Shown here in pieces: positions 1-64,000 of a stretch of 64,000 bases of DNA. The notes beneath the pieces are model-generated. The model was given only the letters and a program-made list of their open reading frames with translations. It was not told where the DNA came from and searched no databases. The DNA comes from Psococerastis gibbosa (taxonomy: Eukaryota > Arthropoda > Insecta > Psocodea > Psocidae): the NCBI GenBank assembly GCA_963971405.1, contig OZ020490.1, forward strand, positions 30,157,464 to 30,221,463, given 5' to 3'. Position 1 is the stretch's first letter, and each line of letters opens with the position of its first letter. A program made the translations under genes and the position numbers.

Positions 1-2513
1 TCATGGATACACACTTCCCGGGATCGAAAAACTGTCCCCACAGACCACCACAGATGGTCCGTGCACCAAGAAAGGGAGCCCGAAAACTGGCCAACAAGCT
101 CTTTACAGAGGAAAGAATAAGTTGGGCAATAAAATCTTTCAAACCCTACAAATCTCCTGGAGGGGACGGCATCTACCCTGTGCTCTTGCAACGAGGTCTC
201 CCGGTCCTGGTGAAAGATCTGGTGAGCCTTTTTCGAGCAAGCTTCACATGGGCCTACATACCCGATCTGTGGAGAGACGTTAGAGTAAGCTTCCTACCCA
301 AGGCGGGAAAACGCCCAAGTATGGAGGCGAAATCATATCGTCCGATCAGTCTATCATCCTTTCTATTAAAAACGATGGAGAAGATAATTGACAACTTTAT
401 CAGACAGGAACTCCTACCCAAGGAACCACTGCATAAGGATCAATTTGCCTACCAGAGCGGTAAATCAACTATCTCAGCGCTACACAGTCTGATTAAAAGA
501 CTAGAGCGCACGATGGGGCACAAGGAGATTGCACTCTGCGCGTTTATCGACGTAGAGGGAGCATTTTCCAGTACCCCACGCAAAGCTATACGTGAAGCCC
601 TGATACGCAGGGGCATAAATCCGGCTATGGTAGACTGGGTGATGGCATCACTCGACAGCCGGATCATAACAATGCTTCTTGGCACAGAGACGCTAACGGC
701 AACACCGGGGGACGGGTGCCCGCAAGGAGGATGTTTATCGCCTCTCATGTGGTCCCTAGTGGTCGACGGACTGCTGAGAGAACTAGCTGAGGAAGGATTC
801 GAAGTCTGCGGCTACTCAGACGACCTAGTGATCATGGTGCGGGGCAAGCATGATGGAACGATAAGTGACCGCATGCAACGTGCCCTAACCATTGCTTACA
901 GATGGTGTCCTTCTGAGGGGCTAGAAATCAACCCCAAGAAAACAACTCTCATACCGTTTACCAGAAGGACAAAAACCACGCTCAAAGCTCCCAAGTTAGG
1001 GGGGGTAGAGCTGTCCTTCACCAACAACACGAAATACCTTGGTGTGGTACTCGACCAAAAACTTACTTGGAGCCTGCATCTCGAGCAGGTAGTCAACAAG
1101 GCCCGAAGTGCGTTGTTCCTCACAAGTAGGATGGTTGGGAGAAAATGGGGACTAAAACCCAAGATAGTGGACTGGATCTACAGGTCCATAGTTAGGCCAA
1201 TTGTTAGCTATGCGTCGCTAATCTGGTGGCCCAAACTCGAACAGAAGGTAGGTGAGACCATTCTGACCAGACTCCAGAGGACAGCATGTCTGGCCATCAC
1301 CGGAGCATCGCGCTCCTGCCCCACAGTAGCCATGCAGGTTATACTTAACCTGCCTCCCTTACCAATGTTCATAGAAAGTGAGGCGGCGAAAGGAGCAATA
1401 AAAATAAAAAAGGGGCACTGCCTTAAACCTGGTGATATCACGGGGCACCTAAGGATCTTAAATAAGTACGAGGTACCGATTGATGAGCTCACAGATGAAA
1501 TGCAGCCCAAATACCAATTTCAAAAGAAATTCTCTGTTACAGCCGACAACATGGGGGCCGAGGAAGATACCTTCTTCCCAAGAGGCTCACTCGTGTACTA
1601 TACGGACGGGTCAAAGATGGACAATGGTGACACTGGCGCAGGAGTATTCGGGCCACGGCTGCAACTAGCCATCCCCATGGGATCACACCCCAGTGTTTTC
1701 CAAGCCGAAGTCCATGCGATCCGGTCCTGCGCTGAGCACTGTCTGATGCGCAGCTACCGCAACGCAAAAATATATATCCGTACTGACAGCAAAGCATCTC
1801 TACTTGCACTCGCATCGAATCGCATCGAATCGAAGCTGGTCTGGGAATGCACGCTTGCCCTGAACACGTTAGCTGATACCAATAAGGTAACTCTAATGTG
1901 GGTAAAAGGCCACAGTGGGGTGCCCGGAAACGAAGAAGCAGACACGCTCGCCAAGAAAGGTGGCGCTGCATCGTTCGTGGGGCCTGAACCCTTCTGCGCC
2001 TTTCCAAAAAATCATCAGCGCATGATGATCCAGCATTGGGAAGAGAAAAGGAAAACCAGTTACTGGAAGTCAACCCCAGGGCAAAGACAGGCCAAACTGT
2101 TCCTTTCCTACTCACAAAACTTCACAAAGAAGGCACTCAAGCTCAGCAAACTAGATCTGAGAATCCTCACAGGCATCCTCACAGGACACTGCCCGGTGAA
2201 TTATCACCTGAAAAACATGGGAAAAGTGACTGAGGACACATGTCGCTTCTGCAAGGAAGCCACTGAGACTGCGGAGCACGTACTATGCGACTGCCCGGCC
2301 ATCTCCTACCGACGCCAAGTAGCCACCGACTCCCGGTTCCTAGATCCAGTGGAAGTGTGCAAACTAGCACCAAGAAGTGTGGTCAAGTTCATAAGAAACA
2401 CCATCACAGATTGGGACTAACAAGATCGGGAAATCGCAATAGATCTTAAGGTCAAAGCGATTCGCAAGGCCCACCAGGGTCAAACGACCTAACTTTAATC
2501 TAATCTAATCTAG
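1..2513 (+). mobile_element. LOA/I-group non-LTR retrotransposon, 5' end outside window
   Basis: The 3' part of a non-LTR retrotransposon enters from the left edge. It carries an open RT plus RNase H reading frame (to 2420), a short 3' UTR and a 3' tail of TAATC-type repeats at about 2495-2511. There is no poly(A). A short simple-repeat tail fits elements of the I/LOA group. The tail abuts the first base of a MATH-BTB exon, so the insertion marks the 5' limit of that gene fragment. Confidence 0.85.
3..2420 (+). CDS. Reverse transcriptase with RNase H domain, LOA-type (partial)
   Basis: This frame encodes the pol protein of a non-LTR retrotransposon, used for target-primed reverse transcription in the nucleus. 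It runs 805 codons with no stop. RT blocks are visible: FIDVEGAF (residues 181-188, first catalytic Asp), the PQGG block (240-243) and the catalytic box YSDD (271-274). The thumb block KYLGVVLD follows at about 344. An RNase H domain starts near 530 with acidic residues in YTDGS, QAEVHAI, TDSKASL and GNEEADTLAK. A Cys/His cluster (CRFC, then HVLCDC) lies near 741-762. The PQGG-x-LSP-x-x-W wording and the RNase H domain suggest the LOA clade. The frame is open to the window edge, so the Met at position 3 is not a start; the apurinic endonuclease domain should lie outside. The intact frame suggests a young copy. Clade assignment is by eye. Confidence 0.85.
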   Translation: MDTHFPGSKNCPHRPPQMVRAPRKGARKLANKLFTEERISWAIKSFKPYKSPGGDGIYPVLLQRGLPVLVKDLVSLFRASFTWAYIPDLWRDVRVSFLPKAGKRPSMEAKSYRPISLSSFLLKTMEKIIDNFIRQELLPKEPLHKDQFAYQSGKSTISALHSLIKRLERTMGHKEIALCAFIDVEGAFSSTPRKAIREALIRRGINPAMVDWVMASLDSRIITMLLGTETLTATPGDGCPQGGCLSPLMWSLVVDGLLRELAEEGFEVCGYSDDLVIMVRGKHDGTISDRMQRALTIAYRWCPSEGLEINPKKTTLIPFTRRTKTTLKAPKLGGVELSFTNNTKYLGVVLDQKLTWSLHLEQVVNKARSALFLTSRMVGRKWGLKPKIVDWIYRSIVRPIVSYASLIWWPKLEQKVGETILTRLQRTACLAITGASRSCPTVAMQVILNLPPLPMFIESEAAKGAIKIKKGHCLKPGDITGHLRILNKYEVPIDELTDEMQPKYQFQKKFSVTADNMGAEEDTFFPRGSLVYYTDGSKMDNGDTGAGVFGPRLQLAIPMGSHPSVFQAEVHAIRSCAEHCLMRSYRNAKIYIRTDSKASLLALASNRIESKLVWECTLALNTLADTNKVTLMWVKGHSGVPGNEEADTLAKKGGAASFVGPEPFCAFPKNHQRMMIQHWEEKRKTSYWKSTPGQRQAKLFLSYSQNFTKKALKLSKLDLRILTGILTGHCPVNYHLKNMGKVTEDTCRFCKEATETAEHVLCDCPAISYRRQVATDSRFLDPVEVCKLAPRSVVKFIRNTITDWD

Positions 2514-3197
2514 CTTCAACTCAATGTTTTTTATTATGAAACTGGAGTAATCCGTTCTCCCACATTCACCGCCTGCACCGGTGAATGTCAAGTCAGCCAT
2601 TGGCGCTTAGAAATTTGGGAAATGCTTGATGTTACCGAGATAGGGCGCCTCCCACTGCCATTGTCCCTACACCTTACCTTGGTTGCTGTAACATCTCACG
2701 ATTATCCAGAGATCACTGTTGACGTCACAGTTTGTGTTGGGGATCAACCTTACAAACCTGGCCGGAAGTCGAGATTGCTCATAAACGAGCTAACCATTTC
2801 GCATGGTACGACTAAATATTTTAACTTTCTCAAAAATCCATGCATTGCACTTGCAAAAATAATGCATTTATATAGGTTTAATCCGACTCCCGATTACTTA
2901 TATGTTTGTGACTTGAAATTTGTAAACCACCATAATAGTTCGCCTGCAACATCGATGATGAAAGGGTTAAAAAAATTAAAACAGAATTTTGAGAAACTTT
3001 TCGATAGTCACACACTTAGCGACGTTGTTTTCGAAGTCGGTTACCAAGAATATCCCGCTCACAAAGATGTTCTGTCAACTAGAAGCGAGGTTTTTCATGC
3101 CATGTTCATCAATGATATGACTGAGAACAGGGATAATCGTGTTAAAGTAACAAATGTTGATGAAGATGTCTTCTATGAAATGCTTCGTTACATCTAG
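2514..3197 (+). pseudogene. MATH-BTB (SPOP/TDPOZ-like) gene fragment, truncated at both ends
   Basis: The open frame runs from just after an AG at 2512-2513 to a TAG at 3195-3197. The first ~130 codons resemble a MATH domain: YYETGVIRSPTF, then HWRLEIWE, and a later strand block ending in VCDLKFVNHH. A BTB/POZ domain follows from about residue 165 (LSDVVFEVGYQEYPAHKDVL, then SEVFHAMF and YEMLRYI). Proteins of this family are usually cullin-3 substrate adaptors. Here the BTB fold stops where the family normally continues into YTGKV, and the BACK-like tail is missing. The canonical MATH start is replaced by the tail of the LOA element. An exon of a spliced gene is possible because the left boundary looks like an acceptor, but truncation on both sides favours a pseudogene. 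Confidence 0.6.
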
Positions 3198-3455
3198 GCC
3201 TATATAGATAAAATAAATAATAAACATGCGTTGAAGTTCATCCTGATCCTGCTTTTTGGTCGGGTGTGGTCGCAGAAGTGTCAGAAATGAAAACTGATTA
3301 AATCATGAAAACTTAAAATAGAGGATTTAAAATTTTTGGGGAAGATTGAGAGACCACTTTTACCCCCAGTGTTGTTGCGTTGAGTCCAAAACAACTCTTT
3401 GGATATTAGTTGGGTCTCGGGATGATGAAGGTCACGTTTTTGCAATGAATTGATT

Positions 3456-3840
3456 ATAGTCCACACAAAATGAGAAAAGTATGGACGTGGAATGTTTTGA
3501 TCCTGTGCAACACTGTAAAAATATTGCTTGCACAATTTTGTGTTGCCTTGCTGCCAATACATTTTCCATGTGCAGATATAATGAAAACACTTAGTAGGTA
3601 CTGTTTTGACCGAATGATGTATAAAAAACTTCTGAGCTTCTGCATTCTAAATTAAATGTAAAAAATGCCTCAACGCGGATGTGTCGGAAACTCAATCGTA
3701 GGGTGTCATAAAGTAATTGATATGTTCATCTTAGTTGTGGTATACAGTAAATGGCCGTGACTAACACCAATTGGCCACAGTTTTTGGAGCTCATTCGACC
3801 TGACATCCTCAGTAGCTGATACTATTTGCTTCAAAACTTC
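3456..3840 (+). repeat. Dispersed repeat R4, copy 1
   Basis: The start TATAGTCCACACAAAATGAG and the following ~350 bases recur at 26683-27022 (plus) and 28125-28526 (minus). Shared landmarks are ATGAAAACACTTAG, the run near AGGGTGTCATAAA and GTATACAGTA-ATGGCCGT. No coding potential is shared beyond chance. The type of element is unknown. Confidence 0.7.
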
Positions 3841-4044
3841 TGCATTCTGAATTAAATGTAAAAAGGGCATCAACGTTGATAGGCCTAATTATTATTTTTA
3901 ATGTCATTCTATTTGAACAAGAAATTCACTATTAATTACCAAGCATTTCCTAGATTTTAGAGAGATAATTACAATTTAGGGCTGAACTACATATACTGGC
4001 GGGGTCACGCTAGCTGCGAATATAACGAATAAACAGCCCCCGAC

Positions 4045-4420
4045 TAAGGCGCCCATTCCATTGATCGGCTAGGGCTATTTCCAAAGACAGTGACGTGGTA
4101 GCAGACATTCAAGACTTAGGTTACGTTTCACCGATCTCGCATAGCAGAATGCAAATGACATTGACGGAAATTAGAATTTTTCTTTTTATAGAAATTTATT
4201 AAAATGTTTGTACTTAACATATCCCATGACGCCATTTTTTAATTTTAGTTTGTGATTTTACTGTATGATCATTGATCAATTTTAACTATGGCATAGAGGA
4301 AAATAAACATTTCCGTCAATTCTGCAATGCGAGGTCGGTGGAAACGAAAGTCTTGAATGTCTGCTACCACGTCACCGTTTTTGGAAATAGCCCTAGCCGG
4401 TCAATGGAATGGGCGCCTTA
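4045..4420. mobile_element. Hairpin MITE (PIF/Harbinger-like), nested type, copy 1
   Basis: Long imperfect terminal inverted repeats begin AAGGCGCCCATTCCA and end with the reverse complement. They include GGCTAGGGCTATTT and GTGACGTGGTAGCAGACATT. An inner pair of repeats (ACCGATCTCGCA / TGCGAGGTCGGTGG) encloses an AT-rich core with GATCATTGATCAATTT. It has no open frame, so it would be non-autonomous. Confidence 0.8.
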
Positions 4421-4571
4421 GCAGCGGAATAGAAGCCACAGTAGCCCGAGGATTACTATGCGACGGGGCGAAGTTCATTCGATATTCCACATGCTTGACT
4501 TCCTTATGCGAAGTACAGTATCTATGTCTACGATTGCCACGATGAATGATAATCGTGAATAATAATAAATA

Positions 4572-4705
4572 AATAATCGCATTTGCAAGCTGCATGTTAC
4601 ATCCAATCCTCCACATCATCTTCTGAAGAATCCCCCGTATTTGCAGATGTAATAAATCGATCTGTGTCCAATTTTTTTGGTTTACTATATTACCGTATCA
4701 ATAAC
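4572..4705 (-). repeat. Dispersed repeat R7 with an acidic C-terminal peptide, copy 1
   Basis: On the minus strand a short frame ends GDSSEDDVEDWM-stop and is followed by CATGCAGCTTGCAAATG. The same layout with DSSEEDDEEDWI-stop is on the plus strand at 27946-28075. The shared acidic tail next to a stop suggests the 3' coding end of a DNA transposon or another mobile gene; the family is not identified. Confidence 0.5.
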
Positions 4706-4862
4706 ACAATATACATATACAGTATATATAAATTATAATGAAGAAAGTAGTCGATAACTTGGATAGACTAAATCTTAAATACCTTGATTAGCAAAATGAA
4801 AATTAAATCCGACAAATTAAGATGTGTCCCTGTGGCTGGAAACTTAACCGCGCGGCTTACTT

Positions 4863-6349
4863 TTAACTGTCACTTCCATGCTGCCTTTTCCCATGCTTCA
4901 ACAACGTATCACTGCGCGAAAAACATCTCGAGCATATCTCACACTGGTAAGGTTTCTCCCCAGTATGCGTTCTCATATGAGTCACCAGATGGCTCTTATT
5001 CGCGAAACATTTCTCGCATACACTACACTTATATGGCTTCTGTTTAGTATGTATGCGCATATGCGTACGCAGAATGTTGCTCTGCGCAAAACACTTCAAA
5101 CACACCTCACACTGGTAGGGTTTCTCCTTTGTATGAGTCCTTTTATGCTCTTGCAACGTACAACTTTGGAAGAAACCCCGCAAAAACACATCACACTGGA
5201 AAGGCTTCTCCCCCGTATGCATTCTCACGTGAACTTTTAGACTATTACTGTACGTGAAACGCTTCCAACAAATTTGACACTGGTAATGTTTCTCTCCTCT
5301 ATGTGTCCGTGAATGTTCACTTAGGCTGCTTTTAAATACGTAACATTTTAAACAGTCCTTACACTGGTGAACCTTCCCTGCTGTGTGTTTTGTCAGATGT
5401 GACTTTAAATCAATCCGTTTCTTGAACTCTTTCAAACACTCATTGCACTGGTATAACCGTTTCTTCACTTCCTCTAAACCTTCAGGAGACCCATTGGAAT
5501 CACTTTTCTTCCCAATAGCCACTGTTTCCTTATCGTGAATTTTCGTGTGTCTCTTCAAAGAACTGTCTCGTGGGAAAGCCTTAAAACACATAGTACATCG
5601 AAATAACTTCTCTCCCCTGTGTTTTACCGTATGTGACTTTAAACTACTAGGTTTCTTGAACTGCTTGAAACACACATGGCACTGATATAACCACTTTTGC
5701 ACTTCCTCTTCGTCTTGAGGAGGTACAGCCGCATTACCATCCTTTCCCACTACCACTGGCTCCTTATCGTGCATTTTCATATGTCTCTTCAAAGAACTGC
5801 CCCGCGTAAAAGCCTTAGCACATACAATACACCGATGCAACTTCTCTCCCGTGTGGGTCCTAATATGAACTTGCAAATGGCTACTCTGCGTAAAGAATTT
5901 ATAGCATATCATACACTGGTGAGGCTTCTCTCCAGTATGCGTTGGTATATGCCGACGTAGCTGTCTGTTACTCGTAACGTATTTGCAACAGATGTGGCAT
6001 TGAAATGGAGTTTCCGTGCTGTGACTCATAGCATGTTCTTTTAACGTGGTTTGGTGTCTGAACCTTTTGCAACAAACTTCGCACTGGTAGGGTCTGCCAT
6101 CGCTATGGGTTCTAATGTGAACTAATAGTGCGCCATTTTGGGCAAAACGCTTTGAACAGACGGGGCAAATGTGCGGTTTCTCGCCTGTATGCGTTCGGTA
6201 GTGTCGCTTCAAGTCGTAATTTCTCGTGAACATTTTGAAACAGACTTGACATTCGAACGAGCACGAAATAACATCTCCGTTCGGATCTTCAGGTTGTGGC
6301 GATGGCTCTTCATCCCTATCATGTTTTATCGTTACCTCTGTCACTAATA
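4863..6349 (-). CDS. ZNF-A, zinc-finger exon: 15 C2H2 fingers
   Basis: This is the last exon of a C2H2 zinc-finger gene, predicted to be a nuclear DNA-binding regulator. A good acceptor (polypyrimidine then CAG) precedes 6349. The exon opens with two bases of a split codon, matching the one-base ends of the small exons at 7815-7853 and 9202-9229. The assembled protein is about 517 residues. An acidic stretch is followed by 15 tandem fingers, most with TGEKP-like linkers. Finger 12 reads C-x2-F (CDVF) instead of C-x2-C, so it has lost a zinc ligand. Fingers 6-7 and 8-9 are two copies of one module: a finger, a charged linker of about 22-25 residues starting HDKE, then another finger. No KRAB, BTB or ZAD domain is seen. 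The GTG at 6344-6342 is not a start; this is an internal exon. Confidence 0.9.
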
Positions 6350-7077
6350 CTGAAACAGAAAAAAGTCATTATATCGGATGGGATTTGATTAAAACACCGT
6401 TCGAATACGTCTAGTAAAAAGTATACATTATGATGGAGTAGTTGAATCCGGACTGAGGACTGTGGTCTATCTGGAAGCGTACATCCAAAGGTTTTGTAAA
6501 CATTTGCAGTAGCAATTTTTCTCACAGGCTTAGTAGCAACTGTTTGGGCAAGGACATAGGCACCAATATTCCAACTAAGAGGAGAGGTAGGAGGTATCGC
6601 TGGTGATCGCTGTCAACTCAACTTGGCTTCCCGTTGACAGCGGCATTATTATTGCTTTCCTATTTATACGTTACTAACGTAACGTTAGTAAATTGAAAGC
6701 GTTGTGATGGCCGAAACTATAAATTTCTGATTCACATGTTGTGAGGTCCTGGGAACCAAAAAAAGTGTTTTCTTTTTGGTCTGTCTGCAACTTAATGAAA
6801 TTCGGCACGTAGGTTCACAAAAGTAGTCCAGGTTTTTGTTGTTGTTGTGATAAGTTATTTTCGGGGGTTTTTTTACTCCAAAAGACCACACAACTGACAA
6901 AAAATGCCTTTTCGAAAAAATATTTAATAAAATTTTTATTTTAAATCCGCATAAAAAAATTATAGTGTTTCTGGGGAAATTAGGAATTACCAGTATCTAC
7001 TGCACGCTTTATCAGACGCTCCTGGAACGCAGCCTAATTTCATTGTTCCCAGATGACTAAAGGGGTAGTCAGTTATT

Positions 7078-7702
7078 TGGTTATTGAATGAAAATGGTTT
7101 TATAAGCAATTTAGTAGGCTAAAGATCATAAAAATAATGGGTTGCCTGGAAAAATCCTGGCCAGGCTACCATTAATTCAAAAATCACATTTTTGTCGAAT
7201 TTTCACCGATGTGTTTATCGAAAAATGTTTACACTAGCCATAAGTACTAAGTCTATAGAGTATGAAAACGTAGGGTTGCCTATATTTTTCTTGGCCATAT
7301 ATAGGGTTGCCAAGGTTTAAACAGGTACTAAAAATATAGGTATCTTCACCTAATTGTTTATTGGATGAATTAGACATAGTAATAAGCGCCGTTTTATTGC
7401 GAATACAATGATGTAGGGTTGCCTGCAAAAATCCTGGCCAGAATGGGGGTTGCCGAATTTAAAAAAATGAAATTGTGAACGTACGACAAAGAGATCCGAG
7501 AATAGGTCTCGTGCGATAGACGAAGACACTGTTCTCTAGCTGCTGGTGGCTCAATTCCTGGAAGTAATTAATAAATATCAAAAAAGTGATTTTTGAATTT
7601 TGAATTAATGGTAGCCTGGCCAGGATTTTTCCAGGCAACCCATTATTTTTATGATCTTTTGACTACTAAATTGCTTATAAAACCCTTTTCATCCAATAAC
7701 CA
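7078..7702. mobile_element. Inverted-repeat element with ~120-bp arms
   Basis: The left arm (about 7078-7195) and right arm (about 7581-7702) are near-perfect reverse complements. They share GGTTGCCTGGAAAAATCCTG, CTACCATTAATTCAAAA and GATCATAAAAATAATGGG. The core has further short copies of AGGGTTGCC and CCTGGCCAG. There is no open frame. It lies between ZNF-A exon 2 and exon 3. It looks like a foldback or MITE-type element; I could not define a target duplication. Confidence 0.7.
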
Positions 7703-7814
7703 GATCGGTGAAGGTCGATCTTACTTCGGATCTTAGACTAAAATAAAGACGTTTTTATGCCAAAAAAGAAAAGGGACAGCAAGCAGTTTTTTCAGCCTTG
7801 TGGGCAAAACTCAC

Positions 7815-7853
7815 CATTTTCAGTAGAGTCGATAGGTGGGTTATCGCAATAAC
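7815..7853 (-). CDS. ZNF-A exon 2 (39 nt, candidate)
   Basis: The reading is cag / GT-(12 codons)-G / gtgagt, so it begins with two bases and ends with one, in phase with both neighbours. It encodes YCDNPPIDSTEN between the split codons. The donor is strong and the acceptor tract is weak. It could be an optional exon. Confidence 0.5.
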
Positions 7854-8114
7854 CTGGCCAAGTAACATGATCAACTGCAAAGTAAAGCAAAAGGTTAAGC
7901 TAGGCTACTCCACTGTTAAAAAAGCCTGATAAAAATGCATACAAAGCGGAAGGTTAACAAGCATCCAATTGACAAGATAAATTATATTTTATTGGATTTT
8001 ACAGGATTGTTGTCTTCTGCCTATTTTATACGTTAGTATTTAAGGAACGCTTTGGATGGTCGAAATGTTGAATTCCGAGATTTCAGGAGTCTAAGTTCAA
8101 ATATGCTGCGCTGA

Positions 8115-8507
8115 GGCGAGGTTTCCACCGACCGGCTAGGGCTAAATACAAATACGGTTACGTGGTAAGACATTCAAGACTTAGGCGGTGTTTCCACCGA
8201 CCTCGCATTGCAGAATGCAAATGACATTGACGGAAATTTTTGTTTTTCTTTTTATAGAAATCTATTAAGATGTTTGTAATTAACATATCCCATGACGCCA
8301 TTTTTTAATTTTAGTTAGTTTGTTTGTGATTTTACTCTATGATCATTGATCAATTTTAACTATGGCATAGAGTAAAACAAACATTTCCGTCAATGCCACT
8401 TGCATTCTCCAATGCGAGGTCAGTGGAATCCCCGCCTAGGTCTTGAATGTCTGCTACCAAGTCACCGTTTTTGTATTTAGCCCTAGCCGGTCGGTGGAAA
8501 CCCCGCC
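8115..8507. mobile_element. Hairpin MITE (PIF/Harbinger-like), nested type, copy 2
   Basis: Ends are GGCGAGGTTTCCACC and the inverse of GGCGGGGTTTCCACC, flanked by the direct 3-bp duplication TGA (8112-8114 and 8508-8510). An inner inverted pair (GGCGGTGTTTCCACC / CCCCGCC) sits exactly at the symmetry centre of the outer hairpin, so one element appears to sit inside a relative. It lies in ZNF-A intron 1. Confidence 0.85.
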
Positions 8508-9201
8508 TGAACAGAGGCTCCTCCACTCCCCTACATCTCCTCTAATCAACGAACGGTGCTGCGCCTTTTAGTTTCATATATGACAGGGTCGCAAAGTCAA
8601 ATCAAATATATATATGTATTCCAATTTTTTTCAACAAGACAAGTATACATAAAATGACAAAATTAACTTTAAATGCGCTAAATTAAATAAAGTAATATAA
8701 CATTCAATACGTGCAAGGGCCGGTACAGTATTTCAGTTTAACTCAGATTGGAAGTCGGTCCTTCTAGAGCGTTTTTTTTCGTCCCAATACAATACAATAA
8801 TTAGAATCCCTGACCAGCCTGAGCCGGATCGACCGTGTCAAACAAAAATAGCCACCCGAGAGGGTTTTGTACAAGATATTCATAAAATTCACAGAATCTA
8901 ACTTTGCCCAGAGATTGCAGTTTTCTAATCTGGCAAACCTATACAGACCCATGGCTGTTATGTAAGATAATTAACAAGATGCAGACGTTTTACTGCCTTA
9001 AATAGGCAAAAGGGGCTAAAAATAGCAATTTTAAGCATGACCGTACTTTTTTTTTAGTTTTCACTTACCTATTATGTTCATAAGGAAAACTACTAAAACA
9101 TAAGGTAAGGCTTATCATTTTAGCGGTGCACCTTCAAGGGTAACAAATTTCTGGACCACCCCATGTACAGTACGCAAGTCAGATGAAAAAAATAATTTTA
9201 C
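8508..9201. other. Intronic sequence with no recognisable feature
   Basis: AT-rich stretch inside ZNF-A intron 1. I see only short chance frames and no repeat shared with the rest of the window. Confidence 0.5.
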
Positions 9202-9229
9202 CTGGTTCTTCTTTAACAATAACATCCAT
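9202..9229 (-). CDS. ZNF-A exon 1 (start codon, 28 nt)
   Basis: It reads ATG, then codons for MDVIVKEEP, then a single G followed by the donor GTAAAA. The 28-nt length and wording match ZNF-B exon 1 at 16104-16131. VKEE fits the SUMO-acceptor consensus psi-K-x-E. The one-base overhang fits the two-base start of either downstream exon. Confidence 0.75.
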
Positions 9230-9942
9230 TGTCGTCTATGGTTTCCAATTCATTTATGAAAAAATGGATTAAACTATTAATAAAGAATTTTGAAAACAAT
9301 TTTCGCTTTAAAACAAACTTCCACCATATTTCATCATTGCCAACATAACTAAGAGAATAAAGTGAAATAAACATAAATATGGTTTCTTGGCGGTTATTTT
9401 CTTTTGGCGACATTTTCAAAAAAGGCGAACTGATTTCAGTTTTATTTACTAATTTAATAGCTATAACGATTTATAAGACTTATTACCCTCCCCGTTCAAC
9501 AACAACGCTAGATATCATTCATATTAATATTATACTATGTGGGCCTATTATATTTTATTCCGAAAATGGACAAATGAGAAGTTCAAAAAAACCTTTGCAA
9601 TTCAATTTTATGAAATGTAAGTTATCATTATAACTAAAAAAAAATATATATTAAAAATATGACTATTAATTCCTCGTCCAATGCCATGAAACGTACCTGG
9701 TAAGAAGGTACCAAATGTGCCACCACTCGGACAAAATGTTGTATAACTTCATCCAACGGGGGCGCACTGACATGTCTTTTAGGTATACGAGTCTTTAACC
9801 GATTTCTGGAAGGTCGTGGGCGCTCACGCCAGAGAACCCAAAAATTTAGGAGATACACAAGTTTTGCCCGAGTCGCTGGCCATTTTTGGTTCCTCCCTTA
9901 TACCAGGCACGGGTTAAAAGCACTGACAAGCAATATTGCCCG
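9230..9942. other. Spacer between ZNF-B and ZNF-A; unassigned minus frame
   Basis: A minus-strand frame at about 9700-9860 (PRPSRNRLKTRIPK, then VAHLVPSYQ before a possible donor GTACGT) looks somewhat coding but matches no family I recognise. It could be a 5' exon or a repeat remnant. The ZNF-A promoter must lie in or near this stretch. Confidence 0.3.
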
Positions 9943-10772
9943 CTATAACAAGTCTCCTTCATCTTCTGTTGCATTAGCCTGTTCTGCATTCAATACAACC
10001 TCACACACACCAACCACCCCGCCCTCCTCATGAATTACCGCATGTCTCTTCAAGTTCGACTTACGCGAAAAACATTTTAAACAAACTTCACACTGAAAAG
10101 CCTTCTCCATCGTATGAACCGTTTCATGTTTGGTCAAGTGGCTCCGCTGAGTGAAGCCCTTCGAGCAAATTGCACACTCGTAACACTTCTCTCTCGTGTG
10201 AACATCAAAATGTTTAAACAATTGGCTTTTTTGGCCATAACTGTTACCACAGACGGAACACTTATAAGGTTTGTCGACGCCATGCCTTCGTATATGAGAC
10301 AGTAATGTACTTTTTCGACTGAAACAGTGTGAGCAAGTGGAACACTGAAAAGGCTTCTCTCCAGTGTGCTTTCTTAAATGCCGTTCCAAATCTGCATTTT
10401 TTGCAAATTTCTTGGAACAGAATTTGCAGCTGTTAACAGTCTGTTCACGATGTTCTGATTCTTCATGTATTTTCAATAGTTTTGCTACTGAGAAGCTTTC
10501 AGAGCAGATAGTGCATTCGTAGGGGGTTTCAACGCCGTGGGATCGCATATGAACCACAACTGTGCTATTTCGCGTAAAACTTTTGTAACAAACCCGGCAC
10601 TGGTAGGGTTTCTCTCCAGTATGTGACAGTATATGTCTTTGCAAATCGGAATTTCTTCTAAAATATTTTGAACAGATGTGACACTGATTTGGGCCCATGT
10701 TATGTACATGTATGGCGGTTGGTGGCAATGAGACTCGATTTTCAAGTTCTTCTTTCACTTCCTGTTTCATTA
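9943..10772 (-). CDS. ZNF-B, zinc-finger exon: 8 C2H2 fingers
   Basis: Last exon of a second cluster gene. The acceptor TTTTGTTTTCAG precedes 10772 and the exon opens with TA, completing the split codon left by the exon at 14784-14834. The assembled protein is about 302 residues. The exon starts MKQEVKEEL, with two psi-K-x-E sites, then has eight fingers. Finger 3 has a four-residue spacing between its histidines (HEESEH). Linkers vary (TGEKP, GVETP, GVDKP, TREKC, TMEKA), so this is a less uniform array than ZNF-A. An acidic tail ends ATEDEGDLL. It is probably a DNA-binding nuclear factor; targets are unknown. The two introns are filled with mobile DNA: a CR1-like element and a hAT-like MITE. 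Confidence 0.9.
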
Positions 10773-11349
10773 CTGAAAACAAAAATCATAGTCACAAATA
10801 TATAACATCTTATGGTAAGAGAACCATACCCCACAGTACACATTTTTTGTTATTGAATTACCCAATTCCACAGGTAATACTGATAATTGAGATGTCAAGA
10901 AGTTCAAGAAATGTTGTTCTATACTTTACGAACTACCAAATGGTACGCATTGATTAGGTTAGGCCGTCAACTCGTACCCAAACTTGGTTGAGCCACTCTA
11001 ATGTGCATGCCCGTCCACAGCTACGGGCAGATGGGTCATCTGACCCACCTCGACTGACCCGGAAAAATTGTACTAATTAGGTATAAAACATAATTAGTTT
11101 GAAATTTTTTTTTTTTTAAATAAAAATCAAGAAATTAAAAAAAAAATGAACTTTTTCCAGACTTTTAAGCAAAAACTCGCGAAAACTACAGCAAACTCGA
11201 ATCTCGTTCTCGAAACTCAATTTCTATAAAATCGAAGCGTTGTTTCAGGTTTTACTTTATCCCATATATGCCCCTTCCCCCCTAACAAAAAAACTGTCGA
11301 ATTTTCAATTTTTTTCATTCACTCTTGACCCACCTCATATTTCATTCTG

Positions 11350-13095
11350 CGGACGGCCATGCTCATGTGGACACAGGTTATAAAAAGGAGGTAATAACGG
11401 TAATAAAATATATTAGATCGCGTAAAACCATAAGCGAAGTATTGGAGATAACGGTGAGACGTAGAGCGAAATGGCAATGTCAATTTGAAGTATTCCTATC
11501 CGCGAACAACGTTATAGCCAGTAAGCAATATGGATTTCAAAAAAATAAGAGCACGGTGTCAGCCATAATAGATTGCATTGATCATATCCTTCGCTCACAC
11601 AATCAACAGTTATCCATTCTTGGCGCTTTCCTCGACCTGTCTGCAGCTTTCGATTGTGTTAACATACAACTATTGCTAGATAAACTATACTGGATCGGTG
11701 CAAGGGGACTCCCGCATAACTGACTGAAATCCTATCTCACAGATCGTACCCAATTTGTAGAAACATATAGCAGTCTAACTAAACATAATATTAACCATGC
11801 AGTTGGGGGACACATATTAACAAACAGCCGACGCCTATGCTCTAAAGGGGCTATTTTTCACTCGGAATCGCCCGCAACAATAGCAGGTGTCCCCCAGGGC
11901 TCTGTTTTAGGCCCAATTTTGTACCTCATTTATGTCAATGATATGTGTAATTTAATTTCACAAACATCTTCCATCTCCCGATCTCCGACAACTTCTTCAT
12001 TGGCTACAGCTCCAGTTGCTACTCCAGACATTTTAAAAGAAATGTTTATGTATGCTGATGACACCACCATGATTATATTAGCTCCCACCATAGATGATGC
12101 TGTTACACAATCTACCTCCACCTTGATCAATGTCAAACACCTGTTCGCTAGGCATGGCTTACTACTTAACAATGGAAAAACCAAGTTTATCACATTCTTA
12201 TCTAGACAACCTGAACCGATAAAAATCCCATCATGTAACAACTCTATAAAAACCAGCCCATCCACTAAATTCTTAGGCTTAACACTGGATAAAAAGCTCA
12301 CCTGGTCTGAACACACATTGTTACTCACACGCAAACTGAATTCCAGCTGTTATTTAATAAGGAAATTGGCAAACATGGGCAACCAATATCTGGCGCTACT
12401 TGCTTACCATTCCACGTTTGCGAGTCACTTAGCCTACGGTATAGAAGTCTGGGGAGGTTGCAACAAAACTCTCTCTGACACTTTATTAAAACTTCAGAAA
12501 AAGGTAATTGGATGTATCCTTAAATTATCGATAACTACAACATGCAGAGATGGTTTTAAGCGACTCAGAATTATGACATTCCCCTCATTATATGTCTACA
12601 AATTGCTTATTTGCTAAGCGAAAAGTATCTGTGGGTGATTATGTTCCATCTTATATAAAGCACCGCTACCCTACAAGGCGGACACTTAATCTCCACTGCA
12701 CTGGCTACTAGGAGGAAAGTGGAACTGGCCCCGACTAATAAGAGCAAGTCCTTTTGGAATGTGTTACCCCAGTCCTATAAAGAACAGCCCTACAAGAAAT
12801 TCAAATCCACCCTCAAAGTGCTTCTCATACAAAATGTTTTTTACACAACGGACGAAATAACGGCAGCTATCTCAAGCATAATTTTAAAATAGAATTTATA
12901 AAGACTTTAAAAAGAATTGTGAAAGAATTGTAACTGAATTGATAATGTAACTGTAACTGTAATTAGTGTAATTTGTAACGCGATTTCTTATATTCTGTTA
13001 ATGGGATGACCTAGGTCCCTCATTTAATTTATATAATGAAAATAAAGGTGATTATTATTATTATTGTTATTATTATTATTATTATTATTAAAGGA
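11350..13095 (+). mobile_element. CR1/Jockey-group non-LTR retrotransposon, decayed 3' part
   Basis: RT homology starts near 11420 and the frame is broken at least twice (stop at 11721, a shift near 12617). Recognisable blocks are [11 protein letters not shown] (catalytic block A), GVPQGSVLGP at about 11887, MYADDTTM (catalytic YADD) at about 12046, FLGLTLDKKLTW and HLAYGIEVWGG. The last coding piece ends near 12892, and a tail of ATT repeats follows at about 13050-13090. Microsatellite-like 3' tails are usual for CR1-group elements. It lies inside ZNF-B intron 2, on the opposite strand to the gene. Confidence 0.8.
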
Positions 13096-14783
13096 CGCGT
13101 TGTAGGATTTCAACATAGAAATAAAAAAATAGCGGCTAATTAAAAAAAAGAACAATTTAACGGGGGCAGAACTTTATCATAAATGATATGTCACAAAGAA
13201 AGAAAAAACATTCCTATACCTTTTGACAAGCAGTGTGTAGCCGTCACTAGCGTTTTGGAACTCATTCGAACTAACGCGCTCAATGTCTGTTAATGTCTAA
13301 AAATCAAGTTCTATGACTGTAGTCGTACGCCGTTGGTGACGGCCACTTAATGTACATCGAAATGTGTAGAAACATTAGAACTACTTTATGGCGTCTCTCT
13401 TCAAGTTAAACAATCGATATTTTCAGCTTTTACAACCATAAAATGGTAAAAACGGACACCACACCACTTTTTAGTACAAAGTCAAATTTCTCATAACAAT
13501 TATATCGATCATGCTGCCATAAATGAGTAGCAGGGAGAAAATGAAGAAGAAAAATTCCCCTACATTCTAATACATAATATATAGCCGACACTAACCTTGT
13601 TTGGACATACTCCTTCAAATACTGTGTCCAAGCCATGTTAGGACCGGCTACACACTATGTATTAAAATTTAGAGGCGCACTTAAGGGGTCTTAGAGATAA
13701 AATTAGGTTACTCGTGACTGCGGTTTTAATTTTAATTTAAAAAAGGTTTCTTACTAACATTAGTCGGTTTCATGAACAAACTAAATTTCTTAGGGCCTGT
13801 TTGAGTTTTATTAACTTTTTATAGTTTTAATAAAACACTTTTTTTGTTCATAGTTCTGAGATCAGACGTCCCACGGCAGCCGCTGTGGAACGTACCAAAC
13901 AACCATGCCATGTATGGCCAAAAACCTGCTTCCCGCCGCTTGACCAGAAAAATCTTGCTCTACTCAACCAAGTTTCCACATGTAGAACCACAAATTCGCA
14001 CCTGCCATGCGACAATTCCACACACAGTCACTTAGTCAGAATGAGGAGATTATGCCGGGTACATCTGTCGCTTCTTGAACCGACTGAGGGCTGATGCATT
14101 TTTTTTTCTTTTTTGCAAAAGACGAGTTAGATGGCGCTCCCTGCCCGAGGGACAGGACTTGTTTACCTGCGGCGCTATACTAAACATGCTACTACGCCTC
14201 AAGAAGACTACTATATGCACAGTTTCTGACCAATTTGAAAACGACAAAGACGTCCAGGTCGGTACCTATTGGACTACAAATTAGCGTAACGCTGACACGC
14301 CATGTAAGCAAGATAAATATTTCAAACGTGTAGGGGTGCAATTTTTTCATAAAATAGCATATTTTTAGACGTTTACTGATTGTTCATTGCGGTACAATGT
14401 CCCCTTTTTTTGCTTTAGGTTTCAAATGGCTCTGCAAACAGCTAGCCCGTTCTAGCAAACAATTTCGAACACAAGTAGGCGGTTCTTGGGTTGTCTTAGA
14501 TTGAGTGCATCTCCACTAGGTGGGCTCAGTAATAGAACAAAAATAATTACTTATTTATGAATATATTTACTAGTTAAATTTGAATACTGCGTCTCAAAGG
14601 CTCCGTAGCGCCAGCCATTATGGCATCCCACTAAGTGGAAGATGTTTGTGATGTTTTAGGAGGTTCGCTTCCAGATCAACCATGGCCCGTTTATCCAGAT
14701 TATCCTGATCACGATTCACTTCAACAGACTCTTGCAATTTTATTAACCCTCGAAGGTTGAAATTCACAATAACAAAAACTCAC
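13096..14783. other. Intronic stretch with an R8 repeat copy
   Basis: The part at about 13445-13620 is a member of repeat family R8 (CGGACACCACACCAC, then AAAGTCAAATTTCTCATAA), better seen as an inverted pair at 49222-49560. The rest of ZNF-B intron 2 has no recognisable gene. A pair of overlapping plus frames near 13844-14094 matches no family I know. Confidence 0.45.
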
Positions 14784-14834
14784 CATCATCATCTCGTAGT
14801 TCAATGTCGTGGAGAGGGACTGGGGAGTCTTCAA
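14784..14834 (-). CDS. ZNF-B exon 2 (51 nt)
   Basis: Acceptor TTATTTTTCAG, then TT, sixteen codons (EDSPVPLHDIELRDDD) and a final G before GTGAGT. The 1-1 phase fits exon 1 at 16104-16131 and the zinc-finger exon at 10772. It is acidic and has no domain I recognise. Confidence 0.7.
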
Positions 14835-14938
14835 CTGAAAAATAAAAGGGATATATTGGAAAATAAAATATATAAGACAGTAAGTAAGGGAACACTTAAT
14901 CCTGGCAACGGAAGCAAAGAATACATAAGACTTGGGGA

Positions 14939-15670
14939 CATTGGCGTAAATGCCCAAAATTTCTGGGGGGGGGGGGGCTTTAGGACCCCAAAACTTTGAT
15001 CCCCGGAGAAAAAAAATCGATAAATGGGCTCAAATTAGTGAGGGTTTACGAATATTCTATCTTGGAATAAGGGGAGCCCGGGGGCCTCCCCCTGAGAACA
15101 AAAAATTGATGAATAGGCCCAAATTAGTGAGGTTTTACGCATATTACACTCTGGAGAAAGGGGGGGCGGGGGTCTCCCCCGGAGAAAACAATTGATAAAT
15201 GGGCGGAAATTAGTGAGGTTTTACGAATATTCTATACTGGAGGAAGGGGGGCCCGGGGGTTTCCCCCGGAAAACAAAAATTGATGAATAGGCCCAAATTA
15301 GGGAGGTTTTACGCACTTTGTAAGCAGCACAGTTGAGATTTTACCGACGAATAAACCTACCACTGAGCCCCCCCCCCCCCCCCCCCGGGCCTCCCCCGAA
15401 GAAAAATTTGGGAAAAATAGCTCTGAAGTATTGGGGTTTTAATCATTTTGAGTAATATATTTTATTTATTTTTATTTATAAGTACTTGGTAAATATGTTG
15501 ATTTTTATCATGTAAAATAAGCATACTAAGAATTAATTTCCCTTTCATTATTGTGGATACTAACTTATGCCTTTAGCATCCATAACGTCTTCGTCACCAA
15601 AAATCCTGGGGGGTGCTACGGGTGGACCTGGGGGGGGGGGCTTCCCCAGGACCCCCTATTTACGCCAATG
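14939..15670. mobile_element. hAT-like MITE H1, copy 1, with internal ~88-bp repeats
   Basis: Terminal inverted repeat CATTGGCGTAAAT, flanked by a perfect 8-bp duplication CTTGGGGA (14931-14938 and 15671-15678). An 8-bp duplication is the hallmark of hAT transposons. Inside are about four diverged tandem units of about 88 bp, each with a C-rich GGAGAAAA start, ATAAATGGGC or ATGAATAGGCCC, and AGTGAGGTTTTACG. Long G and C runs flank the units. It lies in ZNF-B intron 1. Confidence 0.85.
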
Positions 15671-15789
15671 CTTGGGGAGTCTCAACAGATTGAGTTTATT
15701 AATCCTTGAGAGAATGCATACAATCCATGACAAAGGTTAGTCACCAAAAACGCAATAACACTAAAATCCACCATTCACTTAGTAACCTT

Positions 15790-15960
15790 AGTAATCCTTT
15801 ACCTCTTCATCTATTTTCACTCCCAGATACTTGATTTCAATAACTGATTCCAGTGTCTCATTTTTTTTCGGATTTCTTCAGTTCTCTGTGTTCTTCATTT
15901 TTGCTTCCCATAATCAATCTTATGTTGTAGTCACTATTTGCTCGATATTAAAGCACTGTT
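15790..15960 (-). pseudogene. RTE-like reverse transcriptase scrap
   Basis: A minus-strand frame reads IEIKYLGVKIDEE, the thumb block of RTE/CR1-like reverse transcriptases, followed downstream only by decayed sequence. It is too short and broken to be functional. Confidence 0.5.
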
Positions 15961-16103
15961 TTCCTTTCTTAAACCTCGTTATAAATGAGAAAATGCCTGG
16001 TACTGCATATTACCAAACACATTGTACAAAAAGTATCGCCTATAAGCGAAAAAAGGGCATTGGAAACGTGAACGATTTGAGTGATAGCTTTATAAAAACT
16101 TAC

Positions 16104-16131
16104 CAATTTCTTGATTAATTTTAACGTCCAT
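16104..16131 (-). CDS. ZNF-B exon 1 (start codon, 28 nt)
   Basis: ATG followed by codons for MDVKINQEI and one G before the donor GTAAGT. It has the same length and phase as ZNF-A exon 1, which supports both calls. It joins to 14784-14834 without breaking the frame. Confidence 0.75.
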
Positions 16132-16325
16132 GCTTCACAATAAGAATACCTTTTCTAGTTATAACGTTGGTTATACAATTAAATATTTTTTATTATTGAG
16201 TCTTGAAAACTCATAACAATTAAACAATACAACGTCCATCATGGCATTTTGAGGTTTGACCTTAAGCAGCTAAGTTGCCAACATTTAAACACTAAATAAT
16301 TTGCAAAGTGTCGCAATATTGCAAT

Positions 16326-16690
16326 TTATATCTGTTTCGCGCCTTCGCTGGTTCTTTGGTTTGAATCTAACGATTGGTTTGCAGGAAATCTTTCCACCTC
16401 CTTCTCCACTCCTCCCTGTCTTGAGCGGTTCTCTTTAGTTCCAAATAGGTTCCGCATCTCATATTTGTCTTGAGGTTTTCTGCATACCGTACGCCTTCCT
16501 TGGTCGCCCTCTTGCATTGGTGCCTTCTATTATGGTGCTTAGGAGTCCTTCTCGTCTGATCAGGATCCATTTTGCTCTTCTCACCGAAATGGAGATAATT
16601 ATCGTTTGTCATTTGAAGTACCGCTTCGTTCGTTACATGGTCTCTCAAAGATATTTTCAACACTCACCTATACACATTTCGAAAGCCTCC
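16326..16690 (-). pseudogene. RTE-like RT C-terminal fragment
   Basis: The minus frame holds LKISLRDHVTNEAVL and ends DREEWRRRWKDFLQTNR-stop. This is the tail following the palm and thumb in RTE-type elements, and is related to the piece at 26206-26662. There are no catalytic motifs, and the frame is shifted in the middle. Confidence 0.65.
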
Positions 16691-17472
16691 CGCTTCTTTC
16701 ATCTACTTTCGTGCATAGAAGCACCTTCACGGGTGCTTCTTTATAAAAAAAAATCTTACTGGTTATTAAATTATTTACTATGAAATAACTCATTATCTTT
16801 ATCAACTGATTATTGATAAATTCGAAAGCTTGCATGTTCGAATAACTCGGACCATAGCAATTGCCAGTATATATCAAATAGGTAATGTATTATAAGGTAA
16901 AAAAAAGCATTGCACTTGATTCTTATTTTCCACTAGCAAGTAGTTATACAATAAATCTACAATAGATAATATACTTAATGTCCTACAGTGAAGTTTTTGC
17001 AACGCTGGTACAGAGGAAAGGGCACATGAGCTGTGTAGTACCGTATACCCAAGTCCATAACAATTACAAATCTTTGCAGATTGGAGATAGTCTACTACTT
17101 CTTGGGCACCGTAATTAGATGTTACAACTTCCACTGTGAGAAAGTAACTTTGGACTGTTTGCAATATCGTACTTCCTGTATAAATATGAAAGAAAAGTGA
17201 AAAAAAATATTTATTTGATATCTGAAAGCCATTTAAAAAAATGTCGCCATATTGTAAATTAATGGGAAGTTTTGTAATTTTTAAATGTTGGCTATTTTTA
17301 AAAGAGTGTTTCCACTAACCAGTAACCACTTTCCACTTTCTTTCATTCCTTGGATTACTTATGTTTTATGTGAAACAAAATATGTAAATAAGAAAAATAA
17401 TATATAAATTAAAAATTTGGAAGTCCAAAGAACTCTTTAAGTTTTAAACATTTACATTTATATTTTGTTGCA
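16691..17472. other. Intergenic spacer between ZNF-B and ZNF-H
   Basis: ZNF-B (minus) and ZNF-H (plus) are divergent, with start codons 1.34 kb apart at 16131 and 17473. Apart from the RT scrap I see no repeat or gene. Promoters for both genes should be here, but no TATA box stands out. Confidence 0.4.
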
Positions 17473-17515
17473 ATGGGGTCCAAGATAAAAGAAGAGGACC
17501 GTCTTGAAAGTTTAG
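17473..17515 (+). CDS. ZNF-H exon 1 (start codon, 43 nt)
   Basis: ATG, 14 codons encoding MGSKIKEEDRLESL, then one G before the donor GTAAGC. IKEE is a psi-K-x-E site. The overhang joins in frame to the GA that opens the exon at 18848. Confidence 0.75.
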
Positions 17516-17721
17516 GTAAGCTACGGAAGGGTAGGCCAGATTTTCAAATGTAGGCTAAGTAAGTAAATTTAAATTTAAATTGTCATCTTATTAATTGGTG
17601 ATTTTTAATATAATAAAAGACAAGTAAGATCTAATAATTGGGCGTGAAAATGGCCCGTAAGTAAAACTTAGAATAGACGCGTAGGCCTATCTGTGCATGG
17701 CTAAATCATGATTTTGCCTGT

Positions 17722-18168
17722 TGCGTCAATGGTAAGCTTGTTTCAGCTTGTCCACTATCGCTTGTAGCCGGTGTAAGTTGACATCGAGAACATTATAATA
17801 CCGGGATTTATTCAATTGTTTTAAACAAATGAGTGCAAAATGCGCGGGAAATTCAAATTGATAAACTAATATTTTTGGTCAGTTTCCAATTTTTTTTTTC
17901 TCCCATAGATGTTGGGCCTAGACACATTAATTAAAATTCTTATTATATTTCAAAATTCTACCTTTGCATTTGAATGTTTATTAGTACTTCCTTCAATTAT
18001 TAAAAAATGCAACCATTATTCTCTTGTAATCTAATAAATTTTTTAATTTTATTTATTTATTTTATTTTAATTAATAATATTTTAACACCGTCATGTACGG
18101 TATTGAAAGATAATCCCCGGTACCTTTTATGTTAATCACAAGTCGCCATGATCGGACTGCTGGAGTGC
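17722..18168. mobile_element. MITE family F, copy 1 (reverse relative to copy 2)
   Basis: The left side has ATTATAATACCGGGATTTATT and the right side AAGTCGCCATGATCGGACTG. In reverse orientation these match the ends of the element at 30405-30722 (CGCCATGATCGGGCAGG). The leading segment TCAATGGTAAGCTTGT recurs at 34122-34190, so a second repeat is joined to it. It lies inside the ZNF-H intron. Confidence 0.55.
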
Positions 18169-18193
18169 TGGGCCAGTTTCTTCTATCGTCATA

Positions 18194-18340
18194 GGCGCGG
18201 ATTCCATCAACGTCAATAGTTATATTAAATGTTTTTTGACGTTGTAGCAGACATTTTTAGACAGTAGTTTAGTAAAAATATCTGCTACCACGTCAAAAAC
18301 ATTTAATATCACTATTGACGTTGGTGGAAACAGCGGACAC
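18194..18340. mobile_element. Hairpin MITE (PIF/Harbinger-like), short type
   Basis: Inverted arms GGCGCGGATTCCATCAACGT and its partner, with GTAGCAGACATTTTTAGACA around the symmetry centre. The right end is degenerate. It lies in the ZNF-H intron. Confidence 0.65.
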
Positions 18341-18439
18341 TTAAAATATACCTATACATGTGTTTAATTAGTTTAGCGCCATACGTTGCTTGGTTGTCTG
18401 TTAAGTAGCAACCACAATCCCATAAATGTGTAAATTATG

Positions 18440-18610
18440 TTAATATCATATAATACGAAACTCATGAGCAATGTGTCTAAAAGATATATATTGTTAAAAG
18501 TTAAAAATATATATGTTTATGTAGAAATTGTGCAAATTTGTTTGATTTTAATACTTTACACATAATGTTTCGTTTCCACGAAGTCACGAGAGAAACCCTA
18601 TATTAGTGTC
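18440..18610. repeat. Penelope-type terminal remnant (short)
   Basis: TTTCCACGAAGTCACGAGAG at about 18570-18590 is the reverse complement of a landmark flanking the Penelope-like remnants at 28665 and 51160 (GAGAG, then TTCGTGGAAGT). An AT-rich arm with AATTGTGCAAATTTG lies beside it. It is a weak, isolated match. Confidence 0.35.
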
Positions 18611-18761
18611 TAAAAGTTTGAAATTCTATTTAATTATTTAAAACCTTCATAGTCTACAGTTTGAATATGCATGCCTGCAGATGTCGCCCATCCAATTTAT
18701 AGTTGATGTTTTATTTGGCTAATGATCAACAAGAGTGCAGCCGTCTTTAGGAGTTGATTTG

Positions 18762-18835
18762 TTATAGGAAGTAGTGAAAAAGTTGAAGAACTACTTATAA
18801 AATTTGAATTCCCGTCCGATAATGAAATGGTTGAA
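18762..18835 (+). pseudogene. Fossil duplicate of the ZNF-H exon 2 start
   Basis: TATAG-GAAGTAGTGAAAAAG followed by CCCGTCCGATAATGAAA copies the beginning of the true exon 80 bases later, including its acceptor. An internal block is missing and no donor fits, so it cannot be spliced as an extra exon. Confidence 0.6.
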
Positions 18836-18847
18836 TTTTTTTTATAG

Positions 18848-19614
18848 GAAGTAATGAAGAAGTCGAAGAAGCCCAGAACAACATAAAGGAAGAAGTACTT
18901 ATAAAATGTGAAGTCCCGTCCGATAATGAAACGCCTACGGATGGCGGCGATGATAATAAAGAGGAGGGAAACTTGCGCGATATGTACTCTGACGTGCAAC
19001 AAGGCACCGACGTAAAACCAATCCTCTGCGGCAATTGCAACGAAGCATTTTCTTCACAAGCTACATTAATTCTACACAAATGCAAAACGGTAGAATCAAG
19101 AACTTGTGAGTTTTGTTCTAAAGTGTATACCAAAAAATCTAATTTTCTAATTCATACTAGAACACATACTGGGGAGAAGCCTTATCACTGTCCGATGTGC
19201 CCGAGAAGTTTTACAAAAAATAGTGATTTAAAGCGACATGTTAGAACACATACGGGACAGAGTCCATATCAGTGTCTAATCTGTTCTAAGGGCTTTACAA
19301 ATCTCAGTGACTTGCATGTTCATAAGAGAACTCATATAGGGGTGAAGCCTTTTCAGTGTTTTATATGTACCCGACCGTTTTCCAATAAAATTGACTTAGT
19401 AAGGCATATTAAAACGCATACCGCCGAGAGGCGGCATCAGTGTGAAATCTGTTTGAAAAGATTTAATAGTAGTTATGCTTTGCTCGTACACGTGAGAACG
19501 CATACTGGGGAGAAACCTTTCCAGTGTCAGATCTGTTTTGAACGTTTTACAACGAACAGTGACTTGTTGCGGCATGGTAAAACATGCGTGTGCGCTCTGT
19601 GTTATCTCAGTTAA
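18848..19614 (+). CDS. ZNF-H, zinc-finger exon: 7 C2H2-type fingers, last one truncated
   Basis: Final exon of a plus-strand cluster gene; the acceptor TTTTTTATAG precedes 18848. The assembled protein is about 269 residues. The acidic start carries IKEEVLIKCEV with two overlapping psi-K-x-E sites. Finger 1 is H-x-C type (LILHKC). Fingers 2-6 are canonical, with THTGEKP, TGQSP, IGVKP, TAERR linkers. Finger 7 stops at RHGKTC, with CVCALCYLS-stop replacing the second histidine and any further fingers. The C-terminus therefore looks truncated by a frameshift or a genuine late divergence. It is predicted to be a nuclear DNA-binding protein. Confidence 0.88.
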
Positions 19615-19715
19615 AAGAGCTGAAGATGCAGATGGTAACGCATACTGAAGAGAGTCAGTTGATTTAGCGTATATTGACGTCATTTTATCCGAAAATGGAG
19701 TATCAACAAATACCT

Positions 19716-19793
19716 GGACCTGGGGGACTCGAACTCACGATCTATCCCTTTCTGGGACTTTGTGGCAACTAAGCAAGCGTACTACCACTGAAA
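19716..19793 (-). repeat. tRNA-headed SINE fragment
   Basis: On the minus strand, CAGTGGTAGTACGCTTGC resembles an A box, and GAGTTCGAGTCCC about 50 bases on resembles a B box. The cloverleaf is imperfect, so this is read as a tRNA-derived SINE head, not a tRNA gene. Confidence 0.55.
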
Positions 19794-19794
19794 A

Positions 19795-19925
19795 AGTTGA
19801 CGCCGGCGCAGATGTTGACGAAACGATTGAATAACGTACCCTTTCAGATAGACCAGGGCCTATAAGCCCGAAATACCAGGTTCTACGGTTTCATTATCTA
19901 ATTCCGGCTGTGAGTGCCTTTGTAA
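19795..19925 (+). repeat. Repeat family P, copy 4
   Basis: GCAGATGTTGACGAAACG, then AGACCAGGGCC and a TTCTAC ... TCCGGC block, match the reverse complement of copies near 54303 and 46018. Diverged. Confidence 0.6.
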
Positions 19926-20083
19926 TTTATAAGAATTGAAAGTTTGCCAATTTGTTTACAAGCGTCCAGCTGGCATGGCATAAGGTTAATGTTGGTGATG
20001 GGAGCAGGGGCAAATCTAAGCCAACTAGTTTCGATTTGTAAAAGTAATCGTGTTTAACACTACTTACATTTCAATCGTTGCAG

Positions 20084-20122
20084 CATTGAATGACGAAGTA
20101 CTAATTAAGTCCGAAATAATAG
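20084..20122 (+). CDS. Small phase-1 exon of a zinc-finger gene (ZNF-J or ZNF-I)
   Basis: Acceptor ATCGTTGCAG, then CA, twelve codons (LNDEVLIKSEII) and a final G before GTATC. It has the same 2-nt/1-nt design and psi-K-x-E content (IKSE) as the other mini-exons. It could belong to the decayed gene at 20840-21780 or serve ZNF-I farther on. No start exon was found. Confidence 0.5.
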
Positions 20123-20516
20123 GTATCAGACGACGTTGAAAATGTGGTAGACATTGGCACAGATGCTAACAACTTACAGTTTAGCAAGCAAGAAACCGCG
20201 GAGTCGAAATCGTTTTTATGAGTAAAGTGCAACAATTGAGCTTGGTTACAAACGTGGCCAACTCCATTTTTTCACAAAATGGGGTTTTGATCCGACCTTG
20301 CAGAAAATTTTAATGTCCACCTGCACGTTGTAAAATAAAGTGACAAGAGCAGCCAGATTGCGCACAGAAGCGTTGAGAAGTCTAGGGTTAGTTATAAACT
20401 TAATGCAATTTTCAACAGAAAATCTGCTCTCCTGAAAAATTCTACAACTTGGCCTACTACCCCTACGGAAAGAACTCCTCTTATTAGAGCGTGAGGAGAA
20501 CACCTCTTATATATAT

Positions 20517-20715
20517 ACGGTAGAGGATAGTTTTGCACTGAGAACAGTTATAAGGGGTGGTCAAAATCTATTAACCCTATCAACCCAAATTGTGTTAAAA
20601 GTGTGGGTTCTGCCACTGGGTTATCCTGTGAAGAAACCCCCGCTTATATATACTACGGAAAGGGCTAGCTCTGCATTTGGGAACCTTTGTAGGGTTGGCC
20701 AAAATCTATGAACCC
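20517..20715 (+). repeat. Diverged tandem duplication, ~135-bp period
   Basis: ACGGTAGAGGATAG...GGTGGTCAAAATCTATTAACC at 20517-20575 reappears in diverged form at 20653-20712 (ACGGAAAGGGCTAG...GTTGGCCAAAATCTATGAACC). Function unknown. Confidence 0.5.
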
Positions 20716-20839
20716 AGTGGCTGATCCTAGTTGTCCGTTGATTATACCCGGATACCATTCCTTTAACCTTATGTAAACAGCCTCCTCAATTGTTTTTCAT
20801 CTGCTTCCACATTGGTGGGACATATGCTTCTAAAACGAC

Positions 20840-21780
20840 CCGATACGGCTGTGACATTTGCAAAAAAAAAAAACATTTTCCCGAAAAGAATCGGTAAAAA
20901 CCATATCCGCATTCACACCAGAGAAAATCTATACAATTGTGAGACTTGTTCAAAGGCTTTCCATATGGGATATTGGTTCTGAATAATCATAAGAGGACGC
21001 ATACGGGAGAGAAGATCTACCAGTGTAACATTTTTTCATGTTATGCACAGTGGCCAATTAAGTCGGCATATGAGAGAGAACCCACGGGGGTGAAACCTCA
21101 CCAGTGTCATCTGTGTTTGAAATATTATGGTAACATAGCTGAACTGTGCAATCACCCAATAACACATACAGGAAAGAAACATAACATGTGCGAATGCTGT
21201 TTGAAAGAAATGTTTCTCTAATATTGATATACTCTGCACATTCATAGAAGAACACACACAGGAGAGAAGCCTCATAGGTGTGCGATATGTTCAAAAGATT
21301 TCGTTAGAAGTTGCAACTTGCAACGGCATATGCATATCCACAGTAGAAAAACGCCCCAGTATCAGTACCAAAAGTGTTTGGTATGTTTTACCAGTAAAGC
21401 CGGCACGAAGATTCACAACTATAAGTACAAGAAAATGAGAAGGCTGACCAGTTGAAAAAGCCTTTTTCACCAAGAAATGCAACTTGAACATTCACAATAA
21501 AATACACACCGGGGAGAAACCACACCAGTGTCAGATCTGTTTCAAAGGTTTCATTAAAAATGGCGATTTACAGAGACATTTCAGGACACAAACACACTAA
21601 AGCCTTACAAACAAAGCCTTACAAGTGCTGTGAATGCTCGATGTCCTTTTGTCAGAAATAGGGATTCAGATATACATAAGACACAGACTTGGGGATCGAG
21701 CAGCCGCTTCGATGTCCTACTTGTAAAAAGACTTTTAAATTATGGCTTACAACGGCATATGCTAAATACATTGTAAGATT
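20840..21780 (+). pseudogene. ZNF-J, decayed C2H2 zinc-finger exon
   Basis: Finger pieces appear in all three plus frames: CDICKK, then [77 protein letters not shown]. Frameshifts and stops separate them, and several ligands are lost. About eight to ten finger remnants can be traced. It is a dead member of the cluster between ZNF-H and ZNF-I, in the same orientation as both. Confidence 0.85.
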
Positions 21781-22374
21781 TGGAAATGGCGCAAAAGTGG
21801 CTTTATGGTTAGTTATTATTTTTTAATCACTTTAATAGGCCGAAGGCAATTTAATGTCCATTGCCAACGATCACATGGATTTCGGCAAACAAAAAAAAAA
21901 AAAACTGACTTGGCAATGAGACAGTCCCTACGCCCTTCGGTACGAGGCAACGACTCTGTACAACGCACTAAGCAAGGACGTAGGCCTACACAGGAACAAG
22001 TTCAAGTATCTCCCCTTAGACAACACTGCTGATAGTAATACAACAACTGCAACATACAAGGCAATTACAAAGGATGAGCTTCACAAATTGCATTAGCATT
22101 TCGTTCAGCTCTTCAGATTCGGAACGTACAATAGTGGCTTTTAGTGCCAATTTTATATTTTAAATGTATATGTACTTTTTTAATTATATTTAGGTATAAT
22201 GAGGATAGTATACATCCGTTTGTAGTCCGTATAGCTAGTAAGAGAAGTAATTTTAAATGTTAGGTATAGATATGGAGTGCTGCTACCCTCACACGCCGCT
22301 GGCATGAGGGGGCACTTCAACTTTTATCATCCTATGTGAAAAAAAAAAAATAAGAAAAATGCACAAGCTTACCG

Positions 22375-22545
22375 TCGGCGCAATGGACCAGGTGAAAGCA
22401 GGGCTTGGCTCCCTGTAACTTCTTTTGTTCCCCGGGCGTGAGAACATTGCAGTCGGTGGGGAACATCCAAGCTGACGAAACAATTTTGCTGACAGGCACT
22501 CCAAAGAGGCCGGATTTCCAAGGTGTCCGCAATTGTGTTGATGTA
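22375..22545 (-). CDS. Unidentified coding-looking exon
   Basis: One minus frame reads LRTPWKSGLFGVPVSK, then MFPTDCNVLTPGEQKK and CFHLVHCADG before a good donor (ACG/GTAAGC). Base composition is much richer in G+C than its surroundings. I do not recognise the protein. It could be an exon of an unknown gene or a fragment of a mobile element. Confidence 0.35.
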
Positions 22546-22810
22546 GGAGGAGTCTATTTGAGAATTTTAACCATTTGGACCAATTAATCTTTTTTTTTCA
22601 GAAAATGCGCTTAACCTTCATAATGCACCACGTAGAAGTTAAAACTAAAATAATATGAGAAATTTTGTACTAACTTTCTTAATTTTAAAACTGTCGCCAT
22701 AATACAAAATGGCGCTCATTCACAATATCAAATTAAATAAATGTGGTTGGCAATACTGTTGTTTATTTATCCATTATCATTATCCATAAATTTGCTATTA
22801 GGCGCCCATT

Positions 22811-23267
22811 CGGTGCCCATTCCACATACGTACAACGTCAATGAAAATTATGAAATTGAAGGTGGTAGCAGACATTAAAGACATACTAAAAATTTTGCTA
22901 CCACCTTCAATTTCATAATTATCATTGACGTTGTACGTAGGGGGGTATTCCATATACTTCAATCGTCAACGAAAAATTGAAAAATGACGTTTTAGCAGAC
23001 ATTAAAGACATACTAAAAATTCTGCTACCACGTCAATTTACGTCATTTTGACGTCATTTTTCAATTTTTCGTTGACGTTGTACGTATGTGGAATGGGCAC
23101 CTTAAATGGAATACCCGCCTTCCACATACGTACAACGTCAATGAAAATTATGAAATTGAAGGTGGTAGCAGAATTTTTAGTATGTCTTTAATGTCTGCTA
23201 CCACCTTCAATTTCATAATTTTCATTGACGTTGTACGTATATGGAATGGGCACCTTAGGACTCTATA
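22811..23267. mobile_element. Array of three hairpin MITEs with an invertible loop
   Basis: Three adjacent units, each with arms of about 60 bp (ATTCCACATACGTACAACGT, ATGAAATTGAAGGTGGTAGC and inverse) around a loop of about 23 bases. The loop reads ACATTAAAGACATACTAAAA in units 1 and 2 and its reverse complement in unit 3. Unit 2 has different arms (CGAAAAATTGAAAAATGACG). Each would fold as a long, nearly perfect RNA hairpin. Confidence 0.8.
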
Positions 23268-23547
23268 TAGTGCCTTAACTATTATTACACTTATATATAC
23301 TATACATATTAGTGGGCCAATTTGTTTTTTTAAGAATGTATATGAATTAAAAGAAGGGCAACGGCACGACATAAATTAGTTCAGACATCAGCTCTATCTT
23401 TGCTTTCTCGTCTCGCGCGTAAGTAAAATTCTGTGTCCCTAGATCGTGCCTGACGTGTAGGATTCTTTTCGCGTATATGAAAAAAATAAATTAAATTCAA
23501 AGGATGACCCGATCATTCAAATCATGGGGTGGTAAAGGTCGAATGGC

Positions 23548-23712
23548 GTACTGAAAGGTATCCCACGAAGCGCTTTCCGCTTTCTTGATTTTCACAGGAA
23601 ATATTAATTCTATGGGAAAGATCGATTGTAGAGCCCTTAAAACTAGCAGAAATGCTCCTCTACTTTTCGATATTATATATATATATCGATACTAACACAT
23701 TGGCCACTCCTT
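23548..23712. repeat. Repeat family R8, diverged copy
   Basis: The order GGTATCCCACGAAGCG, CAGGAAATATTAATTC, AGAAATGCTCCTCTAC, ACTAACACATTGGCCA parallels copies at 52672-52830 and 49222-49375. Diverged; no coding content. Confidence 0.45.
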
Positions 23713-23732
23713 GCAGCCCTTTCTCGGAATAA

Positions 23733-24098
23733 GGCGCCCACTCCACCGACCGGCTAGGGCTATTTACAAAAACGGTGACGTGGAAGCAGACATTCATAAC
23801 TTAGGTGGCGTTTCCACCGACCTCGCATTGCAGAATGCAAATGACATTGACGGAAATTAGAATTTTTCTTTTTATAGAAATCTATTAAAATGTTTGTACT
23901 TAACATATCCCATGACGCCATTTCTTAATTTTAGTTTGTGATTTTACTGTATGATCATTCATCAATTTTAACTATGGCATTTTTAACTATTTGCATTCTG
24001 CAATGCGAGGTCGGTGGAGACCCCGCATAAGTATTGAATGTCTGCTACCACGTCACCGTTTTTGTATTTAGCCCCAGCCGGTCGGTGGAATCCCCGCC
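23733..24098. mobile_element. Hairpin MITE (PIF/Harbinger-like), nested type, copy 3
   Basis: Outer ends GGCGCCCACTCCACC / GGCGGGGATTCCACC enclose the inner inverted pair CCACCGACCTCGCATTGC. Flanks are TAA on the left and TAT on the right, one mismatch from a duplication. It lies upstream of ZNF-I. Confidence 0.8.
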
Positions 24099-24270
24099 TA
24101 TAACAATGATATCATCAGCCAAGTTGTGTGCTATTATTTAGTTCATAATCTAACCTACCCGGCACTTTTTTATTAGCTTCAGTACTGCGTCTTTTGTTGT
24201 CAAAATAATGTATAAATGTTCAAAATGTATGAAACTACCGCTTAATAAAATATATTGAATATTGTTCCAG

Positions 24271-26049
24271 GAATAGAATTTTTTATCGCGAAGTCTGTAG
24301 TGAAATTTGAGGCATTTATTTCAACAGCTCAAAGAAGAGGGTGACATGAAGCGGTGTAGCAACAGATCTCACAAAAATTATACAGCCCAGCTAGGCAATG
24401 ACTCATTTAAACAAGATTGTAATATGCCATACATATGTAAGGAAAATCCATCAACCGACCAAGATGACAGCTCTCACAGAAATGAAACAGCCAGACCTGG
24501 CAATATCATACCAACAAACGAGAAGAAATATCAAGAAACCCATCAAGCTACAACACCCAATAAGCCATTCCAGTGCCAAGTCTGTTCCAAATGTTTCTCC
24601 CAGGTAGTTCACCTGAAAAGTCACCTAAGAACCCACACTGGAGAGAAACCTTACCAGTGTGAGTACTGTTCAAATAGCTATTCCGATAGCAGCAATTTGC
24701 GCAGGCATATACGAAAACACACAGGAGAGAAACCTTACACGTGTGTAGTCTGTGGTAAAAGCTTCGCAAGGTGGAATCACTATCGGACACATACCAGAAT
24801 GCATACAGGGGAGAAACCTTACCAGTGCAGACTCTGCTCAAAACGGTTTTCGGACACGAGTGTATTAAGCAGGCATAGAAAAACCCATGCTGCTGTCGCG
24901 GTGATATTAGATCCGGCGATGGAGAAGCCTTATGTAGACACTGGTACCATTGAATCGCCATATTTAAAAATGTTAACGGGAAAAATTCAGCCCAAGTGTA
25001 AGACCTGTTCTGAATCCTTTTTTAGCTGCAGTGATTTGCTGATTCATACTTGTAAGCAAGCTGATGAGAATCAAAAACACAATAGATGTTGTTCCACTGA
25101 CGAAAAGGTACCTACGATTAAAGAGGAACTAGGCGAGAGCTCTAACTACCCAATAGATGATGGCGTAGTTGAAGACAATGAAAAACAGATACTAAAACCC
25201 ATTAAAACTCGTTTCACTGACGAAAACGTAACTACAACTGTAGAGGAACTAGACAAGAGCTCCAAGTGTTCAGTAGAGGATGGTGAAGTTAAAGACAATA
25301 AAAACCAGATCCTGAAGCACATTAAAACTCGTTCTATTGACGAAAATGGAACTACAACTGAAGAGGAACTAGAGAGCTCTGAGTATTCAGACAGTGAAGA
25401 ACAGGTTGCAACCAATTCATACGAATGTGATTTCTGTTCTGAAACCTTCAATTATTTCAAAGACTTGGTGAAGCACACGCGTACTGATGTAAGGTTGACG
25501 GTTTCCGAGAATTCATCGGCGTTCGAAAGCCATAAAAAGCCGGTTGGAACGGGACTTAAGCCATACCAATGTGGTGTTTGCTCTGAAACCTTTGGTAATA
25601 GTAAAGACTTGTTAAAACATACGCATACGCACACCGGGTTGAAGCGTTACAAGAGTCCCAACTGTTCAGCAGGTGATAAAAAACTGGCTGGAACTGGACA
25701 TAAGCCATACCAATGTGGTGTTTGCTCGGAAATATTTAAGAACAGTAGAGAGTTGTTAAAACACACGCGTACCACACATTCAGAGCTAAAGCCTTATCAG
25801 TGTAAAGTGTGCCATGAGAATTTCTTCTATAAGAGAGACATGGCGAGACATGCGCAAACGCATATGGGGCAGAGACCTTATCGGTGTGAAGTCTGTCCGA
25901 AAGGGTTCTCTACAAAAGGCGACTTGCAGAGGCATTCACGGACACATAGTGGACTGAAGCCTTTCCAGTGTACTGTATGTCTGATATATTTTTCGCAGAA
26001 ATGTCACATGCAGGCGCATTATAATATTCATAGTGTCGAAAAATCTTAA
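24271..26049 (+). CDS. ZNF-I, zinc-finger exon: 11 C2H2 fingers in two blocks
   Basis: The zinc-finger exon of a plus-strand cluster gene. A textbook acceptor (ATTGTTCCAG) ends at 24270, but the frame opened there (IEFFIAKSVVKFEAF) is one base out of register with the finger frame. Either a one-base indel has hit the exon start or translation begins at the ATG at 24346, giving about 567 residues. The first block has four canonical fingers plus a degenerate fifth (CKTCSESFFSCSDLL). A linker follows, with three tandem acidic repeats of about 36-38 residues; the repeats contain IKEEL, VEELDK and EEELESS and the phrase QILK-IKTR. The second block has six fingers and one finger-sized spacer that has lost its ligands (YKSPNCSAGDKK). 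Predicted nuclear factor. Confidence 0.88.
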
Positions 26050-26205
26050 CGAAAAAATCAGCGTACCCCCACTACGCGTTTTTTGTTCAAATCGAATTCA
26101 ATAATTGTGGCCAATCTGTGTCGAATACACTTAGCCAGACTAACTTTTAATATAAAGTCAAAGATATTCGAATCTAACAACATCGACTTGAATATAAGGA
26201 AGACT

Positions 26206-26662
26206 TCTCAAAACTCTAGTGTGGAGTGTGCTCTTGTACGGAAGTGAAACATGGTGCATTTTCGAACATGACAAAATAAAACTGGAAGCCTTTGAGTAGT
26301 GGTGTCACAAGAATCTTGAACTTCCCATGGAGAGACCACATAATCAACGAAGAAGTGTTCCATATAATAAATGAAAAAAGATCTGTTATGACCACCATTT
26401 CAACAAGAAGATGCAAATGGATGGGGCATATTCTGAGACACGAAGGGCTCCTCAAGAACATAATTGAGGGTATGGTTGAAGGCACCAGCTCAAGAGGACG
26501 ACAGAGGAAGGAGTACCTAGAGGATGTCATGAAGGACCTAGGGTGCGACACCTACAAAGAACTGAAAGAACCGCACAAAACAGACAAGAGTGGAGGAGAA
26601 ACATACAACATTCGCTGCAAACCAATCCCTAGATTGCAACTCAAGGAGAAGAATCTGTGTTA
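26206..26662 (+). pseudogene. RTE-like RT C-terminal fragment
   Basis: The plus frame starts LVWSVLLYGSETW (typical thumb/connector wording), has an in-frame stop near 26298, then CKWMGHILRHEGLLKN and RGRQRKEYLEDVMKDLG. This is the tail of an RTE-type reverse transcriptase, without catalytic motifs. It is directly followed by an R4 repeat. Confidence 0.7.
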
Positions 26663-26682
26663 GAAAGCGATACGTAGCAAGT

Positions 26683-27022
26683 ATAGTCCACGCAAAATGA
26701 GAAAAGTATGGATTTGGAATGTTTTGGTACTGTACGACACTGTAACCTTTTCGATTGCACCATTTTGTTATGCCTTGCATCCAATGCATTTCCCCTATAC
26801 AGATATAATGAAAACACTTAGGACTGTTTTGTTCGAATGCTGTATACAGAACTACAAAACTTCTGTATTCCATATTAGATGTAAAAAGGGCATCAATGCG
26901 GATACGTCGCAAACACGATCGTAGGGTGTCATAAAATAAAAAACATGTTCATCTTAGTTTTGGTATACAGTATGTGGCCGTTAACTTTTGGAACTCATCC
27001 TCAGTGGCTGATACTGTTGGCG
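26683..27022 (+). repeat. Dispersed repeat R4, copy 2
   Basis: Starts TATAGTCCACGCAAAATGAG and parallels 3456-3840 throughout. It directly follows an RT fragment, so R4 could be that element's 3' UTR; the other two copies lack adjacent RT sequence. Confidence 0.7.
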
Positions 27023-27753
27023 TCTCAGAACAGCCTCGGAATTAGGGAAACGATCTCTCCAAGATATGCGCTGCATTCATCTGCATTTCCACATTACAAT
27101 AAAAATATTTACATAGGCTAACTAACACTTGTTTTGTACTTATTTTTCGACATTCCTGTTGGACTCATTTTGTTTTTCGTTGAAACAATAGGGATTTTAT
27201 AAGGAGAGGCTAGTAGAGCGTATATCAGAATTAATTGAGCCGCAAATATGCCTACTTCTGGAGTAGGCTACCTATATGATAATATTGCATCCCAGTGCTA
27301 GTGAAGGCTGGGTGAGTAACGTGCTTCTTCTATCAACGAAAGCGATGAAGGACTGCAATACAGATTATCATGAAGACATGACAGTGACAGTCGTATCTTT
27401 TCGAAGAGTAGGTTGAGACACAATTGCTTTGGCTGATACAAGATCTGTTGTGGTTATGGACAACGCCCGTAGCCCCGTAGCATAGTAGAATGTTGCAGAA
27501 GGTACCTTCAATGCGAAGGCATTAATGGCAACCAACGGCCTGGATATACCGCAGCCCAAGCCTACGAACCCCGTTCTTATTGGTAAAGACTAATTTTTTA
27601 ACATTACCTTAATTGCCTAGAACATATGCTGCGGCCGCATGTAATGCCCAAAAAAAGACCAGAGCACTGGAAGAATAGTCCTTTGCTTTTGAGTGGTGAA
27701 AGTGCCTTCTAAAGTTGGATTTGTAGAAAACATGTAAACAGGAATATCCTAAT
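27023..27753. other. Spacer with no recognisable gene
   Basis: A minus frame at 27368-27559 is somewhat G+C richer (SRPLVAINAFALKVPSA) but matches no family I know. Otherwise AT-rich unique sequence. Confidence 0.35.
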
Positions 27754-27914
27754 GTGGCTATTCCACTTGTCAGTTTTTCTTCAATTTTGAAAATGTCATT
27801 GACGGAAATATCATAAATGTTGCTGCAACACGCATACATATTTTTATACCTCATTCCACTTGTCTTCAATAATTTACTGACAATTTTTGTTTTCAAGTGG
27901 AATAGCCACTTAAC
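27754..27914. mobile_element. Short inverted-repeat MITE
   Basis: Terminal repeats GTGGCTATTCCACTTG and CAAGTGGAATAGCCAC are perfect over 16 bp. The interior includes ATTGACGGAAAT, also found in the hairpin MITEs. About 160 bp, non-coding. Confidence 0.75.
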
Positions 27915-27945
27915 CGTATTTTTAAAGTGTTAACTTCGGGGCAGT

Positions 27946-28075
27946 TATTATGGATACGGTAATATAGTAACCCAAAAAAAGGACACAGACTGATTTATTA
28001 CATCTATAAATACGGGTGATTCATCAGAAGAAGATGATGAGGAGGATTGGATATAACATGCAGCTTGCAAATGAA
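27946..28075 (+). repeat. Dispersed repeat R7 with an acidic C-terminal peptide, copy 2
   Basis: GATACGGTAATATAGTAA, GACACAGACTGATTTATTAC and the frame ending DSSEEDDEEDWI-stop match the minus-strand copy at 4572-4705. Confidence 0.5.
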
Positions 28076-28124
28076 AATATGGTTGATATTTTATAGTGGA
28101 TACGGTACCTACTTTACTTTTTTA

Positions 28125-28526
28125 ACATTTAATTCAGAAGTTTTGACGCAAACAGTATCAGCCACTGAGGATGTCAGGCCGATTGAGCTCCAAAGACTGT
28201 GGCCATTTGGTGTTAGTCACGGCCATTTACTGTATACCAAAACTAAGATGAACTTATCAATTACTTTATGACACCCTACGATCGAGTTTGCGACGTATCC
28301 GCATTGATGCCCTTTTTACATCTAATGTGGAATACAGAAGCTTTGTAGTTTTGTATACAACATTCGAACAAAACGGTCCTAAGTGTTTTCATTATATCTG
28401 TATAGGGGAAATGCATTGGATGCAAGGTATAACAAAATGGTGCAATCGAAATTGGTACAGTGTCGCAAAGTGCCAAAACATTCCAAATCCATACTTTTCT
28501 CATTTTGCGTGGACTATATCAAAATG
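28125..28526 (-). repeat. Dispersed repeat R4, copy 3
   Basis: Reverse complement of copies 1 and 2, running from the TATAGTCCACGC end (28526) down to GCAAACAGTATCAGCCACTG. All landmarks are present. Confidence 0.75.
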
Positions 28527-28664
28527 TTGAGGACAATTTTTTTTAATGCCTATTTTATATTGTTATTGTTTTCAAATTACTCGTATAAAAAAACACTATT
28601 TAATGAAGAACGTGTTTTTTTTTCAAAACAAGAGACATCTAAATATTAATTGAACAATAATCCA

Positions 28665-29240
28665 TAATCCATGAGAGTTTCTTCAGTGACTTCGTGGAAG
28701 TGAAACATGATTAACAAGTATATTATATATGAAAAATTGCACTTAATTCCACAACATAAATCTTTAATACTAACAGCTGTTTTGGTGTAACACCATCTTC
28801 AGACTGGCTCCAACAAGTACCTATTACCAACTGAACTGCAAGGATTGCGACATTACATATGTATATAGGCCAAACGGGCCGAAATGTTAAAGAAATAATA
28901 TATAAAATAAGAAATAATTCGCAAAGCACCTACGTACCTCTGGCCATACCTCGGACTTCTCGACTGTTAAGTATGATTGTGACAAAGGGAAACTGTTAAG
29001 ATAGGCTGGCGTGCATAGAAATAAGAAATGCATTATATAACAATTGTAACTTAGTCAAAGACATTACATTTATGCACACTTCCCCTCTCTTAGATCTGGC
29101 ATCTGGAGTGCCCCGCCCATTCCCCCTCCACGCTAATTAAGGCTGATGTGGTATTAGGTACTTGTTGGAGCCAGTCTGAAGATGGTGTTACAATTAAAAA
29201 TTTATGTTGTGGAATTAAGTTCAATTTTTTATATATAATA
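28665..29240 (+). mobile_element. Penelope-like retroelement remnant with GIY-YIG endonuclease piece
   Basis: Inverted flanks (28731-28822 and 29155-29235: TTAATTCCACAACATAAA, ACACCATCTTCAGACTGG) enclose a short coding relic on the plus strand. The relic at 28819-28897 reads TYYQLNCKDCDITYV, then after a small insertion GQTGRNVKE. That C-x2-C-x-x-x-Y-V-G-Q-T-G-R pattern is the GIY-YIG nuclease start of Penelope-like elements. Those elements carry LTR-like ends in direct or inverted arrangement, as here. The reverse transcriptase is absent, so this is a deletion derivative. Confidence 0.65.
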
Positions 29241-29582
29241 TACTTATTAATAATCCAGAATGTTGAAATCGGTTAGCAGCAACAATTTAAAACTTAACAA
29301 CTTAAAATATCATCAAATGTAGCGGGGATTTTTTTCTGGTTCCTGGTTACCAACCCCAACAACAGCAAGCATGGAGCTTATTCAAGAATTTTCAAATGGT
29401 ACTTTTTATCCCGCACCTTCCGTGAGAGATGTTGCTCGATATTTTGTTTACTGCTTCCCAATAAATAAGAAGGAAAAATGATGGCACAGCATGTTAGCAT
29501 AGCACAATTCTTATATTCAATTCTCAATACATAGTATAATATAATTTCAAAACTTAAGAGCACCAGCCAGTTGTCTGATCAT

Positions 29583-29758
29583 CTGCAGCCTGATCGAGGC
29601 GATTATAATACTGGGGTTAAATAAATACCCTAGGATTATAACTGTAAAGAAACAAATTTTTAAAAGCACTTTCCATTATAAAATTATCTTGTTTACATTT
29701 TTATTACCAGGGGATTAAATAAATACCGGTATTATAATCGCCTCGATCAGGCTGCAGA
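29583..29758. mobile_element. Inverted-repeat MITE with 29-bp perfect ends
   Basis: CTGCAGCCTGATCGAGGCGA plus TTATAATAC is repeated in reverse at the other end. Just inside, GTTAAATAAATACC / ATTAAATAAATACC is a direct instead of an inverted repeat. A CA microsatellite follows at 29766-29784. It is related at its ends to family F. Confidence 0.75.
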
Positions 29759-29784
29759 AGCTATTGCACACACACACACACACA

Positions 29785-30404
29785 GGTTATGACTATTGCA
29801 CCGAAGTTAGGGTATAAGAAGAGGAAAATTTGTCAAAATGGGAAAGTATTGCACATTCTGCAGTGAAAAAAATTAGCCGGAGTCATGTTTCCTTTTGTAG
29901 GTAAGTAAATCTTATATTTACTTGTGATTTTCATAAGTTCGTATGATAAGGCTGTACGTCCTTAGGTGAAACTTTTCAATGTTGTTGTGTGCAAAGAGTA
30001 AAATATTTTCCAATTAGTTTTATACTGCATTAATAAACAATTTTCTTTTGCACACCTTCGTGAGTTTTTCGTCTCCTACGGCTAAGGAGAGATTCCTCGT
30101 TGACTTAGTATATAGACATTGAGTTTTTGTGCAACTGAGCACTCTACGGTGAATCAACTTTGTAATCATTTTATTTTATTTACGGTACTATTTATTCCCA
30201 AGTTATTTTCTGTGCCGTTGATCTTTACGGGGTTTTTTACCTCGATTAATATATTATATTTTTTGCAAATTTGGGCCCATTTGTAGTCGCATTATGTCGC
30301 GTTCCGTTGGTAAAGTCCAATTCAATGGCACGCAACAACCGCCCCACAAACACCTATCAGGCCAGCAAGTGTCAGCCCATTAGCAGTCCTTATCATGTAA
30401 CAGC
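29785..30404. other. Spacer with no recognisable feature
   Basis: AT-rich unique sequence. Short chance frames only. Confidence 0.45.
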
Positions 30405-30722
30405 TGCAGCCCGAACATGGCGATTTGGTATTATTATAATTCAAATTAAGCCATAACATAAATTATTGGAATACAAGAGAATGGTTGCATTTCTTAATAA
30501 TTGAATGAAATACTAGTAAACATTAAAATGTACAGGTAGAATTTTGAAATATACGGTAATAAGAATTTTATTTAATGTGTGTACATCTAAGGGAGAAAAA
30601 TTGAGAACTCACCAAAAATATAAATTTATCAATTTTAATTTCCCGCGTATTCTGAACTCATTTGTTTAAAACAATTGAATAAACCCCGGTATTATTATAA
30701 TAACAAATCGCCATGATCGGGC
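30405..30722. mobile_element. MITE family F, copy 2
   Basis: Imperfect inverted ends: CCGAACATGGCGATTTGGTA on the left, and on the right the reverse complement of CCCGATCATGGCGATTTGTT. Copy 1 at 17722-18168 is in the opposite orientation. Non-coding. Confidence 0.6.
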
Positions 30723-30970
30723 AGGAGGAAAGTAGGAGTAGTCGCTGACTCAGTCACTGCATGGCTAGAATGAAATGGGTTGGTATATCCACGAAATAAT
30801 TCCGTTAAGAACAACACCACCGAAAACCTCTGTCCAGTGATCGAGGCGAAAATTCTGTTAAGAACAATGAAGAGATCAACCCCGAAATAACCGCAAATGT
30901 ATACACCGTAAACATACTATAGTCAGACCGCATGGCCGATTGGTATTCTATAACTTAATTGAATTTATTT

Positions 30971-31211
30971 CTATAAGCGACGCATAGACTTTCTAAATAT
31001 CTTATTGTAGCATCGACCGCAGACGTACAGGCAGATACCGTCAATGTGGCAGGTATGCAGATGTACCTTCACGCGGAATGTCTTTCCGCACTGACTGCAC
31101 CTGTATGGTTTTTCTCCCCTGTGGATCTGGATATGCCTGCCCAACGTGCCCGTGTCCGCAAAATAGCGACCGCACTCGCGGCACCCGTACGGTTTCTCGC
31201 CGGTGTGCGTC
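30971..31211 (-). CDS. ZNF-D exon 6 (fingers 4-5 and C-terminus)
   Basis: Acceptor TTTGTTATAG, then G completing an Arg codon split with exon 5, so the intron cuts inside the conserved inter-finger linker (HMR / THTGEKP). Finger 4 ([17 protein letters not shown]) is canonical. Finger 5 ([18 protein letters not shown]) is degenerate, and an extra C-x2-C (CGRC) follows before the basic end FRKSMRRL. G+C content is higher than in the surroundings. Confidence 0.8.
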
Positions 31212-31272
31212 CTATAACAAATGAAACACGCATTTGGGCTTACACTGTATATGGGCCAAATTGATTCCCTTA

Positions 31273-31414
31273 GGCGGGGTTTCCACATACTTCAATGGTC
31301 AATGGTAAATATGGTTATGACGTGGTAGCAGACATTTTTAGTATGTCTTTAATGACTGCTAAAACGTCAATACCACATTTACCATTGACCATTGACGTAT
31401 GTGGAAACCCCGCC
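31273..31414. mobile_element. Hairpin MITE, short type, with TTA duplication
   Basis: Ends GGCGGGGTTTCCACATAC and inverse, with TTA directly repeated at 31270-31272 and 31415-31417. The whole 142 bp forms one hairpin around the loop ACATTTTTAGTATGTCTTT. The 3-bp TWA duplication with GG-starting ends fits PIF/Harbinger. It lies in ZNF-D intron 5. Confidence 0.85.
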
Positions 31415-31417
31415 TTA

Positions 31418-33615
31418 ATATGAACCAACCTATTAAGAGCAAATTGAAGTACCACGACTTCGCGTTTTCTGTACAAAGTGGATTTTTATAGGAAATATCT
31501 ACCTTAGAACCGTTAGACCAGCTGAAATACGCCTCTTCATTTCGATATATGACATGGGGCCTGCACCAACCTAACAACAATTTCCCACAGATCCTCCTTC
31601 CGCGGAACTACCACAACACGTTTTTGTGCAAATCAAATGCAATCATTGTGACCTTCCTGTGTTCGAAAGAGGTACATACTAGACAATATGCAAATCTTCG
31701 GGTTGAGCAAGTCTCAAATCGTTGATAGGTGCAACTATGGTAGCGGGTTCCCAATGTAGAGGGCAGTTCTTCCCGAAAGCGCTCAGAGTTTCATACTAAC
31801 GTTATTGGGTTTCTTTGATAAAGTTAAAAGTTAATTTCTAAACGTTTATTTATGTTTTACTAATACTTGTTATTATAACAAGTTTTAATGACACACTAAT
31901 TTTATGCTTGTTCCTACGGAAACTTGTATTTTTATGAATTTAGGGAGATTCATAGGAGACCCCCTGAGCCTAAAACCAGCCCCCGTTCAAAATGTTCGCC
32001 AGAAAAGTTTGCAAATGCACTTCCTACATTTTCTGGCCATGCTTCGGATGGCATGTAAAGCAGGCGGTCCCGGGCTTTCCTAGTTGAGTGTAAGAGAGGG
32101 CTTTATAGCCCTAACTCCGCTTGGTTGGCTTAGTAATACGGTATATTAAGAAGAAAATTTTATAAATTTCTCAAATTCAAGAAACGCACTAATAGTATTT
32201 ATAACAATAAATATTGCTTTGATTTTGTTCTATGATGACCCTAAAACGGTTCCACTAACGGTGTTACAGTAGTTGAAGACAATTAACTAACATTCAGAAA
32301 ATTTTAATTTTAATTTTGACATTGGAGCAGTAAATTCATAAAAAGTGCAACAGATCGACAATTTTAGCTAAATAAATAAGCAATGTCCACTTGTGACCTT
32401 AATGCATTCAATTTGGAATGGAACCCCCATAAGTTTTGTGGATACAACCACATGCAAAGTAGTTCTATCTGATTTGAAAATGCAGCATAGGATTTTTGAA
32501 TGGTGAGGCGGGACTTGGGAAGCCATTACGGGAAAATCTATTGTGCATATGAAAACTTTTCTGGGCGAACAGTATACTCGTGTATCGATTTTAGGAAGCA
32601 TTGTAACTTCCGTAGATATTATCCAATTTTGATGAAACCTGGGACAAGCATTTATGATACAAATGCCTTCATCGAATTTGTTAACCAGCGTCATCTGCCG
32701 CTTTCTTTCAAGATGGCGGCCGATCAAAAACTTAAAAAATGCATATCTCAATTTAAATTGGTCGTGGAGGGATGGGACTGAAAGTCCGTAGTTTTATATA
32801 CAATAATGGAAATTAACAATTTTCTAAGAAACATCAAAAAGTGCTGCAAAGGAGGAACTAGACTGCCCTGTATTAGCAGAACAGTTCTAAAATACATTTA
32901 ATCTACTGAATAATGCCCAAAAAGGGTTTGGTTACGTTAATTGGTTACTGTCAATAGTATTTATTCTATGGTCAATACGGGTCAATACGAGACGGTGACG
33001 GTTTTTTGGTGGATTTTACTTCACTGCTGTTTACTTTTAGCGATGTATTATTTATATTCATTCATGGTTGTTTACTAAATAAATCATGCTTGATTTTATA
33101 GTCGTGCTCTTCTAGGGATATATTTAATTGGCTATATCAATTAACCCGATTCTTTGGTGTTCATTATAAATTAGCCTATATTTATTCTGTCTATCCTGAT
33201 GTAGCTAGTTTTTTATTTTAAAGTTCATAGTCGTCTACATAGCGTTTTAAAATGCCGAAAGCGGGGTCGATGTGCAAGTGTACTTTAATAAAGGAATATA
33301 TGCTACCATATAAGGGCAAGCGAAACCACCCCCCCCCCCCCCCCGAAGCGGGGTCGGTGCTTTTATTAAATCCCCCTATACCTGATCGGCGTGAGCTGAA
33401 ACGGATCTTTTTCCCAATCATTGCGGCAGTAAAACGAGGAATTAATTATTTTAGTCAGAAATACACAGACCTGGTTTAACCCTAGAGCAATAATTTTTTT
33501 ACCATAGACCTACTCATAGTTTTTATCTATTGTATAGGTGGTACCTATTCCAATAGATTAATAGGAAAACATGCACGGTTTCACATGTAACGGACCTTTT
33601 TTTTATGGCATTTAC
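31418..33615. other. ZNF-D intron 5: SINE tail and unique sequence
   Basis: The part at 31970-32130 (GGCATGTAAAGCAGGCGGTC, CTAGTTGAGTGTAAGAGAG, TTTATAGCC-TAACTCCGCT) matches the body of the tRNA-headed SINE at 60372-60560 without its head. An R8-like scrap lies at 31450-31560. The remainder, including a plus frame at 32500-32781 that I do not recognise, has no assigned feature. Confidence 0.5.
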
Positions 33616-33895
33616 CTCATGTGCCGGTTCCTGTTAGACGTTGAAGGAAAGCGCATGTCACACTCGGAGCACGGATATGGTTTCTTAGTGGCGTGCCTGC
33701 CGACATGCGCGCGCAGGTGTTTTCGCGAGCTGAACCGCTTCCCACAGACATCGCAGACGTACCGCGACCTGTGAGTCAGCATATGGCGCGACAGCGTCGG
33801 TCTGTCGTAGTAGAAGTTATTGCACTGGTTGCAGTCGTATTTGATTACACGTTTCTGGCCTGTATCGTGCGGTAAGCGATTACCATCACCAGTAC
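33616..33895 (-). CDS. ZNF-D exon 5 (fingers 1-3)
   Basis: The main zinc-finger exon of a six-exon gene (exons at 38065-38080, 37881-37973, 37258-37407, 36603-36752, 33616-33895, 30971-31211), all in frame, giving about 309 residues. It opens with GT after GTTACAG and reads TGDGNRLPHDTGQ, then fingers CNQCNNFYYDRPTLSRH, CDVCGKRFSSRKHLRAH and CSECDMRFPSTSNRNRH. It ends AG before GTAAAT. The apparent stop just after HMR is intron sequence. ZNF-D is the only gene of the cluster whose fingers are split by an intron. Introns 4 and 5 carry retroelements and MITEs. Confidence 0.85.
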
Positions 33896-34121
33896 CTGTA
33901 ACGTTCACGCACAGTCAAACCAGTGGCGGTTCGTGGGGATAAAATTTGGGGAGGCACAGCCGACAAAAATTTGAAAATTAGAGGTGACTTGGCACTTGCG
34001 CATTGCATAGTATAGTTAGCTGCCTGGTTTGGGGGAGCAATGGCTATGAGACATGGACTATGGTTAAGAGGAGACTCGTATCTGTACTTGGTTAAGTCAT
34101 GCTTTCAGCTGTTTCATTGGG

Positions 34122-34190
34122 TCAATGGTAAGCTTGTCTCAGCTTGTCCATTGCCGCTTGTAGCCGGTGTAGATTGACATCGAGGACGTA
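34122..34190 (+). repeat. Short repeat shared with 17722-17790
   Basis: TCAATGGTAAGCTTGTCTCA through CTTGTAGCCGGTGTAGATTG is found, diverged, at 17722-17790 beside MITE F copy 1. It is of unknown type. Confidence 0.5.
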
Positions 34191-34357
34191 TACCAATTTC
34201 GTACGTAGCGTATCGTGTGCACTGAAGCCTTATTGGCCCATTGTGAGATATGGAGTATTTCTACTACACTTATTACTATAACAGTAGAAATGACGAGCTC
34301 TGCGCGATACACCGAGAACCTACGATAGTAGCCGAAATCAAGAGAGTATAGGGTGAC

Positions 34358-34561
34358 TTGGGCACGTGGAACGAATGCCAGACAATAGGGCTACAAGAGC
34401 AGCTTTACACAAGGTGCCCCAAGGGAGGAGACGAGTGGGTCAACTACGGAGGCGATGGCTGGACGACGCCGAGGTGGATCTGGCGACCCTTGGCGTCAAT
34501 GACTGGCAGAGGAGAGCGCAGGACCACGCAGGCTGGTGCCATTCATGCACCAAGGAGTAAG
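34358..34561 (+). pseudogene. RTE-like RT C-terminal fragment
   Basis: The plus frame reads HVERMPDNRATRAALHK, then RRRWLDDAEVDLATLGVNDW and ends in a stop at 34560. This is the arginine-rich tail of RTE-type pol proteins. It is 5' truncated and lies in ZNF-D intron 4. Confidence 0.7.
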
Positions 34562-34989
34562 TACGTATTATTATTAATATAAATCCTCAGATGTGATTTT
34601 CATTGATTTTGCTTGCACTTTCTTTAGGTGCGGTATGCTCATCTCATAAGTCCTTCTGAATTAGTTTTCTTCACTCAGGTGGGCTGAATGGGCATCCGGA
34701 GCCCAGTCACTCAACGATTCAGGGGTAGTTCCCACGTGTACGCGGGTGGTACTCGCCATCCACTTAATTCAGTCAAAACCAAGCTGTTGAGGACTGCGCT
34801 TGTTAAATGGTTCATTTGTTTTCCATTTGCCGCTATTTTCTTTTATTTCAGTTTAGAATTCTACAACGAGGAAACGCTTCTTTTGCCATTTCCCCGATCG
34901 CAGGACTACCAGGTTTTCCCTCACGTTTCACCCCTTTCACAAAGCTTTCCTTATACCAATATATGGATAGGAATGATATTGTGTGTGAA

Positions 34990-36489
34990 GTAATCTTCCT
35001 CCATACAATCAATCTCCACTATAAAGGATCCTTGCTCGAACAAGTCACAACATCGAAATATCTCGGTATGACGCTAGATACGAAACTAACTTGGAAGGAC
35101 CATATTCAGCAAACTTCGGAGAAGGCCCAAAAACGAAACAATTTACTTAAACGTCTTACGGCGACTGAATGGGGGGCGACTCAAGATGTACTGGCGACTG
35201 CTTACAAAACCTACGTAAGGCCGGCAATGGAATATGGCACAGAAGTAATTGCACTTGCCGCCGAGACAAATTTATCGAAATTCGATATAGTTCAGAACAA
35301 TGCACTGCGAACAATAACAGGTGGCGCCAAGTCGACACCTATACCAGCAATGCAAATGCAGCCAGGGATTGAGCCTTTGGAATCAAGGCGCGACAAACTC
35401 AATCTTAAATTCTGGGAAAGAGCCAAACGTGTAGACCACAAGTACTGGAACACCTACCGACAACCAAGCCTCCGTCTAAGAACGCAAAACACGCCTTTAG
35501 CACATGCCCAGTCACTAGTCGCAAAGTACAATCTTCAGCTCGGCGAACCCGCCCCACTGACTCAATATATATCAATCGTCGCCGCCCTTCCAAACGCCCA
35601 ATTGACACTCAACAGCCTGAATTCGTCCAAAGCAATGACAAATCCCCTAGAACTACAAAAGTGTGCATTGGAAACCATACACCTAAACTATCCCTCGCAC
35701 GAATGGGTCCACATCTACACAGACGGGTCATATATACCAGAATCGAGTTCAACAGGGGCAGGCGTCCACTCAAGCCTCTTCAAGAAATACACTGCAGTTG
35801 GCAAATACTGCAGCAACTTCGACGGGGAATTAAGCGCCATTCACGAAGCAGTCTCCTGTTTGCAAAGTTCAAGCACCCAACTAAGACGTGTTGTATTCCT
35901 CATTGACTCTCAATCTGCTATCCAAGCGCTGAGCAGAAACACCCCCACAGACTGCCAAAGAACTATGCAATGCCGCAGTTCACTTGCGAACCTAATATCC
36001 AAAGGTTGGACGGTATGGCTGCAGTGGATCCCGAGCCATGTTGGGATCATAGGAAATGAAAAAGCGGACGAGCTGGCCAAGAAAGGGGCAATGGAACCGC
36101 AACCTATTCTGGCCCAATCCCTACAAGCAGCTCGCAACCATATTGACTCTACCATCACACGACACACCGCGAACAAGTTGAAGAGCGATAGTGAGGGGAA
36201 AAAGTGGGAGAGCCTCTCCACCGAGGCCGGGCGAATCCCTAAGAATCTCGACCGCCATGCATCTGTGGCCCTATTCCGCACATTGACGGGACACGACTAT
36301 CTCCAAGCACATCTTCACCGAATTGGTCTAGCAGAGGAAGAAATCTGCCCCCTATGCCGTACAGGAAGAATGGACAGCGATCATCTCTACCAGTGTCCTC
36401 AACTGCAGGCAACACCACAAAACACAGTCAGTCTATACTGGGAGGCTCGACGTCAGATGGCAGAACGGCCACGGACGGGCGTTGGATAA
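34990..36489 (+). pseudogene. I/Jockey-type RT 3' half with RNase H, 5' truncated
   Basis: Homology begins at about 34996 (INLHYKGSLLEQ), so the palm with the catalytic Asp box is missing; the thumb starts KYLGMTLDTKLTWKDHI. The connector (TYVRPAMEYGTEV, NNALRTITGGAKSTP) is followed by an RNase H domain with all acidic positions (YTDGSY, FDGELSAI, LIDSQSAI, GNEKADELAK). A terminal Cys/His cluster CPLC, then HLYQC, follows. The frame is open over about 500 codons and ends at 36489, so the insertion is not very old, but without the RT palm it is dead on arrival, the usual result of incomplete reverse transcription. It is antisense to ZNF-D, within intron 4. Confidence 0.8.
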
Positions 36490-36602
36490 AGTAAAGTAAA
36501 AGTAAGTCCTCTATTTGGATAGAGTGTAATGCTTGCAAACATTTATTAACGTTAAAAAAAACACACACGTCATTTTATATACGAGCCACAGTTATGGCTT
36601 AC

Positions 36603-36752
36603 CTCGATTAATTTCTGAGAGTGAATGTGCAATAACAACACTAGTTATAGATGGGTCCAACTCGCACTTGACTTCCACCTTCACATTTTCTAGTTTAACC
36701 ACCATTTCAGGCTCAACATCTACTTCTTGTTTTAATTGTAAGGTCACAGCAT
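36603..36752 (-). CDS. ZNF-D exon 4 (150 nt, duplicate of exon 3)
   Basis: CAG / AT-(49 codons)-G / GTAAGC. It encodes AVTLQLKQEV, then VKLENVKVEVKC and ends SLSEINR. It aligns along its whole length with exon 3 (VKLENVKEEVKC, LLSENNR). Three psi-K-x-E sites (LKQE, VKVE, and the overlapping VKCE). Confidence 0.8.
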
Positions 36753-37257
36753 CTGAAACAATAAATAGATTATTTTCTAAAAAGTTACACTTAACCTATA
36801 TTGCATGTCAAAAAATGCAGTAAAAGTGGGACTCGATTGATGATAGTTCTTGGATTAGAGGATGATATGCTCGTACACTTTAGGACGAAGCTGTCCTATA
36901 CTTGGCTTACGGGCCGTTTTCGCGCCCAAAATTCCTTGTCCAGACTTAAAGAAATATGTGCAGACGCCAGGCTGGACGATACGTCGATTTTTAGGGCCTT
37001 CAATGGCATAGTGGTAGCTTGTTCGTACTTGTGCCAGTCTCTACACATCATGTGATCATATCATAACTCAATAGAAGTATTAATTTACTCATTGAGGAGA
37101 CTAAAGAGATTCTGGGGAGTATGCAATTATTAAAGGCTAGTTAAATTCAAATACTTGTTGTTATGTATTGATAGATTCATGCGTTATATTTATGCAATGC
37201 ATTGTTCTACTACGCAGGTCTATATAATGCATTCTGATTCTGATAGTTATGGCTAAC

Positions 37258-37407
37258 CTCTATTGTTTTCTGAAAGTAAATGTGCAGCAATAAGACTAGT
37301 TATGGACGCAGCTTCTCCGCACTTGACTTCCTCCTTCACATTTTCTAGTTTCACCACCGTTTCTGGCTTCTCGTGTACTTCTTGTTTTACGTGCAAGCTC
37401 ACTGCAC
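37258..37407 (-). CDS. ZNF-D exon 3 (150 nt)
   Basis: CAG / GT-(49 codons)-G / GTTAGC. It encodes AVSLHVKQEVHEKPE and VKLENVKEEVKC. It has the same length and phase as exon 4, 505 bp away, a tandem exon duplication. The duplication adds 50 residues without touching the frame. Confidence 0.8.
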
Positions 37408-37880
37408 CTGAAGCGACAAACCGAGAAATGAGAATTATCAAAAAAAAGTCAATAATGCCCACTGCTACTCAACTAGGACCGCTAAGACCACCTGCTTTGC
37501 ATGACCAGAAAAATTAGCACAAGTAGGACTCAATCAATCAATAATTGTCCTTGACCCACCGGCGTAGGATATACGGTGTCCTAAACAAATTAAAATCTAA
37601 GACAAAAAATAAAATCAAAAAATGTAATGCAAAAGTATGCGCTATTGTAGCATTCGTCTCAGAGAATAGTTTTACATTAGCTTTCATAAGCAGTAGTTAG
37701 GATGCCCTTCCAGCCACAATTCTGATGGCTTTCATTTGCAGTAGAATAACGCCTGCAATAGTAACCCTTTTGAGGGGAAATCTGCACCACTATGCAACAT
37801 TTTCTGGCTGTATTCATATACATATGTAGCCTATGTCAAAACTCATTTAGTTTAGATAGTGAATGTATCGTATTAGCTAC

Positions 37881-37973
37881 CTTGTGTATCGCCTGTTTCA
37901 AAATCTTGTTCCGACGAATCACTCCAGTTATCTGGAGGTTCAATCTTGACTTCAACATCAGGATACAAGGTAC
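37881..37973 (-). CDS. ZNF-D exon 2 (93 nt)
   Basis: GCTTGCAG / GT-(30 codons)-G / GTAGCT. It encodes TLYPDVEVKIEPPDNWSD and an acidic end. VKIEP is a psi-K-x-E-P site. In phase with exons 1 and 3. Confidence 0.75.
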
Positions 37974-38064
37974 CTGCAAGCAACCTAATGTAATTATTTA
38001 CCCTACTCCGTGAATTATGCTAAGCTTATAGTCGATGATAACAGATACTTTTCATTGTTCTCAC

Positions 38065-38080
38065 CTGTAACGTCTTCCAT
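38065..38080 (-). CDS. ZNF-D exon 1 (start codon, 16 nt)
   Basis: ATG plus codons for MEDVT and one G before the donor GTGAGA. Very short, but it has the same one-base overhang as the other start exons of the cluster and joins in frame to exon 2. Confidence 0.6.
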
Positions 38081-38578
38081 TATTGCTTTGCCCAGTGTAC
38101 TAAAGTTGCATACGATAATTTATAGAAACATGTCTAATAATATAACATTCGCTGACATACATTGCCACAATGCGCAGCACTGAATTATATTTTTTAGATG
38201 TTATAACAGCTACATATACTCCGTAAGATAATGGTAGAAATTTCAAATTTGTTAAAATAAATTACATTGTAGTTTATACTTTTTATTTTCTTTATTTATT
38301 TACATTTTTGTTTGCAACTGATCCAACATAAGAAAAATTATAGCACCAAAATTGTAGTTTAGCGACAATTTCAAAAGCCTTTATCGTAATAGATTGATGA
38401 TTTTAAATTTTTAAATTAATGACCTTAATCGAACTTCCTCCGTATAGAAACCCACTGAGAAATTACATTAAATCCCAATGTTTGCTTTAAAGAGGTTCAT
38501 TGATTGATTGATTCAATACTTATTTTGCAGGTCTAATAACTCTAATGACGTCCCAAATTCCCTAACTGTTCACTGAAA

Positions 38579-39057
38579 GGATTTCTGGTACCTAACAAAG
38601 ACGTTATGGAGGCGAAAAGCCAATACAATCCACAATAACGATAAGGAAATTAATTCTTGGTATGATGCTTATTTCATAAGAAAGACATCACGAAACAAAT
38701 CAACATATTGACCAAGTACTTTCACAAAAATATATAGCCTATCTCAAAAATGCTTAAAACCCCAATTTTTCAAAAATTTTCTTCGGGGGAGACCCCCGGA
38801 GCCCCCTCAGTGGTAAATGTATTCGTCTGTAAAATCTCAACTGTACTGCTTGCAAAATGCGTAAAACCTCCAGAATTTGGGCCTATTCATCAATTTTTCT
38901 TCGGGGGAGACCCCCGGGCCCCCCTTTCTCCAAGGTATAATATGCGTAAAACCTCGCTAATTTGGGCCCATTTATCGATTTTTTTCTCCGGGGGATCAAA
39001 GTCTTAGGGTCCTAAAGGCCTCCCCCCCCCAAGAAATTTTGGGTATTTACGCCAATG
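38579..39057. mobile_element. hAT-like MITE H1, copy 2 (reverse, one end lost)
   Basis: Reverse orientation of the 14939-15670 element. It ends GGTATTTACGCCAATG at 39057, with C-rich blocks and TTTGGGCCCATTTATCGATT units. The other end (after GGATTTCTGG at 38579) lacks the terminal repeat. Confidence 0.75.
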
Positions 39058-39077
39058 ACACAAACACAAGAAATGCT

Positions 39078-39150
39078 CACCGTTTGGATGTGCCCGAGTG
39101 TGCAGACTGAGTAGGTCCGTCGCATCATTCCCAAACTCGGCAATTAGGTA
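39078..39150 (-). pseudogene. Degenerate zinc-binding exon
   Basis: The minus strand has TGCCGAGTTTGG, then codons NDATDLLSLHTRAHPN and one G before a good donor GTGAGC. If the first part was CRVC, a small deletion has put it out of frame with the rest. It could be a finger half or a ZAD-like start (CRVC, then LLSLH). Evidence is thin. Confidence 0.35.
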
Positions 39151-40130
39151 TATACTGTACTACAATGCCCTGCCCATCAGCCTTACTAATAAGGATTTTT
39201 TCAGGATTCAATGCCGTGGTGACAAGGAAAATGAAAGAATGTCCACTATACAGCTTGGACGAGTTCAGGGAACTAAAAAGCTGGGATGCATAAACATTAC
39301 CCCCCTCCCCGTCTAACGTATGCTTTCGCGGCATTAAACTTGTTTTTGCTGTAAATTGTTTCATTTGGACGCAGTCTATCCCACCTTGGTGGGTCATGAA
39401 CAAAGATTGATTGATTGAATTTAAAAAAATTGCTTCAGTATAGGCTATATAGCCTATTTACCAAAACATATTCTCTCATTGAACCGTTTTTAATAAAATC
39501 CGGTAACCATATAAGGCCTATATTATTTATTCAAGTCAGAAAAAGAAAGTTTTCAAAAGCCGCTGAAATTAACAGGCCTAGCTATTATTTTTTGTTAATT
39601 AAAAGCGATTTATTTACATTAAAATGATACTATAACTTAATAGTTTTTCTTATATTGAATTTATTATTTATTAATATTATATATATTTATGAATTTATAC
39701 TGATCAAGCCGTACGTCACGCGCCATTGTGAATAAAATAAAATAAGGCCTATTTTATTCACTTTTATATGCAGTATATTTATGTTTGATGTGGGTGAAAA
39801 TGAGCTAGGAGGTTATTAGAAATGGGTCCAAATATGAAATCAACGGCGTTTAAATAGTGTATAGGAATCTATTATATATTATTATTATATAATCTATTAT
39901 ATACTATTGTACGATAGTTCTTTTCAGTTGGGGGGGGGGGGGGGGGCACCGTCCAACTGCCCCCCCAGCCTTGAGCAATGTAAGACCTGGCTCATACTTC
40001 ATGGCCCCCCCTTGCAGCAATTTGAATATATAAGCATTCCATTCTTACTAATATTTTGCTGTTATATTTTCAATTTTTCCTTAAATCCTGCCTGATTACG
40101 TCATAAGGTCTACTCAGTTTTGCTCCCGCC
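39151..40130. other. Spacer with homopolymer G/C runs
   Basis: An 18-base G run sits near 39931-39948 and C runs at 39960. Otherwise AT-rich sequence without an assigned feature. Confidence 0.4.
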
Positions 40131-40609
40131 CATTGGCATAAATTCCCAAAATTTCTGGGGAGGGGGGGCCTTAGGACCCCAAGACTTTGATTCCCTGGAG
40201 AAAAAAAATTGATAAATGGGCTCAAATTAGGTCTCCTCCGGAGAAAAAAAACCTGATGAATAGGCCCAAATTAGGAACTTTTTACGCATTTTGCAGGCAG
40301 CACAGTTGAGATTTTACCAACGAATAAACTTATCACTGAGGGGGGCCCGGGGGAAAAAATAGGTCTGAAATATTAGGGTTTTTAAGCAATAATTTGAGGA
40401 ATATATTTTTGTGAAAGTACTTGGTCAATATGTTGATTTTTTTCATTATGTCTCTCATGTGAAGTAAGCATACTAAGAATTAATTTCCCTTTCATTATTG
40501 TGGATACTATGCCTTTAGCCTCCGTAACGTCTCTGTCGCCAGAAATCCTGGGGGGGGGGGGGACTACGGGTGGACCCCCCCCCCCAAGACCCCCCTATTT
40601 ACGCCAATG
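40131..40609. mobile_element. hAT-like MITE H1, copy 3
   Basis: Ends CATTGGCATAAAT and ATTTACGCCAATG, flanked by an 8-bp duplication with one mismatch (CTCCCGCC at 40123-40130, CCCCCGCC at 40610-40617). It has fewer internal ~88-bp units than copy 1, so the copies differ by repeat number. Confidence 0.85.
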
Positions 40610-40965
40610 CCCCCGCCATCATTTAAAACTTTACGCCTCTGGTTCTTTTACAACTTTGTTTAAGTTATGTTCTTTGACATCTGAACTGTTCTGCGACTCG
40701 GCATATTATCGAAAATTCTTTGTTTACTCTTGATTTATTTTCCTGCATTTTTTTTTCTAAATGAGACTGCAGAAACAAGAGGCTGAATAATACAAGGCCA
40801 ATGTACAGACTACAAGGCCTACTAGGTTACCAATTATATTAAATTAAAAAACTTTATTAAAAACTGGCATTCTCTGCACATGACGATATTTACAATATAA
40901 AACTTTGTGTTTAAATTAAATCGCAGTTTGTACTACAGTTAACAGTATTATACATTGCGTATATT

Positions 40966-41232
40966 ACAGTGGCGCGTAGCCGGCCGCCATACCAAGTTAA
41001 ATCCAGCGGACCAGCGCAGGTTCAAAGCTGCAGATAAATTGGTCGTGTGCACAGTGCCGGTAGGGAAACATGGTAGGATTTGTCCTGGTCACCTCCGAAC
41101 TAATCGTGTGACTTCACTGTCTTTCCCAAGTGGTTCGGAATCCACTATAATCAGGAGGTCCACTGGAGTCCTATGGGCCCACACCGTGGCCTGGGACTGT
41201 GTCCAACCATACTACTACTACAGTGGCGCGTA
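40966..41232 (+). mobile_element. SINE-like element S2 with 13-bp target duplication
   Basis: ACAGTGGCGCGTA occurs at 40966-40978 and again at 41220-41232, enclosing a 241-bp body that ends in ACTACTACT. The body (ATAATCAGGAGGTCCAC, CACCTCCGAACTAATCG) matches copies at 53702, 55583, 62852 and 63722. Target duplication plus a simple-repeat tail indicate retroposition. Reading the tail as 3', the plus strand is sense here. Confidence 0.8.
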
Positions 41233-41546
41233 TTGTGCGATGACGATAAAACAAATAATTCGCATGAAAATAAATATGCAGCGTAATATGAACGATTGGG
41301 CCTGATTAGGATAAATAGAACTGGCCAAGAGCAATGATAGGCAGAATAAGCAAAACCAGCAACAGATTTTCATTTCATGTGCTACAGCAGGATATTTCCT
41401 TTTCAATAACATACACTGTATAATATAATAATAATTCTGGAATAGCATTTAAATAACAGAAAATCATTCAAAAAGTCGACAGAATTTCCCGTATGCCATA
41501 AATAATTTTAGTTTAAGACATACAAGAGACGTACAAGAGAAACTAA

Positions 41547-41932
41547 GGCGCGGTTTCCACTGACCGGCTAGGGCTAAATACAAATACGGTGACGTGGTAG
41601 CAGACATTCAAGACCTCGCATTGCAGAATGCAAATGACATTGACGGAAATTAGCATTTTTCTTTTTATAGAAATCTACTAAAATGTTTGTACTTAACATA
41701 TCCCATGACGCCATTTTTGAATTTTAGTTTGTTTGTTTTTTGTTTTTGTTTGTGATTTTACTCTATGATTATTGATCAATTTTAACTATGGCATAGAGGA
41801 AAACAAACATTTCCGTCAATGCCATTTGCATTCTGCAATGCGAAGTCGGTGGAAACCCACCTATGTCTTGAATGTCTGCTACCACGTCAACGTATTTGTA
41901 TTTAGCCCCAGCCGGTCGGTGGAAACCGCGCC
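41547..41932. mobile_element. Hairpin MITE (PIF/Harbinger-like), nested type, copy 4
   Basis: Ends GGCGCGGTTTCCACTG / inverse, with TAA directly repeated at 41544-41546 and 41933-41935. The inner CTCGCATTGCAGAATGC pair and GATTATTGATCAATTT core are present, with an insertion of TTTGTTTTT-type repeats. Confidence 0.85.
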
Positions 41933-42330
41933 TAAGAGAAAGGAGCGTGAACTCTCACGTAACATGTAGAGACGAAAACCACCTAGTCAATAGAGTAATG
42001 AACCGAGAGATACAATAAATAAATATATATTTCTGTTAAATTATGCAATCAAGTAATCAACAAGTAGACAAATCGACAAGTATAAAGTCCTATTGTACAA
42101 GGAAGAAGACCACCAGGGAGGCCGAAAGTTACACTGAGAAGAGATTATGACAAGTTTGGGGCTCTCAACCGAGGACGCACACAACAGCGGCTGTGTGGAA
42201 ACGCTGCATGAGGATAAGGCGCAGTAAAAGTATGTAAGTACAGAGGTTTCAAAGACATTTTGTAAAAAACTTGACTCCAGATGAATCACTATATTCATAA
42301 TTCCACAGCTGCAAAGAAATGAAAACGAAA
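41933..42330. other. Spacer with no recognisable feature
   Basis: Possible diverged retroelement traces only; nothing I can assign. Confidence 0.35.
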
Positions 42331-42399
42331 TTATCCCTCAATCGGCCTGAGCCGAAGTAAAATAATATAATTCAGATGTAGCCTTTTTAAAAATACACC

Positions 42400-42560
42400 T
42401 AAGATATGATTGCATAGAATCTGGGCTGGTCGATCAGAAAGCGTGCTTACAAACGTTTCGTCAACATCTTCAATGGTACTACGTAGAGTTGTAGATAGGG
42501 GAGATGGGACACTCACGTCCCACCATATATGTATTTTTGAATCCAGGGGCCACCCGATGC
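42400..42560 (-). repeat. Repeat family P, copy 3
   Basis: The minus strand reads ATTGAAGATGTTGACGAAAC, then GCTTTCTGATCGACCAGCCC, a diverged relative of the copies at 46018 and 54303. The first AGATGT-GAC unit is missing. Confidence 0.55.
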
Positions 42561-42660
42561 CACTTCTCCTATGGCCAGCCATTGAAAACCGAGCCCCTAC
42601 ACCTCCAATGATTTGCTTGCGGAAGCAGGGTACCAATAGATAATCCGCCATATTTTGGCC

Positions 42661-43369
42661 TCAAATTTTCGCGCCAAATGAAACTCAATCTTATGGTACC
42701 TAACCCAAGATTTTTGAAACTAAAAAAATGTGTCTTTATTTAATATTTAGGCTGTCTAACTTCGTGATAAATATGCTTTCCCAAAATAGCTGAAAATTAT
42801 GTGGATTAAAATATAAACAATAGCATCAAATAAGTTCAATCATCCAAAACAGCAACTTTACTGTACCCTATGAAATTTAAAATGTAGCAAATGCAAAATA
42901 AAATTATAGGCAATAATAACAGGGCAACAAAAAGGCATTTTCTTAGTTTTTAAGTAAAATACAGAATACCCCCTGCTGTGAGCCCAAAAATGGCGGAAGT
43001 GAAATGACCATGCGACACTAGCGCCAATGGTTCTTCTAGTTTATTATATAAGTTCTTTGTTGAAAACACGTACCATGTGGCCCCAGGATTCAAAAAATAT
43101 TTTTGGCGCGCTCGAATATTCAATCTGTAGCAGACACCAGAAATTCTAAAAAACTATTCTTTGTGAGCGCGAATGCTCTATCTCTATTATACTGAAGAAA
43201 ACACTGTAGTACGACAACCCAATAAGGGTCTAGTCGTGAAAACTGGTGGATCTTCTCTCTTAGCCACAGCTGTATTTGGGATGTTGGGGTCAGCCACAAC
43301 AACGTCCCATCTCTCCTACACAGAACTCTGGTGCTATGTAGACTTAAAAGATTGTGTCTCGGAGGCTTA
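42661..43369. other. Spacer with no recognisable feature
   Basis: AT-rich unique sequence with short chance frames. Confidence 0.4.
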
Positions 43370-43724
43370 GACCCGGTTTCCACCGACCTGCAAGTGCAAA
43401 ATACACATACGGTGACTTGGTAGCAGATATCATTAATAAAAGCGAGGTTTCCACCGACCTCTCATTGCAGAATGCAAATGACATTGACGGAAATGTTTGT
43501 TTTCCTCTATGCCATAGTTAAAATTGATCAATGATCATAGAGTAAAATCACAAACAAACAAACTAAAAAAAAAAATTCTCTATAAAATGAAAGGTTCAAA
43601 TTTCCGTCAATGTCATTTGCATTCTGCAATGTGAGGCCGTCGGAAACCCCGCCTAAGTCTTGAATGTCTGCTACCACGTCACCGTATGTGTATTTTACAC
43701 TTGCAGATCGGTGGAAACCGCGCC
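43370..43724. mobile_element. Hairpin MITE, nested type, copy 5, core inverted
   Basis: Direct TTA duplication at 43367-43369 and 43725-43727. Outer ends GACCCGGTTTCCACCGAC / GGCGCGGTTTCCACCGAT. The inner element (CCGACCTCTCATTGCAG at 43455 to its partner near 43640) holds the core GATCAATGATCATAGAG in the opposite direction to copies 1-4. Confidence 0.8.
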
Positions 43725-43744
43725 TTAGTAGAAACTAGTTTGAA

Positions 43745-43830
43745 ATATGCTTTCAGATCGACCACGGTCCTTAAACCCCGATTCTACAGCATCATCATCT
43801 GAATCCGGCCTTGAAATCCATTGTGATTAC
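43745..43830 (+). repeat. Repeat family P, copy 5 (partial)
   Basis: GCTTTCAGATCGACCACGG and CCGATTCTACAG ... AATCCGGC follow directly on the MITE and overlap the ZNF-E 3' end region. Plus orientation. Confidence 0.55.
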
Positions 43831-43833
43831 GCC

Positions 43834-45122
43834 TTACATAGCCGAACTCTCACGCAAATGTATATACGAATGCCGCTTCAAAGAACTTTGATACTGAAAC
43901 CACTTGGAGCACACTTTACACTGCCTCTTAACACTAATCTCATCTAGCAGAGGTCGGCCGAAATGCGTCGTCATATGAGCCTGAACACTGGCCTTCTGTG
44001 AGAAGCTCTTGGTACAAATATCACACTGGAATGGCTTCTCCCCCGTATGTGTCCTCTGATGAACAACAAGTCCGCCAATTTGCGGAAACCCCTTTCCGCA
44101 AACCTCACACCTATAAGGCTTCTCTCCCGTGTGTAACCTCGTATGTACCCGTAATAAGCTCGTGTCTGCAAATTTCTTTAAACAAATCATACACTCGTAA
44201 GGCTTCTCCCCCGTGTGAACCCTCTTATGCCTCTGCAGCAACGTATGCAGCGTAAATCGTTTAAAGCAGACGTCGCACTTGTGCGGCCGCGTGTGTGTTC
44301 GCATATGCGTGTTTAATAAATTTTTATTGTAATAATTCTTATCGCAGAGTTCACATTTGAAGGGCCTCTCGCCCGTGTGCATCGGCCTATGATTTACCAA
44401 GTTTGCCTTTGTCTTGAAAAATTTATTACAAATTTCACAACAAAATGGCCGCTCGTTCGTGTGCGTTTGCCTGTGTGCCCAGAGTATACAGTTATCGGTA
44501 AACGACTCCGAACATATTTTACACTGGTAAGGTTTCGCTTCCGTGTGTATTCGCTTATGTTTCAACAAAGTCGGCTCCGTTCTAAAAACCTTTTTACATA
44601 CTTCGCAAGGGTATGGCTGCGTATGTGTTCTTTTATGAATAGACAGATTTGTCTTTGATCCGAAAACTTTTCCACATTCCTCACATGCGTGTGATTCCGT
44701 ATGGGCTTTGCAATGTTTCTTTAACGAGTCTTTCGTCTTGAACGTTTTCTCGCAAACGCCACAAGCGTGCGGACGCTCGTCCGAGTGTACCACCTGATGT
44801 TGCACGACTTCACCTTTAGTTTTGAAAAATTTATTACACACCACACATCCGAAGGATTTTTTATCGGAATGCTTGGAGACTTTATGGTTATTTAATGTTC
44901 CTCTGGTTTTGAAAGCGTTGGCGCATAAATCGCAACCATATGGGCGTGCATTCCCGTGGGTTCGTAGGTGCTGGCGTAGTCCTTTGTCGTTTGCACAAAT
45001 TTTTCCGCATGTAACACACTCATAGCTTACGTCTTGGAGGCCTCCTGCTGTGGAGGTGGAAGGTGGTTGAACTTCGTCGTCTGATATGACCTCCGCCTTT
45101 ACGACCACTATATCATTCGCAT
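43834..45122 (-). CDS. ZNF-E, zinc-finger exon: 14 C2H2 fingers
   Basis: The acceptor TATTATTTTCCAG leads into AT, completing the codon split with exon 1 at 45523. The assembled protein is about 443 residues. It opens ANDIVVVKAEVISDDE (VKAE matches psi-K-x-E), then has 14 fingers. Unusually, several linkers are shortened (THTQP, THTRP, AHTES) and many fingers share the phrase K-x-F-K-T-K (fingers 2, 3, 4, 8). That suggests this array grew by duplicating its own N-terminal fingers. Finger 2 has a four-residue histidine spacing. The protein ends HLRESSAM. Predicted nuclear DNA-binding protein. Confidence 0.9.
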
Positions 45123-45522
45123 CTGGAAAATAATATTAATAATAACTGTGTATTGACCAGATATCTTTTAAAACATGCAAATTCACATACATTCCAGAAA
45201 AAAATTTCCGACAGTACAACGTTGACGGCGGTGAGCGTAAGCTTATAGCCCAAGACCTTAGCTTAATTTAGACCTAAATCGTAATTCTAATTGTTTTTAA
45301 TCATTAGTTCACTCTTTTCTCTTAATTGGCGAGTGTTAGAAAGAAGATGTTGCTAAGACGCTAAGTGACTTTCAGTACTCAAACACACGTGTGAAGTGTT
45401 CTCCGTTGATATATTAGCACATTGTGCTACGTTCAATTACAAAACAACAACAATACTAAACTTCCATGGCATCTGGCTAGTACTTTTAACTAACGAACAC
45501 AAAAGGTGGGTCATTTTCTTAC

Positions 45523-45565
45523 CCATTTCTTTTTTTACAAGTGCATTTCCGACGTCAATATCCAT
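45523..45565 (-). CDS. ZNF-E exon 1 (start codon, 43 nt)
   Basis: ATG, codons for MDIDVGNALVKKEM, then G and the donor GTAAGA. VKKE fits psi-K-x-E. Same length as ZNF-H exon 1 and in frame with the exon at 45122. Confidence 0.75.
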
Positions 45566-46017
45566 GTTTTTAATTTACTAGATACCAATTTATAGGTTAA
45601 TTAAATAGAAACTCATTTTTTAAAGGTTAAACTCTAATTATTATCATTTTTCTGATTAACAACAGCTTCCATCTTGCATTTTTACTCTGAAGTCTGATGC
45701 AGCACCAATATTTCAAAAAATAATGCGGCATTTTAATTTTGGCGACACTTTCAAATTTTTACTGGCTCTGACTATATGCCGAAAATATTGCCTACTATCA
45801 CTAAATCCATAAAAAGTTGTACCTATATACTCGCTATCGCCAAGGACCTAAGTCCAGTTTTTTCTTATTCCTCTGATTTTGGTTACTCACAATTGTGTGA
45901 ATGCCTCTCGGCTGGTTTACCCGCTGTGCTGTCTACTCATTGGTGAACAAAGCATTCAACAATGTTTATTATTTTGTTGGTGCGCAGAAGTACGCACCGC
46001 CGTATGACGAATATTAG
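45566..46017. other. Upstream region of ZNF-E
   Basis: No repeat or frame recognised. The ZNF-E promoter should be near 45570-45700, but no core element is clear. Confidence 0.35.
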
Positions 46018-46210
46018 GCTATGATAGAAACGAAGAACCAGTAGAATCCGGGCTGATGGGCCGTGGTCGAATTGAAAGTGAACTTCCAAACGTTTCGTCA
46101 ACATCTACGGTCGACATCTTCAGTGGCGCTTCGTAGACTTCGAAGGTTGTACCTCGGTGGCTCCGTAGCTCCCTCGCTACGGAGCCACCGATGAGGTTCT
46201 TCATTCGACT
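46018..46210 (-). repeat. Repeat family P, copy 2, hammerhead-like core
   Basis: The minus strand has CTGAAGA (46123-46117), U, GTCGAC (46115-46110), a 7-base loop, GTTGAC (46102-46097) and GAAAC (46096-46092). The order CUGANGA, stem II, GAAA is that of a hammerhead ribozyme. The flanking stem I was not found, so activity is doubtful. Confidence 0.55.
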
Positions 46211-46229
46211 TTGAAAGCATTTGCAGTTA

Positions 46230-46479
46230 CATTATGATAGAAACCTTATAAATTGACCACTATTTAATAAAATTAAAACATTATAGAGCCTTAGCAATGG
46301 TGGTTGCCATTTCGAAGCTTGGCGCCCCATCACAAACACCATCCCATAATAAATGTACGGCTTCTCCCTTGAGTGCGTCCTCATGGGGAAATTAAGGCGC
46401 CATTTTAGATAAAACGGCTTCTCTCTCTCACACACAGACACTGCACACATGTGGTTTAATCTTTATGCTTTTCCATTGC
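46230..46479 (-). pseudogene. Relic zinc fingers beyond the ZNF-F stop codon
   Basis: The minus strand still shows HMC, then REKPFYLKWRLNFPMRTHS, REKPYIYY and related scraps with broken frames. They continue the finger register of ZNF-F past its stop, so that gene once encoded more fingers. Confidence 0.6.
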
Positions 46480-47078
46480 CTATGCCATTACCTTGTGCGT
46501 TCTCCTCAAATGACGATTAAGCAAACATTTGTAAGAAAATGACTTCTCACACATACTACATACATGCGGTTTATCCTTCATATGCGTCCCCATATGACGA
46601 TTGAGATTCGATTTCAAAGTAAAGGAATTGCCACACGTACTGCAAGAGTAAGGTCTATCCCCCGTATGCGTTCGCATATGGATATCTAGGCCATATTTCT
46701 GAGTAAACCCGTTTCCACACACATTGCATGTAAAGGGCTTTAAGCCGGAGTGTGTTCTCATGTGGACACTAAGCCCGGTTGGCCGTGTAAAAGCTTTATC
46801 ACACAAAACACACACATACGGCTTAGAAACGGAATGTGTTCGCATGTGGTGCTTGTAGTCATCATAGGTAAAACACTGTTTGCAGAGGTTACACTCGAAT
46901 GGCCTATCGTTTGTCAGTGTATGGGTAGGTTCGGCATGACAGTTAGTTGAATTTCCACAATCGTTTGACTTGTTTTGAGTGCCGACAGGCTCAATTCCCC
47001 GGTCTTTGACATCTTCGGAACCATGTGTAGTCAAATCTTTAGAGAAGTTGCCAGTTTTATCACCTTCAACGCCGGATT
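46480..47078 (-). CDS. ZNF-F, zinc-finger exon: 5 C2H2 fingers
   Basis: The acceptor TTTTGTTTTTAG precedes 47078. The exon opens AA and reads SGVEGDKTGNFSKDL, an acidic and polar region of about 65 residues. Then come five fingers: CNLCKQCFTYDDYKHH (two residues short), CVLCDKAFTRPTGLSVH, CNVCGNGFTQKYGLDIH, CSTCGNSFTLKSNLNRH and CSMCEKSFSYKCLLNRH. The stop follows HKVMA, while relic fingers lie just downstream. The small exon at 47144-47176 joins in phase; the start exon was not found. A frame starting at 47088 is not real because it begins in the intron. Confidence 0.85.
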
Positions 47079-47143
47079 CTAAAAACAAAATATGACTGGA
47101 GGTAGTTGAAAAATTTTCATTTTAGATAAGGGGTGTTGTCCAC

Positions 47144-47176
47144 CTTTATCGCCTTCAGCACTAATAGGTACAGGAT
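47144..47176 (-). CDS. ZNF-F upstream mini-exon (33 nt)
   Basis: TTTTTAG / AT-(10 codons)-G / GTGGAC. It encodes PVPISAEGDK. It resembles the start of the next exon (GVEGDKTG), with a matching TTTTGTTTTTAG in front, so the two acceptor regions look duplicated. The donor is weak. Confidence 0.5.
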
Positions 47177-48013
47177 CTAAAAACAAAACATTGACCTTCG
47201 TTTGCCGTGGAGTTTATGTGCATAGCCTATCTTTCCCTTATGTCCGTCGCCTAAGGCTGATACAAAGGCCAGTCAAATCCACAGTAACTTATTGGCCCCA
47301 TCTTTGTCTAGTTCAATCGTATATGGAGTGTAAAAACTCGGCTCAGGTTGATGGACTGTGGTTAAATGGAAATTGATCACGAACCAACAAACTTCCAAGT
47401 TCATGGCAGATGAATGAGTTTCTTCTATAGAATAGAGTTCCAACTTCTGGAAAAGTGTTCCAGGTTTTTGGCTTACACGATTCCACATAAAAATAGAGGA
47501 AAGTTTCAAATTGAAACTAATATCCAATGATTCATAGTTTATTCATTAAAAAAAAATAAACTAGACAAAGATTTTTGAACCTGTCAAAATACGCGCCATT
47601 TCATAGATGACGTCACGCTTTTATATAGGGCCTTTTACTCAAAATTACTGCCTTCCGCTTAAGTAAAGATGGATGCAAGTGAGCTAAAGTAGGGTTCCAC
47701 CGGAGAGATGCGACATTCGAGACCGCCAAAACTAATTGTTGAATCCTGTTGCAAAGTTTGCTAAGTATTTGCAATGGCTGGTCATAGGATAGGAGACGTG
47801 GCGGGTGGCCACAGAAATTAAAGAAAATTATTTTTGACGGGAAGTTCATGTCCCATTTCTCTTACATAGAACTCTAGGTTAAGCATAGGGGCTAATGCGG
47901 CCATTTTGAAGAATTTATGCTAGCCTGACGTCCATATTCGAATTGGCGCGTATTTTTTTATTGCCTACTATGGTATAAATAAACTATAAATCTTTGGGTA
48001 TTATAAGGTTATT
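47177..48013. other. Spacer with no recognisable gene
   Basis: The ZNF-F start exon should lie in this or the next spacer; I could not identify it. Only short frames are present. Confidence 0.4.
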
Positions 48014-48361
48014 ATACTTTGGGAATTAGTCTTGATATCAACGAAATATTTTAAACTGACTGAGGAATTCAACAATGAAATAAATTTACAGATCTATTTA
48101 TATATACTTTGGGAATTAGTCTCGATATCAACGAAATATTTTAAACTGACTGAGGAATTCAACAATGAAATAAATTTACAGATTTATATATACTTTGGGA
48201 ATTAGTCTCGATATCAACGAAATATTTTAAACTGACTGAGGAATTCAACAATGAAATAAATTTACAGATTTATATATACTTTGGGAATTAGTCTCGATAT
48301 CAACGAAATATTTTAAACTGACTGAGGAATTCAACAATGAAATAAATTTACAGATTTATAT
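48014..48361 (+). repeat. Four-copy tandem repeat, 86-90 bp period
   Basis: Units begin ATACTTTGGGAATTAGTC at 48014, 48104, 48190 and 48276 and continue through CGAAATATTTTAAACTGACT and AATAAATTTACAGAT. They are almost identical, with a 4-bp longer first unit, so the expansion is recent. Confidence 0.95.
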
Positions 48362-49218
48362 AAGCTTATATTTCCCTCTATAAATTTGTAAGTAAATAAT
48401 CGTCAATTTGAAACGATAAGTCAAACATATGCGATATAAATAAAATGTATGTACCTTATGACACCAGATTTATGGTTCTACGATCGTTGTTTCCTGTGAT
48501 ATTTGATTTTTTACACCCGGGAGGGTTTTCCACCTCCGATGGTCTCTTAATAGCAGAGCTAATACTCCGGTCGCATGGGCTAGAAGAAATGTTCCTCTGC
48601 ATTCTGACACATGTAACATGCAGCCGTCACTATAATCAGGGCCAATCGAAACCATCGACGGCCACATGCTATCTATCAAACTGTAGAGAAATGGATTTTC
48701 ACGCATATGACCTGAATATTAGCGCCACAATTAATACTTTAAATTTAAATTTAACACACGGTAGTCGTAGCAATTTCATGGTATTCACAGGCCGCTTATT
48801 AATGCAATGTACATGACGCAGACCAGTAAAATAAAGGCAAACCTCGGAATTGGTGCTAACTCGAAGTTTTTTTCACAAAAATGTTCCTCATGACATTCTC
48901 TTAACTAAAAGTCTGTAGGTCTAAGAAATCTTGACTTAATTCAAAGTCAAAGGTCTCCAACGTTCCCTTTTATAACGTGCGCAGAAGCGCACAAGCCATG
49001 TTCCATCATCTTCTATATGAATCATCTCCTTAGGTTTGTTTTCATCTTTTGGTTGGAAAGTCACCACAAAGCGGCTACGACTACTATAATGCGGGTGAGT
49101 CGGCTCCCATGGAGCCATAAGAAGGCCTCTCTGGCAATAACAATTCCACGCATTCGGTATACAGTATTTCTTACAAAACGCAGAGTAATGGGAATGTACT
49201 AGTATAAGTTTAAGAATC
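48362..49218. other. Spacer with an unidentified minus frame
   Basis: At 48936-49118 the minus strand reads SRFVVTFQPKDENKPKEM, then IHIEDDGTWLVRFCARYK before a stop. It looks like real or former coding sequence, but I do not recognise the family; a retroelement or a host exon are both possible. Confidence 0.35.
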
Positions 49219-49560
49219 TACAAGTTTTTGTGAGAAATTCGGACACCCACACTACACGTATCTTGCACGAAGTCAAATTTATCATAAACTATCAATCATA
49301 GAGCTGTTAAGTAGAAGAAAAGCTCCTCTGTATTTTAAAACATTGTATGTAGCCAGCGCTAACACCATTTGACAGTTTTTTTTTTTTAATTTGGGGGAAA
49401 AATGAAAGGATAGGTTATGTCCACATCTTCAATAACTGTGTTTCTGTTGGCTACATACTACGTACCGTATTGAAATGTAGAGGAGCGTTTTTTCTATTTT
49501 ATAACTCTGTGATCGTTATATTATGAGAAATTTGACCTTGTAGAAAAAATGCCTAGTGGG
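49219..49560. repeat. Repeat family R8 as an inverted pair
   Basis: The left arm (49222-49375) and right arm (49420-49560) are reverse complements at roughly 70 percent by eye. They begin CGGACACCC and share AAGTCAAATTT-TCATAA, GCTCCTCT and TATGTAGCCA. The right arm abuts the ZNF-G stop codon region. Single arms occur at 13445, 23548 and 52672. Confidence 0.6.
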
Positions 49561-49575
49561 GTGTCCGATTGTCTT

Positions 49576-50942
49576 TTAAAGCAATTTTTCACTTGCAATC
49601 GGCACAGTTGTATGAGTTTCCAAATGATTATCAAAGGAACTTTTATCGACAAAAGTCTTTTCACAAACATTGCACACATCCGGCTTACAATCAGAAAGCG
49701 AATTTGCGTCCTCACAAGTAACTTGCACAATTTCGTGTGTTTCCATATGTTTATCAAACGCACTTTTTTCGACAAAAGACTTCTCACAAATACCACAAAC
49801 ATCCGGCTTATAATCAGCATACGAACTTGCGTCCTCACAAGTAACTTGCAGAATTTTGTGTGTTTCCATATGTTTATCAAACGAACTTTTATCGACAAAA
49901 GACTTTTCACAAATACCACAAACATCCGGCTTATAATCAGCATGCGAACTTAGGTGGCGTCGAAGACTACTAATACTTGTAAATGAGATCTTACAAACAG
50001 TACACACATACGGCTTAGTACCTGTATGGGTGTTCATATGAAGAGTAAGACATTTTTTCCTGGTAAAACGCTTCTCGCATATACTGCATATATGAGGCGA
50101 ATCTCCCGTATGTCCCCGCACATGAGCATCAAGGTCACTTTTGTTTGCATACGCCTTTTGACAAATACCACACACAAACGGTCTCTCCCCAGTATGAGTT
50201 CTCACATGAAGGGTAAGACATTTTTCCCTGGTAAAACCCTTTCCACACATACCGCACACGAACGGTTTCTCCCCCCTATGTGAACGCATATGAGCATCAA
50301 GGTCCATTTTGTTTACATACGACTTCTCACAAAGTATGCACGTATGAGTCTTATCACCGGTATACGCCCTCTTAAGCCCATAATGTGACGCAACATGACG
50401 ATTCAGGTGACTTTTCTGAGTAAATGCTTTCTCGCACATACTGCAAACGTGCGGTTTCTCCTTTGAATGTATCCTCATATGGTAATTAAGGTAATGTTTC
50501 AGGGTAAAAGTCTTTGGACACAGTGTACACGCAAAGGGCCTCTCTCCTGTGTGAGCTTTCATATGATTATCCCATTTTCCTTTGAGTGCAAAGGTTTTAT
50601 CGCATATTTGGCACGCATAAGGTCGTTCCCCCGTGTGAGTCAACATGTGAGCGTTAAGGCCGCCTCGCTGGGTAAAGCCCTTCTCACAAATAGTGCACAC
50701 GTGTGGTTTCTCCTCGGTATGGGTGTACATATGAATGTCTAGGCTACGTCTCAGGGCGAAACACTTTGCACACACACTGCAGACGTACGGCCTATCCACT
50801 ATTGGACGATTAAGGTGGCAGCTCTGGGTTAAATCCTTCTCATTGACATTGCGCAGGTGTTGCCCAGTATCTGTTGTTATTTCTGCGTTTAGAGCGCTTT
50901 CCTTGTAAAATGATTTATCACTTCTCAGGTCGCCGTCCTCTC
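49576..50942 (-). CDS. ZNF-G, zinc-finger exon: 13 C2H2 fingers, last three in 41-residue repeats
   Basis: Acceptor GATTGTTTCAG ends at 50943, and the exon opens GA, in phase with 52957-53043. It reads GEDGDLRSDKSFYKES, about 50 polar residues, then 13 fingers. Fingers 1-10 are ordinary (TEEKP, TGERP, SKEKP and similar linkers). Between fingers 5 and 6 there is an insert, RAYTGDKT. Fingers 11-13 belong to a tandem unit of 41 residues (123 bp): DVCGICEKSFVDKSSFDKHM, then a linker with QVTCEDA and a D-x-KP end. They are nearly identical in DNA too. The protein ends VPIASEKLL. Frames starting at 51090 run through the intron and are not real. Predicted nuclear DNA-binding protein. Confidence 0.9.
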
Positions 50943-51116
50943 CTGAAACAATCCTGTCAGCTTTAGTTTCTTCTAGATATTCTCTATGTAGGTGGGAGGG
51001 AGTGAGGGTCATTGGAATTGTTTCCCGGCGCCAAGCAATGAATTTTGAATAAGCTGGCGCCGAAGGGGTCAAGTCAATACATTTGTGCAAGTGATATGAA
51101 GAAAGATAGAAATATT

Positions 51117-51395
51117 CTGGACATGATGTATTTCAGGTTAATCATTTACTGCTTGCAATGTGCTAATCCATGAGAGAGTCTCTCCAGTGAATTCGTGGAA
51201 GTAATACATTACAATTAAAAACAAAATTACAAAATAACTACACAAATTCCACCAAAAATAAATAAAATTTATAAGACGGCTGTTTTGGTGGTGGACTCAG
51301 TCTGAAAATGGTATCCACCACCGTAACAGCTGTCATATACATTTTATTTATTTTGTGGAATTTGTGCAGTTACTTTGTAGTTTTTTTTTTTACAT
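51117..51395. mobile_element. Penelope-type terminal hairpin with hammerhead-like sequence
   Basis: Inverted arms (about 51219-51297 and 51304-51392: AAATTCCACCAAAAATAAAT and ATTTATTTTGTGGAATTTGT) meet at CTCAGTCTGAAAATGG. The plus strand then reads ACCACCGTAACAGCTGTC, matching the GAAAC-AGCU-GUC signature of minimal hammerhead ribozymes except for one core base. The flank TTCGTGGAAGTAATACATT is shared with 28665-28710. It lies in the ZNF-G intron. Confidence 0.55.
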
Positions 51396-51979
51396 TGTAC
51401 AATATACTTGTATACTATAGATGGTACTACCGTAAACTGCAGTCAGGACAGGTTCAGGGCAAGCCTTTTGTTAGGCAGATACTTTTAGAAATATTAGTCG
51501 TGGCAGACACCCGATTTATGGTTTAAGGCTGACGATTGTTTGAGGACCCTCACTTTTGAACACTGCTCTATATGAGATGTCGCGGATAGCAGCCGTTTCT
51601 GTCATTACCGGTATAGGTAAGGTACTCAATACAACAGACTCAGTAGTACTAAGTGTACACATGGTGCCGCCAGCAGGATGAGTCGGCGGAGCCCATAGTT
51701 TGTGAACATCCCTCATTCAGAAAGCTGAGGTATCTGAGGTACCTCTTGAATGCTTCACTTTCTCTAATCTTGACTCATTTAAGGAAGTGCCTTTGCTCGG
51801 AGTAGCTCGCTTCGCGAGATCAAAAGAAAAAAAATTCAATTACTTTATAAATGTTATGTGAGAAACCACCAGTACGCAATGTACTCCAATGTACTTATTT
51901 GAGCTGTTCAATGGGCCAAAATCTACGTCAGCTAACAAAAACTATAAGCACCCAATAGGGTTGGTAATTTTTCTGCGGA

Positions 51980-52055
51980 GTTCCTCGAGTCTCGGACCTT
52001 AATCTTCCGGTTCACAGTTCAGCTCTTTACCAACTGGACTCATACAGGATCCGTG
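51980..52055 (-). repeat. tRNA-headed SINE fragment
   Basis: The minus strand reads GTCCAGTTGGTAAAGAGC (A-box-like), then AAGGTCCGAGACTCGAGG (B-box-like). There is no intact cloverleaf. Confidence 0.5.
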
Positions 52056-52439
52056 CACGATATCAGTTTATGTAAAATTTACACAAACGTGATCAATCAT
52101 TCTTTCAAAAAAAAAAAAAGTAAATTAAAAATTACCAACTTTGATGATAAAATAAGTTAACAGTTTCAACCTTGTTTACGAAAGAAGGCCATCTTAAAAC
52201 TATGGTTTTATTTTAATACACGAGTGGATGAAGGCGGTTGCAAACATTTTAAGCTCAGTTTGGGCAGCTACACCTTTGTCAATACACTGTACCTTCATTA
52301 GTGTTGCCAATTTTTATTCAAAATTATCGCAGATATTAATGTAGTAATTCACCATGACGTGACCGCGGCAGCCCGGATGGCTACGTTACGATATAATGGC
52401 GAAAGTAAATCACACTTTATTTATTTTTTATTTTATAAA

Positions 52440-52595
52440 AAGGTTAATCGCATAAAAACAATTTAATGAATTTATCCGATTGACCTCTTCAGTCGCCTCA
52501 ATGAGTAACGACACGTCTCCGATCGCATGGCGCGCAGAGACTCGCACAAGTACAAGCACGCTACCACCTTGCCATCGAAGCCGATATACCTATAT
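52440..52595 (+). repeat. Repeat A, diverged copy
   Basis: AATCGCATAAAAACAATTTA, CCGATTGACCTCTTCAGTCG and CGACACGTCTCCGATCGCAT match the repeat that flanks the RTE-like element at 58667-60351. Confidence 0.75.
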
Positions 52596-52671
52596 ATATA
52601 CATATATATGTGAGTATTTAAAAATTATCCGGGTCAATCTACGACAAATCTCTTAACATCCAGCAAATCGG

Positions 52672-52830
52672 AGTATCCACACAAACGCGTTTTTATTTAT
52701 TTATAACGTCTATTTGTACAGGAAATATTGAGTCTAGAGCCGTCAGAAATATCCGTTAAATTATCAGAAATGCTCCACTACATTTTGTTACATGATATAG
52801 GGCCTTCAATAACACCATTTGGCCACGGTT
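52672..52830 (+). repeat. Repeat family R8, diverged copy
   Basis: GGAGTATCCACACAAACGCG, CAGGAAATATTGAGTC, AGAAATGCTCCACTAC and AACACCATTTGGCCACGG in the family order. Confidence 0.45.
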
Positions 52831-52956
52831 CTTGAACTCCTTCCTCGGGAGTAAATTATGTCGAAACATCCGAATATTACCTATATTTGCCACCAACACA
52901 TCCATGCACTCGTGTCTTCAATTATGCGACAAAATGTGATATATTATGTGACTTAC

Positions 52957-53043
52957 CACCATCAGAGCAATCATCATTTTTAACTCCATGAATGCCTTCC
53001 TCAACAGGCTCTTCCTTCACTCGAATATTGCTGCTCATCACTT
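52957..53043 (-). CDS. ZNF-G middle exon (87 nt)
   Basis: CTACTTTCAG / AA-(28 codons)-G / GTAAGT, with strong sites on both sides. It encodes VMSSNIRVKEEPVEEGIHG and an acidic end. VKEEP is a psi-K-x-E-P site. In phase with both neighbours. Confidence 0.8.
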
Positions 53044-53701
53044 CTGAAAGTAGACACCAATTACTATTACGTAGACTAAATAAATAAATACAATTAAAAA
53101 ATTACAATTTTTCATTCTCAAAATGGTATTTTCTTGATCATATTTCATTAATATTAAATGAGTGCGAATGAGACTGAGTGGGCAGCAGACGCTCAATTTC
53201 AAGAATATTTCGAAGATTTTCCACATAACCTGAGTCCCCCAACAAGATTTTCGGCAAGACTGGTATTGTTATACATGTTAGCACAGCAACAGAACAATTT
53301 AGCCGAACAGGTACGCCGTACGCGAGCTGCTTAATTGTATAAGGTAAATGCTTTATTTAATTATTAATCGAAGGTCTAATACGATTCATAAATATTTCAT
53401 TGAACCATTAGCCTTTAATTCCTACGCATACAATGTGCTTTGATGTACCATTCCGCGCCCATTTAATAGATAGGTCTCTGTTCAATATGGGGTTTGAAGA
53501 CACCTAAGGCTTTATTTCCCCAGCATACAGAGCTAACATTCTAAAAAGCATGACGTTTCCTTCAATAATTATATTATTAGTTATATTTAAAAATATTGAA
53601 GTTAATCTTAATTTTTCATGGGCGATGAACATGTATTCAGACAAACCTTTCGGTTTTGAACTTTTATAATTGTATTTTTCTCCATCGTATAATAAAATTG
53701 A

Positions 53702-54068
53702 TGTTGTTTCCAACGCCTGTTTTCAGCATTTCTACTTTAAGCAACCCTTTCAGCCTGGCGGGGGGAGTGAGTCTGTTAACTTGAGGCACCCTAAGGGCAG
53801 ACTCTTTCTCCTCGGGGGAAAGGGGAGTTGACTGACAGGGTTGACCACCTGATTATAGGGGATTCCGAACCACTTGGGGAACATGGTAAAGTCACACGAT
53901 TAAAGCAGAGGTGACCAGGACTCGACACGCACGTAAACTGATTGGTATGGTCTCAGCGCGTTATCATGTCCAACCATGTTCCCCTGCCAACGCTGGGCAC
54001 ACCACCAAGTTTTCCGCAGTTTGAAACATGCTCAGCTCTCATGGATTCAACATGGTAAGGCCCATCGC
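53702..54068 (-). mobile_element. SINE-like element S2, copy
   Basis: The plus strand reads GTTGTTTCCAACGCCTG ... GATTCCGAACCACTTGGGGA ... AGGTGACCAGGACTCGACAC ... TTCAACATGGTAAGGC. The family's AAC-type 3' tail is at the left end, so the sense strand is minus. Confidence 0.75.
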
Positions 54069-54139
54069 ATAATAAATAAATAACTTTAAAAAATTAATAT
54101 ATGTATAGATATATATATTCAATTGACTGAGGTTGAAGA

Positions 54140-54425
54140 GGCTACCTCCTCGTTAACATAAATTAGAGAATCAAGGACATTTAGGATTTGGCGGAATTGA
54201 AACCCACGAATTATGACTTATTGGGGATTTTCCCCCGGTCGCATATACATTCATATTCACGTAGTATGTCGAGGGTTTCTATGTAACAGCAAAGGCTTTG
54301 ACGGCCGGAGTCGAATGAAGAACCAGTAGAATCCGGGCTGATGGGCCGTGGTCGAAATGAAAGCGAACTTCCAAACGTTTCGTCAACATCTGCGGTTGAC
54401 ATCTTCAGTGGAACTGCGTAGACTT
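54140..54425 (-). repeat. Repeat family P, copy 1, hammerhead-like core
   Basis: On the minus strand CTGAAGA (54408-54402), U, GTCAAC (54400-54395), loop, GTTGAC (54387-54382), GAAAC (54381-54377). The stem is fully complementary here (GTCAAC/GTTGAC), while copy 2 has GTCGAC/GTTGAC with a G-U pair. A B-box-like GGGTTTCAATTCC lies near 54195 on the minus strand. A frame with DVDETFGSSLSFRPRP stays open in copies 1 and 2. Confidence 0.6.
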
Positions 54426-55225
54426 CTAATATTGTATCTCGGAGGCTCAGCAGCGACTGTGTGGGCAGGGGGATGTGCTCTGATATTTATACTAAGCTGC
54501 GGGGTGGTTTCTATGCCTTACGAAGCTATTTCCTTCCCCCTGTTTGTTACACACTATAGTTCAGACAATACCCTCAGGTAGGTCCTTTATTGCTCTTCGT
54601 TTTTTTTGGCACTGTTATCCGAAACCAGCAGCAGCCCTACTATGCTATCGAGAAATCTATCGAGAATCATTTAATCCTAATCACGGTTAAGTTAATCTGT
54701 AAGCGGCATAGTATAGCAGCAGACTACTGGAACCCGGACGGGCGGACGGCCATCATCATTTCCTAGTCAGAGGATGGGGCTCTATTTCACAACAACAAAA
54801 CAACAGCAAGGAACAATTCCCTTAATAAGTGACCAAGTAACGGTCTAAAATTGCATTCGTGCTTATTCTGAAAACTAGCAGCTGCTCATTGTTACATGTT
54901 AAACATAGAAAAATACTTCAGTGTTGTATAAATTTCCAGATGCCGCCAACTATACAAGTCTTATAAACATAAAACTACTAGTAAATCTTAAGCCCCCATA
55001 TACAAATGTCTTGACTTGAAGGTAGTTTTAAATAAACATCTTCCATTGCATTTCTCCATTATATTTTTTAAATGTATCATTTTAACAAGGTTTGGCACAA
55101 GACAGTGAATATCTATTTCTGGTTTTGTTGACCTTGTTTATTGATGTTATATCGAAACCGAAAAACAAGTATTGTATTCCAAATCCACCCTAGCCCATTG
55201 TTATTTGTTGTTACTTGCTACCCAC
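54426..55225. other. ZNF-G intron sequence, nothing assigned
   Basis: No recognisable repeat except a possible degenerate tRNA-like head near 54705-54770. Confidence 0.35.
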
Positions 55226-55315
55226 CATTTTCATTGTCTGTATTTTGCAAGTTGCTCCAGTCGTCCATCACTTCAACCTTGACTATAATGTCTTCATCTT
55301 CAATGATGGGACCAT
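55226..55315 (-). CDS. ZNF-G upstream exon (90 nt)
   Basis: TATTTTTGCAG / AT-(29 codons)-G / GTGGGT. It encodes GPIIEDEDIIVKVEVMDDWS and ends QNTDNEN. VKVE fits psi-K-x-E, and the DDWSN wording resembles ZNF-D exon 2 (PDNWSD). In phase with 52957-53043. No certain start exon; a frame at about 55458-55480 (MYSISIN, donor GTAAGT) would fit in phase but could be chance. Confidence 0.75.
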
Positions 55316-55582
55316 CTGCAAAAATACACACACACTATTATTGAGAGGGAAGAAGCTTTCAGGTATTAAAATATCACATTAAAAATATCGATGAGAGTTG
55401 TCAAATTGAACACATTTGTTGAAGACATCGTAATACATGATGTGTGCAACTTACGGTTAATACTAATAGAATACATCAATTGTCTCTCAAGTATGTTAGA
55501 ATAGAACAGAATATTTCTGCATTGAGTCATTAACATGAAACAATAGGCGTTCTTTAATATTAGTAAAGTTTAGTATTAGAAT

Positions 55583-55975
55583 AATTCAACGGTCACACCA
55601 CGTCGAATCCGCCAGGAGAGAGCCTGTTCAAAACTGCAGCAAACTTGGTAATGTGCACAGCGTTGACATGGGAACAGGGTGGACATGATACACGCTGAGA
55701 CTACCAGTCAGTCTAAGAGTGTGTCGACTGTCGAGCACTGGACACCGAATTGATCGCCTGGCCTTCTTAATGTTCTCTCAGTGATTCAGAATCCACTACT
55801 ATAATTAGGAGGTCCACCCTGTCAGTCACCTCCCCTCCTCCCTGGGGGAAGGAATCTACCCTTAGGGTACCCCAAGTTAAGAAATAGATTCACTCCACCG
55901 CCAGGCCGACATGGTTGCTTACTGCTTAGAGGCTAAAGAAGAATTGCTGAATACAGGTGTTGGAAACAGAAACGA
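55583..55975 (+). mobile_element. SINE-like element S2, copy (opposite orientation)
   Basis: TAATTAGGAGGTCCACCCTG, CCCAAGTTAAG and CTGAATACAGGTGTTGGAAA are the reverse of the 53702 copy. The tail AAACAGAAACG is at the right end, so plus is sense. Diverged. Confidence 0.65.
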
Positions 55976-56382
55976 ACCAGTATTATAACAATTATTTGCG
56001 CACGGGAAACAAATATTGCCTAACAGAGCCACAGGCAATTGGTACTCAAGCCAAGCCGACTTCATAACAAGAACAAGGCAATTTTCCCAATTAGGTGCAT
56101 TCTGACATACCCAATTCCAGGTTATTCACAGCACTCATTGTAACACCAAGTTTCCTTAGTTCTATATTAAGTATACATAAATAATTTATTATATGTCCGT
56201 TTGGTTATCAATATTCAGTAAAATAATTAATTAGTAAAAAAAACCATTATTATTTTCATTTTTGCCGATCAAGGTCAAAAATTTAATAAAAATTAAACAT
56301 ACATGCTGACAACATTCAAATAAAAAATAACGCGATTAACAGATTTGCGACACATTCAAAATCTTTAACGCGCTAAAAATGC

Positions 56383-56752
56383 TCACTTTTTTTAATGCCT
56401 AATGTCTTTTGTCCTCGGCTGGTCACTGGGGGACGGGGGTCAGGCATAACTTCTTCCTTCTGAGTAGATTCATCCTCCGGTTGTAGTATGTTTTCTGTCT
56501 TCTGCTTCTCATCATCATCATCATGAAAATCAACATCCTCCTCATCAAGACCATCATCATGATCAAGGTCATCATCGCCGTCATCCAGATCAATATCATC
56601 ATCATCCTTATCAAGGTCATCATCATCGTCATCAAAATCAATATCATCATCCTTATCAAGGTCATCATCATCGTCGTCATCGAGATCAATATTATCATCA
56701 TAATCATAATCATCATCATTATCAATATCAAGATCAAAATCGAGCAGTTCAA
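56383..56752 (-). other. Asp-rich reading frame with non-repetitive tail
   Basis: One minus frame encodes a long run of D, I, L, F (for example DDDLDKDDDIDFDDD), followed by EKQKTENILQPEDESTQKEE and RPPVTSRGQKTLGIKK before a stop. The upstream side closes with a TGA just before ELLDFD. The GAT repeat explains the acidic part; the tail is not repetitive and may be old coding sequence. No family recognised. Confidence 0.35.
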
Positions 56753-57239
56753 TTCAATTATTAATAATCTACCGCCCCCAAGGGTCCGTCCCTGTCACGT
56801 GGCCGCTAGCTACGAAATCCGCTGGAGACGTCATCGCGAGGGAACGTATAGATGTATAGTCGTCGTAGATGAGATTGATCTGTGCCCATAGGCCATAATA
56901 TGGCTACCGGGGAATTCATTCACTACGCTCTCTGAAGACTGTGTAACCTGTGTTCACTATGCATTGAGTCTTTTTAAGGGGCCGGAACTAAATAACTAAT
57001 GTTACTAATGTCATATTTTTTTATACCGAAAGGCTGTTATTCAGTTATTGTTATTATAGTAATAAGTTAGCCAAGTTAGGCCTATCCTATTTAAATTGCT
57101 ACTACTTATTACCACATTTTACCATAATTGCATTCATTATGTAATTAGTAATTAAATATGAATTAATAATTCATTAATTGATCATACTTTCTAGAATAAT
57201 TTATTCATTTTTACATCAAAAAATTGAGTAACTATAAAG
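56753..57239. other. Spacer with a G+C-rich patch
   Basis: 56770-56900 is clearly richer in G+C, with CACGTG at about 56798 and TGACGTC near 56830, and may be promoter-like. The rest is AT-rich. Confidence 0.3.
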
Positions 57240-57530
57240 GTGCCCATTCCACATACGTACAACGTCAATGAAAATTTTGAAATTGAAGGTGGTACCAGAA
57301 TTTTTAGTATGTCTTTAATGTCTGCTACCACCTTCAACTTCATAATTTTCATTGACGTTGTACTTAGGGGGGTATTCCACATACGTACAACGTCAATGAA
57401 AATTATGAAATTGATGGTGGCAGCAGACATTTTTACATACTAAAATTCTGCTGCCACCATCAATTTCATAATTTTCATTGACGTTGTACGTATGTGGAAT
57501 GGGGGCCTTTAATGTGGAATGGGCGCCAAA
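57240..57530. mobile_element. Array of two hairpin MITEs
   Basis: Unit 1 (57240-57360) and unit 2 (57370-57510) have the arms ATTCCACATACGTACAACGT seen at 22811-23267. The loop reads AATTTTTAGTATGTCTTT in unit 1 and a shortened ACATTTTTACATACTAAAAT in unit 2. Arm mutations in unit 2 are matched on both sides (GGTGGCAGCAGA / TCTGCTGCCACC). Confidence 0.8.
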
Positions 57531-57741
57531 ACAAAATGTAGTTGTCGCCAACTTGATAAAAACTCTTCTATTTTTGCGACAATTTAATAACAGTCGACTG
57601 CTGCTAGGGCTAGGCAAGTAAATAAAAAATAGTAAATAACAATAACTCCTACTCTCAAGAGTCGTCTTAAAATCTTAAAATTCAGCCTAATAAAAATGCT
57701 GGGTATTCATGCTCAGTTAGTTTTAATTTGCTAATATTACA
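57531..57741 (+). promoter_or_regulatory. Probable 5' region of the RUN-domain gene
   Basis: The stretch between the hairpin MITE array and the start codon at 57742 must include the 5' UTR and probably the promoter. No TATA box or initiator is clear, so this rests on position only. Confidence 0.3.
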
Positions 57742-57778
57742 ATGTCCATTTCAGACCCCTTGCTTAAGGAGTTAAAAG
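57742..57778 (+). CDS. RUN-domain gene, exon 1
   Basis: ATG, codons for MSISDPLLKELK, then G and the donor GTATGG. The one-base overhang joins exactly to the GT that opens the exon at 61205, giving LLKELKGIFQKFLNKDPITD without a break. RUN proteins such as FYCO1 have a similar lead-in before the domain. Confidence 0.65.
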
Positions 57779-58666
57779 GTATGGATTCCGAATTCTTAAT
57801 TTTTTGAAATGGCAGTGTGTACCTGCTGTATGTTTGCTTCTTCGAATCAAAAAGCTCTCATAATATTATGTTAAGCTAAGCATAAAAGCATTCCTTGGAA
57901 GTTCCCTCGTTAAATTGGCGGTTAGGTGAAAACACTGAAAAGGCTTAGGCTACCCTGCGGTACGAAAAGTCGGGTCGGAGTAACTGCGTAACATAAAGTG
58001 GAAGGCAAACGTCCCATTGGCAAGATCATTTTTATTTTTAACATTGTTTTATTTGCATGCCTTTTACCTGTTGCTTGCATAAACTAAATAAAAGTAAAAA
58101 GTGCCAATAATCAATGCAAAAAATCGATAAAAAATAGGCTGTAAGAAATAATTATGCTTCGCCGACCTTTAATTCATTCAGAAATGGGTTTCTCTTAAGC
58201 TAAAGAAACGATACAAAACCAAATTTAGTGTTTTTGAGTAACTCAACCTATTACCAAATTGGCATACGTACAGTAGGTATTCTACTGCCATCTAAGGAGA
58301 ATGTGTGTGTGTTGTAGGAAATTAGTAGTGACATGCACTAATACGTTTTCCACTACTCATTCAATCAGCTCGTTCCATTTCACTGTCGTTCCCTCTCTAA
58401 TTTATCTTGAAGCCGTTTCCTGAATGCGGTCACTGATGGTGTTGAATTGTCTCTGGTAAGTTATTGTACTTGGAGACACCTTCAACATGTATTAATTTCA
58501 TAGAATTCCTTATACCATCCATGACTGCTGGGACACCCTCGCATTCCCAGCCACCTAAAGTCTTTTTCTCCCCCTGTTCCCACCGTAACTTAGGTCTTCC
58601 CCCGGCTTCGCCGCTGTTACCTTTCCTCTTTTCGGATCTCCATTTTTTTTTTCAATAAAAAGATAA
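57779..58666. other. RUN-domain gene intron 1, unique part
   Basis: No recognisable feature apart from a C-rich stretch near 58555-58640. Confidence 0.4.
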
Positions 58667-59052
58667 ATCGCATACAAACAATTTAATGAATGTATCCGAT
58701 TGACCTTTTCAGTCGCCTCTGTAGGTCATTACCCGTGATGAGTACGACACGTCTCCGATTGCATGGCGTGTAAAGACTCGCACTATTGCAAGCACGTTAC
58801 CACCTGGGCATCGAAGTCGATGACCTGCTTTCCTGACTGCCACGACAATGGCAGGGCTCCCGTAGCCAATATCTCAATAAGCCTGCCCCAACTTTAGTCC
58901 CAATCCTTCACTGCCCAGTCTCACACAACCTTAATGCGTAACCCATGTAAATAACCTTCCGTGTTGAGTACGACATACCCGTGATGAGTACGACACGTCT
59001 CCGATTGCATGGCGTGTAAAGACTCGCACTATTGCAAGCACGTTACCACCTG
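58667..59052 (+). repeat. Repeat A, left copies
   Basis: A full copy runs from AATCGCATACAAACAATTTA to CCATGTAAATAACCTT (about 58664-58969). It is followed by a second, partial copy (ACCCGTGATGAGTACGACAC to GTTACCACCTG, 58977-59052) that joins directly to RT sequence. The same repeat recurs intact at 60105-60351. Confidence 0.85.
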
Positions 59053-60105
59053 CAGCCAATAGAGCATATTTTGCCAACCTAAAATTGCTCAAGTCAGTAA
59101 AAATGACTATGGAAAACGCCAGAGCCAGTGTAATAATAGACGGACGATGTGGAGAAGAATTCCCACTCGGCAGAGGGGTACGACAAGGAGACGCCCTCTC
59201 AGCTACACTGTTCAACCTGGCACTGCAAGCAGCGTTACAGAATATAGTAGAGAGTGGGACAATTGTATACAAGTCACAAATGATCTGCGCATATGCGGAT
59301 GACATAGTCATAATCACTAAAAATAGGAAGCAACTAGGAGAGATACTTGCTAGACTATGTGTAGAGGCGAGTAGAGCTGGACTAGAAATAAATGTCTCAA
59401 AAACTAAGTATCTAGTAATGTCAGCGTTAGAAAGGAGACGGAGAAGTGACAACCTGACTGTACAAGGAATGGCTTTCGAGAATGTAAAGAGCTTCATCTA
59501 CCTTGGTGCAGAAGTAAACAATCAAAACAAAACTAGCGCAGAGATAGACAGAAGAATAACAGCAGCCAATAGAGCATATTTTGCCAACCTAAAATTGCTC
59601 AAGTCAAGACTTATCTCTAGAGCCACAAAACTACGAATATACAAAACCCTTATAAGACCAGTTGCAACATACGGATCGGAAACCTGGAATCTCACTGTAA
59701 ACGATGCCAACAAACTACGTGTACTCGAAAGAAAGATAATAAGGAGGATATATGGACCCCTTTACGAGTACGGAGAATGGCGTATAAGACACAACGCTGA
59801 AATCGACGCCGCTCTCAACGGAGAAGACATAGTAAGGTTCATTAAAGCACAACGATTAAGGTGGCTGGGACACGTTGTAAGGATGTCTGAAGAACGCATG
59901 CCACGAAAAATGTACAAAGCAAGCATGACGGGAAGACGACTGCCAGGACGGCCAAGAAACCGCTGGAAGGACGAGTTAGAGAATGACCTTCGCGAGTTGG
60001 GAGTCTCCAGATGGTGGAGCGTTGTGCAAAACCGAGAAGAATGGAGGAGTGTTGTCGAGCAGGCCAAAGCCCACCAAGGGCTGTAGAGCCGGAAGAAGAG
60101 AAGAA
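59053..60105 (+). mobile_element. RTE-like non-LTR retrotransposon fragment, internally rearranged
   Basis: It starts with 44 bases (59053-59096) that are a perfect copy of 59563-59606, joined out of order to the RT palm. The segment after the reading frame ends AAGAAGAGAAGAAG, and repeat A then resumes. The element therefore sits between two copies of repeat A. Confidence 0.75.
59085..60086 (+). pseudogene. RTE-like reverse transcriptase, partial palm to C-terminus
   Basis: 333 codons are open. It has GRGVRQGDALSATLFN (palm block), AYADDIVII (catalytic YADD) and SFIYLGAEVNNQNKTSAEI (thumb). KTLIRPVATYGSETW, RLRWLGHVVRMSEERMPR and RPRNRWKDELENDLRELGV then form the C-terminal tail, ending HQGL-stop. 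The N-terminal endonuclease and RT blocks before the palm are missing, and the first residues come from a displaced copy of the later segment FANLKLLKS. The open frame suggests the rearrangement is fairly recent. It cannot be an autonomous element. It is inside RUN-gene intron 1, same strand. Confidence 0.8.
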
Positions 60106-60351
60106 GTCGCCTCTGTAGGTCATTACCCGTGATGAGTACGACACGTCTCCGATTGCATGGCGTGTAAAGACTCGCACTATTGCAAGCACGTTACCACCTG
60201 GGCATCGAAGTCGATGACCTGCTTTCCTGACTGCCACGACAATGGCAGGGCTCCCGTAGCCAATATCTCAATAAGCCTGCCCCAACTTTAGTCCCAATCC
60301 TTCACTGCCCAGTCTCACACAACCTTAATGCGTAACCCATGTAAATAACCT
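60105..60351 (+). repeat. Repeat A, right copy
   Basis: CGCCTCTGTAGGTCATTACC to GTAAATAACCTT is almost identical to 58710-58969. The near identity of left and right copies points to a recent duplication or capture with the RT element. Confidence 0.9.
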
Positions 60352-60371
60352 TCACTTTAGTCTTCCCTTAG

Positions 60372-60562
60372 TCAGGCCATGTAGAATAGTGGTACCGACT
60401 CCAACATTCACCCGGAAGGTTGTTGGTTCGAGTCCCACACTTACTACATTTTCTTCGGAGGGCATGTAGAGCAGGCGGTCCTAGTTGAGTGTATGAGAAG
60501 GCTTTATAGCCATAACTCCGCTAAGTTGGCTTAGTAATAGAGCTAAAAGTCATTTTTTTTTT
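60372..60562 (+). mobile_element. tRNA-headed SINE S1 with poly(T)-like tail
   Basis: GGCCATGTAGAATAGTGGTA (A-box-like) and GTTGGTTCGAGTCCCAC (B box) form a tRNA-like head. A body follows (GGCATGTAGAGCAGGCGGTC, GCTTTATAGCCATAACTCCG, GCTTAGTAATAGAG) and then a T run at about 60552-60567. A headless copy is at 31970-32130, and a head fragment near 63655-63720. Confidence 0.75.
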
Positions 60563-60567
60563 TTTTT

Positions 60568-60640
60568 ACTTAAGCCTAATTAGGGATGACTGGCGAACGA
60601 GAGCGCAGGCCAAGGCCCTTGACGGGCCGTAGCGCCTAGG
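60568..60640 (+). pseudogene. RT C-terminal scrap
   Basis: DDWRTRAQAKALDGP-stop resembles the last residues of RTE-type pol proteins. Very short. Confidence 0.4.
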
Positions 60641-61204
60641 AGTAATGCAACTAGTTGTTACGCCCTGCAGTGCTCGGCCCAATGCACACTATGGGACAAA
60701 CTACGGGATCAGGTTGGACAAAAGGAGGGCGGACATCAAAAGATCCTGTGCACGCCGAACATGTGGGCACTAGCGTCAAGGGCATTTCTGAGTCATCAGG
60801 CAGTCGGCATCACCTGAGCTGGAAGCCCTGTACTAAGAAGTAAGAAGTAAGTTACGCCCCAGGCCTAGCACAAGAGCATTTGCTCTTCTTGGCCTGGGCT
60901 CATGGCTGAGGACAGACAACAAGCCTCTGTTTTGTAAATGTTATATCGTTCGTCACGTATGTCTTTAGCCATAGTGTATAAAACACGAACCTTGGGTTCG
61001 AAGAGTCAGAGAGAACTGATTCACCATGTGAGCTGATACACAGTGCAAGTGGGAGTAGCCTCATAACAATGAATGACTAAGTACGTTATCATGTAGCCCC
61101 TAAGTAACTAAGTAAAATAATTCCCTTCTCCACTCTGAATATTCCATAAAAGGTCTCAATTAGTGGTATTCGTAGTGTGACACTAGGAATGGCTCTGTTT
61201 GCAG
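60641..61204. other. RUN-domain gene intron 1, right part
   Basis: No clear feature. The sequence ends in a pyrimidine-poor tract and the acceptor CTCTGTTTGCAG. Confidence 0.4.
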
Positions 61205-61521
61205 GTATTTTCCAAAAATTCCTTAACAAGGACCCTATAACCGATTCAGAACCATGTCTAATCATATTCTGCGAAGTTTTGGAAAGCATCTTCTACAAAG
61301 GCATGGTAATGCATGAGGATTTTATGCCCCCCGTCTTTGGCTGGATGGACGTGCTGGCGGATGAAATGGACCGAGGCGATCTGCCCAGAGTGTTTCCCTA
61401 CATCCGCAGCATCGACTACTGCAGGGGTTGTAAAAAAGTCACGACATCAGTTGGCCGATTTAGACTCCTGGTTCGCTGTTGTTTGTTTTACAAATGTCTT
61501 CACGTTCCTGTTGAGGCAATG
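61205..61521 (+). CDS. RUN-domain gene, exon 2
   Basis: A 317-nt exon with clean borders (TTTGCAG / GT ... GAGGCAATG / GTAAGA), in phase with exon 1; it ends in phase 0, so more exons should follow beyond this window or in its last part. The product resembles a RUN domain, a helical module that binds small GTPases on vesicles: PITDSEPCLIIFCEVLESIF, then GWMDVLADEM, and the block VTTSVGRFRLLVRCCLFYK matching the family pattern T-S-x-G-x-x-R-x-x-x-R-x-x-L. The closest wording I know is FYCO1/RUFY. It differs in lacking the usual GKGRAF or GRGRAW spelling. It is not a zinc-finger gene and marks the right edge of the cluster. Family assignment is by eye. Confidence 0.55.
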
Positions 61522-61585
61522 GTAAGATTTTTCACTGTTTTTCTTATAAATGGTATTTGTCGCCGTTTAATAAAAATAATTATCT

Positions 61586-61778
61586 ATAAGAAAAACAGAA
61601 AAATGCCAAAGAAGCTCAAGGGTCGAATATATAAGCAAGTGATCCGACCATGCATGCTGTGCGGTGCGGAGTGTTGTGCGGTCAGGAAGCGAGATGAACA
61701 CAAAATCCACGTGGCGGAGATGAGAATGCTACGAAGAGCGTGTGGACTGACCCTGCAAGACCGGCGGTTGGAGATACT
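61586..61778 (+). pseudogene. RTE-like RT fragment, left half (split)
   Basis: MPKKLKGRIYKQVIRPCMLC, GAECCAVRK and VAEMRMLRRACGLTLQDR are RTE-type thumb/connector sequence. It is cut at about 61778 by the segment 61779-62200; a matching C-terminal tail resumes at 62345. It lies in intron 2 of the RUN gene, same strand. Confidence 0.7.
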
Positions 61779-62200
61779 TACTTACTTAACGTGTCCGGGC
61801 CTAGGACACGTTGATCCAAAACGTTGCGGCCTGGATGGCCTTGTCGTTGGCGTCCAAAAGATCCCTCTGGGACACGGCTTCTCTCAGCCTCGGGCAGACC
61901 TGAAGGTGTCCGTCGTCCTGGACTTGTCCGCACTCGCAAGTTGAGACCTCCGCCAGTCCCCACCTACACAAGTTCGCACGGCATCTTGTGACCCCCGCTC
62001 TTAGTCTATTCAGGCTCCGCCATGTAGGGTACGACAGTTGGGCTCCGGGTGGCATTTTTTCTTGGATGTTTGGTGTTCGGTTCTTCCACCAGTCGGTTCG
62101 ATTTGCGCTGGTTGTTCCCGCCACCCGTGTCGTACGGCTGAAGAAACTCTTTCTCCACTTCAGGCGGTTGTACCCAGCTGACTGTCCGTGAAGTGGGTGC
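61779..62200 (-). pseudogene. Second RT C-terminal fragment (opposite strand) inserted in the first
   Basis: The minus strand reads NRLRAGVTRCRANLCRWGL, then CECGQVQDDGHLQVC, the Cys/His-containing tail found in some insect RTs. Its opposite orientation inside 61586-62613 indicates a nested insertion. Confidence 0.65.
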
Positions 62201-62344
62201 CGGGGGTCATCCTCTGCTTTGGTCCTTTCGACATCTTCTTGAACGGAGCGTCGGATAGTTGGAGGAGCAATGCCGATGATGGGGTAGATCTTATGAACGG
62301 CGGTGGGTTTGAGACAGCCTGAGCAGCCTCATTTACAGCAACAT

Positions 62345-62613
62345 CGACCTTGGAGATGAAAACTGGTGATGTCGCACTGAAGCTAAGGGAAAGAAGACTC
62401 AGTTGGTGGGGCCACGTCCAGAGGAGGGAGGAAACATCCCTCCTAAAGCGTATACAGAATATGACACTCCCTGGACCCCGCCCCCGGGGAAGACCGAAAA
62501 TGACACACCCCAGAAAAAACGAAGAAGACGTAAGGACTCTCGCCCTGAACAAGGAAGACGCTCTAAACAGAGTTGCTTGGAAACGCCGCTGCCGTGCCGC
62601 CGACCCTCCCTGA
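62345..62613 (+). pseudogene. RTE-like RT fragment, right half (split)
   Basis: ERRLSWWGHVQRREETSLLK, PRGRPKMTHPRKNEED and NRVAWKRRCRAADP-stop are the canonical C-terminal end of RTE-type pol. Together with 61586-61778 it is one element split by an insertion. A run of AAAAGTAAAAGTAAG-type sequence follows the stop. Confidence 0.75.
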
Positions 62614-62851
62614 GGACAAAGGCGATGTAAAAGTAAAAGTAAGTAAAAAAAGAAGAAAGAAAATTGTCTTTATTTTCCATATGAGCGAATTTTTAGCCTT
62701 TCGGTCTAGTCTACAAATTGGGCGCATTTGTAAATGTTATTTCTGTGTATTGACTCACTTAATCTACCTGTCTGTCATTCGGTCTGTCCGTCCCCGAAAT
62801 AGAATCGATGGGGTTAAAGACCTTGCGCTCGACTGACCGATTAGTCAAGTG

Positions 62852-63190
62852 TTGTTTGTTGTTTCTAACGCCTGCTTTCAGCATTTCTGTTTTAAGCAAC
62901 CCTGTCAGCCTGGGCGGGGGGAGTGAGTCTGTTTGCTAACTTGAGGCACTCTTTCACCTCCGGGGAAAGGGGAGTTGACTGACAGGGTGGACCTCCTGAT
63001 TATAGTGGATTCCGAACCACTTGGGGAACATAGTAAAGTCACACGATTAAATCGGAGGTGACCAGGACTCGACACGCACGTAGACTGACTGGTATAGTCT
63101 CAGCGCGTTATCATGTTCCCCTGCACACTACCAAGTTTTCCGCAGTTTTAAACATGCTCTGCTCTAATGGTTTCAACATGGTAAGGCCGT
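62852..63190 (-). mobile_element. SINE-like element S2, copy
   Basis: GTTTCTAACGCCTGCTTTCA to TTCAACATGGTAAGGCCG parallels 53702-54068. The GTTGTTTGTTGTTTC lead is the reversed AAC tail, so sense is minus. Confidence 0.8.
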
Positions 63191-63654
63191 TGGCCCCGAT
63201 TAGTCAAGTGGTCGTTTTAAACTTCAATAAAAGGCGGGTCCGCCTCACTGGGCGGATGCCATGTTGCTAAGAGAATTATTGTAGTAAATTTAATAAGGGT
63301 CGCACTGACGTTTTAAATAGAATAAGTCTGTATAGTTACTAGCTAGGTTATCTCTCTTTTGGAAAAATGGGATCCATTTTTATTGGCTTAGGGCTTTATG
63401 AGGCATAATCCTACTAGGGCCCAAATTCGGTTGACGTTAACACTTTGTTTCAGGTTCGACAAATTGGAGGCAGACGGTTTAACTGGTATTTGCCTCACTC
63501 CATTCTGGGTCATGATGTGCTGGGGGAGATACTGTTATCGGTGTTAATGCAGGTACAGTCCATTGGCCATACTTTATCAACTTCATGAATATATTTAAAT
63601 GCTTCAAAACAAAATTTTAACCATGGTTGGGAGACGACGGGACTATCACTTACT
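63191..63654. other. Unique sequence, nothing assigned
   Basis: Short frames only. A later RUN-gene exon could be hidden here, but I see no clear acceptor-donor pair in phase 0. Confidence 0.3.
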
Positions 63655-64000
63655 TAGTTCCAAGTCAGGACATAATAGAGTATTAGTACGGACTCTGACT
63701 TTCACCCGAAAGGTTGTTGTTGTTGTTTCTAGCGCCTGCTTTCAGCATTTCTGCTTTAAGCAACCATGTCAGTCTGGCGGGGGGAGTGAGTCTGTTTGTT
63801 AACTTGAGGCACCCTATGGGCAGACTCTTTCACCTCGGGGAAAGAAGAGTTGACTGACAGGGTGGACTTCCTGATTATAGCGGATTCCGAGCCACATGGG
63901 GAACATGTTAAAGTCACACGATTAAATCGGAGGTGACCAGGACTCGACAGTCGACAGACTGACTGGTATAGTTTCAGCGCGTTATCATGTCCAACCAGGT
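63655..64000 (-). mobile_element. SINE S1 head fragment joined to S2 copy, cut by window end
   Basis: 63660-63715 (GACTCTGACTTTCACCCGAA, AGGTTGTTG) matches the S1 head up to the point where its B box should be. There it runs into GTTGTTGTTGTTTCTAGCGC, the reversed tail of an S2 copy that continues to the window edge. S2 appears to have inserted with its tail in the S1 head. Confidence 0.65.

Follow-up and report, generated by a model that had tools for sequence, protein, structure and literature searches.

We show, from the DNA alone, that the zinc-finger genes of the window (the whole 64,000-nucleotide stretch that was analysed) share a phase-1 exon design, that this design recurs outside the window, that the psi-K-x-E motif is part of its content and that exons of this kind have been duplicated in tandem. 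We think it rather probable that the genes belong to an arthropod zinc-finger family, expanded and lacking both KRAB and ZAD, in which the N-terminus would be a variable series of SUMO-acceptor peptides, a function that we infer from the motif. The window would then be part of a tandemly expanded arthropod C2H2 family whose typical gene carries its fingers on one phase-1 exon and has, upstream of it, small exons that both start and end in phase 1 (class 1-1). The typical order would be a start exon followed by zero to several mini-exons of 84-156 nt, with the motif also present in the heads of many finger exons.

Phase-1 exons in the window and elsewhere in the genome

The genome, of 409 Mb, has a zinc-finger megacluster in which the window lies. 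The features of the window are as follows (splice-site scores are from a generic matrix):

4863..6349, minus strand: gene A finger exon, phase 1, VTIKHD in head
7815..7874, minus strand: gene A candidate short exon, 60 nt, acceptor 5.3
9202..9229, minus strand: gene A start exon, 28 nt, MDVIVKEEP plus one base; DNA relatives at L015 and L026; also hit by the genome-wide start-exon pattern
9943..10772, minus strand: gene B finger exon, phase 1, MKQEVKEE head
14784..14834, minus strand: gene B short acidic mini-exon, 51 nt, EDSPVPLHDIELRDDD; acceptor 5.0, donor 6.1
16104..16131, minus strand: gene B start exon, 28 nt, MDVKINQEI plus one base, without canonical psi-K-x-E
17473..17515, plus strand: gene C start exon, 43 nt, MGSKIKEEDRLESL plus one base
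18758..18829, plus strand: tandem duplicate of the gene C finger-exon acceptor and head; score 104.5, best of 300 shuffles 57.5
18848..19614, plus strand: gene C finger exon, phase 1, IKEE and IKCEVPSDNE in head
20901..21850, plus strand: zinc-finger pseudogene
24328..26049, plus strand: zinc-finger gene off the design
30971..31211, minus strand: gene D second finger exon, phase 2
33616..33895, minus strand: gene D first finger exon, phase 1 acceptor, phase 2 donor within a finger linker
36603..36752, minus strand: gene D 150-nt mini-exon, copy 2, tandem duplicate
37258..37407, minus strand: gene D 150-nt mini-exon, copy 1, several psi-K-x-E
37881..37973, minus strand: gene D mini-exon, 93 nt, contains VKIEPPDNWS
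38065..38080, minus strand: gene D start exon, 16 nt, MEDVT plus one base; donor 7.1
43834..45122, minus strand: gene E finger exon, phase 1, head VVVKAEVISDDE
45523..45565, minus strand: gene E start exon, 43 nt, MDIDVGNALVKKEM plus one base
46480..47078, minus strand: gene F finger exon, phase 1
47144..47176, minus strand: gene F candidate exon, 33 nt, with a weak donor; an imperfect tandem copy of the head of the finger exon
49576..50942, minus strand: gene G finger exon, phase 1
52957..53043, minus strand: gene G mini-exon, 87 nt, contains IRVKEEPVEEG
55226..55315, minus strand: gene G mini-exon, 90 nt, contains IIVKVEVMDDWS

The original prediction had finger exons opening with two bases of a codon, and this was borne out in genes A, B, C, D, E, F and G, that is, in seven of the eight gene-like finger exons in the window. 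The plus-strand gene at 24328 was rejected as a member of the design, its best acceptor being phase 0 and no phase-1 start exon being found upstream of it. In the copy at 20.9-21.8 kb the finger pieces lie in different frames with intervening stops, and we therefore regard it as a pseudogene.

Phase 1 also holds for 26 of the 27 scored finger-exon ORFs at 20 other loci of the chromosome that holds the window (C15), where 29 such ORFs were found and two went unscored. When window and C15 are taken together, with five near-identical heads counted once, 29 of 31 finger exons are in phase 1 (binomial 3e-12 at 1/3 and 2e-7 at 1/2); these counts are not independent across genes, because the genes are related, with finger-exon matches between them of about 33% to 91% identity. 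Finger exons of a different cluster, on C20, are phase 0 in five of five, which argues that the scoring is not biased toward phase 1.

A start exon leaving one base of a codon, also part of the original prediction, was found in genes A, B, C, D and E (five of seven), and a search for one in genes F and G found none. Genes C and E consist of a start exon and a finger exon only. Start exons often follow the pattern MD..[VI]K[EQ]E|G; nine motif-bearing start exons in phase 1 were found in nine regions, with 0 antisense, and psi-K-x-E is absent from the start exons of genes B and D. Across the whole genome the start-exon pattern matches nine places, compared with 0 in a reversed control. Two of three inspected matches have a motif-bearing 1-1 exon and fingers within the next 6 kb, and the third, on C19, has no fingers within 6.4 kb. 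The phase-1 exon design was seen again on the same chromosome and on C2.

Among the mini-exon lengths listed beforehand, 51, 87, 90, 93, 150 and 150 nt held, and these six exons have good splice sites and open 1-1 frames (51 in gene B; 87 and 90 in gene G; 93, 150 and 150 in gene D). Doubt attaches to the 33-nt exon and to one of the 39-nt exons; the other could not be located in the window, where exons of that length score low. The doubtful 39-nt version, in gene A (7853-7815), is nested in the 60-nt alternative (acceptor 2.2 vs 5.3 for 60 nt), which is itself not proven. We rejected the 33-nt candidate of gene F as a clean mini-exon, because it repeats the nearby head of the finger exon (score 69.0, against 55.0 for the best of 300 shuffles) and its donor is weak. 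The upstream copy in gene C was likewise rejected, being a local duplicate of the finger-exon head that is not symmetric, and it is probably inert. Note that the lengths had been cited as evidence in that all are multiples of three; this restates the phase and adds nothing to it, because a two-base start and a one-base end force such a length by definition.

The psi-K-x-E motif and short acidic exons

What the original prediction overlooked is the main content of these exons, namely psi-K-x-E and a set of acidic short exons. The longer mini-exons (84-156 nt) carry psi-K-x-E, a SUMO-attachment motif, often followed by acidic or Ser-acidic stretches. In an alignment of seven of them, obtained from length or similarity filters and selected by eye, the K and E of the motif are the sole invariant residues. 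(The motif was part of the selection filter for start exons and for part of the mini-exon list, and not for heads, phases or short exons.) psi-K-x-E is a short motif.

Among 27 upstream regions at C15 loci outside the window, 11 motif-bearing candidate exons are of class 1-1; no other class has more than two, and class 1-1 antisense has 0. The remaining sense classes hold six between them, five of which overlap those same 1-1 exons, and all antisense classes hold five. At a score of 4.5, 35 upstream regions gave 15 motif-bearing 1-1 candidates vs 0 in each of 20 dinucleotide shuffles, with 0 in class 1-1 antisense and at most five in other sense classes. Without the motif filter, at a score of 6, there were 31 sense and 12 antisense 1-1 candidates, and perhaps about a third of the candidates obtained in this way are false. 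The SUMO acceptor consensus also exceeds chance in finger-exon heads: [VIL]KxE was seen 26 times in 34 heads vs 4.1 in shuffles, and 0 times in the 34 finger arrays vs 6.9 in shuffles. It is absent from 18 of the 34 heads, and these include the heads of genes D, F and G in the window as well as those at L022, L023, L026 and L027.

Exons of 45-63 nt are acidic and lack psi-K-x-E. In 14 short 1-1 candidates the D+E fraction is 0.24, compared with 0.00-0.11 in the other classes on either strand, and no column is invariant when seven short exons are aligned. A class similar to the 51-nt acidic mini-exon of gene B is present at other loci. Short acidic exons such as those with VPVVDAE at L015 and VPVVDVD at L046 might, speculatively, act as SUMO-interacting motifs; a consensus for such motifs fits only some of them.

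Exon duplication and competing accounts

Gene D had been said to have duplicated an exon, and its two 150-nt mini-exons are indeed a true tandem pair, with 65% amino acid identity. With a dN of 0.19 and a dS of 0.60 (dN/dS about 0.3) the pair looks constrained; its 5' flanks match at the shuffled level and its 3' flanks at the upper edge of 30 shuffles. Tandem exon pairs are also found at L009, L011, L012 and L021, and in the young pairs at L009 and L012 dN is at least as high as dS. Exons bounded by introns of one phase have been duplicated in tandem and in frame, as class 1-1 modules. These observations support the proposal of a modular N-terminus made from symmetric phase-1 exons with exon duplication. 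In a genome-wide search the gene D 150-nt peptide found its own two copies only, and movement of a mini-exon between unrelated genes was not seen in this search. The 90-nt exon of gene G matches 84-nt exons of L022 and L026 at 83% DNA identity over 35 nt; these are its nearest relatives among the fetched loci, and the finger exons of the same two loci are also gene G's best matches. This may fit plain gene duplication, a weak argument because L026 is also the best match of several other genes.

A rather unlikely account, and the one that fares best among the competitors, is that the phase-1 design was inherited from one tandemly multiplied ancestor, the peptides being unconstrained acidic linkers, the psi-K-x-E sequences roleless leftovers and the symmetry never selected. 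The relatedness of the genes would fit it, as would the lack of a mini-exon seen to move between unrelated genes, the dN of the young pairs at L009 and L012 and the heads that lack the motif. However, K and E are kept in the aligned mini-exons as their other residues diverge, the motif counts in heads are far above those in shuffles while finger arrays hold none, and the gene D pair has a dN well under its dS.

Strong acidity marks start exons, mini-exons and short exons alike, with a net charge of about -15 to -29 per 100 amino acids. Typical activation domains are acidic disordered peptides with scattered hydrophobics, and the N-terminal peptides, acidic and dotted with hydrophobics, might thus be transcription activation domains in which the lysine motif is incidental or restrains activation. 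This we consider improbable, since what stays invariant in the alignment of longer mini-exons is the lysine of psi-K-x-E together with its glutamate at +2, and not a hydrophobic-acidic pattern as such. Very hard to credit is the idea that the mini-exons are chance open frames and that translation begins inside the finger exons, for although no start exon was found for genes F and G and the 24328 gene departs from the design, the phase-class, antisense and shuffle controls, the identity and low dN of the two 150-nt exons and the blind recovery of the layout on another chromosome all argue against it.

Proposed SUMO sites and known zinc-finger families

Under our preferred reading, that of a variable series of SUMO-acceptor peptides, the psi-K-x-E lysines would be SUMOylated, so that the N-terminus, probably disordered, would present a series of SUMO sites of varying number and bring SUMO-binding co-repressors to the targets that the fingers select. 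Such a series would take over, with no folded domain, the role played by KRAB in tetrapods, and phase symmetry would allow exon duplication to alter the number of sites without a frameshift. A bolder version, which is possible and which we put forward tentatively, is that the series replaces KRAB with one site on each phase-1 exon; repressor strength would then be set by the number of SUMO exons included, through evolution and perhaps alternative splicing, and the finger exon would change the target independently. If the N-terminal exons are SUMO-acceptor modules, they would offer a concrete, testable link to the repressive chromatin machinery and an effector region whose strength shifts stepwise through exon duplication.

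A Pfam scan of four of the seven gene models found neither KRAB nor ZAD (zf-AD), nor any other Pfam domain in the N-termini of the four assembled proteins; the window holds tandemly clustered poly-C2H2 genes in which, for the models scanned, no other known domain is seen. A search of the whole genome gave 0 KRAB matches, a negative to be read with caution because the 14 control genomes gave none either. ZAD genes are likewise a large arthropod C2H2 family, and ZAD occurs in this genome (22 matches, 0 of them within C15 28.6-31.9 Mb), which points to an arthropod. KRAB exons are probably also phase 1. The likeness to tetrapod KRAB genes is that these too are C2H2 genes that form clusters and expand fast, and that small exons ahead of the fingers encode their effector region; unlike in KRAB genes, the upstream exons here are short, variable in number and either acidic or psi-K-x-E-bearing, with no folded box. 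The original prediction also held that KRAB proteins keep a fixed N-terminal domain, which is inaccurate, as the KRAB A and B/b/C boxes are, according to excerpts of PMC2443715, encoded by separate and often alternatively spliced exons.

The genes also resemble, by description, the APEZ / ZF271-like families (pea aphid, milkweed bug), which are lineage-specific insect C2H2 expansions without KRAB (PMC6444547, in excerpt). In the same excerpt the milkweed bug family is partly in tandem clusters and includes probable pseudogenes, the expanded hemipteran families are reported to have no domain besides fingers, and clustered genes to vary in how many exons they have and how large these are. According to the same source, insects lack a direct KAP-1 orthologue. 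Section 11 of PMC6444547 mentions neither a phase-1 mini-exon design nor a SUMO motif for APEZ / ZF271-like, and the available portion of PMC2865497 gives no exon phases. Literature titles and abstract openings contained no description of the exon design, which does not prove its absence from the literature. Short SUMO sites have been implicated in human repressive-domain function (DelRosso et al. as cited in an excerpt of PMC9890238). The Drosophila screen described in that paper found no significant enrichment of SUMO motifs among repressive domains. Compared with known SUMO-dependent repression, the motif here would lie on separate symmetric exons whose number varies within one family.

Phase of the finger exons in the window and across the genome

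The original prediction had described at least seven zinc-finger genes whose finger exon begins with two bases of a codon. In gene models that we rebuilt with a generic splice-site matrix, the finger exon indeed began in phase 1 in seven genes (A, B, C, D, E, F and G); the eighth gene-like finger exon, at 24328 (+), deviates, its best acceptor being in phase 0. The predicted start exon, which leaves one base, was found in genes A, B, C, D and E but was searched for and not found in F and G. Eight of the nine predicted mini-exons could be located: those of 51, 87, 90, 93, 150 and 150 nt were good, whereas those of 39 nt in gene A (a rival 60-nt version exists) and 33 nt in gene F (weak donor) were doubtful, and one of two 39-nt exons was not found. 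ZNF-D of that prediction most probably corresponds to gene D, on the minus strand at 38080-30971, whose finger array is split by a phase-2 intron. The C-terminus of gene G (49576-50000, minus strand) consists of three alike finger-plus-spacer units of ~41 aa each, and a tandem repeat (unit roughly 85-90 nt) occupies 48004-48402, upstream of gene F.

The exon design recurs elsewhere in the genome. At 20 loci of ~10 kb each on the same contig (C15), picked from the zf-C2H2 list blind to phase and motif, 29 finger open reading frames (ORFs) were found, and the best acceptor was in phase 1 in 26 of the 27 that could be scored, the exception being L013 (phase 0). With the window added and five near-identical heads (the part of the finger exon before the first finger) counted once, phase 1 was found in 29 of 31 (binomial probability 3e-12 if the chance of phase 1 is set to one third, and 2e-7 if it is set to one half). 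Two loci on contig C2 were also in phase 1, a C20 cluster was in phase 0 in 5/5 ORFs, and phases were mixed elsewhere (C13: 0, 0, 2; C14: 0, 0, one unscored; C19: 0; C3: 1). Thus, finger-exon phase tracks family and is not an artefact of the method. The C20 cluster (C20:19.15-20.09 Mb; L031, L035-L038) is a second zinc-finger cluster of another design: in all five of the ORFs inspected, a phase-0 acceptor precedes the first finger by exactly 21 nt. The core of the original prediction is real and applies to the whole cluster; its interpretation is partly supported.

Content of the N-terminal exons

The new finding concerns what the exons encode, namely SUMO motifs and acidic stretches. Three kinds of N-terminal piece recur: start exons, of which those bearing the SUMO-attachment consensus psi-K-x-E measure 28-49 nt (e.g. 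MDVIVKEEP, MSICIKEEV, MEGTDSIIIKEEI); longer exons of 84-156 nt that carry psi-K-x-E; and short acidic exons of 45-63 nt without the lysine motif. In seven longer exons, taken from length and similarity filters and then chosen by eye, K and E were the sole invariant residues. Asp plus Glu made up 24% of 14 short candidates that begin with two bases and end with one (class 1-1), and 0-11% of every other class on either strand. Moreover, in 34 finger-exon heads not selected by motif, [VIL]KxE occurred 26 times (4.1 in shuffles), distributed over 16 of the 34, as compared with 0 in 34 finger arrays (6.9 in shuffles). Ser-acidic runs follow the motif in several heads (e.g. VKCEVISEDEE). Note that L010, L017 and L018 (C15:29.57-29.63 Mb) form a subgroup with long phase-1 heads (~340-675 nt before the first finger), psi-K-x-E being absent from the first 40 aa in 5/7; start exons were not found in this subgroup.

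We compared the nine phase classes of internal exons on both strands of 35 upstream regions (176,972 bases). At a score of 4.5, 15 motif-bearing candidates fell in class 1-1, and no other sense class had more than 5; class 1-1 gave 0 on the antisense strand, and all 20 dinucleotide shuffles gave 0. Because the motif idea derived from the window, the count was redone with the 27 regions of C15 that lie beyond the window, giving 11 in class 1-1 (two of them unclean, one taking in an upstream gene's fingers and one overlapping a start exon, and two more, in L022 and L026, recent copies of each other) and a total of 6 in the remaining eight sense classes, 5 of these 6 overlapping the same exons; the antisense strand gave 0 in class 1-1 and 5 in all classes. 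With no motif filter, at a score of 6, the 35 regions held 31 class 1-1 candidates on the sense strand and 12 on the antisense strand, with 5-16 in the other sense classes, so that perhaps about a third are false. Start exons that end in the motif numbered 9 in phase 1 (in 9 regions), 3 in phase 0 and 2 in phase 2, three of these last five being alternative donors of phase-1 exons, with 1 antisense across all phases. L015 has an additional phase-1 start exon, MDVRVKQET.

Across the genome, the start-exon pattern occurred at nine places (reversed control, 0): four on C15 (one being gene A and one in L014), two on C2 and three on C19. Three were opened. L046 and L047, both on C2, have motif-bearing class 1-1 exons and fingers within 6 kb after the start exon. 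An acidic exon of 51 nt, YFDVPVVDVDFSCAIE, is present in L046 as well; the fingers of L046 lie in a short open frame, so this copy may be broken, and the phase-1 acceptor of the L047 finger exon is the best but weak. The opened C19 place had no fingers within 6.4 kb.

Domain searches and proposed function

The genome searched comprised 409 Mb in 68 contigs (window, C15:30157464-30221463). Among the matches listed, C15 28.6-31.9 Mb holds many to zf-C2H2, a lower bound since 150 of 4842 first-look candidates were scored, and none of the genome's 22 ZAD (zf-AD) matches. The occurrence of ZAD is itself a pointer to an arthropod. KRAB gave 0 matches, as it did in the control genomes of the search, and a scan of the N-termini of four assembled proteins (A, B, D and G) found no Pfam domain. 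The fixed KRAB N-terminus with which the cluster had been contrasted was overstated, since KRAB genes are also modular at the exon level (PMC2443715). According to PMC6444547, expanded hemipteran zinc-finger families have fingers with no further domain found, and insects lack a direct KAP-1 orthologue. We suggest that the fingers would select DNA sites, that the N-terminus, probably disordered, may present SUMO acceptor lysines (one to several), and that SUMO there could recruit co-repressors. Short SUMO sites have been implicated in human repressive domains, but SUMO motifs were not found enriched in repressive domains in a Drosophila screen (PMC9890238).

Exon duplication and other elements

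Tandem exon pairs were found in gene D (150 nt), L009 (93), L011 (90), L012 (156) and L021 (45), which bears out the duplication claimed for ZNF-D. For the gene D pair, dN was 0.19 and dS 0.60, with 5' flanks at the shuffled level and 3' flanks at its upper edge, which suggests protein-level constraint. As regards the predicted swapping of exons between genes, the peptide of this pair had no genomic match beyond its two copies in gene D. The values were 0.40 and 0.76 for L011 and 0.30 and 0.40 for L021; the young pairs of L009 and L012 (dN at least equal to dS) are uninformative for constraint. In genes C and F, the finger-exon head has been duplicated locally, together with its acceptor, to give the copy that lies upstream; new exons could plausibly arise in this way. 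The 90-nt exon of gene G is closest, among fetched exons, to those in L022 and L026, whose finger exons are also the best matches of G's finger exon; this concordance is weak because several genes have their best match in L026.

The open frame at 34807-36489 (+) lies inside the gene D intron between the last mini-exon and the first finger exon. The window also contains:

2514-3197 (+), open frame, presumably a MATH-BTB (speckle-type POZ) protein
11286-12617 (+), 34807-36489 (+) and 58968-60086 (+), open frames that we take to be non-LTR retroelement pieces
22812-23254, 23732-24099, 18196-18335 and 31272-31415, palindromic fold-back elements (outer arms 41-133 nt, 87-96% complementary)

Similar fold-back pieces occur again near 4.0-4.4, 8.1-8.5, 41.5-42.0, 43.3-43.7 and 57.2-57.5 kb.
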